Below are positions 1 through 64,000 of a stretch of 64,000 nucleotides of DNA, piece after piece. The DNA is from Ulva prolifera (taxonomy: Eukaryota; Chlorophyta; Ulvophyceae; Ulvales; Ulvaceae): positions 1,743,713 to 1,807,712 of the forward strand of contig CM041201.1 in assembly GCA_023078555.1 (NCBI GenBank), read 5' to 3'. The position numbers and the translations under genes were made by a program. Position 1 is the stretch's first letter, and every line of letters begins with the position of its first letter. The notes beneath the pieces were generated by a model. It had not been told where the DNA came from, did not search any database, and was given only the letters and a program-made list of their open reading frames with translations.

Positions 1-1528
1 AGAAGAAGGTCGAGCTGGCACCCTTCAGATATTTCTTGCTTGTGCAGAAATGGGAGCAAGCAAATATATACCCCATGAACGGTATTATGAATATGTTTCA
101 TGTTGTGCGGATCATGTTGCTGACCATGCACTATGCGTTGTCCTACAAGTGGGTTTCCGGGAGTGCAAGTCACGGTGCTCCAGTTGCTACAGCAGAAGCA
201 ATGCGGCGTATTGATTTCTTGCTGCGCCGCCGTGAGAACGTCAAACAAATTTTATGTCGTGTGTGCCATGACTGCTGGCAAGTGTGGACCTGACACGGCA
301 GCCAGTGATGCACTGCCAAACAGCAAACGGCGTTCTGATACGATGTCGGCGCAAGATACAATGTGGTGTGCTCACCATTTCCACGCACACACCATGGTGC
401 ACAGAGCACAACACTCTGGCTCTGTGGAGCTCAGATCTACCAAATCATCCACACCATCGCATCATACTATACCATAGGATGTGTGGTGCTCTCACACGAC
501 TGCGTACGCGTCGTGTCACGCATCATGCCAGGCATCTGCCTGCATGCGTGTGTGTTGACTCGTTTTCCTGAGTCTTCATTGTCCGTCTCACGTGTGCATG
601 CAACACTAATAGAGGACAATCAGAATATGAGGCAGCCACTGCTGCACCTCACATTTGACTACAATAGTAGCATGACTCATTCTCACAGCCCAGAGAAGTC
701 TTTGCTGCCACAATGGGTGCACCTGTCACCACGCTGCTGCCCGTAGGCGCATGCATTGTGACAGAGTTGTCCTCAAACATCTAGATCTTAGACTCCTAGT
801 TCTCAAGTACCGGCGAGAGTTTGACAGGTGCAACATCATACACCTGCCTGTCGATTCTGACAACTGTGAAGTGATTTGCAGGTCTGGTGGCAACGGGAGG
901 TCAGCCACTGTCGGCCGAGGCATGGCTAGGCGGGGGCGGGCAGCTAGCCGCACATCATCCCGGGCAAAAGTGATTCCACGGATGCTCGACCATGCTTTCA
1001 GCTCTGTTGGCTGAGCATGCAGTAGATGAGGCATGTAGTTGTGGTTCAGACCGTTCAAGTTTGCGTGGGTGGAGGTCATCCTCACAAAATATGGTCGATC
1101 CTGTTAATAAAATTATAACTTTGGTACCTGGCCCCACCGCTTGGTGATGTCGTTTGGATACAGAACGTTGCACTTCTCCCTAAGGATGAGGTTCCAGAAA
1201 TCCTGGCAAACACTGTATAAGACTGTATGTGAAACCGGGCAATGGTAAAACACATCTGATGAACTGTGGGACGGTGCAAAGCTCATGATCTAGGCCCGGG
1301 GGGGGTCTTGAGCTTCTGTAGTTACATGCGTAGGCCTCGGAAAACACACATCAGACACGGGGCACACGAGGCATAACTATAGCTCATTACTGGCGGGCTC
1401 CTTGGGCAGGCTAGGGCAGTACATTTAGCACAGGGTGACGTCTCTAGTGCAAGCGGCACCCTGGTATATACATCCGCACAGTGGCTACTAGAGACGCCTG
1501 AAAGGCTGTTCATCCTCTCCCCCTTGCG
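1..1528. other. No supported gene
   Basis: Short overlapping reading frames on both strands show no recognisable domain, no repeated structure and no convincing splice pattern. The stretch lies downstream of the gypsy pol remains on the minus strand, so a decayed 3' LTR could be here, but I see no matching copy elsewhere in the window to prove it. Confidence 0.4.
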
Positions 1529-3845
1529 CTAAGAGCTACACTTGCTGAGTGTGCTATACAGAGTCGTAGCATCACAGGCAGCGGTGAGGGAGGGCGCAAC
1601 ATCAAGATGCCTTGTGTGGAGCTCCTTCTCGCTGAGCCATAGGTTGTAGTGAGAATCCAGGTGCTTGAACCTGACGCGATACTGGAAGCTTGGCCGTCCA
1701 TGAGCTGGAGGGCGACCTCGCGCACGGGCACGCTCGACTAGTGTCTCTGTGGGCCGGTCGGGATCTCCAACTGGGATGAAATTGTCGTCGTCATGTTGCA
1801 GTGGGGTTGAGGATGGCTGGACATAAGGTCTCAGCAAATCAGCATTCACTGAGTTACTAGGATGGGAAAACTTCGAATCAAAATCATCATCGTACACATA
1901 CGGCGTCGCCATTGAGACAATCCTGAAAGGTCTTACAAAGCTAGGTTCAAACTTCTTGTTCAGTGCATCACGAGGCAGGTGTTCAGAAGAAACAGAAACA
2001 AGATCATCAACTCTGAGCGAAGGCAATCGAGGGATGAGAGATATTGCACGCGTGTCGGCGCTTAGCATCTTGTTCTAGTGCAGCATGGGCTCGAGGTAAC
2101 GCGTCGGCGTGGAATCGCCGGAACTCAGCGACGGCAGCAGCATTGTCGGTCGTCTGGAACTTAGGGTCTTCTGACGGCAGATACAAGGCTTCTATTAGTG
2201 ATAGGTGGAATCCATGGAGCAAGACGAACGGCGTGAAATGATGAGACAAATGCGGCGTGTAGTTGTAGGCGTAGACGAGGTGCGGCAGGACTTGATCCCA
2301 AGCGTGGGACTTCGACGGGTCTGCGCAATAGGCGCGGAGCTTGTTGACGATCTCCTTGATGAAAGCTTCTGCCTGACCGTTCCCCTAGGGACGGTAGGCT
2401 GTGGTGAGGCAATGTGACGTGCCTTGCATTCGCGAGAGGACACGGAAGAACTCGTTGTCGATCCGGGGGTCTCTATCTAAGACGATCAATTGGGGGATCC
2501 CGAATCGGCTATAGACATGCTTGAAAAGGGCTCCTGCGAGCTTGGTCTTCGAAACTTTCTGGCTGCATGGGATGGCGGTGGCACCTTGGTTAGGCGGTCG
2601 ACTTCGTTGAGCAGGAAATGGAAACCGCTCAGCGTTGGTGGGAGTTGTCCGACGAAGTCGAGAACAATCTCCTGGAATTGGGGCTTCGGGATTGGGAAAG
2701 TCATACGCGGTGATGCGGGGCTGGTTGATGGTTTGACGAGTTGGGATTGATGACATGAACGGACACAGTCGGCAACATAGTCGTGCATGCGCAGTCAATA
2801 TATAGCAGTGCCGGCGCAGACGCTGCAACAAGCGCTGGACACCGGGATGGCCGGCGTCGAGTTGTCGCGTGCGTCCTTGGTCAGGGCTGTTTTGAGCTCT
2901 AGTGAGGCTGCGACGTCAAGGCGGTACGCAACGTCATCAACGAAGAAAAATAGGTTGTTGATGACACGGTAGGCTGGGTTGCTACGGGTGGAGTTGCTGG
3001 GGTGGCTAGGGGTGTTCTGGTTCGCAAGGATCCGATAACAACTTGGTCGGCTGCGTAGCCTCTGCGCACTTGTTGAAGGAAGTCTGAGTCTGGGAATGGT
3101 TGGGAATTGACGAGCGTGCACAACATGACCTTGAGATCGGGACGGCGAGATAGCGCATTCGGCACAGTGTTCTCACGACCGGGTTTGTACTAGATATCGA
3201 GATCGAACGACTTGAACAGCTCAGTCCACCGCAGATGCCGTTGGGACAGTTTGGGCTGACGGTGGAAGAACTTCAGCGTCATGTGATCTGTGGGAACTTT
3301 GACACCGTGCCTGGCGCCCTGAAGGTAGTGGCGCCAGCTACGTACGGCGTGCACGATCGCTAATAGCTCTTTCTCATAGACCGGGTAGTTGTTCTCTGCG
3401 CTTCCGACTTTTCGCGAGAGGAAGGCCACTGGCTGCAAGCCAAGGTCATATTGGAGCACGGCGCCCAGAGCGTAGTCTGACGCGTCGGTGCCCACAATGA
3501 AGGGCTTCTCTACATCGGGATAGCGGAGGACGGGGGCGGCGCACAAGGCGGCCTTGAGCTGTTGGATTGCAATCGACTGGCATGCACTCCAATACCATGG
3601 GACTGATGCGCCTAGCAAGGCAATCAAGGGTGATGCAATCGTGACATATTCAGCAACTTCTTTTTCAAACTTGACTTATGATGCAGGGCGTTCATCGTCA
3701 AACATCTCCTCGGGGGCAAGGCTGACAGATTCTTTGAATAACCTATGAAATGTTGACATTCATGCTTGGTTTCATGACGAATGATGCGAGCTAGCTTAGC
3801 TCCGGAGACTGCTTTCACGTGCTCCGTGGACATGCCTGGAAACAT
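1529..3845 (-). mobile_element. Ty3/gypsy pol fossil (RNase H, integrase)
   Basis: Remains of a Ty3/gypsy pol region on the minus strand, running from high to low coordinates. Parts in order: the end of the reverse transcriptase region (about 3,845-3,630; FIGYSKNLSAL), an RNase H domain (3,627-3,190; FIVGTDASDYALGAVLQYD and YPVYEKELLAIVHAV), an integrase region (about 2,831-2,200; VLDFVGQLP and VLDRDPR), and a C-terminal tail (2,068-1,529). The order and motifs are those of the Ty3/gypsy family. The copy is clearly broken in several places and lacks most of the reverse transcriptase, so it is an old fossil. No LTR pair was found. The gag-protease remains at 11.8-13.7 kb, on the same strand and upstream, may belong to the same original insertion. 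Confidence 0.9.
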
Positions 3846-4774
3846 GGGCTGCTGAGGCGTAGACTTTATGATTGCTGGTCCCGTGGCCTTTGGGACTACA
3901 ATTCCCGGATTTCGGAGTTGTCAATGTCCAAATGGACACGGCTATGCATACTTCCGGCCCGCCGCGGCCCGACGACGGGACGACCGCGCGCCCGGGTGGC
4001 CACCCAAGGCCAGCCGGCCAAGGCTAGCGACCCTCGGCCGCCACGAACGCCCGCCACGGCCTCGCTGGCGACGAACGACCACCACACGACCCGTCACGGG
4101 CACGCAGGACACGGCGTGGGAGGGTGGACCGCACATGTTGCGTGCCTTTAGCGGTGCCCTGCGCGGAAGCATACCGCGATCGCGCGCGAGCACCCGAGGT
4201 CGGGGCCAGCTGATGTAGTCCAATCTGCAATCTCTATCTAGTGTGCGCTGCCACTCCGAGGCCTGCAACCTGCGCGCAACCTCCGCGCGGAGCTGTCACG
4301 GACAGCAAGGCAGAATCTGCGCTGCAGGCAGATGTGCGTGTGTGTCGAACTGTAGGGCAGGCAACCGTGTATGTGTAGATTCAGGAAGAAACTATAACTC
4401 TATCGGTATATCTATCGGTATATCTATCGTGCTACAAGGATAGTGATGGTTGCAGCCCGCGACCAATGGAGCGATCGCAAGGTGCCGCTGTGCCTCCTGT
4501 CACACACGATTCCGTGTGATAGTAACCTATACTGTGTGCCTTTCAGAAGCTGTCCTTGAGCGTCCACGTCGCGTTGCAGTTCGGTAGCACATCGAAGTAG
4601 TGGCGGTGGCACGTTTCGAGCGGCAGTCGCGGTATTGCGTTCGAGAGCAGGACGCCAATGATCGTGAGCATAACAATTCAGCAAAGCCAACGTAAACACT
4701 GCTACACACGCTGAGCTTGCGATCACAGCCAATAGCAGCCTGAGCAGCAAAAAAAAAACATTTCGCTATTGGCA
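3846..4774. other. No gene; GC-rich block and short repeat
   Basis: A strongly GC-rich block (about 3,950-4,220) is open in several frames but shows no domain, so I treat these frames as composition effects. Near 4,402-4,432 there are three tandem copies of a roughly 12-bp unit (TATCGGTATATC). A run of A lies near 4,750. Nothing else is recognisable. Confidence 0.4.
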
Positions 4775-5280
4775 CATGCCTGTGCCCTTCCACAGAGCGG
4801 GTGGGGCATGCACACCATGCAGCGCCCTTGCTTGTCCACAAATCATATAACTACAGCATGTGAGTGACGTGCTGAGCTTGAGATCTCAGCAGAATATTTG
4901 GTCAGCTGCTCATGCTGTTGTTGACAGTGTGTTCACGTGTGTTACAGCATGCCTGTGGCCTTCCACAGAGCAGGTGGGGCATGCACACCATGCATCGCCC
5001 CTGCTTTTCAACAAACCATAGAACTACAGCATGTTCGTGACGTGCTGAGCTTGAGATCTCAGCAGAATATTTTGTCAGCTGCTCATACTGTTGTTGACAG
5101 TGTGTTCACGTGTGTTACAGCATGCCTGTGGCCTTCCACAGAGCAGGTGGGGCATGCACACCATGCATCGCCCCTGCTTTTCAACAAACCATAGAACTAC
5201 AGCATGTTCGTGACGTGCTGAGCTTGAGATCTCAGCAGAATATTTTGTCAGCTGCTCATACTGAAGTTGACAGTGTGTGA
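4775..5280. repeat. 173-bp tandem repeat, about 3 copies
   Basis: Copies start at 4,775, 4,948 and 5,121, spaced exactly 173 bp. Each begins with CATGCCTGTG, contains the palindromic AGATCT within GCTGAGCTTGAGATCTCAGC, and ends before the next CATGCC. Copies 2 and 3 are nearly identical and copy 1 is more diverged; the third fades near 5,280. A weaker related fragment lies just upstream near 4,705. Satellite-like; no coding function is supported. Confidence 0.9.
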
Positions 5281-5747
5281 TGCAAGAGACCTTACAAGAC
5301 AGCAAGGCGGGCCTGCACACAGAGCGATCGTTTACAATTGACTATGTGGCCCTGTAGGAAGTTACAGACTCATGCGCCATTGTCACCGCATTCATATTGT
5401 CGATACTGTGATGCATTGTCTGCCAGGGGGATCGTGTCACGTCCTGTCAAGCGTGGTCCAGGAAGTAGGTACTATTGTGTAAGATTTGCAATGGTTCTTG
5501 TAGCGTACGATACAGGATGAACGTCAGGTTGCGTCACAACATGCATGGGTTTACCTCCAGCGGCAATGCATCACATACAAACACCTTCAAAAGGACGTAT
5601 TGGTGCCATGGAGCATGTTGCATCTACACACAACAATGACGGCTACTTGCTCTGCACAAACAGCTGTTGTGCGCAACACTCAAGCGTGCATAATTGCCTG
5701 AAGAGGCTTGTTACCTCAGGCTGTGCATATGAGAAATTACTGTAGTC
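5281..5747. other. No supported gene
   Basis: Only short random frames. The stretch lies downstream of the Ulp1-like gene on the minus strand and could hold a further 3' exon or its 3' UTR: a GTGTGC donor-like site overlaps the last visible codons of that gene. Confidence 0.35.
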
Positions 5748-6632
5748 CTAGTCCTCGCACACCCTCTTCATGGCCATCATGGTGAGCACGCCACAATCAT
5801 ACCCATTGACTTGTTGAGGTGTTCCCGGATGCAGGTCTAACACCCAATTCTCAGCCTGCATCAACCAGCGATAGTCTACCTCAATTGGAACACCCACAAG
5901 TACCCTTGCATTATATGGTGCGCAGATCATATTGGTAGCAACGCACTCGCAAATGAAAAGGAACATCTGGTGCAGATGTGGCACCAGTCTCTTCCGCTTT
6001 CTCTCGTTGATATTCCTTCCCAACCCATGTCACAAGGGCCCGAGCAATCTTCAGAGCGTCATCCGGACGTTCGTACTCTATCGAGTCCATGTAGGACAAG
6101 ACAGGTTGTTGGCTATTGCCCCAGTTCAAGTCCAACACAATTACAGCCTGCAACCATGGTGTGAGTGGTGGAACCTGTTGTCCTTGCGAATAGACATGGC
6201 GGCTGCATTGGAGATGCTTACCCATTGAGACATCGTGTAATTCACGGGAATGATGATTTGGTGCAGCTGCTCAACATGTCCGTAGAACTTGAAGTAGTCC
6301 GGGCCAGCACGGTTGGTAGACAATTGACGCTTCGTCCTCCACCTCAAACATTCGTCAAACTCAGGATCATCAGTTAGCAACACCTTCATCTTCTCCAAGA
6401 AGAAAGAATTGTATATAAGCCGATGCTTCACCCCTTGCCCGGACTGAAGAAGGTGGAGATTTGTATCCTGCACTGTACCGCATGGTAGCGTGGCCCCGAA
6501 ACATGGTTCTTCTGTGACAGCGTGACGTGACCAATAGTGTATATGATAGATAGCATATGGCATGATCACACCTGCAGTAGCGTCGCCATGGCGGGGATGA
6601 TTGCGTCCCCGATCCATTGACCCGGAGCACAT
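5748..6632 (-). CDS. Ulp1-like C48 protease exons, catalytic His replaced
   Basis: Exons of a protein with a Ulp1/SENP-type cysteine protease domain, a family that removes SUMO or related modifiers and is often carried by plant and algal DNA transposons. On the minus strand an upstream exon (from about 6,580) ends IIIPVNYTMSQW at a GTAAGC donor near 6,217. It splices at a TTGCAG acceptor near 6,153 to AVIVLDLNWG, followed by YMDSIEY with the usual Asp. The last part (from about 5,860) carries GTPQQVNGYDCGV with the oxyanion Gln and catalytic Cys. The residue expected to be His in the HW pair is Gln (codon CAA). The end after the Cys is short, so another exon may follow. Other exon borders between 6.1 and 5.8 kb are not settled. 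It may be a decayed transposon gene or a catalytically dead homologue. Confidence 0.65.
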
Positions 6633-7180
6633 CTACGCAAGTCAGCCTTCCGCAGTATCACATTATCCGAAAGAGCATCCACGGATATGCCATCAACAAG
6701 CTCCACCTCTTCATAAATCGTCTAGACGAGCCTTGTGTAGGCAAGTTGAAGATTGGGTGCCAATTGCCTGTAGCCGACGGAGATTAGGCGCCTCGACACG
6801 TACTTGGTGCCACGATCGAACGATGGCTGTGACACACAAATCAGAGAAAATTGGGGACTCGCACCCATCTACCACTCTCAGCTCGATGACAGTCGGTAGC
6901 AGGGGGACTGGGGACGATCTGGAACATGCAATGTCATCATTTCGCTATATAGTCGATCGGCGACTACGTTGGAACACATATTATAAGAGCCCAGTACAGG
7001 ACGCGGAGCACGCAAGTGGCACACTTGATGACACAAAGTCGCACCTGTTCACTTTCCCCGCGCACGGATACTGTCGTGTGCGTGTGGATATGTATGCAGC
7101 TGCCGGTGGATCAGCTTTGCGCTTGTTTGAGATGAGCGAGATATCCGGTGCACAGTCGCGAGCAGGCTTGGAAGACTCGC

Positions 7181-8162
7181 TCAGGTGGTGACGAGAGGTG
7201 GAGACTGTGACGCTTGCGACCTCATTGATAACTGTGGTGATCTGGACAGGCGGACCGCCAGCCGCTGTACTTGAAGCGTCATGTAACGTCCGATGGTCAT
7301 ACCATGATCGGTGTCATACGTGAGCCATGCTAACAAGCCTGCCGCGCCGGGGACTGTGATCACTTGACAACATTCCGGGCAGGAACGATTGACCAGATCC
7401 CAATCCCATGGAATAGGCTCGTCTGGATTGTCAGTCTTGTGCATATGAATACCCATCCTTGGGATGGGTGCCTTGGCTTCAGCTCGCAAGGCATGTAGCG
7501 TTGCTGCATCAATGAACAACTCCTTTGCTCGCTTGAATGCTGCCTTGAGGCCCCCTCGGTTCCTGAAAGAACTATCCTTGCCCAGTGGCACAAGGAAATC
7601 TTCCGTAGACTTCCGACTTGGGGACGCTGTGGTCTTCATGACAACATGCTTCAGATGAAAGAAACGCACGTGTCTCACGGTCCGGGAGACTCAACTGCTC
7701 AATTTTCTGACTCACCCCGTATTCGTCTTCCATCTTGTCCACCTCGGCCGCCTGTTCAGCAATTGCAGACAACAAGTTATGGCGACTGGTGCGCCATGCC
7801 TGCAAGAGTGCAGAAACGGCCGGCCGAATTGTCTCATCAGCAAGGGCAATGTCGTCCAAGTCGGAACCATCTGTGGCGGCATTGTCATCTTCAGTGGCTT
7901 CTGCATCTGACTCTTCAGTGTCATCAAAACTGCATGCGCGCAAGATCAAGGACACATCCAAGGACAATGCGGGCTTCTTTGCCTCATAAATCGTGTTGCA
8001 GAATTCATCACTGCTCAAAATATCCCGCTCTGACAGTGTGGTCCAGTCTTGTGCATGCGGCACTGCGTGATAGAGCAATATCCATCCAGCCACGTCAGCG
8101 GCACTCATGTCTTGTAAACAGATCCGATTGGGATCTGCGCGTACACAAGAGAATTCGGGCAC
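7181..8162 (-). CDS. Hypothetical acidic exons, likely 5' part of the Ulp1-like gene
   Basis: Two overlapping open stretches on the minus strand (8,162-7,572 and 7,678-7,181). The first is rich in acidic and Ser/Thr residues (FDDTEESDAEATEDDN) followed by a helical region (AIAEQAAEVDKMEDEYG). The second contains a Cys pair (RSCPECC). I recognise no family. They lie on the same strand and just upstream of the Ulp1-like exons with no other gene between, so they may be upstream exons of one transcript. Start codon and introns are unresolved. Confidence 0.4.
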
Positions 8163-9388
8163 ATGTTAATGAGCTCACGCGAGGGCATGCATTGGCGCTA
8201 CAAGCTTGCGTATTTGTAGCCGTTTTGCAACGGCAATGCTCAGCAGCGCCCAAGCCATCTACCTACTAGGACCGCCCCTACGCCACATCAGCATGCATGC
8301 TATGGTCACTATGCCATGCGATCCTGCAATGTCACACACGGCAGCCACGGTGGTCTCAAGAAATCGGAGCTTCACAACACTGGCAAGATACGCATAGCCT
8401 GCAGCTTGATCAGACTTACTTGCGGCCCCCACACATACAGGTAGATGAGTTGTGTGTTGAGACCTATTGGTCTGGTCTTGGGTAACTGACCTCGATGGCA
8501 GTAAGAAGAAGCAGTGATGGGTCAAGATTGCCGCAGCACGAGGGCTGTATAGGCACAAACAGAGCAGGGGTACACTCACACGCAGGGATGCGACGTGCCA
8601 GTGCAGAAATGGATGGCGCCCCAACCAGACTACTGTAAAGCGTGCCTGGTCCCAGCAAGCGCTCGGTATAAATACCGGGGTGTGTGCGCCCAGGTCAATC
8701 CCCCTGTCAAAGCTTGCCTCGCCGAATCGTGCCGCATAACTGCCACACTGATCCCAGATCCCGCATAAGCGCGGGAGATCTTAAATTGTGGCTCACAGAG
8801 CCTGAGATGAGTGTAAGCAAGGCTGCACACGTGATTCGTGGGCAGCTCTGGGTGACTGTACAGATATTATCGTGCATGCCAACTCTGGAGCCCGCCGGGT
8901 GGACCCTGTGTAACGGCGGTAATGCACACAGTAAGACGGAATATGTGCAGTAGCGATTCGGCTAGCCGCATAAAGCCATAATAAGCCTATGACGGGACAC
9001 ATTGTGCCGGGAGAAGGCTGTACACAGTGCTGATGCCATGTGCACGTAAGGCTGGTGGACGCGTGCAGTCACACGTGGCGAGTGCAGGCACGTAAGCCCA
9101 CTGAGCGTACGAGTGATCACACTGTGTACAACTCGATTGGTAATTCAAAAGCTATGCGTGTGCGACCGTCCACATGGCTGGACAAGTCGCTACGCATATA
9201 AGAAGAGGTGTTAATTGTGCCAGCATGCGCTAGCGTGAGAGATATTTCACAACATTGTGTCCAGCATGCATTGCCACGTCCCAAGAGCATGCACGTGTTG
9301 ATTGCAATGGGAGAAGGCAACGCACCAGCAATACATACGTCAAGTGTGAAGGGCAACGAAGCATTGTTCTGTGTCAACTTTCTGTTGT
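8163..9388. other. No supported gene
   Basis: Short frames only on both strands, without recognisable domains, repeats or convincing splice pairs. Confidence 0.35.
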
Positions 9389-9523
9389 TGTTCTTCTTCT
9401 TCTTCTTCTTCTTCGTCTTCTTCTTCTTCTTCTTCTTCTTCTTCTTCTTCTTCTTCTTCTTCTTCTTCTTCTTCTTCTTCTTCTTCTTCTTCTTCTTCTT
9501 CTTCTTCTTCTTCTTCTTCTTCT
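9389..9523. repeat. TTC/GAA trinucleotide microsatellite
   Basis: About 44 tandem TTC units with a single interruption (CTTCGTC) near 9,414. All three frames on each strand are open across it, which produces apparent poly-Ser, poly-Phe, poly-Leu, poly-Lys, poly-Arg and poly-Glu proteins. None of these is supported as a gene. On the minus strand it is a purine (GAA) tract. Confidence 0.98.
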
Positions 9524-9759
9524 GCTTGTCTGATCCGCGACCCGCTCTGTTACCATTCCGTGTCTTAACATCTTCGAACATCCGCCACAAAACGCCATAT
9601 TCAACTGCTTGCGTTGCATCCCCCTGCATACGCAGGCATTGCAGCATCATGACATCTCACATAAGGATCATGTGTGATAGATAGGACCAACACGTGCATA
9701 TATATCTTCCAGTGGCCAAACACAATTGTACATGCAGACGCGGGTGGCTACCAAGCCAG

Positions 9760-10203
9760 TTAACACAACTCCACGTATTTAACCCCCAGATGTTGCAATA
9801 TTGACGAATCGGCCTCTATCGGGTTTTTGAGTGCCCAACTGATCTTGTCCCTTGCAATGTCACAGACGACACAAGTGATGTAAGCGACTCCCACCAGCGC
9901 AGCCTCTGATGGAGCCAACTTACGGCGGGCTGGGCCCAACAAACTTTCCGCCGTCTTGTGTATCCGATGAAGATGTACCGCCCTCAGCCGCTGTTCAGAT
10001 ACCTTGCCGAAGAAGGTTGCATAGTTGTCGAGGGAAACAATCGGGAAACGTATTCCAGTCTGCACGGCCACATGTAGACATTGGATCGCGCAGCTTGCAG
10101 ACGTTGCACCTGCCAACCACGAACATGTGCATGCTTGCAAGACGGATAACAAAGTGTGGATTTCGGAGCGCAGGCTGGACATAGACTTGAACAGGCAAGC
10201 CAC
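9760..10203 (-). CDS. Hypothetical exon-like ORF
   Basis: A 147-residue open stretch on the minus strand, ending GVKYVELC before a stop. It includes PIVSLDNYATFFGKVSEQ and HRIHKTAESLLGPARRKLAP. The composition looks like real protein, with mixed hydrophobic and charged residues and no low-complexity runs. No family is recognised. It is on the same strand as the Ulp1-like gene downstream and could be one of its upstream exons, or belong to a separate remnant. Confidence 0.3.
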   Translation of the reverse strand: MACLFKSMSSLRSEIHTLLSVLQACTCSWLAGATSASCAIQCLHVAVQTGIRFPIVSLDNYATFFGKVSEQRLRAVHLHRIHKTAESLLGPARRKLAPSEAALVGVAYITCVVCDIARDKISWALKNPIEADSSILQHLGVKYVELC

Positions 10204-10499
10204 ACCGGTGTCTTACGGAAGCACTCAAGCTGCTTCATGTGCAGCCAAATGAGGAAGGTGGCTATATACCGCATGTACGGCTTTTTAGTGTTCTCGCTCA
10301 TGGCACGAACTGATGTTAGTGAAATCTGGAGGAGGCTCCTTAAATTGTCATTCTTCGAAGGGGCATGCCTGCATGACCTTCAAGTTTGTGCACGGACCGC
10401 TTCGCTCGCAAGCCATATGGACATAAGCAATATTGACACACAGCACACAGGGCAAGACCCGTACTTGTTGAAGAGAGCACCATCAAGGTGTTATTCTTT

Positions 10500-10940
10500 C
10501 ATTGTAATACCCATCAATGCTGAAAATGTCACCAAATTTTCATCTGTGTCACCCACCGGAAGCCCCGTAGCTGACTTCTTGGGTTTCTTCACTACTCCCT
10601 TGAGTTCTGTTAAAACTCCTCCGGCTCTGCTAGCCCGACTTCAGCTGCTGCTTTTGTTCGGTTTCTTGCAGAGAGAATGCCTTCCAATGAGATACAACGC
10701 TCGGCTAATGTCGAAAGTGCAATAATATATACCAGCCTTGGTTTCACTCTCCTCCAGATCCACCCCGGACTCATGCCACTGAGGCAATTGTCGTCTGCTG
10801 AAATTAAATGCACTGGTTGCATCATGATTGAGGTCTGGAGAGTCACCTTCGGGCGTGTCCGTCTCTTGCTGATTGGACACACTACAGCTGCGACGGTTGT
10901 TGGACAAGACAAGCTCACGGACAATTGGCAAGGATATCAA
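10500..10940 (-). CDS. Hypothetical exon-like ORFs
   Basis: A minus-strand stretch that begins ISLPIVRELVLSNNRRSC, continues through SNQQETDTPEGDSPDLNHD, and is followed in another frame by GVVKKPKKSATGLPVGDTD and a stop near 10,500. The basic KKPKKS could be a nuclear localisation signal. No family is recognised and the exon junction is unresolved. It may be a 5' part of the same minus-strand transcription unit as the 9.8 kb ORF. Confidence 0.3.
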
Positions 10941-11780
10941 AATTCGACTTTGGGGATTGTCAAGTATACGCCTATGTGATCATTTACAGATAGATTGGTC
11001 ATTGCCATGGCCACTGTTGCCTCCCGGGAGGCTGTTCACTGATAGCAACCATTGGAACAGCAGCAGACTCCGGCATGAACCGATCAGCACGCAAAATTTT
11101 GATTAATTAGGTACATCTATTCCGTCTAGATCAGTGATCCCCGTATCTGACATGAGCGGGCTTGACCGTGAACGAAACAGTCGAGCTTGCACGCGCGGAT
11201 ATGCTGTCCCGCTCGGAGCACATGAGCCAGACACCCGGCAAACATGCGATACGAGCCATATACGAGTTGTCAAAATGCAGTTGTATGCTGCCATGCTGCG
11301 GTGGTCTTTGGCGACGAAGTCGCCGTGACAGAGCAACATAGTACAGCAGGCGGTTGCGCCATCAACATACGCAACGTCATCTTCGCACACACACAGCACG
11401 CACCAGGAGTCACTATCGTAAATCACATTTGCATCACTGAGGTCGCGTTGCGTTCTCGGCAACACCATGACTCAAGCACCACAGTACACAGCTCCATGCA
11501 AGCACGCGAATCGATAAAATCGCAGGAACCGCACGCACGACATACCAATATGCATCAGTATGTATCAAGTATACGTTTCAGACCATTTACAGCGCAATCG
11601 GTGCGGTATGCAAGACATATCCCCCAGCCAAGGACAGCAGAGCCACCCAAGGCCTGCATCCCGACTCGGCCCGACCCCAACCCTCGATATCACATCATCT
11701 CCCGGAACCATATATGTCATATGTAATCATGCATACATACATACAATCGCACATTTGCGCGGTTCAACAACTATGTTGTT
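10941..11780. other. No supported gene
   Basis: Short frames only. At its right edge the stretch meets the protease end of the gypsy gag-protease fossil. Confidence 0.3.
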
Positions 11781-13675
11781 TTAAGCGAGATAATCCATAC
11801 CAAGGACAGCGTCTATGCCGTCTAGGACTGGCAAACCCTGGAAGCGTTGTTTGAATTTGTGTGCTGCTAGCTTGTGTGTGAGCGAAGGGGTGACGCCTTC
11901 GAGCTCGACGGTCGAGCCATTTGCGAGCATTGCATTGTGTTGTTCGAATGCAAGCGCGAGTGGAAGCCTCATACCGTAAGTTTAGTTGGGCGAAATGTTA
12001 AGTATGTGTGCGGAGTACTTAGCTAAGTACTCCGCACACATACTAAACATTTCGCCCAACTAGCTAGCACATGACGCCTGAGATCTGGGATCACACCTGC
12101 ATGGTCAGTATCTGAGTCAGAGACTTGCACCATGACCTTGTTCGACCTATACAGAGAGCTGTAATGTGTCTTCTCATTCGCGGGCTGGTGACTGCCACGT
12201 GTCACCCCGTGCGTGCATTCGCATGTGCACCTGCCTTGTGCGCTACGAGGCACTTTCACAACATGTGTGCACCACGTCCGGTGCATGCAATTCCGACGTC
12301 GTTCTGTGAATGTGCCTTCCAGAAAGTTGGCGTCAGCTCCGGTGTCAATGAGCGCGCGGCAGGGTGCGCCTGCGATTACTACATCAATTATGATGCACTT
12401 GTGGGCGTTGTGCTTGGGTACAGTCGCGCGCAAAAGGTGATATGTTCGTGGCTCGTGGGCCACCGAGTAAGATGTGTGTGAGGACTCGTGGGCCTTGGTA
12501 AATGCGGGGATCTGCACAGCTAGTGCATGGGATGACTGCTGCGGCTCGGGGGCCGTGGTACTAGGGGATGGTTGTGATTGTAGTGCATGAGACACACATG
12601 CCAAGCTCGTGAGTTGCGGGCGTGTCTAGCGACGCTGGGCGCCGCCGTGCTGAAAAATTCCCTGCATGGGTTGCTGGGACTGCGGCAGGCCTTGACGCTG
12701 TGGCCAGGCTGGCGACAACGCAAGCACAAACCATTGTCAATGCCTCGTTGTCGTTATGCGTCAGTTAGTCGAGCGAGACGCGGCTCTTCGACATTATATG
12801 ACGTGTCATACATCGGGGGTACATAGGTCGGTGGCGCAAACCGCTGGACACGTACAGCCAACTGTGCGGGCGCGGTAGCTGCTTGCAGCTGCGTTGGCGA
12901 TGCAGCAATATGATGTGACGGTGCATGGATGGTATACGCGTGCAGCTGCGGGAGTGGCGCTACAATACCATGTTGCATGGTAGGAGGCATCATCATGTGA
13001 TTGAATGATGGGCGTGCATGGAAGGGCGGGCGCTGATTGACGTGCTCATGCGGCGGGCGTATATTATGCTCATGACGGCCACTGCGAACTGAGTGCATCG
13101 GCTGCGGACCCGGCTTCGGAAGTACCGGTGTGCGACCAAGAGCTGGAGAGCGTGAGGCGAGAGCTGTCGGCATGGCATTGACAGCCGCGGCGCACGCATC
13201 TGCAAGAGTCTGCGGGTTCTTGTCAGCCATGGCTAAGCAAACTTGTGGATCGCGAATGATTTGCCAGAGCACCGCGAGCTGGTCCACCTCGCGGGGCGGT
13301 TCATCAAGAGTCGACAACAACCCGTTCATGCGGTTTTACTGCGCTTCGAGCGACTTGTAATTCGCGTAGCGTGGGGCACCAAAGAATTCATCACGGATGC
13401 CGGCTTGTGCCTTGCGTCCGGACACATAGCGCTTTTTGAACGCGTCGATGAGGTCTTCGATCGTGTGACCAGGCAATGAATGCGTGACTTGGTCATACCA
13501 CACAGACGCGGCACCCAAGAACTTGCCACCAACAGACACGGCCAGCTTGTGGCAATCGACATGATCACCGACATACACAAGTGCACTCTTGATGTTGTAC
13601 AAAAACTATCGGACGGCATTGTACCCTTCTCTGTTGAACTTGGCGACACTTTGGATTCAACGGCGATGCACCTGA
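11781..13675 (-). mobile_element. Ty3/gypsy gag-protease fossil
   Basis: Remains of a retroelement gag and protease on the minus strand. Parts from high to low coordinate: a gag-like region (13,602-13,336; KFLGAASVWYDQVTH and DLIDAFKKRYVSG), a Pro/His-rich linker, a CCHC zinc knuckle (about 12,729-12,670; CLRCRQPGHSVKAC), a retropepsin-like aspartic protease motif (ALIDTGADANFL, about 12,350), and a later protease segment ending DAVLGMDYLA at 11,781. An 80-bp palindrome is inserted between the two protease parts. The copy is broken in several places and is old. CACTA element 1 begins directly at its upstream edge (13,676). It may be the 5' half of the same element as the pol remains at 1.5-3.8 kb. 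Confidence 0.85.
11983..12062. repeat. 80-bp near-perfect palindrome
   Basis: Two 40-nt arms without a spacer: TAGTTGGGCGAAATGTT reads in at 11,983 and its complement reads out at 12,062, meeting at AGTACTTAG/CTAAGTACT. There is one mismatch between the arms. It lies between two protease parts of the gypsy fossil. No target duplication is evident. It could be a tiny foldback element or the product of an inverted duplication at a break. Confidence 0.92.
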
Positions 13676-13697
13676 CACTAGGAGAATGGCGACACGG
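13676..13697 (+). repeat. Left terminal inverted repeat, element 1
   Basis: Starts CACTAGGAGAATGGCGACAC. It matches the complement of the right end at 31,557-31,575 over 19 bp without mismatch. The first 104 bp of this end differ from the left end of element 2 at a single base. Confidence 0.95.
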
Positions 13698-13779
13698 TGA
13701 ATCGGAGAGCTGACGTAGTGTGTGCGGAGGGGCAGTTGGAGAGCCTTCGGAGAATCGGTGGAGGCCGGACGTAGGTTGC

Positions 13780-14495
13780 ACGGACTATCGGGGCAATGTT
13801 GCGGAGGTGGGCAGGATGTTCCGTTTCCCGTCCGGTGAGTCACAGGGCAACGCTCGTTGCCTTCAGCCTCTCCGTCGGAGCTCCATTGGACGTTGAACGG
13901 AGGAAATCACGGATCCGTTGGCCGTCCGACGGACGGAGAACGGAGGTTTGCATAAACTGCCTGATCCGGTCCGCATACGTATGGCGTCCGACAGGGGGCG
14001 ACGGACAGCAAGGGCTGGGCCGTAGTCCATGGTGATTTCTGACGTGCGGCTTGTGAGGCATGTCACAAAATGTCAGGCATGTCACGAATGGTTCGTTACT
14101 CGTGGACACTGATACATTCGTGACTCGACCCGTGCACTTGTAGACACGCAGCAATGAGTCGCCAAGAGCGTGCTGGGCGTGAGTTGCATCAATTGACATG
14201 TACATGGTGTTGTGTTCGGCGTGCACGCATGCGCACGTGCACGTGCTTTGATTGGGAATCTAGTGTTGACCATTTGGGGAACGTGAATACGGGACTGGAA
14301 TTGGCTGCTTGCCTGAATCAGTGATGTGTGTGCTTACATTGCCTGCACTTCCCACATTCAGAGCAAACATTCTCAGTCAGTCAGAGCAAACATTCTCTCC
14401 TACAGGGACACTCAACATCCCGTAACACGATATGCACCCCACCGGGAAAAGGCTCTATGGTGGACGATCAACCAATATTGCCCGAAGTGCCTTCG
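13780..14495. promoter_or_regulatory. Subterminal repeat zone, left end of element 1
   Basis: No gene. Between about 13,800 and 14,020 there are many short copies of CGGAC/GTCCG, CGGAGG and CGGATCCG in both orientations. Such clustered short motifs next to the terminal repeats are typical of CACTA elements, where an element-encoded protein binds them. The rest up to the end of gene C shows nothing clear. Confidence 0.6.
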
Positions 14496-17137
14496 CTACT
14501 TGTAAAGCAATAAGGAGTCTTGGATCTTAACCAACTCCGCCTGCAGGCATGACCAGATGCATGAGTCAGGGGCAATCATCCGTGTCTCCCAGACCACCTG
14601 GGATCCATTCGTGGTATGGGTTAATCATATGCAAGCAATGATTTAATACAGACTTTGGTGTTAAATGTAGTATCAACTGTATCGAATCAAGATTGACGTA
14701 CCGTGAATAGCGCAATATCATCTTTTAGTTTCTTCACTTCCGGTTTCTTACTCGTGGGCCGATATGCCGCCAGCCGAGTCTCGTACTCCATAATCTTTGT
14801 CTTCAACTCATCACGTGCTTCTTCGTCAGCTTTCTTGTCGGCCTTGGCCTTTCGCCTCGCGATCGCGTCTTGAGACTTCTGCATCGCGCAAGAGCTCTTC
14901 CAGCTGGCAGGGCATTGGACGGGGCAATTACCCACGGACAGAGATCTCAGACACAAGCAGTTATCTGGAGAAGCCGTACCGGTGCCATGGCTTGCACTTC
15001 CATCTCCGGTGAGGGGCTGCGTGCGTCCGCAGGCTGATCAGGTTCGGCCGCTTCATCCGACGCGGCGGGATCTGCCTCGTCCGCTTCCGGCTGCTGTTCA
15101 CTGTTATCATGAACGGGTTGGTCTGCCCTTGATCGTCGCAGGAGTGCTCGTGGTGGGGATGGCAGATCGTCGAGCACCTTGCGCCGTCCTGTGTTGGGAT
15201 GACCTCCCTGTCTCGATGCCTTGTTTGCGGTAGGTGCCTGCAGGCGCGCCTGCTTGTCTCGGTCGATGTCACAGGTAGAACACATTAGTGGCGTAGTCAG
15301 TACAGGGTGTCAGGTGGAAGTACCTTCCCACTCTTTCTTGGTCTCTTGCCAGGCTTCATGGGCGAGTCTGCGGTCCCTTCGATAGCGCGTCGGGCCCCAG
15401 TGATTGCCATGAGATTTTCGCACACATACACGCCGTCCTCCATTGCCCATGCCTCGGGCGTTTTCAATGGTTCGTGGTCTATTGGGGTCCGGTCTCCGCT
15501 AAAGGTGAACTGCACAGGCTCTTGGTACGTCGCGTGCAGTGCAATACAATGCATGACGCGCTGGAGTAGCCATTCGGCGAATGGCTACTCCAGCCGCGTG
15601 CAGTGCAAGACAATGCATGACACCGCACCGAGTGGCCATTCGGCGAATGGCTACTCCAGCCGCGTGCAGTGCAAGACAATGCATGACACCGCACCGAGTG
15701 GCCACTCGGCGAATGGCTACTCCAGCCGCGTGCAGTGCAATACAATGCATGACACCGCACAGAGTGGCCATTCGGCGAATGGCTACTCCAGCCGCGTGCA
15801 GTGCAAGACAATGCATGACACCGCACCGAGTGGCCACTCGGCGAATGGCTACTCCAGCCGCGTGCAGTGCAATACAATGCATGACACCGCACAGAGTGGC
15901 CATTCGGCGAATGGCTACTCCAGCCGCGTGCAGTGCAAGACAATGCATGACACCGCACCGAGTGGCCATTCGGCGAATGGCTACTCCAGCCGCGTGCAGT
16001 GCAATACAATGCATGACACCGCACCGAGTGGCCACTCGGCGAATGGCTACTCCAGCCCCTACCAAGGAGAAGGACGTACCTTGGATTCCGCTGCCTTGTG
16101 CAGTGCCGCGAGCAGATGGGGCTCTTTACGATACGATTCCTTCCTTCGCATCGCCACGTTGTGGTCATACGCCCGTCCCGGAAACTTCCTGCACACTCGG
16201 TAAACGCCCCTCAGGCTGCCCATATCGGGCCCGGGACGCAACACCCCAGCTGCATCAAAACAAGTCGAAAACTTAAGCGTAGAAAACTTAAGCATTAAGC
16301 TGCGCAGCGCACTGTTTGTTCTTGTTGCTGAGACAGCCAATCTGACTGTAGAAAGCGCTGCTGATATTCCTCGCAGCGACGTAACCAGGGCCAGTTTTTC
16401 CGTCCTGTACAGAAGATCTGTCAGTAAATACTGCACGCATGTATTATCACGGACAGGATCCAGGAGCTCACACAATAGGTCGGCAGCCACAGGTGCTGGA
16501 GGGCTGACCGCGGACGACATGTTCCAAGCACGTTGTTATTCTGACATGGCTGTCGCACCCCTGCTGCTGCTTTCCTCAGCGCGTCCGCGTAACCTTTCGT
16601 CAGCATGCTGCCTGGGTACATCCTCTCGTCTGCTGGGGCCTCCTCGTTGACGAGTGCAGCCACCAGCTTTCCTTGTTTGTCAGCCTCCGCCATGCGAGCG
16701 ACTTTTTTCTCCATCCCTGCCGTCCACATCAGCACCCCATCCTTCATGCGCTTCCACTTCTCGTCATCCTCGCCCGCAACCGTGGCGGTGGAACAGGCAG
16801 TGCCCTGCGCTGTCGGCGTTGCTGCAAAGCTCCCTCTCCCTTTCCCCAGCGGCTTCACGAGCACGGGCGACACAAGCACACCGGCTATGGTGCCTTTCTT
16901 GAAGAAGTACAACACGCAAGTCTTCAGTTTATCTTGACTGTCGATGTCTACGGTGCTGTCCTTGTCAACCGTCGACGCCAGAGTTAAACCGTCGACGCCG
17001 GCGCCTCTGCTCCATACGTTGCTCACCAGCACATCGAGCATCCCTCCCCCGTCCTCTACATCCTCTACATCATCTACAACCTCTTGCTCGATCACGACCG
17101 GCGAGGCGCGATGAAATGTAAACTGGAGCTTGGTCAT
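14496..17137 (-). CDS. Element 1 gene C, unknown coiled-coil protein
   Basis: Minus-strand, multi-exon gene without a recognised family. Exons supported by identical phases in the element 2 copy: 17,137-16,559 (193 residues, ATG start, MTKLQFTFHRASPVV), an exon ending at 16,080 (KFPGRAYDHNVAMRR), 15,509-15,324, 15,249-14,980, 14,878-14,702 and 14,540-14,496 (AELVKIQDSLLLYK, stop). At least one exon between 16,559 and 16,240 is not resolved. The 186-nt exon encodes EAWAMEDGVYVCEN. The next is acidic and Pro-rich. The 177-nt exon is a charged coiled coil (RRKAKADKKADEEARDELK). The intron 16,079-15,510 holds the palindrome array. By position and charge it could be the regulatory DNA-binding partner of the transposase (a TNPA-like role), but this is only inference. 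Confidence 0.7.
15562..16058. repeat. Palindrome array, 66-bp period, 8 sites, element 1 left
   Basis: Eight palindromes of the form GAGTGGCCATTCG-G-CGAATGGCCACTC, spaced 66 bp (first centred near 15,577, last near 16,038). Several copies have GGCTAC in the right half or CCACTCGG in the left half. Spacers carry GCGTGCAGTGCAA and ACAATGCATGACACC. The whole array lies inside one intron of gene C. Because 66 is divisible by three, long frames without stops run through it on both strands; they are not genes. Confidence 0.95.
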
Positions 17138-17454
17138 ACTGCGGTAATCGACGTAGATGTTTAGACACTAAGAGACGCAACGGCAGTAGGTGTTATTGTG
17201 AATCAGTATCAGACATAATTGTCCTGGCATGCTGTGCTGTGCCGCGCTTTCACTGGTAAGGCAGTCAAGCGTCGTTGCGGTGTCTGCCTTTGAATACCGG
17301 TCTGCCTCGATATCCCGGCGCACGTCCCGTCGCCGTGGCGGCCAGGCGTTCTGTGTACGTGTCGCTGTACTCTTTCGACCTGAATGCGGTTGTCCTCACA
17401 GTAGGTGCCAGAGACTCAGGTAGCCTTTCCACCCCTTTCTGCCGGCCGCTGGAG

Positions 17455-20400
17455 ATGGCATCCAGAAGGACGAGGGATGAGGTCGATGCCTTGATGGGAG
17501 AGATTAACTGTAAGCGTCTACTCCGTCCAGAGCGTGTGGGGAAGGATACACTTAAATTCCAGTGTCAAGCCTGTGGTGAGAAGTTCGTCAGACATACCAC
17601 CGCTCAAAACCACTATGAGCCTTGCCAAAAGCGCTTGAGGAGGGCCCCCGCCGCCCGTGCCAAGGGAGCCGCTGGTGGCCACGATGGGGCAGGTCCATCC
17701 TCGCGGCCACCTACGCCATTCTCCTCCGCTACCCTTGGGGCTGACGTCAGCGGGGTTCCCGATGGGGCTGGCCCCTCTTCGCCACAGCCCATACCCCCTG
17801 CGCTGGCTTGCCACCCCAACCATCCCGCCAACTCTGACGACCTTTTCGCTGTGCGAACCCCTCCATGCATCCCGGCGCTCTAGGCCCGCGTGCCTTGCCT
17901 GCTGTTGTTTGGTCTGACAGTGACTGATGTGGCCCATGGGTGGGCCCGCTGTGGACCCAGGCCGGGCGGTGCGGCTGCCCATACCTGCATCTGCAGCTAC
18001 TGCACTAATTCGCGTGATTTTACAGCTGCCCCCACCCTCCGACATCGACGAGGCCGAGTACCCCGCCCGGGATACAGACTCGGACTCCTACTTCTCAGAC
18101 GCTTCTTCCATCCCCTCCTCGTCCGAATCAGAATACAGCACGGACGGGTCCGAGGTGTGGCAACTTTAACATCGGGGCATGTTACGTCGTGTCTCCCCTG
18201 GCGTGCTGATTTCCCAGGTCACATGTGTATCCCTCTTGCAGGACGATGACGTCGACAGCCCCCCCCCCACCACCGGGGCCCGGAAGGGCTCAGGAGCCTG
18301 GTGGCATAAGCAACGAAAGAAACACATATACACCGGGAGCGTCCTCACCGTACTTACGGTGTGCATGTGGATTGCGCAGTTGAAGAGCCTCTTTCGCATA
18401 CAAGACGTGGTCGTCGATACATGGTGCAGGTTCATACATTACCTCTTGCTACCTGATGGCAACTTTTTCCCACCCTCGTTCCACCTCGTCAAGGCAGTGC
18501 TGGATGTCCCGGATGTGTCGTCCGTGACGCGGCACGTTTGTCCCCAGTGCTGGGAACTGTTTCCTGAACTTGATCCAAGTGACCATCAGCATCACTTGGA
18601 GGACACCTGTGGCACACCTGGATGTACACAGCCACGGTTCGATGTCGACCTCACGGGAAAGGGTGTCCCAGTCCGCTCTGTCTTCTACTTTGGTGAAGAG
18701 GCCTCACTGAAGGACCTCCTGCTGCAACCGGGGCTGCTGATGAGCATCCAAGAAGCCAGGGCAGCAGCGATCGAGGACAAGACCAGCTTCATCAACTCCC
18801 CTGCAGGAAAGGCCCTGGACAAAGCATATGGGAACAAGATTACAAACCCAGAGGCCGGGGAAGTCGTTCTGCTGTTCGGTCTCGGTGTGTTCAGCCCTCC
18901 CCATCTCTGTCGCTCTGCTTTCTGGAAAACGCAGTGAATTGTGTCCCTTGGTGGCCTCACCACTCACTTGCAGGGGGGGATGCTGCACAACTGTATGTCA
19001 ACAAACAGCACGGCGTCACGATCTGGGGGATCCGCCTGCTTGATCTCCCGCCCCATCTCGCATGTACTAATGAGGCCTGGATTCCCCTTGGTGTGGTGGA
19101 GGGTCCATCCGAGCCGACATGCATGGCCAGCATTCTGGAGTCCGTGGTGGCGTTCTTCAAGAAGCATGATCGGGGCGCGCACTCACCTTGCCTGCCTGGC
19201 CACTGGCGCGTGATGTGTACAGTTCCCGATCACGTAGTGTCTGGCCCCCGCACCGTGTGATGGCTTGAATGCAGGAGCTGGGGGTGAGGCACTCAAAATC
19301 ACACTGCCAGGGGGCGAGGTACTGTCCGTTTGGCCGGTGCTCTGCTGTGTGGAGGGGGATATCCCCTGGCTGGAGAAGCTTACTAACAGCATCGGTCATA
19401 CGGCCAAGAGGGCATGTTTCAGATGCGCACAGAACGGCGTGTGGGTGTTCGCCGCCAACACTGTGAGGTGCGTAGTGTCTGCGTCCAGGCACATCCCACA
19501 CCTGCCTGTCTTGGCCCTAACGTTTTCTTCCAACCACTCCTCACCTGCGTGCAGGTGGCTTGGACACCATCGCCCTCTACAGCAGCCCGCCCCCTGCTAT
19601 GTCAACGGGCCTCTGAAGGGGAAAACTCTCACTCCAGAGGAGGAAGCTGCAGCATCGACGGCAACCCCGCGGATGGTGGCCGGGAGTGTGCAACCCGACG
19701 CAGGGGGCATCCCCCCGCGGACTGCGTGGACTGAACCGCAGCCGGTGCCACCGAGTTCATGGATGTCAGACAACCGACTGAAGTACTCGGCAGCGGAGAT
19801 CATGGCCAGGGGCAGGAAGGGCGACAAGATCGCCGCCCAGGTGCAGCTTCGTATGCTCGGTCCCTATTCCCCATTCCCGGACTACTGCATTGATCGCTCT
19901 GTGGCCACTCCATCTCGATGTTCACCATACTGTCGCCAACACGACCTGAAAGCCGTCTGACCAATGCCACTAGCAGGTGGCGCAGACGGAGTGCCATTGC
20001 ACCCCCGCAGGAATTCCCAATGCATGGGTGGGCGTTCAGGTGCATACTCCGACCTGGGATCGATTCCGCAAAAAAGACACGCCGGAGTTAAGGGCTAAGC
20101 TCGCCAAGGATGAGTACAAGCTATTGGGTGTGAAAGGGTCCCCGCTGTTCAGCATCCTCTCCTACTTCAAGTTCGCCCTGCACCCTCTGCCGCATGCTGC
20201 TCCCTGCCTTGCCTTCGAGTCAATTTTGTGCACCCCATCATGCGTCGCGTGCAGCCCCTGTCATTTTTTCCGGCTTGGAGTGGCGCACGTCTTCCTGCTT
20301 GGAGTTCTGATGGACTTCTGGAACCAGTGGCTCCCTCCCCTAGGCAGGAAGAAATCCAAGAAGGCGCCCCCGACAGGGCCCTGCGCCCTGTACCGGTTGC

Positions 20401-21964
20401 CGGAGGATGTTGTCAAGGCGATCGCCGCCAGAGCTCCCCATATAATGCAGACGTCTCTTTTCAAGAAAGTGCACACTGACATCACCAAGTGCGTCACCTA
20501 TGCCGTCAGTTCCTAGGCTGTGCCGACACTTCCCCTGCCTGTGGAGGGGCCCACCTGTAGCCGGTCATCGCCGTGTCATCACCTCTGCATGAATCACTTG
20601 ACGGAAGGGTCTCCTGCAGGCACCGCAGTCGGTGGTTCATGGAGGACTGGCTGGCCTTTACTGAGACATTCTCCCTGTACCTCCTACACAATCTCCCGTG
20701 GAAGCCGTCCGAGTTGCCAATTCGGAAAGTGTTTGAGCAGATGTGGGGGCTCCTGCGATCAGGGGCCCTGTATTTCCTCAGATATGAATCGGGGCAGCAC
20801 ACACCAGCCCGGATCACACAGGCCCAGGGGACGCTGCTGCAGTACGCCAAACTCGCGGAGGAGACGTTCGAGGGAGCTGCTATCAGTACCTACAAGCTGC
20901 ATCTGGCGGCTTGTCACCTCCCTGATCAGGTGAGGTGTTGCGGTGCAGCCTTCTTCAGTCTCGAATTCTGGATAGAGCGGATGGTCCAGCTGCTGAAGAG
21001 GCTGATCAAGTACCGTTCCACTCGTTGTCCAGAGCAGGTGTATGTGAACGATGAATTGCTTCGTCGAACTTGCATGCGGTTACTGCACGATGCTGGCACA
21101 GTGAATGCAGCCATGACAACTCTGTCGGATGCCATTGCCACCGAAAAACGCCGGAGGGCGCGAACGCGCAGTGGCAGGTCAGCACCCGAGCAATCTCTTG
21201 ATATTGACCGGGTTACCGGCCGGGTGCATGGTGCTGGCAGGGAGCTGTCTCTTTCGGAGTCAGCCGAGGTGCTCCCTCTGGACTTCAACGGAGGGGCCAT
21301 TTCCGGGCTGCCGTACCTCCTCCTCCACCAAGACTCCCTCCAGGAAGAGGGCTGGCCTACGCACCGTCGCCTGGGGGCGGGCCATGCCCGCCGGGTGGCT
21401 GTCACCCGGGCTATCGGGTTGCCGGTGAGAGGTTCTGTAGATGAAAGTCGCAAGGAGGGCACAGTGACCCTGTGCAAATTCCAACGGGTACAGTCCCGCG
21501 TGGGGGACGTCTTCAGCAGTGCACAACAGTCAACACAGGGTAAGAAGGATAATAAGTGGTGCCTCGTGAAGTACCTTATTGAGGGGGGTCGGGGAGAGGG
21601 CGGAGGGACAGTGACGTACTACGTAGGGGAGCTGCAGTACTTGATGCGGGCGACGTTGCAGCCCCGGGACGGGGTCACCTGCGTGTCATGTGTGCACGAG
21701 CCCGACCCCTTGTATCTGGGGGTTGCCGACCTGTATAGGAGTACGGAGCCAGTCACACCCGGAGCCCGCGCGCCGGACCCCGTGTTGGGGCGGCCCCCCG
21801 AGTTTTTTTGTGTGGCGGGTGCACACCGTGGGTCCAGGGCGTATGAAGGCAGATACGTAATAGACGTGGATGCTGTGCCCTGCCAACTAGTCCCCGTCAG
21901 AAGTAGTGTACAATGTGTGCAGTATTGGGCGACTGCCAATAAGGCTTCTGGCCGCACGGTGTGA
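17455..21964 (+). CDS. Element 1 gene A, Tnp2-like CACTA transposase
   Basis: Cut-and-paste transposase of the Tnp2/Transposase_21 type. Exons: 17,455-17,850, 18,026-18,154, 18,242-18,884, 18,974 to about 19,209, 19,289 to about 19,462, about 19,555-19,840, 20,040-20,170, 20,255-20,488 and 20,620-21,964. The phases of exons 1-3 and 7-9 fit; the start of exon 6 is unresolved. Exon 1 has a C2HC zinc finger (CQACGEKF...NHYEPC), exon 2 is acidic. GGDAAQLYVNKQ holds the probable first catalytic Asp. IRLLDLPPHL...VVEGPSEP and GDIPWLEKL...RACFRCAQNG align by eye with the Tnp2 LPP and inDfPAYG...CPhC regions, VAHVFLLGVLMDFW with its DPMH...LLGV region, and ISTYKLHLAACHLPDQ...FWIERMVQLLKRL with the DUF4218 region. 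The position where Tnp2 proteins have D-x-x-H reads G-V-A-H. Confidence 0.88.
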
Positions 21965-22292
21965 AGGACCCTTGCTGTCATGTAAACTATCCCTTCTGTC
22001 CCTGAGGGACGGATCATTTGGGACCAAGATGGACCGAGACGGGTCGTGTTCAGCGTCAACATATGTACACCGGTGGTCGCCTGCCTCATCCAGTCCCTGT
22101 GCTCAGTGCCCGTGTAGCCACATGTGGCCTTCTTCGACCACCGGCGTCGCAATCGCTAGCGCATGTCGTCTCCATTGCACAGAATACTACCTGTCGATTG
22201 TGCAATCGTCTTTGCCAGTGTATGTTGACAATGACGAAGGAGTGAGGTTTCAATTCGCGGTGAATCTCAGAGTACTGTCGTCGTGTGCAAGT
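21965..22292. promoter_or_regulatory. Spacer between genes A and B, element 1
   Basis: 328 bp between the transposase stop and the ATG chosen for gene B. The gene B frame stays open upstream, but in element 2 the sequence diverges upstream of the corresponding ATG (41,159), so coding is not conserved here. It probably holds the gene A 3' end and the gene B promoter; no TATA-like motif stands out. Confidence 0.4.
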
Positions 22293-25200
22293 ATGATCTC
22301 GGCTGGGGCCTTACGGACATTGAAAGCTAAATTAGACAGTAATGAGTCGTATGAGAAGTCTTTCTATCGATTCGTGAAGGCCGCAGAGAGAGGAAAGTGG
22401 ACGCATGGGCAACCCATCCCAGAGATATCGCTATGCGACAGGGACGCGGGATTCCCCGTCGATCTCATGGGTCTTGGCTACGTTCTTACAGCAGCAGACA
22501 TTACCATGGTGGGATGTGTGGTAGCAGCCGGTGGGGACGGGCTGGAGATGTACCTTGATTCGATACAGGCGATGAAAGAAGCGGCAGACGCAGTGACCCC
22601 GACGGACAACGACTCCTACGTAGAGTGGAAGATGGTGTCCTTGTGGCATGACCTTCGAGCACTCGCGTTCGAGCGCGCGGTCCGTACCGAGGCCCCGTGC
22701 GAGCCCCCAGAGATTGTGTTGTATAGATCGTGCCTGGACACGGTGGGAGTGGGGGAGGATGCCGGCGGCGCCCGCGAGCGTGTGCTGCTCACAGGCGGGA
22801 CAGAGAGGATACGGGAATGGGTAGAGCGGGAGTCCACGGCTCCGCGGAATCCGGTACCGAAGTGGCCAGCGGCTGCAGTAACGGAGGCCCCGCTACAGGC
22901 ACCGAGGATGTCAGTGCAGATCGATCTGGGGGACGCCGCTCGCTCGAGTCCGGTGGGAGTTCCGAGGCACGCCATAACCTCGGGACCCGAGGAGGACCGT
23001 GCTTCGGTGCAGGCTGATTCCAGCGTCGGCAGTGCATCGGAGGGCGGGGCCAGGGGAGGGCGTGGTCAGCGGCTCAGGGGGCACGGGGGGAGGCCGGTTC
23101 GGGGTGGGCATGCCCTTAGTCGTGGGCAGAGCCTACAACAGCCAGCACAGCTGCGAAGGGGGGGTCATCGTGGCAGGCGAGGGGGTGCTGCCGCAGTAGA
23201 GCGGGCCTTGGGAAGTCAGGCAGCCAAAGGGGGGGAGCACGCGAACCCCCAGACCGATGGGGGGCCCCAGACAGCAGAGCCGCCTGAGCAACTACAGCCT
23301 GTCACCCTAGAGGCACCTGCCTCCCCACCCTCCAGGACCACCGGATGTCTGCCCCCACCGCTGGAGGGCTTGGGTCCATCACAGGCCGCCCCGCCCGCGC
23401 CCAAGGCGTCTGTGCTGCCAGGTGGGTCCAACCAAGAGCCTCTCCCAGCAGCAGGAGAGGACGTCAGTCACATCGACACCCCCCACTACCCTGGTGGAGG
23501 GGTGGTAGCGGGCGCGGGCCCGTCTGCCGGGCCTGGCCCCATTGCCCCCAATGCGGCCGGGTACAGCGCGGCCACCCCCATCCCCGGCGGCGCAGACCCC
23601 ACGGCGCAGCCACCCGCCGACCCGTCCGGGGCTACCCCCGGACTGGTGGGGCCGAGGCTGCCTGCCCCCCACCCGGGAGCGGCCGAACGAGATGCTGCTA
23701 CCATGGCTGAAGGTGGCGGGGTGTTGTCCGTCGCACATCTTGCCCCGCCTTTGCCTGATCCTCCGGCGTGGGTTTCAAACCTGCCAGCCAAGCCTCGGGC
23801 GAAACTGAAGCAGCTGTGGTCGCCCATTGCTCCAGGAGCTGGCGCCGTGCAGTTGCATGGGGGGGAACCTGCGACGGAGATTTCCTCCGGCGAAGACGAC
23901 GAGCCATCTCTACCGACGGGGGGAGTCTCGGTGCAGCTGGGTCACTTCGGGGAAGCTAGGGTGTTTGTGGTGGTGAGCTTGGATGCCCTCGGGAGAGGCT
24001 GGCCCGAGGAGTGGCTGGAGTCGACCCACGTAGATTATGCGTGTGCTAGATGTGTGCAGCTGGCAGGTGGGGGTGTCATCGCAGTGCCTAGCCTGAACAT
24101 GGCTAGGGTGTGCATGGGGGATTCGGGAGCAGAATGGACTGAAAGCCGCTCCGTCGCCTTGGGGAGCTGGCTGCACGGAGCGCATGCATTCGAACACGAT
24201 TGCATCCTCGTCCCAGTCCCGCGGAACGGCCATTGGGCGTTGGCTGTCGTATGGCATCCATGTACGCTCCCTCGGCTGACCATGCCTGTGCAGAGTGTTA
24301 GGTGGGCATATCGTCCTCTCACCTGGCGGGGAGGCCCCTGACTGTCAACACACATTGTGCTAGCTTGATGCAGGGCTCATGCTACAAGACCAGTCCCCGA
24401 GTATGTTGTTTTTTGACAGCTTCACGGAAGCCGGGCCGGGCACAGCTGAGCGGGTGCAGGACGCCCTAAGCGAGGCCCTGTGCAGGGCTCTCGACAAGGC
24501 GGATCCGAGGGCAGGATCCCTCGAGGGCAGGGCCCCCGCTCATGCCAACCCCCCCCCAAAGCCCCAGTCACTGCCGGCAGGACAGGGCCGGCGACACAAT
24601 CTTAGATTGGTCACCCGGCCGACAAAAGGAACGGCGAGGATAATGCTGAAGTTGTCGAAGGTTCGAATCTCACTGTTATACACGCAGCTTAGAACGAGGC
24701 CTAGCAGTCCCTGAAATCTGCGTACAGCGAGTCGGATGAAACAACAAATGACCTTGTAGCCCCATTACAATCCGCATCCCGGCCCCACCCCTGACAGCAC
24801 CCCACTGGGCCGTTCCATCGTTCTGGACCGTACGTTGCATCGGTTACCCGATGTCACCTCAGCCCCCCACCAGACCCCACTGTGGAGTGCAGGTCGCCGG
24901 AGTCCCGCAGCAACCGAACGGCCACGACTGCGGGGTCTACACAGCTTTAATGGCCGACGCGGTATGCCAGGCTATGAGCGAGATGCGACAGGAGGGGGGG
25001 GACATGTTGCGCAGTGATCAGCACGGCGTGGAAGTGACTCGAAGGATCCTTGCTCGCACAAAGCTCATCAGCGTGCAACACGCGGTTTTGTACCGTATCC
25101 TCGTCACCCGGGCACTCATACAAGAGTGGCACCGGGGTGGGAGAGGTGGCGATGTGCTGGGCCGCCTATCCGCGGAGGATGCCACCAACATTCTAGCCGA

Positions 25201-25593
25201 CGCGAGATGGGACCGCCACCTCCAGTCTCCGCCCTTTTCAAACAAGACCGAAGAGGAGTTGAGGTATGCACCTCCACACCCAACTGTGATGAGCAGGGCT
25301 ACCTGTTTCCCTCGATGCATCTCGGCGCAGTAGGGTTCCACAGGGGTAGCAGTCCCATTAAGTATTCAGAATCTCGGCAGAGCTGCTCCCCCCCCCCCCC
25401 CCCCCCCCCCCCCCCCACCCCGCCGCAACGCCGCTGTATCAAGACCGTCTCACACTAGGGACTACCTGACTGCAGGCTGTGGTATCTCCAAGCGAGTTTT
25501 GACGCCTTCATGGAGGAAGCAAAGCCGCACGTCAACACACTCTGCAGGCAATACAACCGGTTAATGGCCAAGAACCTGCAACTGCGTCGCTGA
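22293..25593 (+). CDS. Element 1 gene B, long protein with Ulp1 (C48) protease
   Basis: Predicted 914-residue protein in four exons: 22,293-24,261, 24,374-24,660, 24,893-25,263 and 25,476-25,593. All phases agree and no stop intervenes. The ATG at 22,293 is placed where homology with element 2 begins. Residues 1 to about 190 form a conserved domain of unknown function (GLEMYLDSIQAMKEA, SLWHDLRALAFERAV). A Pro/Gly/Arg-rich, probably disordered linker follows. The C-terminus is a Ulp1-type cysteine protease: His647 in NGHWALAVVWHP, Asp671 in LFFDSF, Gln758-759 and Cys765 in PQQPNGHDCGV. Proteases of this family cleave SUMO-like conjugates, and similar domains are known from plant transposons. 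Intron 3 contains a poly-C tract. A nuclear role in processing element or host proteins is inferred. Confidence 0.9.
25388..25418. repeat. Poly-C tract in gene B intron 3
   Basis: A run of about 29 C interrupted by little else, 60-80 bp upstream of the CTGCAG acceptor at 25,475. The length is uncertain because such runs are error-prone in sequencing. Confidence 0.9.
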
Positions 25594-26474
25594 GTCATGA
25601 AGACGTGGACATCATCGCCGGTAGGATCACAGGCATAGCCACGCAGCCGGTGGTGTGCTCGCCAGTCAGGTGGCAGGGATCCTGTATGTGCCACTGCTAC
25701 TGTAGGCCATAGGAAATGGGGCGGTGGCCACAGGGTCCCTTTGGCGAAGCGGCTACTGTAGAGGTAGACATGTCAGATCTCGACCTAGGGTGGTGGACTG
25801 CCTATCGTTACAACGGATACACCAGAAGTTGTACACCGAGTGCTGAACTTGTATATTTGCAATATGATTACTTGTAATATGTCACATTTTGGACAGGTTG
25901 TACACTCGACAATACAGAAAGGATACGCTTCAGCTATGATGTGAAGGACGAAGGGTAGCTTGTTCGCAGTGTATCGAGTACAACTGTAGAGGCCTAAGAA
26001 AAGCTCAACATTTGATACCCACGCTCCCGCAGCCGCTCTGTCACATATGTACTGATGTACAGCATGCCAACAGCTTACATTCGTTAATATTCCAAGGATC
26101 ATCATCAGAAACTGAGAAACCAGCTTCGACAGCACAGAATGACTGCCTTCATATGCCCAACAAAACAAGGCTTAACCGCACGTCAAACCCCAAGGCACCC
26201 CCCCCCCCCCTCCCCCCCCCCCTCCCAAACCTAGTCACGGAACCCTGCTGCATGCCCACATACCCCCTGTAGTGCATCTTCGACCGCCGGGCACTCCTTT
26301 ACAGTGCTCCCCTAGGTAGTCTGGCGTCCCTGCACTTGGAGAAGCGTCACGCCGTAGGAACTACCGATAGAGGACAAGGCGGGGGCAGGGCGGAGCGGCG
26401 GTACAGGTTATGGGTACGGGGAGCATATGCAACAGTAGGGGGCTGGGGCAAACAGCTGTCACGTTCAGGGCAAG
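25594..26474. other. Spacer between convergent genes B and D, element 1
   Basis: 881 bp between the 3' ends of gene B (plus) and gene D (minus). It contains C-rich runs near 26,199-26,224. Small frames show no conservation with element 2. It probably holds the 3' ends and polyadenylation regions of both genes. Confidence 0.5.
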
Positions 26475-29400
26475 TTAATTGAAAATGACGGAGCATACCC
26501 GTCGGAAAAGCTGGATGACCTCCCTGACAGTGGCATCGTCGGGCTGAAGCCCATACAGCTGAATCACCGACATGAGGCTTGCAGTCAGCGCTTCCGGATC
26601 CGACTGCAGCCTGGGATTACTCATCATCATGCATTCGCAGGCCACCACGATGAGCCGCAGTTGAGCAGGGCGCCCTATTCCATGTGCCTGCGAGGTGTCT
26701 AAGTAGGCGTCCACCCGCAGGTGGGTTTGCTGCGCTGCGGGACACTGGTCCACGGTCAGCTGCAGGCTGCCCTCTTCATCCTGCAGGTGGATGCCCTGGG
26801 ATGGCGGGGGCCCCGGCATGAATTCCTCACCCGCCTGATCATCATCCGACTCACCGTCAAGGCCCAGACTGGAAAGACCGTCCGATGCTTCATCTGTAAG
26901 ACGAACAGCGAAGGCGATGGCTGATGCATAGTCGGTGATGGCACAAGCAGCATCAACACCCTCGCCATGGCCACCGACAGCTTCCCTTGCCCCTAATGCC
27001 GCTGGTCTCGCCTGAGGGGAAGATGGGTTGGCCAAACCCGGCCCTGCCGATGCAACTCGGCTTGGGGCCCCACCCGGCTGTGCAGCAGTAGGCACGGCAC
27101 TCACCTCGCTCGGGCGGACCGGCATCCTGAGACCCCATCCCAGGTCGTCTGGGGCACATGCCCCATCCGATGGAAGTGCTGCAGCTACAGCAGACGGCGC
27201 TGCTAGGCCCGGCGGCATGACAGGAGCCAGCGACTCGGGCGGCCTGCCGGCTGCTGGCGCTGTGGACTGAAACTCTCCGGGTTCTGCTGGATCAGGCACC
27301 AGGCCATCCTCACCCCCCCCGACCTCCCTCGGCTGCGGAGCTGGTCCTCCCTGCCCGGACATAGCTGCGTCAGCGCAGCCGAGCGGCTTAGGAGACGCTG
27401 CCCCCCCGCCCCCCCTCGGCTGCGGAGCTGGTCCTCCCTGCCCGGACACAACTGCGGCAGCGCTGCCGAGCGGCTTAGGAGCCGCTGCCCCCCCGACCTC
27501 CCTCGGCTGCGGAGCTGGTCCTCCCTGCCCGGACATAGCTGCGTCAGCGCTGCCGAGCGGCTTAGGAGCCGCTGCCCCCCCGACCTCCCTCGGCTGCGGA
27601 GCTGGTCCTCCCTGCCCGGACATAGCTGCGTCAGCGCTGCCGAGCGGCTTAGGAGCCGCTGCCCCCCCGACCTCCCTCGGCTGCGGAGCTGGTCCTCCCT
27701 GCCCGGACATAGCTGCGTCAGCGCTGCCGAGCGGCTTAGGAGCCGCTGCCCCCCCGACCTCCCTCGGCTGCGGAGCTGGTCCTCCCTGCCCGGACATAGC
27801 TGCGTCAGCGCTGCCGAGCGGCTTAGGAGCCGCTGCCCCCCCGGTTGGAGGGGCCGGGGTCCCCCCCTGCCCACCGGACTCCTCAGTGTCGCTGTCGCTG
27901 TCCGCGGGGGCACTGGCAGCCGTGGCTCCCTTTTCGGCTTTCCGGGCGCCCAGTTTGCGCAGCAACAAAGCCTTATCGCGTGCACCGGTGCGTCCCGCGC
28001 CGGTAACCCTCCCCACTCCAGCCTTCCCACCGGCTACACGAACGCGCTTGTCAGCAGCAGCCTTCTCTGCTGCACTGCGCCCGACGCCGACCCCCCCCGT
28101 GCCGGCACTTGGTGGTATGACAGGGGGGTGGCGGCTGTCCTCCGGGAGAGCGGCGAGGATGCCCGCGGGTATGTGGACGAGCTCGGCACTGCACAAGTAC
28201 CAGATTTGCACCCAAAGAAAGATACACTGAAGTGGCCACAGGGTATTTCATAACAAGTTGGGACACGTGGTACAGGCAATAGACACAGCAATGTAGTAAA
28301 CAGAGACCCGCTGGCACAGAAACACACGGCTCACGGGGTGTGCGCACTTGTAGCAGCTTGGACTCTGCATTCCTTTGGCGATTGACAGCTTTGCCAGTTC
28401 CACAGCGCCGGCGTATCCCCAGTCCTTGATCTCAGGGAACGTCCCTGGCCTTAGGCGAACGGGGGTCGTGGAGACCGGCCTGCCCGAACTGCTCCCCGCG
28501 GAGACTTTATGCGCCACACTCAGGTGCCGCCAGCTCCGGAGCGCCCAGTGCCAGAGCGTGTGGGAAGGGCACAAGGGCAGCAGCTCGTCCACCAACCTCT
28601 TGACGGGAAGACCGTACCCCGACTTCACCAAGGCTGCACGCGCCGTGTGCGTCAGGTGTCCGCAACGCCTGCTCATTATTGGCTTGCCCCACACGAGGGG
28701 CTACTACAAGGCAGCACTGTACAGTGCACTGGCACCATGGCAAAAGAAAAGGAGACTGCGCACCGCTTGTATTCACCACGCACACCAGGGTGGCGGCAAA
28801 GGCAGGATCCAGGAGGGTGGGCTCCATCGCTGGAACGTCCTCTTGGCACCGCGTTTCCAGGACAGGCGCCCCGGGATGGCCGGTCACTGCCGCAGCGACG
28901 AGGCGCCGGTAGGCATGCATGAAGAGGTGGACACCACTTTCGACGAATGCCGCCAGGTCCTCGGTGGTTCGCCGCAGCCCTACACATGCTCCCATAATTT
29001 GGGAGTAGCAGTTGTGGACAGAGCTCCACATGGGGCGGAGGGCTCGGGCAACTCTGTCTCCCTACACGGTTAGAACAAGGTGTTAACCAGCCCGGGGGGA
29101 TGGACAAACTGGTGGAAGCCATAGCATAACGAAGTCACGCAGGTCAAGCTAACACTTACAGAACATTGGCGCATCGCACCCCTGACCTATCGAACAGCGG
29201 GTGCTCCGCCGCATAAGCCAACACCCAGGGTGTTAGAGTGGAAACGGCGGAGACAAGGTCGCCGAGGCATTTCATATCCTGCACACAAGGAGGTCTGCTG
29301 GACAACTCGAGCGAAGCCCTGTGTCAGGGTAGGACCAAGGTGTCACTCGTGACGGGGACACCACAGCCACTACCATGCATGCGCGAGTGAAGGCAGTGCC

Positions 29401-30748
29401 CTGCGTACAACAACCCGCACGAATACATGCAATGCTGCCAAACGACACAGCAAAAGTGTAAAGTCAGGAGCGCACGAGCGCGTGGATGAGGTCAGAGTGG
29501 AAGGATTCCACGTCCGCTAAGACCGGAGCGCCCGAGGTCAGCTGGTACACCGGGGTGGCAGGGACCCCATTTGTGTTGGCCAGCATTGCGTGACACCGGT
29601 CCCCAATGTGCCGGGCTACCGAATCGGCCGGCTGGAGCAGCTTTTCATTCATGCGGCTGAATCGGCTGCAGTGTGCGTTTTCGTACAGCACCCACGCTAC
29701 CAGAGGGTTGAGTCCCTCTGGAAGGTTGGAGGTGGGTCTCTCCCTGCTCCGGCCTGCCTCGGCCCCCCCCTCCGCGGCACTCTGCTTCCCGGCGGTCCAC
29801 AGTTTTGTGGCATGTGGGGACAGGCCGGAGACGTACGAAGCCCATGCCCACACAATGTGTCGGGGTGTTGAGCACCAGAACACTGCACCGACGACTCCGA
29901 TTAAGTGCCTTACCCAGGACCTCTGGGACACGCCAATGAACTACAGGTACTGCAACTATGTACAAACGCGGTGGTGTTGGCGCGCACGCGGGGGCGCCAA
30001 AGGGACTGACTGCCGCAGATGGAACGTGAGCACACCGTCAGGAGGCGGGGGGTCCGGGCCTTTGCGCTTTTCCCCCACGTTGGCGTGTGGGATCTCAAAG
30101 CGCTGGGCCAGCTCCGGATCTCTTGCCTCGGTGATTGCTGTTGTCCGGACGCCTGAATCGGTTACCTGGCCGGTCACCCTAACCTGCACAGGTGGTGGCA
30201 CTAACTCCTCACCCACTCCGCACACCGGCTGGGCCCCTTGTCAGTCGAACAGGCGGTCGCAGCAGAGCGAGGGTGCAGGTCATGAACATGTGATACCGCC
30301 CACCTGCCCAACAGGCACACACCTCCGTCGTTCCCTTCAGAGGCTTCCACCTCCGGGGCTCCGTACACCCAACTGGGGTCTTCCCCTGTCCCTCCCACGA
30401 GGACACGAGCAGAGTCTGCTCGTGGAGCCAGCCGGCGAACAGGAGGCAGGCTGTAATGATCACCTCCTTGGCCGTACCCAGCTCCTCGTCCCGACTGGCG
30501 ACCACGGCGTCCCGCAATACCAACCCCAGGCCCCACCACACCTCAACCCCAGGCCCGGATGCTGGACCACTTGAGCCACCGACGCGGGCACGGTCCGTAA
30601 AACGCCCGTCTCTAGTAATAAACGATCCCACTACTGGGATTCTCCTAGTGCGCATGCGGCCGACCAGTAAGTCTGCGCTGCGCGCGGAAGTCACCCCATG
30701 TTGGGTACTTGGCAGGCCTGCCACAGCTGCAGAATGGCGCGGATCCAT
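26475..30748 (-). CDS. Element 1 gene D, unknown seven-exon protein
   Basis: Predicted 1,130-residue protein, no recognised family. Minus-strand exons: 30,748-30,323, 30,183-30,036, 29,882-29,476, 29,278-29,180, 29,061-28,784, 28,668-28,348 and 28,188-26,475. Phases fit without a stop. The first six exon lengths (426, 148, 407, 99, 278, 321) equal those in element 2 to the base. Conserved blocks include MRTRRIPVVGSFITRDGRF, GEKRKGPDPPPPDG, RERPTSNLPEGLNPLVAWVL, GVHLFMHAYRRLVAAAVTG and LWHWALRSWRHLS. The N-terminal two thirds look globular and alpha-helical. The last exon begins basic, then has a 29-residue repeat six times and an acidic stretch, and ends in a conserved helical domain (GRPAQLRLIVVACECMM, YGLQPDDATVREVI). 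It may be a structural or regulatory element protein; the function is unknown. Confidence 0.85.
27315..27843 (-). repeat. 87-bp coding repeat in gene D, 6 copies
   Basis: Six units of 87 bp encode a 29-residue repeat (GGAAAPKPLGSADAAMSGQG then GPAPQPREV). Some units are identical at the DNA level and two are variant. Element 2 gene D has a Gly/Ala-rich region here without this exact repeat, so the array expanded after the two lineages split. Confidence 0.95.
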
Positions 30749-31575
30749 GACTAAAGGCCACAGTAGGAGATCAAATGCTTTTTCGCTAAAGCGATAACTA
30801 CTCACAAGCTGCGCAAATATGCGTTTAAACTCGACGTCCTTCCGACTGCCTCAAAGTGCAACACCAGGTCTGCTAAGAACGCACGCGATCAATACAATCC
30901 TGCCTCAACAGGTTCTAGATAGATCTATCCTGTCCTTCTGCAAGAGTCAGGTTCGAGGGCACCAAAGCAGCTGCATCGTGCTCTGTCGGATGGGTGGATG
31001 ACGTCATTCCACCAGAGTAGCCATTCGGCGAATGGCCACTCTGGACCAGCGCATGCATGCGTTATTGGAAAAGTATTTCGCAGCGCGACGACCCTCGCAT
31101 AACACTGTTTTACCTGCTGCCGCGCCAGAACTGCAGACTATTCGTCCTGATCAAATAAAACATCCAAGAATACAGTGCCCGCCGCCTCCAAGTTCTGGCC
31201 ACAACGTCACCTGCCCAAAGTCTGGCTCATGCCGTCCAACTCGAACATGCTATAGCACCGTCGTTGATACTAGCCATCTAAGATGCAAAACGAATCGTAG
31301 TAATATTGTATCTGCCCATCCACTGTGCGCAATAGCGTGGTCCAACGTGGCCTCGTAGCATGACAGCATCGCCCGCATTGACCAGCAGATGCCAAGTATA
31401 CGAGCACGGTCCGGCAGATAATGGGCGTGTCAACGGATAATACGGCGCCAAAGTCCAAGCACCTCGGATCCGGTGACATCGGAACGCTGCCGAGAAGTGA
31501 CGGAGAGTCAACGGCCTATCCGAATCTGTCGGACGACACCCGGATCCGTCTCGCAATGTCGCCATTCTCCTAGTG
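30749..31575. promoter_or_regulatory. Right end of element 1 with one palindrome and terminal repeat
   Basis: The upstream region of gene D and the right terminus. One palindrome of 33 nt lies at 31,012-31,044 (CCAGAGTAGCCATTCG-G-CGAATGGCCACTCTGG), preceded by GATGACGTCATTCC, itself containing the palindrome TGACGTCA. From about 31,420 to 31,556 there are several CGGATCCG, CGGA and GTCGG motifs. The terminal repeat occupies 31,557-31,575 (ends TCTCCTAGTG). Confidence 0.85.
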
Positions 31576-32212
31576 TGAATGGGACGAGTGCGCGGCAGGC
31601 ACGGGGCTAGCCTCGTGATGCGCAGTTGTGGACTTGTTTTGGGGCTGCTTGCAAGTTGGTCACCTGGGCAAACAATTGGGCTTGCCTTTGAGCTCCATTT
31701 GGCACAAACATACGGCCACGCGGCTAATCATACGGTACATACGGTGACATACGCTCCATACGCATTCGGTAGTATTAGTTTTTAGCCCAATCATGCAGTG
31801 ATATAGGCCCCTATTCATGGACAAGTTAATGCAAGCTTGGATATGAGAATGAAAGGCTGTCTTACCGTCTTCAGAATAATCAACCAGATATGCATGCCAA
31901 CGCTTTTGGGGACACAGATTCGATTGTCCGCACAATCGCTTTCCGACGGACCATGACTATTTTGGATGGTTGTTGGCGTTGCAAAAAAACATCTGCTTCA
32001 CCTTTGGGCAGTCTTGGCCGCAGCCTGTCCTCTTCAAGGTCATTGCTATCAGCATGTATGTAGATTCAGCGGGCATGTCAGATTTAGTATTGTTGAGTAA
32101 ACATCTATGTATCTCTACAGGACTGACAAACACGATTGTTTAACCCACCGGTGCACGACATGCATTCCAAAAGGCACCCAGGCCCTTCATCGATGTATTA
32201 GTGGTTGCTGAG
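31576..32212. other. Spacer between the two CACTA elements
   Basis: Host DNA between the elements. A minus-strand frame (31,935-31,660; CPQKRWHAYLVDYSEDG) ends in a good GTAAGA donor near 31,877 and might be an exon; nothing else supports it. The 3' end of the ORF interrupted by element 2 lies just to the right. Confidence 0.4.
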
Positions 32213-32266
32213 TCATATGATATCTAATGCACTCAATATCTTCTTCATTTTGTCCTCAGTGTCGCC
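32213..32266 (-). CDS. 3' end of host ORF split by element 2
   Basis: Encodes GDTEDKMKKILSALDII and a stop. The first codon (GGC) is the target duplication. It is in frame with the ORF that ends at the other side of element 2 (50,571-50,840). See that entry for the whole protein. Confidence 0.6.
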   Translation of the reverse strand, partial: GDTEDKMKKILSALDII

Positions 32267-33091
32267 CACTAGAAGAATGGCGACACGGTGAATCGGAGAG
32301 CTGACGTAGTGTGTGCGGAGGGGCAGTTGGAGAGCCTTCGGAGAATCGGTGGAGGCCGGACGTAGGTTGCTAGGAGTATCGGAGACTTGTGGCGGAGGTG
32401 GGGCAGAGGCAGGTAGGATTTTCCGATTCCCGTCCGGTACGCCCCAGGGCAACGCCTTTTGTTACTAGCCTGCCTTCGGAGCCCAACCGGAGGATGTACG
32501 GAAGAAAAGACGGTTCCGTTGTGCGTCCGACGGAGGGACTACGGACGCGTGCACTAAATTTCGGATCCGTCTCGGATCCGTATGGCGTCCGCCTCGGGGA
32601 TGCGGGAAATACAGGCTGGGCCGTAGGATTGGTGACCTCTTGACGTACATGTATCCGTCTGGCTTGAGATAAACTCACGTATGGTTTCGAGGAGTGTGCA
32701 CTTGTGGACACGCAATGCCTGACGTCATGGGCGTCATGGGCGTCATGGGCGTTATTACCGGATCAGACTTGGTCGCGCACATGTAAGCGGAGTGCAGGAA
32801 GGATCGCGGTTTTGTGGAAGCATGATGTGGTTGTTTTCTTTGTTATGAGGCACGTGAACACGGGGCTGCATTTGGCAATATGCCTGCATTCATATGCTGT
32901 AGGTGCTTACATGGCGCGTGCTTTCCTTGTTCATCGCTAGATTCATACATAGCTCACACTCCCACACATTTCCTCAGGACAGACTCCCTGACATTCCGCG
33001 GACAGGACCGGGCAAAGGACCTATGTATACGTACAGGCTGCAAGATGGTCCTGAGGTGGCCCAAATACAACCATACAATGCACTGGCATGT
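32267..33091. promoter_or_regulatory. Left end of element 2: terminal and subterminal repeats
   Basis: Terminal repeat at 32,267-32,286. From about 32,430 to 32,600 there is a cluster of CGGATCCG, GTCCG, CGGAC and CGGAGG motifs in both orientations, as at the left end of element 1. The remainder up to the end of gene C has no recognisable gene; three copies of a GTCATGGGC unit lie near 32,733. Confidence 0.7.
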
Positions 33092-35931
33092 CTACTCGTC
33101 CTCGTCCGGGAAGTCGTCAATTATGGAGTCTTGCACCTTTGACAACTCGGCCTGCATGCAGTACCAGCTGCATGAGTGCACGGCTCTAATGCATTCGTGG
33201 TCTGAGCGACTGTCACACAAATAGTGCTACAATTGCAGGCATTGGTGTCACATGTCAGATCAAGTGTATCGGGGTAGTGACATACCGTCAATACACCAAG
33301 CTGCTGTTTTAATTTCTGCACACTCGCACCCTTGCTTCTGGGCTGATGCCTTGCCAGCTTAGCCTCGCAATCCTCAATCTTTTTCCGAATATCCCTACGC
33401 GCTTGGTGGGCGGCCTCCTTCTCTGCCTTGGCCTTTCGCTTCTCAAGAGCTTTGTTGGACTTCTGCAATGTACAGGCGCTTTTACACCTGGTCTGTTGAT
33501 GGGTGGGGCAAGTACAATCGGACTAGGCGTCAATTGGCACAAATCATAAGAGGACATACCGGCGCTGCGGCTTGTAACTCCATCTCCGGGGACTCGCATC
33601 GATCGTCTGCCCGCTGGGGAGAATCAGGCTCTTCCTCTTCACCCATCTGATCGTGACCCACCTCTTCCACGTCCGGCTGGTGCTCACTGTCCTTATCAGC
33701 AGTGCGGTCTGCCCTTGGTTCTAGCCCTGGCCGCCGGGGAGAAAAGTCAGCGAGCATTGTGCGCCGTCCGCTGTTGGAATGAGTGCCCCGTCTTCCTGAC
33801 TTTGATGCGGTAGGAGCCTGTACACGCATGGCTGCCTCGAATGATGGCACATGCCGCTCACACAGGCGCCCGTACAATCCCGGTACCACTTAATGGCCAA
33901 CCTCAGGCGGGCAGTACAGCGTGTGGTGAGATTGTACCTTCTCGGTCTTCCTTTGTCTCTTGCCCCGTTGGACGGGAGAGTCAGCGGTCCCTTCGATGGC
34001 GCGCCGGGCCGCAGCAACCTTGGCGATTCCTTCGCACACATACTCACCGTCCTCCATAGCCCAGGCCTCGGGGGTTTTCATGGGTTCGCTATCGATAGGG
34101 AAGCGGTCTCCTCTCACGGTGAACTGCGCACGAACCACATTGGTTGGAACACAGTCGCCGAATGGCAGGTCAGTGGCCATGCAAGTGCGGATTCAAGCAG
34201 GCCGCGCCGCGCTGGAGTGGCCATTCGGCGAATGGCCACTCCGGGCGCGTGCAGTGCAACACAATGCATGACGCGCTGGAGTGGCCATTCGGCGAATGGC
34301 CACTCCGGGCGCGTGCAGTGCAACACAATGCATGACGCGCTGGAGTGGCCATTCGGCGAATGGCCACTCCGGGCGCGTGCAGTGCAACACAATGCATGAC
34401 GCGCTGGAGTGGCCATTCGGCGAATGGCCACTCCGGGCGCGTGCAGTGCAACACAATGCATGACAGGCTGGAGTGGCCATTCGGCGAATGGCCACTCCGG
34501 GCGCGTGCAGTGCAACACAATGCATGACGCGCTGGAGTGGCCACTCGGCGAATGGCCACTCCGGGCGCGTGCAGTGCAACACAACGCATGACGCGCTGGG
34601 GTGGCCATTCGGCGAATGGCCACTCCAACTCTGACCAAGGTGGAGGACATGCCTTGGTGTTCTGGAACACATTCATTGCCGCGAGCAGCTTCCTCTGCTC
34701 GCGGGCGCTGGGATTCCTCCGCAGGCCCGTGTTATGGTCCCACGCCCGTCTCGCATACTTCCTGCACATCGGGTCACCTCCGTTTGGGCGGATACTGTGT
34801 GCTTCCCTTCTCCGCCACCGTTGGGCACGGTGTGACGATACGTCACAGTACGGGGAACAGTGGGCTGAGCTCAGCACACTGTGGCAGGTGTCGTACACAG
34901 GCTGTCTTATAGTATATAAGCAGCTGGACCTTAAAGGGTAGACGACAGATCTCATAGTATATAAGCAGCTGAACCTTAAAGGGTAGACGACAGATCTCTT
35001 CTTCTATGTCTCTTGACTTCACAGTCGTTACACACGGCAGCAGGTACGGCATGGGCACGGCAACAGGCACGGCATAACCCGAGCATCAGCAGAGGCACAC
35101 TCTTTGGTCACGGCGTTCAAATGGGCGTGCTGGCGGTAGAAAGCATGATTGATATTAGTCGCAGCTTTGTACGCTTCACCTGTTCTGCCGACCTGTACAC
35201 GATACCTGTCACTGCATACTGACCGCGAATGGCGACTCTGACGCGCCAAGACACAACACTGACAGTCGGTGGCATGGGATCCCGTGGCCCTGACGGGGTG
35301 GTAGTGGACCCCAGTTTGCAATCACGTTGTTAGTCGGAGACAGCAGCCGTACCCCATGTGCAGCTTTGCCGAGTGCGTCCGCCCGTGTTTTCGTTAGAAT
35401 ACTCCCGACCCACACCTTCTCGTCGTCTGGGAGGGCCAGGTTCACTAGTCCCTGCACCTTCTTGCCTTGCGTGTGGGCATCGGCCATTCCCGCCACCTTG
35501 GATCTCATCCCTTCCGTCCACATCATCACCGCATCCTTCATCGTTTCCCACCGCCTGTCAGCTTCCGGGTCCGCAGTCAAGGCCGTAGCTGTGGAGTGTG
35601 CAGTGCCGACTGCTGCCGACGCTTGTCCCACGCTCCCTCTGCCCTTGCCCAGCGCCTTCACCAGCACGGGCGGCTTCAGCAGTCCAACGATAGTGCCTTT
35701 CCTGAAGAAGTACCTTACGCACGTCATCAGTTTCTCGACACTGTCGATATCAACGGAGCTGTCTTTGTCGACGGTTGACGTCAAAGTCAACCCGTCGACG
35801 CCGGCACCTCTGCTCCACACGTTGCTGACCAGCACGTCAAGCATCCCTGCTCCGTTGTCTGCGTCATCTACAACTTCTTTCTCGATGACGACGGGCGCCG
35901 CGCGGAGGAACGTGAACTGCAGGTTGGACAT
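33092..35931 (-). CDS. Element 2 gene C, unknown coiled-coil protein
   Basis: Homologue of element 1 gene C. Minus-strand exons supported by both copies: 35,931-35,353 (193 residues, MSNLQFTFLRAAPVV), an exon ending at 34,653 (CRKYARRAWDHNTGLRR), 34,123-33,938 (186 nt, EAWAMEDGEYVCEG), 33,835-33,560 (276 nt, acidic), 33,462-33,286 (177 nt, coiled coil, RRDIRKKIEDCEAKLARHQ) and 33,151-33,092 (AELSKVQDSIIDDFPDEDE). The intron 34,652-34,124 carries the palindrome array; its 5' border reads AAG-GCATGT where element 1 has AAG-GTACGT, so it is either a GC-AG intron or a damaged site. Exons between 35,353 and 34,800 are unresolved. Conservation in two diverged elements indicates selection; the role is unknown, perhaps DNA binding at element ends. 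Confidence 0.68.
34205..34630. repeat. Palindrome array, 64-bp period, 7 sites, element 2 left
   Basis: Seven palindromes GAGTGGCCATTCG-G-CGAATGGCCACTC at 64-bp spacing, with nearly identical spacers (GGGCGCGTGCAGTGCAACAC then AATGCATGACGCGCTG). A degenerate half copy lies just left (about 34,155-34,180). As in element 1 the array is wholly inside one intron of gene C. The units are more alike than those in element 1, which suggests recent homogenisation. Confidence 0.96.
34909..34998. repeat. 45-bp direct duplication in gene C intron
   Basis: Two tandem copies of a 45-bp unit starting ATAGTATATAAGCAGCTG and ending GACGACAGATCTC, with one base difference. The unit contains TATATAAG, so it could bring a TATA-like box, but it lies within the gene C transcription unit. 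Confidence 0.85.
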
Positions 35932-36268
35932 GGTGGATGATTAGACAAAGCGGAATTAACACACGTCTATGGCCCGTACTGTGGATGGTCGTATCGTAGG
36001 CACAGCTAACATATCGCGTCATTCGCACATGCTTTGCTGCTCCGTGCTTTGAATGGTATGCCGATGTAGCGTCGTCGCGCGGTCCGCCTTCAAAGGTTTG
36101 GCTGCCTCGATACCCCGGCGCCTCGCCTGGGATTGTGGCGTCAGGGCGAACATGGGATGCGACAGGGAGGTCTTCGTGGGACGTAATGCCATCATAGGGA
36201 CGACAAACACCAGAGGCCGCGCTATCGTTGAACATCTTCACAAGAATGCTTAAGTCCGGCTGGCTACC
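35932..36268. promoter_or_regulatory. Divergent promoter region between genes C and A, element 2
   Basis: 337 bp between the divergent starts of gene C (minus, 35,931) and gene A (plus, 36,269). The equivalent region in element 1 is 17,138-17,454. It is presumably a shared bidirectional promoter; no clear TATA box is seen. Confidence 0.5.
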
Positions 36269-39200
36269 ATGGCCGGTTCGGCGGATAGACTGAAGAGGGC
36301 GGAGGTGAACGAATTGGTTGCCAAAGCGAACTGTAAGCGCCTGATCCCTCCCGAGCCGACGGGGAAGGAACCGTTTAAATACCAGTGTCTAGGCTGTGGT
36401 GAGAAGTTTCAGAGGCACAACACCGCCCAAAACCATCACGGTCCTTGCAGCCGTCGACTGAGTGCAGCAGCCGCATCGCGGAGAGCCGCTGGTGGACACG
36501 ACGACGCGGGCCCAGACTCGAGGCCAGCCGCTGGCCCGACCTCCGCTACTGCCGATGATGACCGCAGCGGCAGACACGACGGGGCCGGTCCCTCTGGGAG
36601 ATCCCCATCACCTCCAGACATGGGGGGTCCCCCCGATGAGCCTGCCCACTCCGACGACCTCTTCGACGTGCGTACCTTCGGTAGTTGACCGTGCTAAGTC
36701 CCGGTTTGCCTGATCATGATGCAGATCGGCATGACAGCGGCTCGTGATCACGATGGCCATGGGTGTCAGCGCTCCTGTCCCTCAGCTGTTTCTTGCCTGC
36801 TCGCCCAATGCAACTCCGAGGTGTTGGGATTGTGTACAGCTGCCCCCACCGTCCGAAAGCGATCACGCCGAGGGCCCCGCACAATTTTCAGACGACGACT
36901 CAGACTTCTCAGACGCCGACTCCATTGCCTTTTCATCAGAGACGGACTACAGTTCAGACGAACCTGAGGTGTGTCCACATCTTCCATTACATACAATGCT
37001 GTGAATCAGCTCGTACTCCTCCGTAGGACACGCCTGATCGTTGCACATGCAGGAGGCGGATGACGACGGCCCGGACCCCACCACAGGGGCCCGGAAGGGC
37101 ACGGGCGCCTGGTGGCATGAGCAACGCATGAAACACATATACACCGGCAGCGCCCTCACCGTCCTCACAGTGTGCATGTGGATTGCCCAGTTGAAGAGCC
37201 TCTTCCGCATACAAGACGTGGTCGTCGACACGTGGTGCAGGTTCATACATTACCTCCTGCTACCCGATGGAAACTTTTTCCCTCCCTCCTTCCACCTCGT
37301 CAAGGCGGTCTTGGGTGTCCCGCCTGTTTCCTCTGTAACGCGCCACGTTTGTCCCCAATGCTGGACCTTGTTCCCCCCACTTGATCCGGGTGACCATCAC
37401 CAGCATCTGGCGGACACCTGTGGAACCCCAGGTTGTTGTCAACAGCGATTTGATGTCGATCTCACAGGGAAGGGTGTCCCTGTGCGCTCAGCTTTCTTCT
37501 TTGGCGAAGAAGCCTCGCTGAAAGACCTCCTCCTGCAGCCGGGGCTGCTGACGAGCGTACGGGAAGCCAGGGCAACAGCTGTCAAAGACAAAAGCAGCTT
37601 CCTCAACTCCCCGGCTGGAAAGGCCCTCAACCTGGCGTGTGGGGGCAAAATCCTGAAGCCAAAGCATAGGGAGCTTGTCCTGCTGTTCAGCCTCGGTGCG
37701 CTCCACCTCCTCATCTGAGCAGGTGGCTATCACACCGCATCGGCACGCCTATGCAACTCCGCGAATTGAGACCCTCTGCCTCGTGTCCCGACAGTCGCTT
37801 TTCCTGCAGGGGGGGACGGGGCCCAGCTGTACGTCAACAAGCAGCACGGTGTCACAATCTGGGGGATCCGCCTGCTTGACCTGCCGCCCCATCTCTCAAG
37901 TACCAATGTGGCCTGGATTCCCCTTGGAGTGGTGGAGGGGCCATCCGAACCAACATGCATGGCCAGCATTCTGGAGTCCGTGATGGCGTTCTTCAAGAAG
38001 CATGATCCGGGCGCGCACTCACCTTGTCTTCCTGGTCACTGCCGGGTGATGTGTACAGTTCCCGATCACGTAGTGTCTGGCCCCCGCACCACGTGATGGC
38101 TGGAGTGCAGGAGCTGGGGGTGAGGCACTCAAAATCACACTGCCCGGGGGCGAGGTACTGCACGTGTGGCCGGTGCTGTGCTGTGTGGAGGGGGATATCC
38201 CATGGCTGGAGAAACTTACCAACAGCATCGGCCATACAGCGAAGAGGGCATGTTTCAGATGTGCCCAAAACGGCGTGTGGGATTACCCCTCCAACACTGT
38301 CAGGTCCGGGGTGTTCACTTACGTTTGTAATCTCTTTCCTGCTAGTGCTGTCTCACGTACCTGTCCTGCTTATAACTGCTATCATGCATGCCACACAGGT
38401 GGATGGGACACCATCACCCTCTGCACCAGCCCCTGCCCTGCCCTGCCCTGCTATGCCGACGGGCCTCTGAAAGGGAAATCACTCACCCCGGAGGAAGAAG
38501 CAGCATCCTCGGCTGCAAACCCCCGGATGGTGCCTGGGAGTGTACAACCGGACACTGGTGGCAACCCCCCGCGGACCGCGTGGTCTGAGCCCCGGCATGT
38601 GCAGCCCTCGTCCTGGGAGTCGGACAACCGCTTGAAGTACTCGGCGGCAGAGATCCTGGCCAGGGGCCGAAAGGGCGACAAGATCGCTGCCCAGGTGCAA
38701 TTCCATCTACAGTGTCATCGAATGCAAACTGTGCACATGCGGCCTACTCCCCTGCCCCCCCTCTGTGCGCCGCAACTCATCTTGCCAACCCCTCTGACAC
38801 CGAACAAGCGTCGTTGGTGATACGGCTCTTTTCTTGTGGTAACCCTGGCCAGGCCTGTGGTAATGCAGGTCCACGCACCAACCTTGAAACGCTATTGCGA
38901 CCGGAAGACACCGAAGTCCAGGGCCAAGCTCGCCAAAGATGAGTACAAGCTACTGGGGGTGAAAGGTTCTCCGCTGTTCAGTCTCCTCTCCTACTTCAAG
39001 TACGAGCACCCCCAGCCTGCTGCTGCCTGCCTCGCCCTTGAGTCTGGAGTTGATTATGAATTACGCTGTGGCGTTGCAGTCCCTGCCATTTCTTCCGGCT
39101 CGGAGTGGCGCACGTGTTTCTGCTCGGTGTGCTCATGGACTTCTGGAACCAGTGGCTCCCTCCCCTGGGCCGGAAGAAGTCCAAGAAGGCGCCATTGACT

Positions 39201-40795
39201 GGCCTCCGGGCCCTGTTCCGACTGCCAGAGGATGTCGTCAAGGCGATAGCTGCCAGAGCGCCCCACATCATGCAGACCTCTCTTTTCAAGAAGGTGTACA
39301 CCGACATCACCAAGTGCGCAGTCCCATCGCCTGCACACCCTGCTCGCATCCGAGGCTGCGCCATTTTTCGGACTGTTACTTGGACACAGGAACCATGTGC
39401 ACTCCTGTTGAAGCATCCCGTCTGAGTCAGGGTGACTGTTTGCGTAGGCACCGCAGTCGCTGGCTCATGGAAGACTGGCTGGCCTTCACCGAGACATTCT
39501 CGCTGTACCTCCTGCACGATCTCCCGTGGAAAGCCTCCGAGAAACGCATACGCAGCGTGTTTGAGCAGTCGTGGGGGCTCCTGCGAGCAGGGGCCCTCTA
39601 CTTTCTCAGATATGAAGAGGGTCAGCACACACCGGCCCGAATCACGGAAGCTCAGCGATTGCTGCTGCAGTACGCCAAACTGGCGGAAGAGACGTTTGAA
39701 GGGGCTGCTCTCAGCACGTACAAGCTGCATCTGGCGGCCAGTCACCTACCGGATCAGGTGAGGTGCTGAGGTGCATCCTTCTTCAGTCTTGAATTCTGGA
39801 TCGAGCGGATGGTCCAGCTCCTGAAGAGACTGATCAAGTATCGATCGACTCGTTGCCCTGAACAAGTATATGTGAGCGATGAACTGCTGCGCCGCACATG
39901 TATGCGGCTGTTGCATGATGCAGCTTCACTGCCTGCTGCCATGACTTCACTGTCAGATGCCATAGCGACTGAGAAACGCCGGCGGGCACGAACTCGCAAT
40001 GGAAGATCCGCTGACGGGGAGCAACCAATTGACAGTGACCGGATCACCGGCAGGGTCGTGGGGGTGGGCAGGGCCCTTGCCCAGTCTGAGACTGCGGCGG
40101 TCCTCCCCCTGGACTTTGTGGGAGATAATCTGACAGGGTTGCCGTACCTCCTCTTCCATCAGGACTCCCTACAGGACGAGGGCTGGCCAACTCACAGTCG
40201 CCTGGGGGTTGGTTATGCACGTCAGGTGGCCATCCACCGAGCTCTGGGCCTGAAGGTGGATGGCAGTGTTGATGAGGCTCGCCGTGAGGGCACAGTGACA
40301 CTTATGAAGTTCCACCAGATGCAATCCCGCGTTGCAGACATGTTCAGCTGCGCGCAACAGTGTACGCAAGGGAAGAAAGACAACAAGTGGTGCCTCTTGA
40401 GGTACCTCATTGGGGGGGACGGGGACGGGGGTGGCGGGACAGTGACGTATTTCGTCGGGGAACTGCAGTATTTCACGAGGGCGTGTCTGCAGCCCCGGGA
40501 TGGCGTGTGTTGCGTGTCATGTGTTGCGGAACCAAACCCATTGTACCTGGGGGTTGCTGATCTGTATAATTGCACCTTGCCAGCCACCCCGGGAGCCCGC
40601 GCCCCAGATCCCGTGTTGAAACGTCCCCCCGAGTTTTTCGGTGTGGCGGGTGCAAACAGGGGGTCTCGGGCATATGCCGGCAGATACGTCGTAGACTTGG
40701 ACGCAGTTCCATGCCAGTTAGTTCCAGTCCGGAGGGGTGCACAAAATGTGCAGTATTGGGCCACAGCGAACAAGGCTTCTGGCCGAACTGTGTAA
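36269..40795 (+). CDS. Element 2 gene A, Tnp2-like transposase with in-frame TGA
   Basis: Homologue of element 1 gene A. Exons: 36,269-36,667, 36,840-36,968, 37,053-37,695, 37,810 to about 38,045, 38,125 to about 38,298, about 38,399-38,694, 38,869-38,999, 39,080-39,313 and 39,448-40,795. Exons 2, 3, 7 and 8 have the same lengths as in element 1 (129, 643, 131, 234). The ATG context ACCATGG is favourable. It has the same C2HC finger (CLGCGEKF...NHHGPC), GGDGAQLYVNKQ, LPPHL, CFRCAQNG and VAHVFLLGVLMDFW blocks. In exon 9 a TGA at 39,767-39,769 stands where element 1 has TGC, just after HLPDQVRC; the frame stays open and conserved beyond it. Element 2 may depend on transposase from another copy, unless the TGA is avoided by splicing. 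Confidence 0.85.
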
Positions 40796-41158
40796 TTGTA
40801 CAAGACCACCGCCAAATGCCTTCGTCAGCAATCCCAGTTGATGGCAATCCCAGTTGTGCCCACTTTGCATTTTCCATACTTGCCAGAGGGCCACGGGGGG
40901 GACCAGAGTCCCCGCCAGTGCGTGTCTACAGGCGCCACCCTCGTTGGAGCCATACAACCCACGTCCTGCGGCGTGCGCTCGTGGCCACTTTCGCTCCCTC
41001 TTCAAGCGTCGGTGTCGTCTGTTAGTGCACGTCGCAGGTCCAGCGGACAGATTAATGGTAGGTGCAAGGTCTGATGCAGTTGATGTAGGAAGACTGCGTC
41101 GCGATAGCGCGGATAGAACGTTTCTGTGCGGTGTACAGTCCACACGATGTGTGCCAGT

Positions 41159-44100
41159 ATGATAACGGACGGGGACTTGCGGGCCTACCTTGCGACAATT
41201 CGTAGTAACCGTCAGTGTGACTCGTCTTTCAAGCGGTTCCTGGAAACCGCCCTGAAGGGTAACTGGACGCCTGGCCAGCCGATCCCAGCACTAACGATCT
41301 GTACCCGGAAGCCCGGGTTCCCGATAGACTTCATGGCCAACGCCTACCTATTAACGACTGTAGATGTTACCATGGTGGGCTCTATAGTGGAGGCCGGGGG
41401 GGAAGGGTTAGAAATGTACCTGGACTCGATCCGGGCGATGAAGGAGAGTGTAGAGGCTTCACACACCGCCGACCACGCCGCGCGGGTAGAGCAGAAGATG
41501 AAATCCCTCTGGCACGACCTCCGGATGATCGCATTCGAGCGCGCGGTCCATACTAAGGCCCCGTGCAAGCCAGAGGAGATCGTGCTGTACCGGTCTTGCC
41601 AGGTCGGCGCGGGCATCATAGAAGACGCTGGCGGCCTGCTCGAACGTGTGCGGCACACGGGCGGGACAGACTTGATCTGCGAGTGGATACAGTGCGAGGC
41701 AAACTTCGCACGGACTCCAAATCCTAAGTGGCCTGTCTCCGAGGTTCAGGTGGGGCCTCTGCAGGCGCCCATGTTGGCGTTACAGCTAGAGAGGGGTGGG
41801 GCGGGCGGGTCGCACGGTGAAGACCGGGGGGGACCCGACGCCGCTCTTGGGGGCGTCACCGGCACCGCCACACCCCCAGGACCGGGTGCAGCCGCTGCCC
41901 CGCCGCCAACAGAGTCCAGCGGCACCAGCATAGGCCCGGGTGACCGAAGGCAGGGGCGTGGCAGACACACCCATCCGCGGCAGCAGCAGCGGGTTGGCGA
42001 GGCACGAGGGGCACGGGCTCCGGGTAGAGGGCGCGCAGATCGGGGCACCAGTCTTCAGCAGCCCGCCCGAATTAGGTGGCCCAGGGGGGCACGGGGTGCC
42101 GCACGGGATGGGGCTGCGGCCGTAGCGCAGATCATTAGCCGGGATCATCCGCCGCCCGAGGGGCCGGCTGCAGTAGGGGTTCCCCCTGTGGCGTTGCCCC
42201 AGCAGTCCCCACAGCCGGTTGGCCCTGTGAGGCCGCCGTCGCCATCGCGGACCAGTGGCTGTCTGCCGCCGCCGCGGCTGGACGAATCCGCTACAGCTAT
42301 CGAAACCAGACTAGCTGCCGCAGACGCGGGGCCGGCAGGTCCCCCGGATGATCCCCCCGCCTGGGAAGGGCCCATTGCGGACCCCCCTGCCGAAGGAGAC
42401 AATAAGGCGAGGTCGGACACCGATGCCAATCCGGTTCCATCCGTCACCCCTGATGATGGCCCTAGCGAGGGGCCCCAACCTGCCCCAGTCGGTGCAGCCA
42501 TCTGCTCCATCGGCGAGGCCCCCCCCCCGCTCCGGACCTCTCCGGAGCCTGCTTGTCCAGCACCCGGTCAAGAGGGGCCAATCCTGTCCGCACCTCCTCC
42601 TGCCCCGGACGTCCCGGAGCCTTCGGCCGCCGGTAAGGATAAGCCGCGGCTGTCAGCATCCCTCCTGGCACACCCTCCGGTGGTGCCGCCGGATTGGGTC
42701 ACAAACTTCCCTGCAAAGCCTCCGGGCAAGCTGAAGCAGCAGTGGGGGTCCACTTCCAAAGACGCCGGTACATCCGCTGCCGACACAACGCAGGAGGCAG
42801 CTGAACCGACCGTAGTGTCCTCCGACGACGACGATGGGGAGAGGTTCCCGAATGTTGTGGGGGGTGTGATCTTGCAACTAGGGCATTTTGGGGATGCTCG
42901 GGTGTCTGTGACAGTCGGTCTGGAAACCCTCGCGAGAGGCTGGCCCACCGCATGGGCCGAGAGTACACACGTTGACTACGCCTTGAGTAGGTGTGTCGCA
43001 CTGGCCGGGCAGGGCGTCATTGCAACGCCTAGCCAGAATATGGCTGGGATATGTACTGGGGATGCGGACGCAGACTGGTCAAGCGGACGCACCAGATTTA
43101 TGGGGCGGTGGTTGTTCAAAGCTCACACCTTTGAGCAAGAATGTGTCTTAGTCCCTGTCCCCCGGAACGGCCACTGGATGTTGGCTGTCATCTGGCATCC
43201 ATGTACGCTCTCCCGCTGCAGCAGACTTTGTGATGAGGTAGCCTGCTGTGCGTAGGACTGTCATATTGCCCCCCGCCCCCCCTTACCCCCCCCCCCCCCC
43301 CCCACAGTAGGCCCGCTGAACGCCACTACTGACGTTTCAGCCATAATGCAGGGCGTATGAAGCAGAATAAGGCGCCGACTGTGTCGTTCTTTGACAGCCT
43401 GATCAGCGCCGGCTCAGGCACCGCTGAACGGGCCAGGGACGTCTTGAGTGAGGCTCTGTGCATGGCGCTGGACTACCCCGAGGGCCGGGCCCCCTCCCCC
43501 CCGGAAGACCCCCCATCTACCACCCGGCCTCGGGTAAAAGCAGTGGGCCGCCGACACAACGTCCGACTGGCCACCCGGCCGACCGAATCCACCGCTAGGA
43601 TAACCCTGAAGTTGGCGAAGGTACAATGCCCACGTCCCACTGTTCTCCTGCGATACCATCCACACAGATGCTGTCCTCTGACCCTTGACAGTCGCGCATA
43701 TTACCAAATGGACTGCAATCGTTGACACAACAGCACCCTCTGATTGCGCCCACCTGACCCCCCCCCCCCCCCCCCCCCCCCTCCTTCTCTGCCCGAACCC
43801 GGACAGCGTACTGCTTTGGAACCACCCCGCGTCCAAGGTCTGCGGTGGACTTGATCTGTTGACGTAACATTAGCATTATAACCGTCCCCCAATGGTGTCC
43901 AGGTAGGAGGAACCCCGCAGCAACCAAACGGCCACGACTGCGGGTTTTTCACATGCATGCTGGCCGACGCTGTGTGCGACGTCATCCACCGCATGCGACA
44001 GGAGGGGGGAACTGTGTTCAGCAGTGACATCCACGGTGACGAGGCGACTCGAAGGGTCCTGTTACTCACCAACCGCGTCAAGGTGCAGCACGCGGTGCTG

Positions 44101-44508
44101 TACCGTATCGTCCTCACTCGAGCCCTCATTCAAGAGTGGCACCGAGGCGGGAGAGGGGGCGACAAGTTGGGACACTTATCAGTCGAGGATGGCACCAAGA
44201 TTCTAGCCGACGCTAGGTGGGACCGCCACCTCCAGACACCGCCCTTCAAAGACTTTTACGAAGAGCAGCTGAGGTGCGGGCGAGTCGATGCACCTGCCAT
44301 GTCCACCGCAGCATTGTCACCATCTATCCTCTGGCACCCCCTTGGAGGCCCGGTGGGGACCTTTGCCTGATGAAGCTGCTGGATCTGCAGGGAGTGGTAC
44401 CTGCAGGCGCGCTTTGACGCCTTCCTGGAGACTGCGCGCCCGGTAGTGGCTACCCTGAAACAGCAGTATAACAAGCTGATGGCTAATTCGCTGAAGACGC
44501 GTTTATGA
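41159..44508 (+). CDS. Element 2 gene B, long protein with Ulp1 (C48) protease
   Basis: Predicted 933-residue protein in four exons: 41,159-43,202, 43,352-43,620, 43,903-44,273 and 44,391-44,508. Exons 3 and 4 have the same lengths as in element 1 (371 and 118). The start ATG begins MITDGDLRAYLATIR. The N-terminal domain is conserved (GLEMYLDSIRAMKES, SLWHDLRMIAFERAV); the Pro-rich linker is not. Catalytic residues: His672 in NGHWMLAVIWHP, Asp696 in SFFDSL, Gln777-778 and Cys784 in PQQPNGHDCGF. The last exon is a conserved helix (WYLQARFDAFLE, QQYNKLMANSLK). Two introns contain poly-C runs. The complete catalytic set in both diverged elements argues that protease activity is under selection. 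Confidence 0.9.
43288..43306. repeat. Poly-C tract in gene B intron 1, element 2
   Basis: C-runs at about 43,268-43,306, upstream of the acceptor at 43,351. A second run of about 21 C lies at 43,760-43,780 in intron 2. Confidence 0.85.
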
Positions 44509-45176
44509 GACACTGAAGGGTGGCATCCGGGAGATTCCGACGCCACAGGCCAGGTGATGCCATTTCGCTGCAGCTGCACTGAACCTCGGTGTCTCGACTG
44601 CAACGCTGCGGGCTGCTGCCAGGCAGGCACAGCTGAAACTGTTCTGAACCCATTGTCTACAGAAGACAAGACGCCACAGTTTGCGTACGGAGTTCGACTC
44701 AGTATTCTAATCGTTATTTCGTGTAAAAAATACTATCAATCCTCAACGGCTACACCAGGTCGGCGCTGTAGGATTAGAGGGGTACAACGGTCAACCCCTG
44801 CATTATAGCAGAGCGTATGGCACTAGTAGACGGGGGTGCATCACTGTACAGTGATGTGGCCCACCGTCCTTGTGTTACCGTCGAAATGGGAATAATTTTG
44901 ACGTATTCCCGTAGCATCTGCATTAACAAAGTTACTATGCTGATACTGCCGGGAAGTTCTACGCTTGATGGCTTAGCGGACACTGCACGCCGCATTAAAG
45001 TGTACTCCCACGCAGCTGTGCTACCGGCACCCCCATCCCCCAGGGACTTAGCTCATCAACCAGTATTCACCACAGGCCCCCATCCCCCAGGGACTTTGCT
45101 CATCAACCAGTATTCACCACAGGATCCGGGGCTGGGACGGCTTCGCTGCCCTCTGTAGAATTGCGTCCCTGCACGG
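44509..45176. repeat. Spacer between genes B and D with a 49-51 bp duplication
   Basis: No gene. At about 45,030-45,121 a unit of about 50 bp (CCATCCCCCAGGGACTT... ATTCACCACAGG) is present twice in tandem. The region is otherwise unlike the same spacer in element 1. Confidence 0.6.
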
Positions 45177-48100
45177 TCAACATCCCTGGGTACTGTACGT
45201 CTGCCTTGGGAGCGGGAGTAGAGAATTGGCCCACCACGGCCATGCGACAGACTGGCCAGGGGGGGTGGCGGGGGTTGTTTGCTTGGAGGAGCGCACCGTC
45301 TGAATCAGTGACACAACTTCGGATACAGTGCCTTCATCTGGTTGGAGCCCGTAAGCCGATATGATCGACTTCATGCGGACTAAGCGCTCCGCTTTAGTCA
45401 AACCCATGCCGGCGGTGCTTACCAACATCAGGTCCACTGCCACGACAATGAGCCGCAGTTGAGCTGCACGCCCGACCGAACCACCCGGAGGGGATACGAA
45501 AGTGGCGGCCATGTGCAGGGTGGTCTTCTGCTCCTCGAAGGACTCGTCCACGGTTAGACGAACTGACCCCGAACTATCGTGCAGGTAGATTATTTGGGAC
45601 GGCCTAGTCTCAGGGTCCTCTGCCGCCACTTCGTGCTCAGCGCAGCGGGGGTCCGCTGGGTCAGAACGAACCGAATCGTCATCCAAGCTGATGGATCCGA
45701 AATCGTCTGAGGAGTGGTCTTCCGGATACAGCACTGCCTCAGCGAGAGCATCTGCAAACATGGCGTCTGCTACCGGATCGTACACCAGACCCCCACTTCC
45801 TCCCGCACTGTCCGGTTGCATAAACCCTGTAGGTGTCGGTGCCGGTCCCCCCGCCGGCACGGGGACAGGCAGGCCAAAGGGGCCCACTTCTGGACGACCT
45901 GTAGCGTCCTGACCCTGCAAGGGGATCCCCGCAACATCCCCCACAACTTCCCCCCCCACTGGTGGGTTCAACCCGCCACGCGCCGCCATGTCTGCCATAG
46001 CTTCCGCAGCCCAGCCCCCCCCAGCCCCCCCCCCCCCCCCCCCCGCCCCCGCCACCGTTGGGCTCAACCCGCCCTGCCCCGCCAAGCCTGCCGTAGCCTC
46101 CGCGTCTCCCCCCCCCGCTGCCCTCCCCTCCACGGGACTCAGTCCCGCCTTCAGCGCTGTGACTGGCAATGCCTCCGCAGCCCCCCCAGTGGCTGCCACC
46201 CTCACAGTGGGGTTCAATCCCGCCTTCGCCGCCGAATCTGCCACCGCCGCTGCTTTCCCCCCCAAACCACCCCCCGCCCCACAGTCAGGCTCAACCCCCC
46301 TGTCACTGCCGTGACCGGCAGAGCCTCTGCGGGACGGCCACACGCATCCCCCCCCCGGCTGGGAGACTGCCCCCCCCTGCCCCGGCCCCGCAGCGGCACC
46401 CGGGCCGAGCACCTCTGGCCCTGTGGCCACCTTGGACGCAGGGCGGGTGGTGCCCCTGTCCCCACCGGATTCCTGAGTGTCGCTGCCGCCGGTGTCGGTG
46501 CCGCCAGCGGCTGTGTCCCCCTTCTTGGCTGGTGGCAGGCCCATCTTACGCAGCAATAGCGACTTGGTACGTGCTTTAGCTACCTCGTGCTTCCCGGTTC
46601 GTCGACGGTTGCGCTGGCCAGAGGCAGGGGTGTCACCGGCACCCCCTGCCCCAGGGGTAGGCTGGGGTGGTACGACAGGCGGCTGCCGCAAGTCCTCGGG
46701 CAGGGTGGCGAGGATACCTTCGGGAATGTTATTGAGCTCCACCCTGTAAAATTAACCAGAGTCGCCAACAACAAACAGAACACGCTGGTAGTCCCAGGGC
46801 CCGTGCATGTCAACTCTGGATCAACTAACAGCAGCACATGCTCCCGTTGGTGAAAGAACAGGAGGATCTGATGGCCAGAACTCAGACGCATACGACTGAA
46901 CATGCAGGGAGCATGTTCTGCAAGAGACACTCCTGGTCACTGTAGGGACCATCACCGGGGGTTCGCACATGTAACACTTTGAGCTCTGCATCCCCTTGGC
47001 CAAGGACAGCTTGGCAAGCTCTTCAGCGCCGGCATAATCCCAGTCCTTGATCTCGGGGAATGATCCTGGCCTAAGGCGGACAACCGACGGGGATGCTGAT
47101 TTCCCGGAACTGCTCCCCGCGATGTCTTTCTGCACCACGCTAAGGTACCGCCAGCTCCTGAGCGCCCAGTGCCACAGCGTGTGGGGCGGGCACAAGGGGA
47201 TCAGGTCGTCGGCCAGCCTCTTGACGGGCTGACCATACCCCGATTTCACCAAACCTGGATGCACCGCGTGGTTCAGACGAGAGCACTGTCTGCAAAGCTG
47301 AGTCTTGCCCCACCTCGGGGGCTACAGCAGGTAACAACTGAATCCTGAACAATGGAGACGAAAAGGTTGGTAGCGCACTGCTGGTATTCACCGTGCACAC
47401 CAGGATGGCGGCAAAGGCGGGATCCAGGAGGCTGGGCTCCAAGACTGGAATGTCCTGCACACGCCGCCTCTCCAGGACAGGCGCCCCCGGGTCCCCTGTC
47501 ACAGCCGCGGCGACGAGGCGCCGATAAGCATGCATGAACAGGTGGACCCCATTCGTGGCGAAGGACGCCAGTTCCGTAGAGGTCAGCTGCAGCCCTTCAC
47601 ATGCCCACATGATGTGGGAATTGAATGCCTGGACAGAACTCCACGCCGGACGGAGAGCTCGGGCTACTCGGTCACCCTGCACGGCGAGATCCAGGTATAC
47701 TCAACAATTGGGGACGGGCAACAGCAAGCATATACAGCTCTGCACAGACACGCAGCTCTCGATGGCATGTACAGGTCAGTGGCACCTCGCACCTCTGCAC
47801 AATCAAACAGAGGGTGCTCCGCCGCATAAGCCACTACCCAGGGTCCTAAGTTGTCGAGCGCGGCGACAAACTCACCGAGGATCTTGACATCCTGCACGCA
47901 AAGAGACCTGACTACAGAGCTCGAGCCCAGGCCGGTGACAGGCCAGTCTTGAGGGATCAACAGAAACAGGGCCCGGGGCACCATGGCCACGATCATGCAT
48001 GCGATAAGGCACAAATGCCGGGTAGAACAGGACAGCACACAGACCAACAGGCAGTCCCCCTGTCCATGCCGGAGTCATGTTAAGTCACCGGAGCGCACGA

Positions 48101-49316
48101 AAGCTTTGATGAGGTCCGAGTGCGAGGTGTGCATGTCGACTAACACCGGCGCGCCCGAGGTCAGCTGGAAAACCGGCTGTGCAGGGACCCCGTTTGTGTT
48201 CGCCAACATCCTGGGGCACCGGTACCCAATGTGCCGTGCTATCGACTGACACGGCTCGAGCTCATCTTCATCCATGCTCTCGAGCTGGGCGCAGTGTGCG
48301 TGTTCATACAGCACCCACGCCACCAGCGGGTTCAGGTCCTCTGGGAGGTTGGATGTGGGTCTCTCCCTGCTCCTGGAGGACCCGTGACCCTCCACCGCGG
48401 GAGAAGCCTTTCCGGCTGTCCACAACTTGGTGCGATGAGGGGACAGCCCAGACATGAAGGAAGCCCAGGCCCACACGACGTGTCGTGGGGTGGAGCAATG
48501 AAACACTGCACCGAGAACACCCATGTCACTTGTGCACGAATGCGGAGGCCATGCCGCGCACGATGTGGGGACAGCATACGTGACTGCGTTACATAACAAC
48601 ATGCGTGCAGAGAGCACACCGTCTGGAGGCGGGGGGTCCGGGCCTTTGCGCTTTTCCCCCACGTTGATCTGAGGAAGATCGAACCGCTGGCGAAGTTCCG
48701 GATCTCTCTCCGCTGTGATTCTGGTCTTAGGGAGGCCAGACTCACATACGTGGCCGGTGATCTCAACCTGCACAAATGGCGGCACTGAGTCCTGGCCCCA
48801 CTCCACAGGTTAGCTGGGCCCCGTGTCAGTGGACTGGCAGTAAATGCAGATCGCGCTCAGCTGATCCACCAGCACACCGGGCACACACACCTCTTTCTTT
48901 CCCAACAGGGGCTTCCACCGCCGGGGCACAAGGCAGCCATGTGGGGTCTTCCCTGTGCCCTCCCACGAGGACACGAGCATTGCCTGCTCGTGCAGCCAGG
49001 AGGAGAGCGCGAGACAGGTAGTGACAATCACTTCCTTGGCCGTACCCAGCTCCCTCGTCCGACTCTCCACCACGTCGTCTCGCAGAACCACCCCCAGGGA
49101 CCACCACACCGACACCCCAGGACCGGACAGTGGACCGTCGTTGCGGCCGACGCGGGCACGATCCGTAAAACGCCCGTCCCTTGAAATTAAAGTACCCACT
49201 ACAGGGATTCTCTGAGTACGCATGCGACCAACGAGTAAGTCTCCGCTGCGAGCGGAAGTAGGCCCATTCTGGGTACTTGACAGTCCTGCAACTGCTGCAG
49301 CATGGCGCGGATCCAT
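45177..49316 (-). CDS. Element 2 gene D, unknown seven-exon protein
   Basis: Predicted 1,081-residue protein, homologue of element 1 gene D. Minus-strand exons: 49,316-48,891, 48,767-48,620, 48,505-48,099, 47,891-47,793, 47,676-47,399, 47,289-46,969 and 46,743-45,177. Exons 1-6 match element 1 in length exactly; only the low-complexity last exon differs. Conserved blocks: MRTQRIPVVGTLISRDGRF, GEKRKGPDPPPPDG, RERPTSNLPEDLNPLVAWVL, GVHLFMHAYRRLVAAAVTG, LWHWALRSWRYLS, and a C-terminal GRAAQLRLIVVAVDLML...YGLQPDEGTVSEVV. A Gly/Ala-rich middle part includes a Gly run encoded by poly-G (46,018-46,044 region). No catalytic signature is recognised. Selection on the globular parts across two lineages indicates a real function in the element's life cycle. 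Confidence 0.85.
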
Positions 49317-49570
49317 TGTATGCAAATAAATATTTTGGTCACTGCCGGAAGCGGAAACTGGTCACGAGCAGCGCAGCTAGGCGAAGGAATACGACGCCAG
49401 CAGGGACGCGGTGCACTTAAACGCCAGGTGAACTCCAAACGCTGGAAGTTAGCCGTATCATACACTATATCCACCGTTTGTCCCTTTCATGAAGCACGAC
49501 CCAAGTTGGGGGCCCCGAATGCAAAGGCGCCTGATCACTCGGGTAGGGCAGGGTGAGATCAACCGCGCTG

Positions 49571-50035
49571 GAGCGGTCATTCGCCGAATGGCCACTCTGG
49601 ACCAGCGCATGCATTCGTGTCCAGGAGGACGGGCGCACGCCTTACCTGGAGCATGATGACGTAACTCCGCCAGAGTGGCCATTCGCCGAATGGCCACTCT
49701 GTACCACCGCATGCATTCGTGTCCAGGAGGACGGGCGCACGCCTTACCTGGAGCATGATGACGTAACTCCGCCAGAGTGGCCATTCGCCGAATGGCCACT
49801 CTGGACCACCGCATGCATTCGTGTCCAGGAGGACGGGCGCACGCCTTACCTGGAGCATGATGACGTAACTCCGCCAGAGTGGCCATTCGCCGAATGGCCA
49901 CTCTGGACCACCGCATGCATTCGTGTCCAGGAGGACGGGCGCACGCCTTACCTGGAGCATGATGACGTAACTCCGCCAGAGTGGCCATTCGCCGAATGGC
50001 CACTCTGGACCACCGCATGCATTCGTGTCCAGGAA
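49571..50035. repeat. Palindrome array, 102-bp period, 5 sites, element 2 right
   Basis: Five palindromes CCAGAGTGGCCATTCG-C-CGAATGGCCACTCTGG at 102-bp spacing, upstream of gene D. The unpaired centre base is C where the left arrays have G on the same strand, so the two arrays face opposite ways. Spacers contain GCATGCATTCGTGTCCAGGA and GATGACGTAACTCCGCC. Element 1 has a single site in the corresponding place. Confidence 0.96.
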
Positions 50036-50570
50036 CCTATGGGCACGCTTTCCCGGCCACCATTCACAGGGCGACGACCAACACTACAAGGACTGCTGCC
50101 GAGCCTGACATACGGACCAACGCTATCTTGGGCGATGCAAAAAGTCACCGCTGTTGTGAGCCTGCCTCCAGCTTCCTGCCGCTTCGTCTGCTGCCCAAAG
50201 TCGATGTCAGTTGCCATGAGTATGGGTCCACATATACCTGCACCGTGTCCAATCCAGTCGTTTCCAGATCCGCATGTAGTAATAAAGTAACCAATAGTAT
50301 CATTCGATCCACTGTCAGCGCGGGCTTGGCCCGAAGTGACCTCGTATCATGGCAGCCGGCGCAGACATGCGAAGGCCACTTGCAGCGGTAAGGTACGTCC
50401 ACAGTCCGGCGGAATATACCTGGGTCGGCGGATGGTTCGGTGCCAAAGTCCAAGGTCCATCCGACTGCTCGCATCCGATGACGTCGGAGAGGTATCAGAG
50501 AGTGAACGGACTTTCGGAATCTGGCGGACGACACCCGGATCCGTTTCAGTGTGTCGCCATTCTCCTAGTG
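50036..50570. promoter_or_regulatory. Right end of element 2: subterminal and terminal repeats
   Basis: No gene. From about 50,420 there are several CGGA, ATCCG and CGGATCCG motifs related to those in element 1. Both right ends share the blocks GCCAAAGTCCAAG and GGACGACACCCGGATCCGT. The terminal repeat ends TCTCCTAGTG at 50,570. Confidence 0.75.
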
Positions 50571-50840
50571 GCCGAGTGCAACCCTGAGGATGACCGCCAT
50601 CCCATTCTTTATGCCAAAGTCAGCAAGGAACCTTTTGCGCAGACATTCGTTGTCGTTGGCACCGGTTGTGGCAGCTTGCTTCAGATCTACGGCATGAGCA
50701 CGCATACTTTTGACCGGAGTGATGTAGGTTGTCAACAGTTGAGGTTGCGGCATTGGGACCACCATAGAGCCTTCATGCAACAGAGGGTCATCATTGTAGG
50801 ACTCACACGCAACAACCACATAGATTGAGGTCGGCTTCAT
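50571..50840 (-). CDS. Host ORF interrupted by element 2
   Basis: Encodes 90 residues from an ATG at 50,840 (MKPTSIYVVVACESYNDD) to RVALG at the element border. Counting the 3-bp duplication GGC once, the frame continues at 32,263 with DTEDKMKKILSALDII and a stop, giving 106 residues. The frame continuity across the insertion, and the protein-like composition (CLRKRFLADFGIKNGMAVIL), argue that this was a host coding sequence, either a whole small gene or a last exon. No family is recognised. If coding, the insertion replaces the last 16 residues with a few element-encoded ones, since the frame meets a TAG in the element end. Confidence 0.5.
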
Positions 50841-52315
50841 GTTACTTCACCATCGTCCTTGCCCAATGTCACCGATCTCCGTGCGTCTGGGTGTTGGATG
50901 GACAGATACACCATCATCTATGAAATGACCTTGATGTATTTGTTGAGCTTGATATCAACGGTATGCTTATATGTATTGGACATCATCCAAGCTACATCAT
51001 TGACTATATGCATCAGATTGTCACGAACGCTAGTTGTTCCGGTATCTTCGTGGTTGCACACGAAGAGAGACCGAAATCCAATTAGTAGCGGAACCACATC
51101 CAGTAAAGGTGAAGAGCTCACGCTGCAATTTTTGCGTCGAGCCATCCAGCCTCGGTGTAAATGCCCACGTTCATAGTTGCAAGCTGAATGATGTAATGGT
51201 CCATACCATCACTATCGAGATTGCCTTTCAAAACATGAAGTATTGTGTCCTTCAAAGTTATGTATAGAGGCTTGTATCAAGGCTTCTCGGCATATCAAAA
51301 ACCACTCCGTGAGATACACAGGGCAATGCAACAATTGACCAAGCTGGGGCCGCGATCGTGCACACCCGCGAGCCAATTGCATAAGGTGATGCATCTCTTC
51401 GCCAGCCTCTTCATTAATCAATTGCTTGGAATTGCACCTTCATTTGTGTCTGCATATGATTGTGGACCGGGAAATTCAAATTCCGGCAACCAATCGTCGA
51501 CGTGTGCAGCGTCGCCCAGCTCCATGTGAGCTCAGATATCTCGATTGCGGGCTATTGCATGTTCAACTCGCTCTATTCGAGGTCGCGGCATGGGTGTCAA
51601 GACGCTGGTTAGTCTCATCGAGTGTGCACTGGGGTGACCGCGCGTGCCTGAGCTGGTAACCTGGCTAACGTTGCATGATGATGTGGAGGGGAGCGTACCT
51701 TGCTGCGTCAATTCGTGAGAGGTAGAAACGACAGTAAGAATTGAAACGGTGACCTCATGAGTACACACGACATGCTATCACCGCTGGGGCTCACCGGAAG
51801 CAACAAGTCCTTTGTTAGATGACTCCTCCCTTGATTATACATCTATATTCTTGGATCCATGGATATGGATATCCCACAACAATGGGTGCAAGCGGACGGA
51901 CACATTAAAAACACACACACGGATTGGGACGGCCACGGCAAACGGTAGCAAACATGATGCGGATGCAACAATGCACTCATTAGCAAGCATAATGTGTTGC
52001 AAGAGTGGCTCCAGCTTTCGCTTTGGTGGCGACCAAGCTATGTTTAGCTTGGCATCCAACCCCATTACATAGAGACCGTATAACCTGCCCAAACCCTTTC
52101 ATTGGGCAACATCCTGTGTGCAATGCAAGCATTGTCCCGATGGAAGACGCGGCTGGCGCTTACACGATTTTAGGAAAAATTCCACAATTTTCAAAAATTC
52201 CCCATAATTTTGCATGCCACACATGACAAACTATATTTTGATAACATCATGAACTCCAGGGGGATATAACTTCAGCGTCAGTGCATAAAATCCGCTGAAG
52301 AAGCTCAGGCCATCG
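50841..52315. other. No confirmed gene; possible upstream exons
   Basis: Minus-strand frames at 51,145-50,918 (LFVCNHEDTGTTSVRDNLMH) and 51,421-51,212 (LINEEAGEEMHHLMQLAR) have protein-like composition and could be exons upstream of the ORF cut by element 2, but I could not link them by phase-consistent splice sites. An AT-richer patch lies near 52,160-52,210. Confidence 0.3.
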
Positions 52316-55300
52316 TCAAGAGCATGCACATGGCACGCTAGCCATACATGCGTAGCACACCTTGACGTGCTTCCGGCACAACCCTGTGACAGTCTTCCGG
52401 CGATCGGGTTCCTTCTCGCACACGCTGACATCGCAGCGCTCCAGGTCGCGGCGATGGGTGTTTGGAGACCCGGCGACAAGTGTGTCGAGCCGGAGGTCGG
52501 TAGCTGCCACCCCGTGGAACTCCTCTCCGGCCGACGGCAGCACCGCTTTCCGGCCGAGTAGCGTCGCGCCTGTTTGATGCGCGTCACACACCGTCGCGAA
52601 CCCTGTGAAGTTCGCGATGTCCATCAGTCGCCTGTGCTGCGTGTTGCTGCAATACCGCACAAACCGTGCGGTGCCGGTGCCATGGAAGTCCTCGATCAGC
52701 AACAGCGGCTTCCCTAGGTGGTGTGGGCACAGGTGAAACCGCTGGCTGGCCCCTCCTGTTGTGTCTGCTAGGCACAGCTCGTTGGCACCTTCAGCTCCAG
52801 CAGCCACCTTCTTCGGGTCGACCGCCAGACACTTGCCTTGCAGGCGCTTCAGCGGGTCGGCCACGTCAAGTGATTTGTAGCTGCGAACCACCACTGGCAC
52901 CGGTGCCTTATCTGCAGCAGCGCCAAGACCGATCATCTTCAGCATGCATCAAGTGACACCGGTGCAGTAGGTGCAGTAGGCAGACGTGGTACATTCTGTC
53001 GCAACCGTGAACAAACACAACAATGCCACAGCGTTCAAGCATGTGTGACACACATCCATAACCGACTAGCACGCCTTCAAAGTCGAGGTGCCACTGTGTT
53101 CCTTGCACACCAACAAGTCGAGATCGTACCAAGACGTAGGTACTGCAGCATGTGCTCAAGGCCCCGACCACCCTCACGAATGTGCCGCAGGAGACCGATG
53201 AAGAGACCTCCGCCAGCGGAGCACACCCAATCCATCATGCGTAGTGTTGGCGGTCTTTGCACCGCAATGCTGAAGTGTTGCAGCACTGCCTTGCGATGCA
53301 TCAAGATGGCGTTGAGACCTTCCGTCGAGACCTGAACGTTGGAACTACACTGATGGTGTGTTTTGCTGTGAGGCATCTTAAGCAGGTGCAGACAGAAACA
53401 AGTTTGACGCGCATGTCATGGCCAACATCAACATAGCACATGCTACAGCCACGATCTGCATATCGCAGACACCATACAGACCAAAAATTGGCAGCCATGC
53501 GCACCTGCACTTCAATGTCTCCAACCCGCATCTTGGTGAGTCGCTTCCGCCGCATGGCGTCGGCATTATACACACACTTCCGCTTCCGCATGCGCTCAAC
53601 CATGAAATCCCCTGCCGGACCAAACAGCTGCGCACACGATAGCTCTTGCCCAAAGCGACAGAGGTCAACGTCTTCCGCCACGTCCTCAACAGTGAGGCCC
53701 TCCACCTGGGCGTCACGATCAAGGAGGTGGTCATACACATCAGCTGCAACGGTCTCTCCAACCACCCGCATAGCCTCCAGAGACGACGTGACCTTGCCCC
53801 CGCTGGCCGTGCTCAGCATGTCACATAAATCAACGCCGTGCTCCCCGCCAGCGTTCTCAAGCTGGCTCAGCCATGCCGTTTGAACCTCGCCACTTGTCCC
53901 CAGCATTGTGCAGAACCCCTTCAACTCCTCTACACGCAATGCACCCAGCATCAGCGTGTTGAGCAAAGGGATTAGTGCAATTAGCAGATAGGGACGCAAC
54001 ACGAGCGTGGCGGCTTTGTATGCCGCAGCGCCGCGCTGTGGGGGTCGCAGACACACCATGCACAACGGCAAATGAAGTAGGCACATACACGCCCGCACAC
54101 AACACGCAGTCGGCACTGAACGCCACAAAACCTCTTGCACACCGCCACAGACATCGCTCGTTGAGAAAGGGGGGACTGGCAGCATAGCGCGCCATGCCAC
54201 AGTACAGTACGATACGCCCGGGAACTCGAACCCGCCGACGTACGAGTGGACACCATCCGCCCCACAGCACGACACCCAAGCTGCTAACGAAGGCCGACGG
54301 AGACAGAACACCCCCTGTGCGGGTGTGCCAAACATGCATGACACCAGGCACCGCAAGAACAACAAAAACACGTCACAGGAGAATAGAAGCTCGGACGGAC
54401 ATACAACATCCTCTACACGCAGGACGCCACACCTGCGCTGTTCGCTGCAGGCTTATGCTTCTCCTCCCCCCATAGATGCAGCTGTCCGGGGCCCTGGGGA
54501 TGAAGCTTGCGGATGAGGGTCCACCCGTACGCCGCAAATGCACCCTCGGAGTCGGCGGTGTGAATTCGCACACTTGCGTTAAGAAGGGCTTCGCCATGCA
54601 TGTCAGCTGCTCGCAGTTGCCGCCGACCCTCCGCGCTCCGCAAGAACAAGTTGCCAACGGCAGCGTGCAAATACACAGCCAAGGCGTAGGGGTTTTCATC
54701 GCGCTGCACATTCAGCGCCTTGAACGCCGCAGCTTTGACAAGATTCTTCATCGCCGACGGCACCCCGAGGTCCGCAAGACACTGCAAGCGGAGAGGGTCG
54801 AGAGGTGTTGGGATTGTTGGTCGCAGTGCATGGGATCAAATACACGCAGGTGGGGACTGCGGTGATAACTGGAGATAACACACCAGACAGACACCAAACG
54901 TATACGTAACTAGAGGGAGCAACTGCAGTTGATCACATGCGCAGCAAAGGGGCGGTGTGAGCAAGGTATGCAAAAATGCCGACATGCACTGCAGGACTGA
55001 GCGTACCAAATCCCCAAACAGGGCATTCAAGAAGGCCGGGTGCAGATACTCGTTTTGGTACGTGTCGCAGTTGATCGACCACTGGCCGCCATTCGCAATA
55101 GAGACACGGTTCTCGTGGCCATTATGGAATAGCTGCGCTTGCAACATGCGGCCGAACACCATGCCCGACCGGAGCTCTCGCGTGAGTGCCTTCTTGTCTG
55201 CGGCTGCGGTGAACCGTGCCAGCAGCGCAGACATAGCAAATGGCGCGAGGGGGATGTACCGCAGAGGGACCATGCCGTGGAAGCGACAAAAGCAAAACCT

Positions 55301-58300
55301 GCATGAGCCACATGCATCACTGAGGACCATGTGTCTGTGTTGCATCACACCACCTGTGTATGGATCCATGCATGTGTACCTGCACATGTGGGAGACCCCC
55401 AATGAACAGGCCAACAACCACATTCTCCACAAGAGCACACATTTCATCGACCGCTGATGGATCGGGGTCCCCAGCCCCGGCCGACTTGCGACGCTTGAGC
55501 AGGTGACTCAACTTGAACTTCTCACCAATCTGGAGGCCAGCCAAATCAGCGACATCGATGATGCGTTGATGGAGCGCGATGGACAGTAGATGCTCCCCAA
55601 CTGCGCCGAGGCTGTTGTGCCAGTCCGCATCCTCCGCGTTGAGGGCGGCCGTGTTGTCCACAACGATGTTCTTCACCCCAAAGTGGTGTGGGCTTTTATC
55701 CCACGCAATGGAGAAGCCACACATGAATGTGACCTGCGCAGTAGAGCCGTGTGAGACGTACAGACCACGCAAGGGTCCCACCGCGCTGTCGTCGGAAAAG
55801 CAAATGACTCGCACTCGAGCAAGAAACGACTGCCGGGGCGGACCAATCGACTCGCGCGCCAAGACATGTGGAATCATACAGCATGCGCATGTTGACAAGT
55901 CACCAAGGCCATGGCAGAATCGCGCGCGCACCAGCGTCTCACGCGTCGCCTCGTCGACGTAGTACGTGGGGATGAAATGAACATGGCCCCAGCGTAGTGC
56001 CACAAACACTGGGTTCCGTGCCCCGGACAACATCTTGATGAACGCTGTCACCCGACCATACATGATGGTCATCGCGCCGCAGTTTGTTGCCTCTGCGCAG
56101 CTTCTGAGCTCGGAAGCTTGCATCGGTTTCGGCTTCAGTGTGTTGATAGCGCCATTAGCCTTCAGGGCCATCACGTATAGCCGCACATACGGCCTGAACA
56201 CTCGGAACAGGTAGGACGCGTCCCTCCGGGCCTACATAACGACAGCCGTGGACAAACGCCACACGCAGGCCGTGTAAATTTGAGCCTCGTACCGCTAGTC
56301 AGTAGTGGCAAGGTTTCACATACAACACGCGATGACACAGGACCCACCATCATGTCACCAGAAGCAAGAGGGCAACAAGGTAAATGTGGCAGTTTGTATC
56401 CGACTCTATGGGATAGACTGCAATATCACACCTTCGCAACTTCGGGGCTGGCACGAATGATCCACTCCTTGTTTGCATAATATGCATCAACGATCGTCGA
56501 CAAATGGTACTGGTACATTGCCAGTGTGTTGAAACTGCCAATGTGGCCAGCCCATGTCAGCAGCGTCAGCGTGTGACAAAAGACTTTGCCAGAGCATCCC
56601 TTGAAGGACTTCACGATACTACCCATGGTCACCTCCCCTTTGGCGTTCTGGGATTTCTGAATGTCGTCGAGGAGCTCAGTGGGGGTGTCACGTGAGGCAT
56701 CACCTTGTTCGTCAAACACAGGATCGTCCCGAGCAGACCCCAAAGCTGCAAGGTATGCACGTGCAAAGGTAAACAGACATCTCGCAGCCACCTCCTGAGA
56801 CAGCACATCCCGGCAAGGAATGCACTTGTACCACGCCGCGTCTTTGTCTGACCACACCACGGGCCACCCCGCAGTGAGGTTGCGCACGAGCATCTCTTTG
56901 CGGGGCATGACCACATCATCATGACCCACCGCTGCCGTGTCCATGCTGCTGCTCGCGACCCTGCACGGACATGTCTGCGTTCGGTCCTCGCTCCTCCGAG
57001 CCGCCGCTGGCGTCGCGTGTGGCCAACTCATTCACATACTTGTTTTGCAAACACGCTATTGGCTATTTACCTTATTTTGTGAATATGATAAGTTTAGAAA
57101 TGCCAGTCAAACCAGACTATAGTATAACTATAATATAGAACATGGCACACAGGCTTGGTGCAAGTGTTTAGCAACTACCCACCTTGCATACAGCTCTGGT
57201 CGTTCGAGCAGGTCCCCGAGACGGTGCAGCTCCGCGACCTCATCACCAACACTCTTCGCAGGGGAGGTATCGCAGACCGTCACAACGTCGTCGTCGCCGT
57301 CGCCCTCAGCATCAGACAACACAGGGCTCGCAGGCAAGGACCCTGCCGCAGACGGCACGTAGGATATGTCGTCGTCATCAGAGCCTGTTTCGCTGGAGGA
57401 AACTTGAACAGCGGAACGATCCGTGTCCCCGGCTTCACTGCCATACAAGGCGCCTCCACCGCTTGTCGCAGCACCATGCACCGCGTGTGGGGGGGCTGCC
57501 GCGACATGACCGTCCACGAGCGCCATGCCAGGCGCACGTCCGGACTCCATGCCGCCGCCTTGCCACCCGATGTCACGCGCTCCCTCTTCCCCAGCCATTG
57601 CATCCCGTAATACGGCGCTCATCGCATCTACAGTCTCTTTGGTTTTGCAGCAATCTACAGGGGTGACATGCGCTACTGTGGCATCCACCACAGATGTTGT
57701 GCCTGCATGCAAGCCAGTGACAGCTGCGCAAGCGGACGGGGCAAACATGCCCGCCAACGACGCCCCTGTCTCTGTGGGTGCGATGACAGCACCAGAGTCT
57801 TCTGGGCCGGCGACCCGGGGAGCTGCTGCAGCGCCGCTGCTTTGGTGCATAGCAGGTCCTTGAAGATGAACGCCCGCAGCATCAGGCCATGGGCCGAGCT
57901 TGATGACAGGGCGGTGACGACCACGCGATGTGTCTTGGGCTCGCCCACGAGTAGTCCGACGTCTGTGCCCTCCATGACGCTCAGGGACGGCCGCACTTGT
58001 TGGAACTGACCAAACACTTGGCCTTTCCGCCGCCCCCCCCACCGGCTGCACCGATGACTGCCCTGCAGGAATGGCCAACGGAGGTACATCTTCTTCAGAA
58101 TCATCAAGGACACTCTTGGACAGGGCCACAGCAGCACGGACACTGCTTGGACACGATCTCCTGCGCGCGCCTTGCTCCATGCCCACCCCGCCACTCCCAC
58201 CACGACATGCTGCCCCAATCCACGACACATCTAGTCCTTGGCTGGGTCCGACAGCATCTCCCCCACCTGCAGCGGCGCCCGAGGCAGCCGCAGCGACGGC

Positions 58301-60500
58301 ATTGACATCGACAAGTTGTCTTTGCACGCCGCCCGCATCCTCACGTAACCGCTTGCAAGGCGGCTGTTTCCCAAGACCCATCATCATCATGCTCTGATGC
58401 CGTGACGTCCGTAAGCGAACTGGTGGCCGCGCCGCTGTGAGAGGCGCAGCCCCTACCGCCGGGAAGTCCGTTGTAACATCCACTGTGGTGGACACCGCAT
58501 GACCAGGGCTGCACGGGGCTCTTGCGTCACCATCATCACCGACGTTGCCACTGCTGTCGCCGCCGCCCCGGAGCATAGCCCCAACACCATCACCCCCGGT
58601 GCCCGCCTCGACGCCATCATCACCGACTTGGTCGCTGCTGTCGCCGCCGCCCCTCAGCCTGGCCCCGACGGCGTCATCCACAGTGCCCGCCTGGACGCCA
58701 TCATCTCCATGCACGCCGCTGCTGTCGCCGCCGCCCCTCAGCCTGGCCCCAACGGCGTCGTCCACGGTGCCCGCCTGGACGTCATCATCTCCATGCACGC
58801 CGCTGCTGGCGCCGCCGCCCCTCAGCCTGGCCCCGACGGCGTCGTCCACGGTGCCCGCCTGGACGCCATCATCTCCATGCACGCCGCTGCTGTCACCGCC
58901 GCCCCTCAGCCTCGCCCCGACGGCGTCATCCACAGTGCCCGCCTCGACCCCATCATCTCCATGCACGCCGCTGCTGTCACCGCCGCCCCTCAGCCTGGCC
59001 CCGACGGCGTCATCCACAGTGCCCGCCTCGACCCCATCATCTCCATGCACGCCGCTGCAATCCGCGCCTTCCTCGAGCCTGGCACCACTGCAGGAGGCGG
59101 ATGTAGCCAGCTCCCCATGGGAGTCTTTCGCACCAGTTGCAGCTTCGGATCTTGCCAAGATGGCATACGAGGGCGGAGCGGTGGACCATCCAGGGGATCT
59201 TCCTGCACGGTGCATCTCCGCAGCAGCCAGGCCCACAGCAGCCATCCGGGCTGCCATGAACAGGACCCGCCCGACCCTGGCGTCGTCATGTCTGGCAACG
59301 CTGCGCACAGCTGGTCCAGCCACGGCGTTCCGCAGCAGGGATTGGACACACCGCACGATGCAGGAGCCGAGATGCATGCCGGCGGTGACGCGCCCGGGCA
59401 CAAGCTGCCTCGCCCGCTCTGCGCTGGGTGTGCCGATGGCGGTCCCCGGACCCGCAGCGTCGAACCCCGCCGCTGGTGCGAGGCCCTCGCACCACGCGAG
59501 CCCGTACTGCGACTGTTGCACGGTGACATCGCCCGGCGCGTCCATCACGTGCACGCGCGTCGGCGTGTGCGTGGCCGTCACCGCTCGCTTCCTCTCAGGG
59601 TTCAGCAGCCACGCGCGTGCAGCTCGCACGCGCCCCTCCAACGCCGCCCGTGACCGTGCACCTCCGGCGGTCGTCGCCGGCGGAAGGCTGACCTTGGCAA
59701 CGTACTGGTCGCGCCACCCGTTGCGCTGGACGGCGCCGCGCCGCCCGCGTGCCACATCCTGGAACTCCTCACGCCGCCACAGCCGCCGGACACTCGGATG
59801 GTGGCCACGCCTGCCTTGCACACAATGCGCCATCGCCCTGCAAACCGACGCGGCTCGCGCGCTGCAACATGCCACCGAGGCGGGGGATGGGCACAGGAGC
59901 AAAGACGTACCTCTTGACCCGGGGCACCGCGTGCCAGCGCACACTCCACTGCACGTCATCGGTGTACGACGCCAACACCTCCACCGTCAACCCCGCAACC
60001 TCTGCCGGTGCCGGCTCGGTCGGGAACCTGCGCAGGAATGGCTGGTTCTCATTGCATGCTCAAGAATGGCTGGTTCACATTGCATGCGCAGAGACGGTTG
60101 GATCACAGTGCATGCTCAGGAATGACTGTCTCACAGTGAATGCGCAGGAACAGTTGGTTCACATGTGCTGCAGCATATGCTCAGGCATGCCTGGCTCACA
60201 GCAGCTAGGGCGTGCACACCTCGGCGGAGGTGCAGGCCGCCCTCGGCGCTCTCGCTCGCGCCGTTTCCCCCCCCGTCGCGTACCGCTGCTGCGTCGCGTC
60301 CCACCGCGACCATGGCGCACCAGGCCAGCCGTGACCGCCTCCATCCGGGCCACCCACCGGGCCACAACGGCCTCTCTGCTTCCAGCGTCGAGCGCTGTGC
60401 CGAATTCGCACTGTCTGATCACCGTGCTGGACTCTGCTACCCCGCCGTCATCCCCAGTGGTCCGGTCCAGGTTGCAGTGTTCCCCCTGTAGGCACACCGC
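52316..60500 (-). CDS. Large multi-exon gene, unknown, C-terminal Cys/His region
   Basis: A long minus-strand transcription unit. Exons with good borders: 60,027-59,911 (VEVLASYTDDVQWSVRW), about 59,845-57,183 (long, low complexity), 56,960-56,432 (WYKCIPCRDVL, FCHTLTLLTWAGHIGSF), 56,231-55,379 (FVALRWGHVHFIPTYYVDE), then 55.3-54.95, 54.8-54.4, 54.0-53.4 and 53.4-53.1 kb, and a last exon ending at 52,316. An upstream exon near 60,480-60,225 is likely; the start is not fixed. The long exon has a 28-residue repeat and an acidic tail. The last exon holds CLADTTGGASQRFHLCPHH and RYCSNTQHRRL...FATVC, a Cys/His spacing reminiscent of a degenerate SBP-box zinc finger. No other domain is recognised. 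It could be a host gene or belong to an unidentified large element. Confidence 0.55.
58580..59060 (-). repeat. 84-bp coding repeat, about 6 copies
   Basis: Inside the long exon of the 52-60 kb gene. Each 84-bp unit encodes 28 residues (DSSGVHGDDGVEAGTVDDAV then GARLRGGG). Because the unit is divisible by three and GC-rich, long frames are also open on the plus strand; these are shadows. Confidence 0.95.
60033..60205. repeat. 28-bp intronic tandem repeat next to a splice acceptor
   Basis: Five to six degenerate units of 28 bp (CAGGAATGGCTGGTTCACAT type, ending TGCATGCG or TGCATGCT on the plus strand). On the minus strand the array ends exactly at the CGCAG acceptor of the exon starting at 60,027, and most units carry a similar CAG- or CAT-ending motif. 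Confidence 0.85.
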
Positions 60501-62529
60501 AGAGTGAACACATGCACCGCTACATGTAGCTACACTGGTGCGACTCGAGGCAACGTGGATCCGCCACGGGCTGCAGCATGCCGACAGTACTAGTAGGATC
60601 CTGAGAGGCAGTGGGCATCTGGTGGTATATCGCAGTGGACGAACACTGCACAAGTCGACTGACGTCTCGATGCGCTTGTCGTGCACTAGCCTACTAAGTG
60701 CAATGCACGACGCAAGCACGCGCCCACCACTGTATGCATGCATATGCATATGCATGCAGCCTTATCCACTCAGTCAACCCACGTACCCCTCCAGAAATGA
60801 AGCCGGCCTCCGCCATCGATGCCCCCAACCCACCGGCGTCGCTACTCATATGTACTCAGATGTCACGCCTGCGACGCCTTGTTGACGACGGAGATGTTGG
60901 CAAGCGGACGCGTCGACGTCGTTCGCCGTCAAGCTTGCAGCCTGCACCTGTAGGCGTCCCGCACGGCCCGCGACACGAATCCCCAGCCGGGTCACACGGA
61001 TTAGCAATAACAAATCACCTTTAAGAGTTAAAGCTACGTTTGTGGCATGCGCCTCGGGGTCGTCGCCCACGCCGTGCCTTGTCGCAGTACTTGTACCGCT
61101 GCACGAAAACAGCCTGAGGAACGGTCAACGTCACGATCAACACACACTCTACGCCTCCAGGCACCCGTGGGGCTCATCCACGTGTTAAGTCGAACATACA
61201 CGCTCCACGTGCGGGGGCACCGCTGCTCCTTCGCCCAGCGGTGGTCCAGCTCTGCGGACATGTACGTTGTTGGCATGGGCCCGTATCGATGCGACCCCTG
61301 CGCCACCCAATCCAGTAACAGGCACGAGGGAGCTCCCTCGTGTACAGAACTGTACTTCCCACATACAAGGCCTTCAGCATCACACCTAAACATACATCCG
61401 CTGTGTCCACGTTCCTGCATCGTGACAGCGGCCTTTCCACCAAACACCTGCTAGGTAGTACATCGCGTGTCACACTCCAGCAATACAGTACAATCTCCCG
61501 CAGCGTTTGCCAGATTCCTGTCGACGACGCCAAAAGCACTTATCTTCAAAGATGGCGGGAAGGAGCTCAGGAGCAGGTCATTTTCATGGGGTGCGTCGAC
61601 ATCTGCACCCGTGAGCACGGTGCGTGCGTCAGCTTCCGTCAGGTGTCACCCGCGAGTGCGAGAAATTCTTGCTGGCGCCACGGGACGCACCGCCATACGA
61701 TGCATTTCCAGCGGGCAGCCCGTGCACGCTGTGATGTGCAGGGGATGCAACACTGCATGCACCTGGCAGGTGAGAAGGGCCACAGCCGCAGAGCCTGGGC
61801 GCCTGGCGCCGCGTTACAGCACCCCAAGCACCGTGGTGATGACGTTCAGACGCGAAGCATCCTGCAACTCGCCGTCTGGGTTCCACGACCGGCCCTGGCG
61901 GCCTCAGCATCCCGCTCCGGTGTGATGTACCCAGAAATCTGGATCCGCGTCGGGTTGACGGTTGGGGGGGCTCGGGTGTACTATGGGCTCGGCCGTCACG
62001 TTTTCATGCTCACAGGCGCAAGGATCCGACATATCTGGCGCTCTTTGCACATGTGCGGTGCCGCTGCTGAGGTGTGGAGGGCGGACATCAACGTTGGTCA
62101 GCCGCGGGCGACGCCAGTGCGGGTGTGCGAGTGGGTGCCACGCCCACTCGGTCCAGCGGGGAGTACTACCTTTTGGCAGGCCACCTATCGAGCCGGCACT
62201 TGTTTTGATAGGCGGTCCACCGGATCAGAGGTGAACCACACGTGATCAATAGTGGAATCGGTGTGCCTCCATGAGTACAGGCCGCCGACGAAATGTCCAC
62301 AGTTCTGTGACGTCAGTGAGCATCACTAGAACAGAGGAGGTGGTGATGGGTTACTGGCACCATATAGCCAACTCCGAAGTGTCATGGGTGACCATCGTTA
62401 CATATAGGGGTTGTGTCTACCCTGTAACGAGCTGTTCAGGTCCACATGTAACACATCTCCGCCGTGCACCCTGTTTGCACTGTACCGGTACAGTGGTACC
62501 ACGGGGACCTCGGAGACATTGTGCATACG
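60501..62529. other. No confirmed gene; scattered minus-strand exon candidates
   Basis: Minus-strand stretches near 61,020-60,890 (LLLLIRVTRLGIRVAGRAG) and 61,340-61,090 (CLLLDWVAQGSHRYGPMPTT, RVCVDRDVDRSSGC) look protein-like and could be 5' exons of the 52-60 kb gene. Plus-strand frames at 61,340-62,245 are long but show no domain. Borders are unresolved. Confidence 0.3.
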
Positions 62530-63475
62530 TCGCCAACAGTCCAAAAACCGAGCTCAGGGCGGGTATTTGATACCGGGAAACGACAAACAGTCACAATGCG
62601 ATGGTGATTCTGTGGCGGGATTGCCGCCATTTGCACGGGCATGGATGCGCGCCCTCCTGACAGTGCATGTGCTGTAGCCCATTGATCTGCCTCCACGGAG
62701 CACCGATCGCAACTTTCGCGGCTCAATAGCGCCAGGTCGGCCCACTAGATTGCAGTGTCATCGATAAGCAGGGTGCAAGGAGAGTCGTCTCCGCGGTTAT
62801 CCCCGTTTCAGACGTGCGCAGGTGTGTGTGTCGTTAGAATGCAGATCTAGACCTCGTCGCCAGGCGAAAACCCGGGCTTACGGCGGGAATTTGATAACGT
62901 GAAACGATGGACAGTTACAATACGGTGGTCATGACGTGGCGGGATTGCCGCCGTTTGCACGGTCATGGGTGCGCGCCCACCTGAGGTCAGCGCATGTTTT
63001 GGTATTCATTGGTCTGCTGTGCCTCCAGGAATGCGTACCTGTAACAGCGACCGCTGCTCGTCGCAGCCTCCATGCACGACACGATCTCGTGCCTATTGCA
63101 TGCTTTGAGTCTCCTTCGTAGCCTCCGTGTTGCTGCCTGTCGTGGTCGTCGGATCTGCGACGGTGTTGCCTGGTTCGATCAGCTCGACACACCGATCGCA
63201 GCTTTCGCGGCTCAATCGCGCCAAGTCAGCCCGGTAGAATGCAGTGTCATCAATAAGCATGATACCAGGATGGTCGTCTCTGCCGTTGTTTCGTTTCTGA
63301 CGTGCACAGGTGCGTGTCGTTGGAATGGAGACCTCGTCGCCAGTCCAACAACCGGACTCAGGGCGGGAATTTGTGAACGCGAAACGGTAGACAATTACGA
63401 TGCGATGGTGAATTTGTGGCGGGATTCCCGCCATGTGCACGGTCGTCGGTGCGCGCCCAGCTGACATGAGTGCAA
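62530..63475. repeat. Degenerate tandem repeat, three units
   Basis: A unit of at least 150 bp recurs with its GTGGCGGGATT core near 62,613, 62,936 and 63,416. It includes CAGGGCGGGAATTTG, GGGAAACGACAAACAGT and TGTGGCGGGATTGCCGCCAT with variants. A further part (CGCAACTTTCGCGGCTCAAT type) precedes units 2 and 3 (near 62,708 and 63,196). Spacing is uneven because about 160 bp of extra sequence lies in the later interval. Non-coding; origin unknown. Confidence 0.8.
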
Positions 63476-64000
63476 GTACTGAAGTAGCTCACAAAAGAGT
63501 GAACGAGGTCTCTAGAGAAGTACTGAAGTGTTGCAAAAGAGTGAACGGGAGAAAACAAACGCTGACACCGAATCTCTTCCGAATCAACACCAACATATCA
63601 GGACAAAAAGTACTGACGTTGGCTCAGTTAGAGCCTCAACAGAGCTAGCTTCACTACACACAAACCTGCAGTCCACGTGTCAACAAAACAAACAGCAGTG
63701 CGTGTCCCAGCACGGCCAGACCCATCGCCACTGTCCCAATATGTCCCGTACTGTTGAAGAAACTGTGCATTTGTGTGAGTGTGCTTGCCCGAGCGGTACC
63801 GGCCCCGCTGTCACACCACCAGCCACAACACTCTAGTGGTGGGACTTTTGGCCCCGGGCTTCCACAGCCCCCGCATCCACAGCCCCATTGCCACACCACC
63901 AGCCACAGACCACCGGCACTGGTGGGGGTCGCACGTGCCGCTCGCGGCGGCGCCTCGCCGCGGGGCTGCGCCCCGCCGCTCCCCGCCCGTCGCTCGCCGA
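63476..64000. other. No supported gene; GC-rich end
   Basis: Short frames only. CCACAGCCCC-type short repeats lie near 63,820-63,915, and the last 80 bp are extremely GC-rich (CGGCGGCGCCTCGCCGCGGG). This could be the edge of a CpG-rich promoter or a repeat continuing beyond the window. Confidence 0.35.

Follow-up and report, generated by a model that had tools for sequence, protein, structure and literature searches.

Palindrome arrays and terminal repeats share a core sequence in CACTA transposons of Ulva prolifera

The window, a 64,000-nucleotide stretch of the Ulva prolifera genome, contains two CACTA (En/Spm) DNA transposons separated by a gap of 691 bp. Element 1 (13676..31575, + strand; 17,900 bp) belongs to family A, of which near-identical copies occur in the genome. 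It carries the tip CACTAGGAGAATGGCGACA at both ends and is flanked by the target duplication (TSD) TGA (13673..13675, right copy at 31576-31578). Element 2 (32267..50570, + strand; 18,304 bp) belongs to family B and has tips beginning with CACTAGAAG and CACTAGGAG and the TSD GCC (32264..32266, right copy at 50571-50573). The tips are located at 13676..13694 (+ strand) and 31557..31575 (- strand) in element 1, each with the core GAATGGC, and at 32267..32285 (+ strand) and 50552..50570 (- strand) in element 2; the sequence common to the tips of the two elements is CACTAG(A/G)AGAATGGCGACA. Both elements have terminal inverted repeats starting with CACTA, a 3-bp target duplication, and direct and inverted repeated motifs inside both ends, with the left arrays lying unusually deep. 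A preliminary description of this DNA had given the single interval 15562..50035 for these arrays. The arrays are real, but that interval takes in two separate elements and the gap between them.

Gene L is encoded on the - strand of both elements (16421..17137, 238 aa in element 1; 35209..35931, 240 aa in element 2). It had matches in families A, B and C and none in the copies of two further families, D and G, that we examined, and its profile search against solved structures gave just two chance-level matches (E 0.4). The transposase gene (18236..21961, + strand) has several exons and a sub-threshold DUF4218 match in 20573-21964. The scores were E 0.018 and 15.3 bits in the window and E 3.8e-4 and 20.7 bits in family D, both below the curated cut-off of 27. 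A genome search for Transposase_21 (PF02992) gave no matches and its controls were equally empty; the profile search of a transposase fragment against solved structures also gave no matches. An Ulp1-like (Peptidase C48) gene (22251..25321, + strand) matched PF02902 with an E-value of 5.6e-4 and 20.2 bits, against a cut-off of 20.7 bits. Gene R is on the - strand, as exons in element 1 (26481..30823) and as open frames in element 2 (45177..49325). Its first conserved block starts, in element 1, some 190 bp inward of the right palindrome and extends to about 49418 in element 2, and the right array is found about 150-250 bp upstream of the gene. Two TATATAAG boxes (TATA), 45 bp apart (34913..34965, + strand), lie 287 bp inward of the left array of element 2 and are a possible promoter. 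No such pair was found in element 1 or in the copy of family C, a sister family described below.

The left palindrome array of element 1 (15531..16057) consists of 8 units of 66 bp with centres at 15577-16039, and the right end has a single palindrome (31012..31058, centre 31028) accompanied by the motif ATGCAT. In element 2, the left array (34208..34626) has 7 units of 64 bp (centres 34228-34612) and the right array (49571..50034) has 5 palindromes at 102 bp (centres 49584-49992), each with ATGCAT. The counts, periods and coordinates first reported for these arrays all held on recount. Half-site matches with at most two mismatches numbered 51 in the window, while 2.4 were expected from shuffled sequences (largest shuffle, 7). 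The palindrome had been described as 33 nt long. Dyads are present, but a perfect dyad of at least 33 nt occurs in only 4 of the 21 sites (three of 33 nt and one of 35 nt); in the remaining 17, the perfect central dyad spans 7-31 nt. The unit common to the sites is 27 nt. The palindromes of element 1 are mostly imperfect dyads, and the right arms of all 8 sites in its left array have GAGTAGCC in place of GAGTGGCC. The arrays had also been placed near the element ends. They do lie inside both ends, but the left arrays start 1.89 and 1.95 kb inward of the tip. A position about 1.9 kb inward is far for a classical subterminal site.

ATGCAT is a second motif present in most palindrome units, 24-30 bp from the dyad centre. 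It is located 25-27 bp to the tip side of every centre in the left array of element 1 (8 units) and to the tip side in 5 of the 7 units of the left array of element 2. Across 157 palindromes, scanned at 18-36 bp from the centre with loci L043 and L045 left out, ATGCAT was found on the tip side only in 127, on both sides in 2, on the inner side only in none, and not at all in 28; in this count, the "left" class takes in eight palindromes of two inward-displaced right arrays (L030 and L031). Distances from the right end of element 2 in the core and ATGCAT scans are one too small, the scanned sequence having ended one base early. A composite pattern of palindrome plus ATGCAT matched the genome 373 times, whereas its reversed control had no match. 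The arrays at the two ends of an element are inverted relative to each other. The preliminary description was correct about this direction for the left arrays and the right array of element 2, but not about the mark by which it was read, the centre base. The right palindrome of element 1 has centre G and several copies mix G and C within an array, so we rejected the centre base as an orientation mark; the opposite facing is given by the placement of ATGCAT. The spacers otherwise differ between arrays as had been stated, but the claim that the palindrome alone is kept was incomplete, since ATGCAT recurs in most units.

GAATGGC is the best-conserved stretch of the A/B palindrome and occurs in the tip too, where each tip has a single, non-palindromic copy. 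We compared 60 distinct A/B half-sites, mutually related and drawn from palindromes having no more than 5 mismatches; deviations affected 10 of 420 cells in the core and 43 of 360 cells elsewhere. In sister family C, whose transposase is about 60% identical to that of A/B, both palindrome and tip have GAATGGT instead. The counts of GAATGGC and GAATGGT were 19 and 1 in element 1, 27 and 2 in element 2, and 0 and 30 in the family C copy; the family C element was read from this one copy plus parts of three others. The same base thus differs between the families in tip and palindrome. The family C half-site is conserved throughout, and the core is not singled out. Half-sites are directed outward from the dyad in A/B and inward in C, where ATGCAT is on the inner side, indicating that the site was rebuilt and not merely point-mutated. 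The covariation of tip and palindrome may represent a single event, because it amounts to a single-base difference (C to T) separating two groups. Family C also has an extra array of two palindromes between the transposase and Ulp1-like genes.

Exact tips of the A/B type were found 122 times in the genome (control, 0) and those of the family C type 120 times (control, 1), the latter including tip pairs of 6-9 kb. At least one palindrome was present within 5 kb in 37 of the 42 element ends fetched, a count in which L043 and L045 each show one single array from both tips. No left palindromes were detected within 5 kb in one complete tip pair with matching TSDs (L012/L013), and no A/B-type palindromes within 5 kb of four ends (L035, L038, L040 and L044). 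Of 11 tip pairs fetched, 10 had matching TSDs, as did both of two short elements. These short elements (6.05 and 3.4 kb) retain one array each and have no listed transposase match; one of them, L045, retains a piece of gene R. Where present, arrays have 1-8 palindromes at spacings of 63-153 bp, mostly 63-110 bp. Homogenisation of tandem arrays by unequal exchange is possible without selection.

We sampled half-sites as the first 100 listed of 804 for A/B (contig C1 to 10.0 Mb) and the first 100 listed of 1945 for family C (C1 to 2.84 Mb). Ninety-five of the 100 A/B half-sites lay within 3 kb inward of an exact A/B tip, compared with 0.6% of random points, and none within 4 kb of a C tip. The others were four half-sites beside gene L of a copy and one isolated half-site. 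In the copy with these four, the nearer tip is not an exact match. An unrelated satellite, with the palindrome abundant outside the elements, had been named beforehand as a check. In the 100 listed of 804 half-sites the palindrome was not abundant outside the elements and, with 95 near exact tips and four beside gene L of a copy, an unrelated satellite is therefore rejected for this sample. Fifty-five of the 100 family C half-sites had an exact C tip no more than 4 kb away, and none had an A/B tip within that distance. The remaining 45 comprised 31 in an array at C1:979 kb, 2 beside a transposase match like the middle array of family C, 11 near C1:2.84 Mb, at 11 kb from a tip, and 1 at C1:1745586. 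The array at C1:979 kb, the one large array that looked like an orphan of family C, was rejected as such, being about 1.05 kb from a tip with one mismatch.

Families D and G are more distant and, in the one copy of each that was partly seen (for G, 4.2 kb of the left end and 0.86 kb of the right end), are without such palindromes. The TSDs of single copies were CGT in family C, CAA in D and AGG in G. Directly following the transposase gene, family D carries a 344-bp internal array with a 29-nt imperfect, unrelated dyad and ATGCAT, and family G has a 94-bp array of other sequence at the right end. No 10-mer occurred more than twice at either end of family D within the outer 2.7-3 kb. The family D array would fit a promoter role better than end pairing.

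In En/Spm, functions are divided between two proteins, TNPA on the subterminal repeats and a separate transposase on the tips. TNPA binds subterminal repeats of CACTA elements, and those of soybean Tgmt* are palindromic (PMC2613891). Plant CACTA/En-Spm elements resemble the present elements in having CACTA tips, a 3-bp TSD, repeated motifs inside both ends, a multi-exon transposase and shorter copies (PMC2613891, PMC8978399, PMC8195511). In contrast to them, the Ulva elements have arrays of long dyads with a 27-nt unit and mostly 63-110 bp spacing, a left array about 1.9 kb in, a core common to the tip, the ATGCAT partner and the extra genes L and R; Transposase_21 was not detected here, in a search with equally empty controls. 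Tgmt* (20.5 kb) is also a large CACTA element whose subterminal repeats form palindromes (2 left, 12 right) and whose subfamilies within one genome differ in the repeated motif. Its palindromes, however, are no farther than 159 and 732 bp from the tips, and the account consulted describes no tip-shared core and no regular tandem period (PMC2613891). Grapevine Cactavine and Chenopodium CACTA elements likewise have a C48 domain alongside the transposase, whereas here the C48 homologue is distant and borderline-scoring, in a photosynthetic organism, and accompanied by genes L and R. Genes for chlorophyll-binding proteins mark the host as photosynthetic, the nearest solved chain being LHCI-2 of 9vfj. 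A literature search for CACTA elements in algae, or for subterminal arrays that are palindromic or tandem, listed no title on arrays like these. The palindrome arrays are most likely a known kind of CACTA site in a new arrangement.

We infer, with a probability of about 0.68, that the palindromes are subterminal-type sites for an element-encoded, probably dimeric protein that also reads the tips, and that they serve end pairing and probably promoter control. A dimeric protein pairing the ends had been suggested before, and it is the best-supported reading, albeit partly supported overall: the arrays track the tips, are inverted at the two ends, and have a core that covaries with the tip. Each unit would be a composite site, with a dyad on the core CGAATGG(C/T) and usually ATGCAT at about 24-30 bp from its centre. 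The putative protein would bind cooperatively to the arrays of both ends and also occupy the single core copy in each tip, and this loading would bring the ends together in synapsis for cut-and-paste transposition. It would probably also govern element promoters, because the right array is just upstream of gene R and the small array of family C is between the transposase and Ulp1-like genes. The binder may be the product of the transposase gene, gene L or gene R. A single array in either of the two short elements speaks against this reading.

The positions of the arrays near genes could also mean that the palindromes are operators only, regulating the element's own promoters with no part in end pairing. 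The right array upstream of gene R, the extra two-palindrome array of family C, the family D array, located immediately behind the transposase gene and containing another dyad plus ATGCAT, and the two TATA boxes inward of the left array of element 2 are all consistent with this. However, we consider it unlikely, since the tips contain the core too and the families differ in it at both locations, the arrays face in opposite directions at the two ends, an array persists in two short elements that lack a listed transposase match (although L045 retains a gene R piece), and the TATA pair is absent from element 1 and the family C copy.

Still less probable, in our estimation, is a passive minisatellite that arose within the elements through slippage or unequal exchange, has no function and shows the dyad as a by-product. 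The tandem structure, with its variable copy number and spacing, would agree with such an origin, as would the tandem arrays of other sequence in the family D and G copies, and satellite arrays are possible in CACTA elements (PMC8978399). Similar zones at both ends with inverted symmetry, the family-specific association with the tips, the conservation of the A/B core above the rest of the half-site, and ATGCAT kept in left and right arrays whose spacers otherwise differ all argue against it. The long dyads, together with ATGCAT in most A, B and C units read and in the family D array, might instead indicate a cruciform, replication or silencing site, recognised by a host protein or in hairpin form. 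Such roles had also been named in the preliminary description, but our observations do not otherwise favour any of them. ATGCAT presumably resembles the CATGCATG motif of plant B3 proteins. We regard such a host-targeted or structural site as marginally the least probable of these alternatives. A hairpin reading leaves the single non-palindromic core of each tip unexplained, which disfavours a cruciform as the main role, and most element 1 dyads are imperfect.

Within the preferred reading of an element-encoded protein on tips and arrays, a more specific scenario has somewhat less than even odds. In it, one dimeric element protein would read both the CACTA tip and the arrays, in contrast to the two-protein division of En/Spm, and its specificity would have switched between GAATGGC and GAATGGT in the sister families, with the dyad turned inside out and ATGCAT kept. 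The coevolution of CACTA subterminal repeats with their binding proteins is named as an open question in the Tgmt* account (PMC2613891). Here, sister families in one genome differ alike in tip and internal site, and candidate binding genes are found in the lineage having end arrays, so that the pairing of protein and site becomes testable. If one protein does read both, these families would form a natural series in which to trace the coevolution of transposon ends and their binding proteins into families that do not cross-mobilise.

Both ends of both elements read CACTAG(A/G)AGAATGGCGACA, and the flanking 3-bp duplications are TGA for element 1 (13676-31575, family A) and GCC for element 2 (32267-50570, family B). 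Because CACTA tips, the terminal inverted repeats, and 3-bp flanking duplications are hallmarks of CACTA (En/Spm) transposons, we assign both elements to this group. Tips of this kind are read by the CACTA transposase. In the genome holding the window (88.9 Mb, 44 contigs), the exact A/B tip occurred 122 times (control, 0), tips were frequently paired at a distance of ~18 kb, and the 3-bp duplications matched in 10 of 11 fetched tip pairs. Seven family A copies, including that of the window, were 99-100% identical over a 463-aa query and had an open reading frame there; therefore, to judge by sequence, family A has probably been active recently. The element 2 copy carries one in-frame stop within the region of this query. 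Two short elements (L043, C2:7364721-7370771, 6.05 kb; L045, C3:1549937-1553367, 3.4 kb) have both tips, matching TSDs and one palindrome array apiece. The genome also gave 38 matches to chlorophyll-binding proteins, and the host is thus photosynthetic.

Four coding blocks were called from third-position excess between elements 1 and 2 and from comparison with the related families C and D: gene L (16421-17137, minus strand), a multi-exon transposase gene (18236-21961, plus strand), a Ulp1-like gene (22251-25321, plus strand) and gene R (30823 down to 26481, minus strand). The transposase gene is common to families A, B (~79%), C (~60%) and D (~38%), with identity falling in this order, and showed a sub-threshold match to DUF4218, a domain reported for CACTA transposases (PMC8978399). 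The match of the adjoining gene to Ulp1/C48, also reported from CACTA elements, was borderline. Transposase_21 gave no match in a genome search whose controls were equally empty. Genes L and R and the Ulp1-like gene are common to the A, B and C copies. None of the three was detected in the family D copy at E 1e-5, and none of the genome-wide matches to gene L (105) and to the first gene R block (95) fell within the examined copies of D and of another related family, G. In element 1, the gene R frame contains about six 87-bp repeats (27314-27843) encoding a 29-aa repeat; at roughly the corresponding position, element 2 carries low-complexity sequence of another kind.

The preliminary description had reported four palindrome arrays near the element ends, and their counts and periods were confirmed in the window, where the half-site (one arm of the palindrome) had 51 matches at ≤2 mismatches vs 2.4 expected. 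The reported palindrome length of 33 nt was reached at four of 21 sites (perfect dyad of at least 33 nt) and not elsewhere, perfect dyads ranging from 7 to 35 nt. The centre base, proposed as an orientation mark, differs inside several arrays and does not serve as one. Outside the elements, the window contains a TTC run of ~46 copies (9391-9527) and a minus-strand open frame of 943 aa (57128-59959) with internal 84-bp tandem repeats (58547-59058) and no Pfam match.

Across 40 loci, 37 of 42 ends had one or more palindromes in the first 5 kb, L043 and L045 each contributing one array viewed from both tips. Left arrays start mostly 1.8-2.2 kb inside the tip, with periods of 63-70 bp. Right arrays start mostly 0.53-0.6 kb inside the tip, ~150-250 bp upstream of the approximate start of gene R, and have periods mostly of 102 or 110 bp, with isolated spacings of 93, 146 and 153 bp. 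No A/B-type palindrome was found within 5 kb at five ends (L013, L035, L038, L040 and L044); L013 belongs to an otherwise normal tip pair, and the L035 and L044 stretches carry family C palindromes instead. At L040 (C2:6204237-6209297), an exact A/B-type tip lies ~0.6 kb from ~72 AGGGGTT 7-mers, followed by a 168/334-bp satellite. Of 157 palindromes, 127 had the motif ATGCAT on the tip side alone, two had it on both sides, none had it on the inner side alone, and 28 lacked it; the centre of the motif lies 24-30 bp from the palindrome centre. Left and right arrays therefore mirror each other relative to the tips. Palindrome and ATGCAT together, taken as one composite pattern, had 373 genome matches (control, 0).

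According to the preliminary description, its interpretation would be refuted if the palindrome were abundant outside the elements as an unrelated satellite. In the sample examined it was not: among the first 100 of 804 exact A/B half-sites, all on contig C1, 95 were located inward of an exact tip and no more than 3 kb from it, vs 0.6% of random points. Of the remaining five, four adjoin gene L in a different copy and the fifth stands alone.

The family C copy (C2:7604018-7621747; tip CACTAGGAGAATGGTGAC, duplication CGT) has a different palindrome, CCCGAATGGTYGGTGGSCCACCRACCATTCGGG, arrayed at a 66-bp period ~2.17 kb from the left tip, and a variant of it spaced at 83-92 bp ~0.55 kb from the right tip. 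As these distances are like those of A/B, position has been kept while sequence has changed. Family C has an additional palindrome pair between the transposase and Ulp1-like genes. Common to A/B and C sites is GAATGG plus one family-specific base, which is also found in the tips of the same family; GAATGGC/GAATGGT counts were 19/1 in element 1, 27/2 in element 2 and 0/30 in the C copy. Among 100 listed half-sites of each type on C1, none of the A/B type had a C tip within 4 kb, and none of the C type had an A/B tip at that distance or closer. In A/B half-sites, the distinct forms of which are related to each other, the seven tip-shared bases were best conserved (10 deviations in 420 cells vs 43 in 360 elsewhere); owing to this relatedness, the p-value for the contrast serves as a rough indication. 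In C half-sites (100, 20 distinct), AATGGT was invariant; other positions were invariant too, and the core does not stand out. Shuffled half-sites gave a 7-base tip match in 182 (A/B) and 142 (C) of 20,000 shuffles. C half-sites face the dyad centre with ATGCAT inward, the reverse of A/B. Because the covariation concerns one base between two groups, it is suggestive and not conclusive. Two family C arrays of ~30 half-sites each (C1:1026588-1027641, inside a 6.5 kb tip pair with no listed transposase match, and C1:979078-980251) indicate that array copy number can expand greatly.

One copy each of two distant families was compared. The D copy (C4:2807526-2822218) has the tip CACTACAAGAA... and the duplication CAA and was covered in full; the G copy (C2:12335784-12348356), with the duplication AGG, was covered over 4.2 kb at its left end and 0.86 kb at its right end. 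Over these extents, neither GAATGG palindromes nor end arrays like those of A-C were found. The D copy has an array of 344-bp period and 4.8 copies directly after the transposase gene (L057:3377-5044, C4), in the place of the family C middle array, and every unit contains an imperfect dyad of 29 nt, unrelated in sequence, and an ATGCAT ~20 bp from the dyad centre. Sites that combine a dyad with ATGCAT near gene starts may, as this array hints, predate the end arrays. The G array, three copies of a 94-bp unit located 0.15-0.43 kb inside the right tip, has no long dyad. The D copy (L052/L053) lies inside a 169-bp satellite array and the G copy (L059/L060) inside a 160/339-bp one; as both of the two copies are so placed, these elements may prefer satellites as targets or may survive there. 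On the thin evidence of two comparison copies, the end arrays, genes L and R and the Ulp1-like gene appear to travel together in the A-B-C lineage, and L and R are candidate binding proteins because the end arrays co-occur with both.

Subterminal repeats, palindromic ones included, are already known in CACTA elements. In the portions of the CACTA literature surveyed, we found no description of long dyads arrayed at regular spacing and accompanied by a partner motif, of a left array so far inside the element, or of a core common to, and co-changing with, the tip. The comparison for the putative binding protein here is TNPA of En/Spm, a protein that both regulates its element and binds the subterminal repeats (PMC2613891); the CACTA transposase reads the tips (PMC8978399). 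From array anatomy and covariation, we infer as the best reading that each palindrome and its ATGCAT form a composite site at which a protein encoded by the element would bind as a dimer; this protein would also recognise the tip. Such a protein on the arrays would serve the pairing of the element ends and probably promoter control as well.
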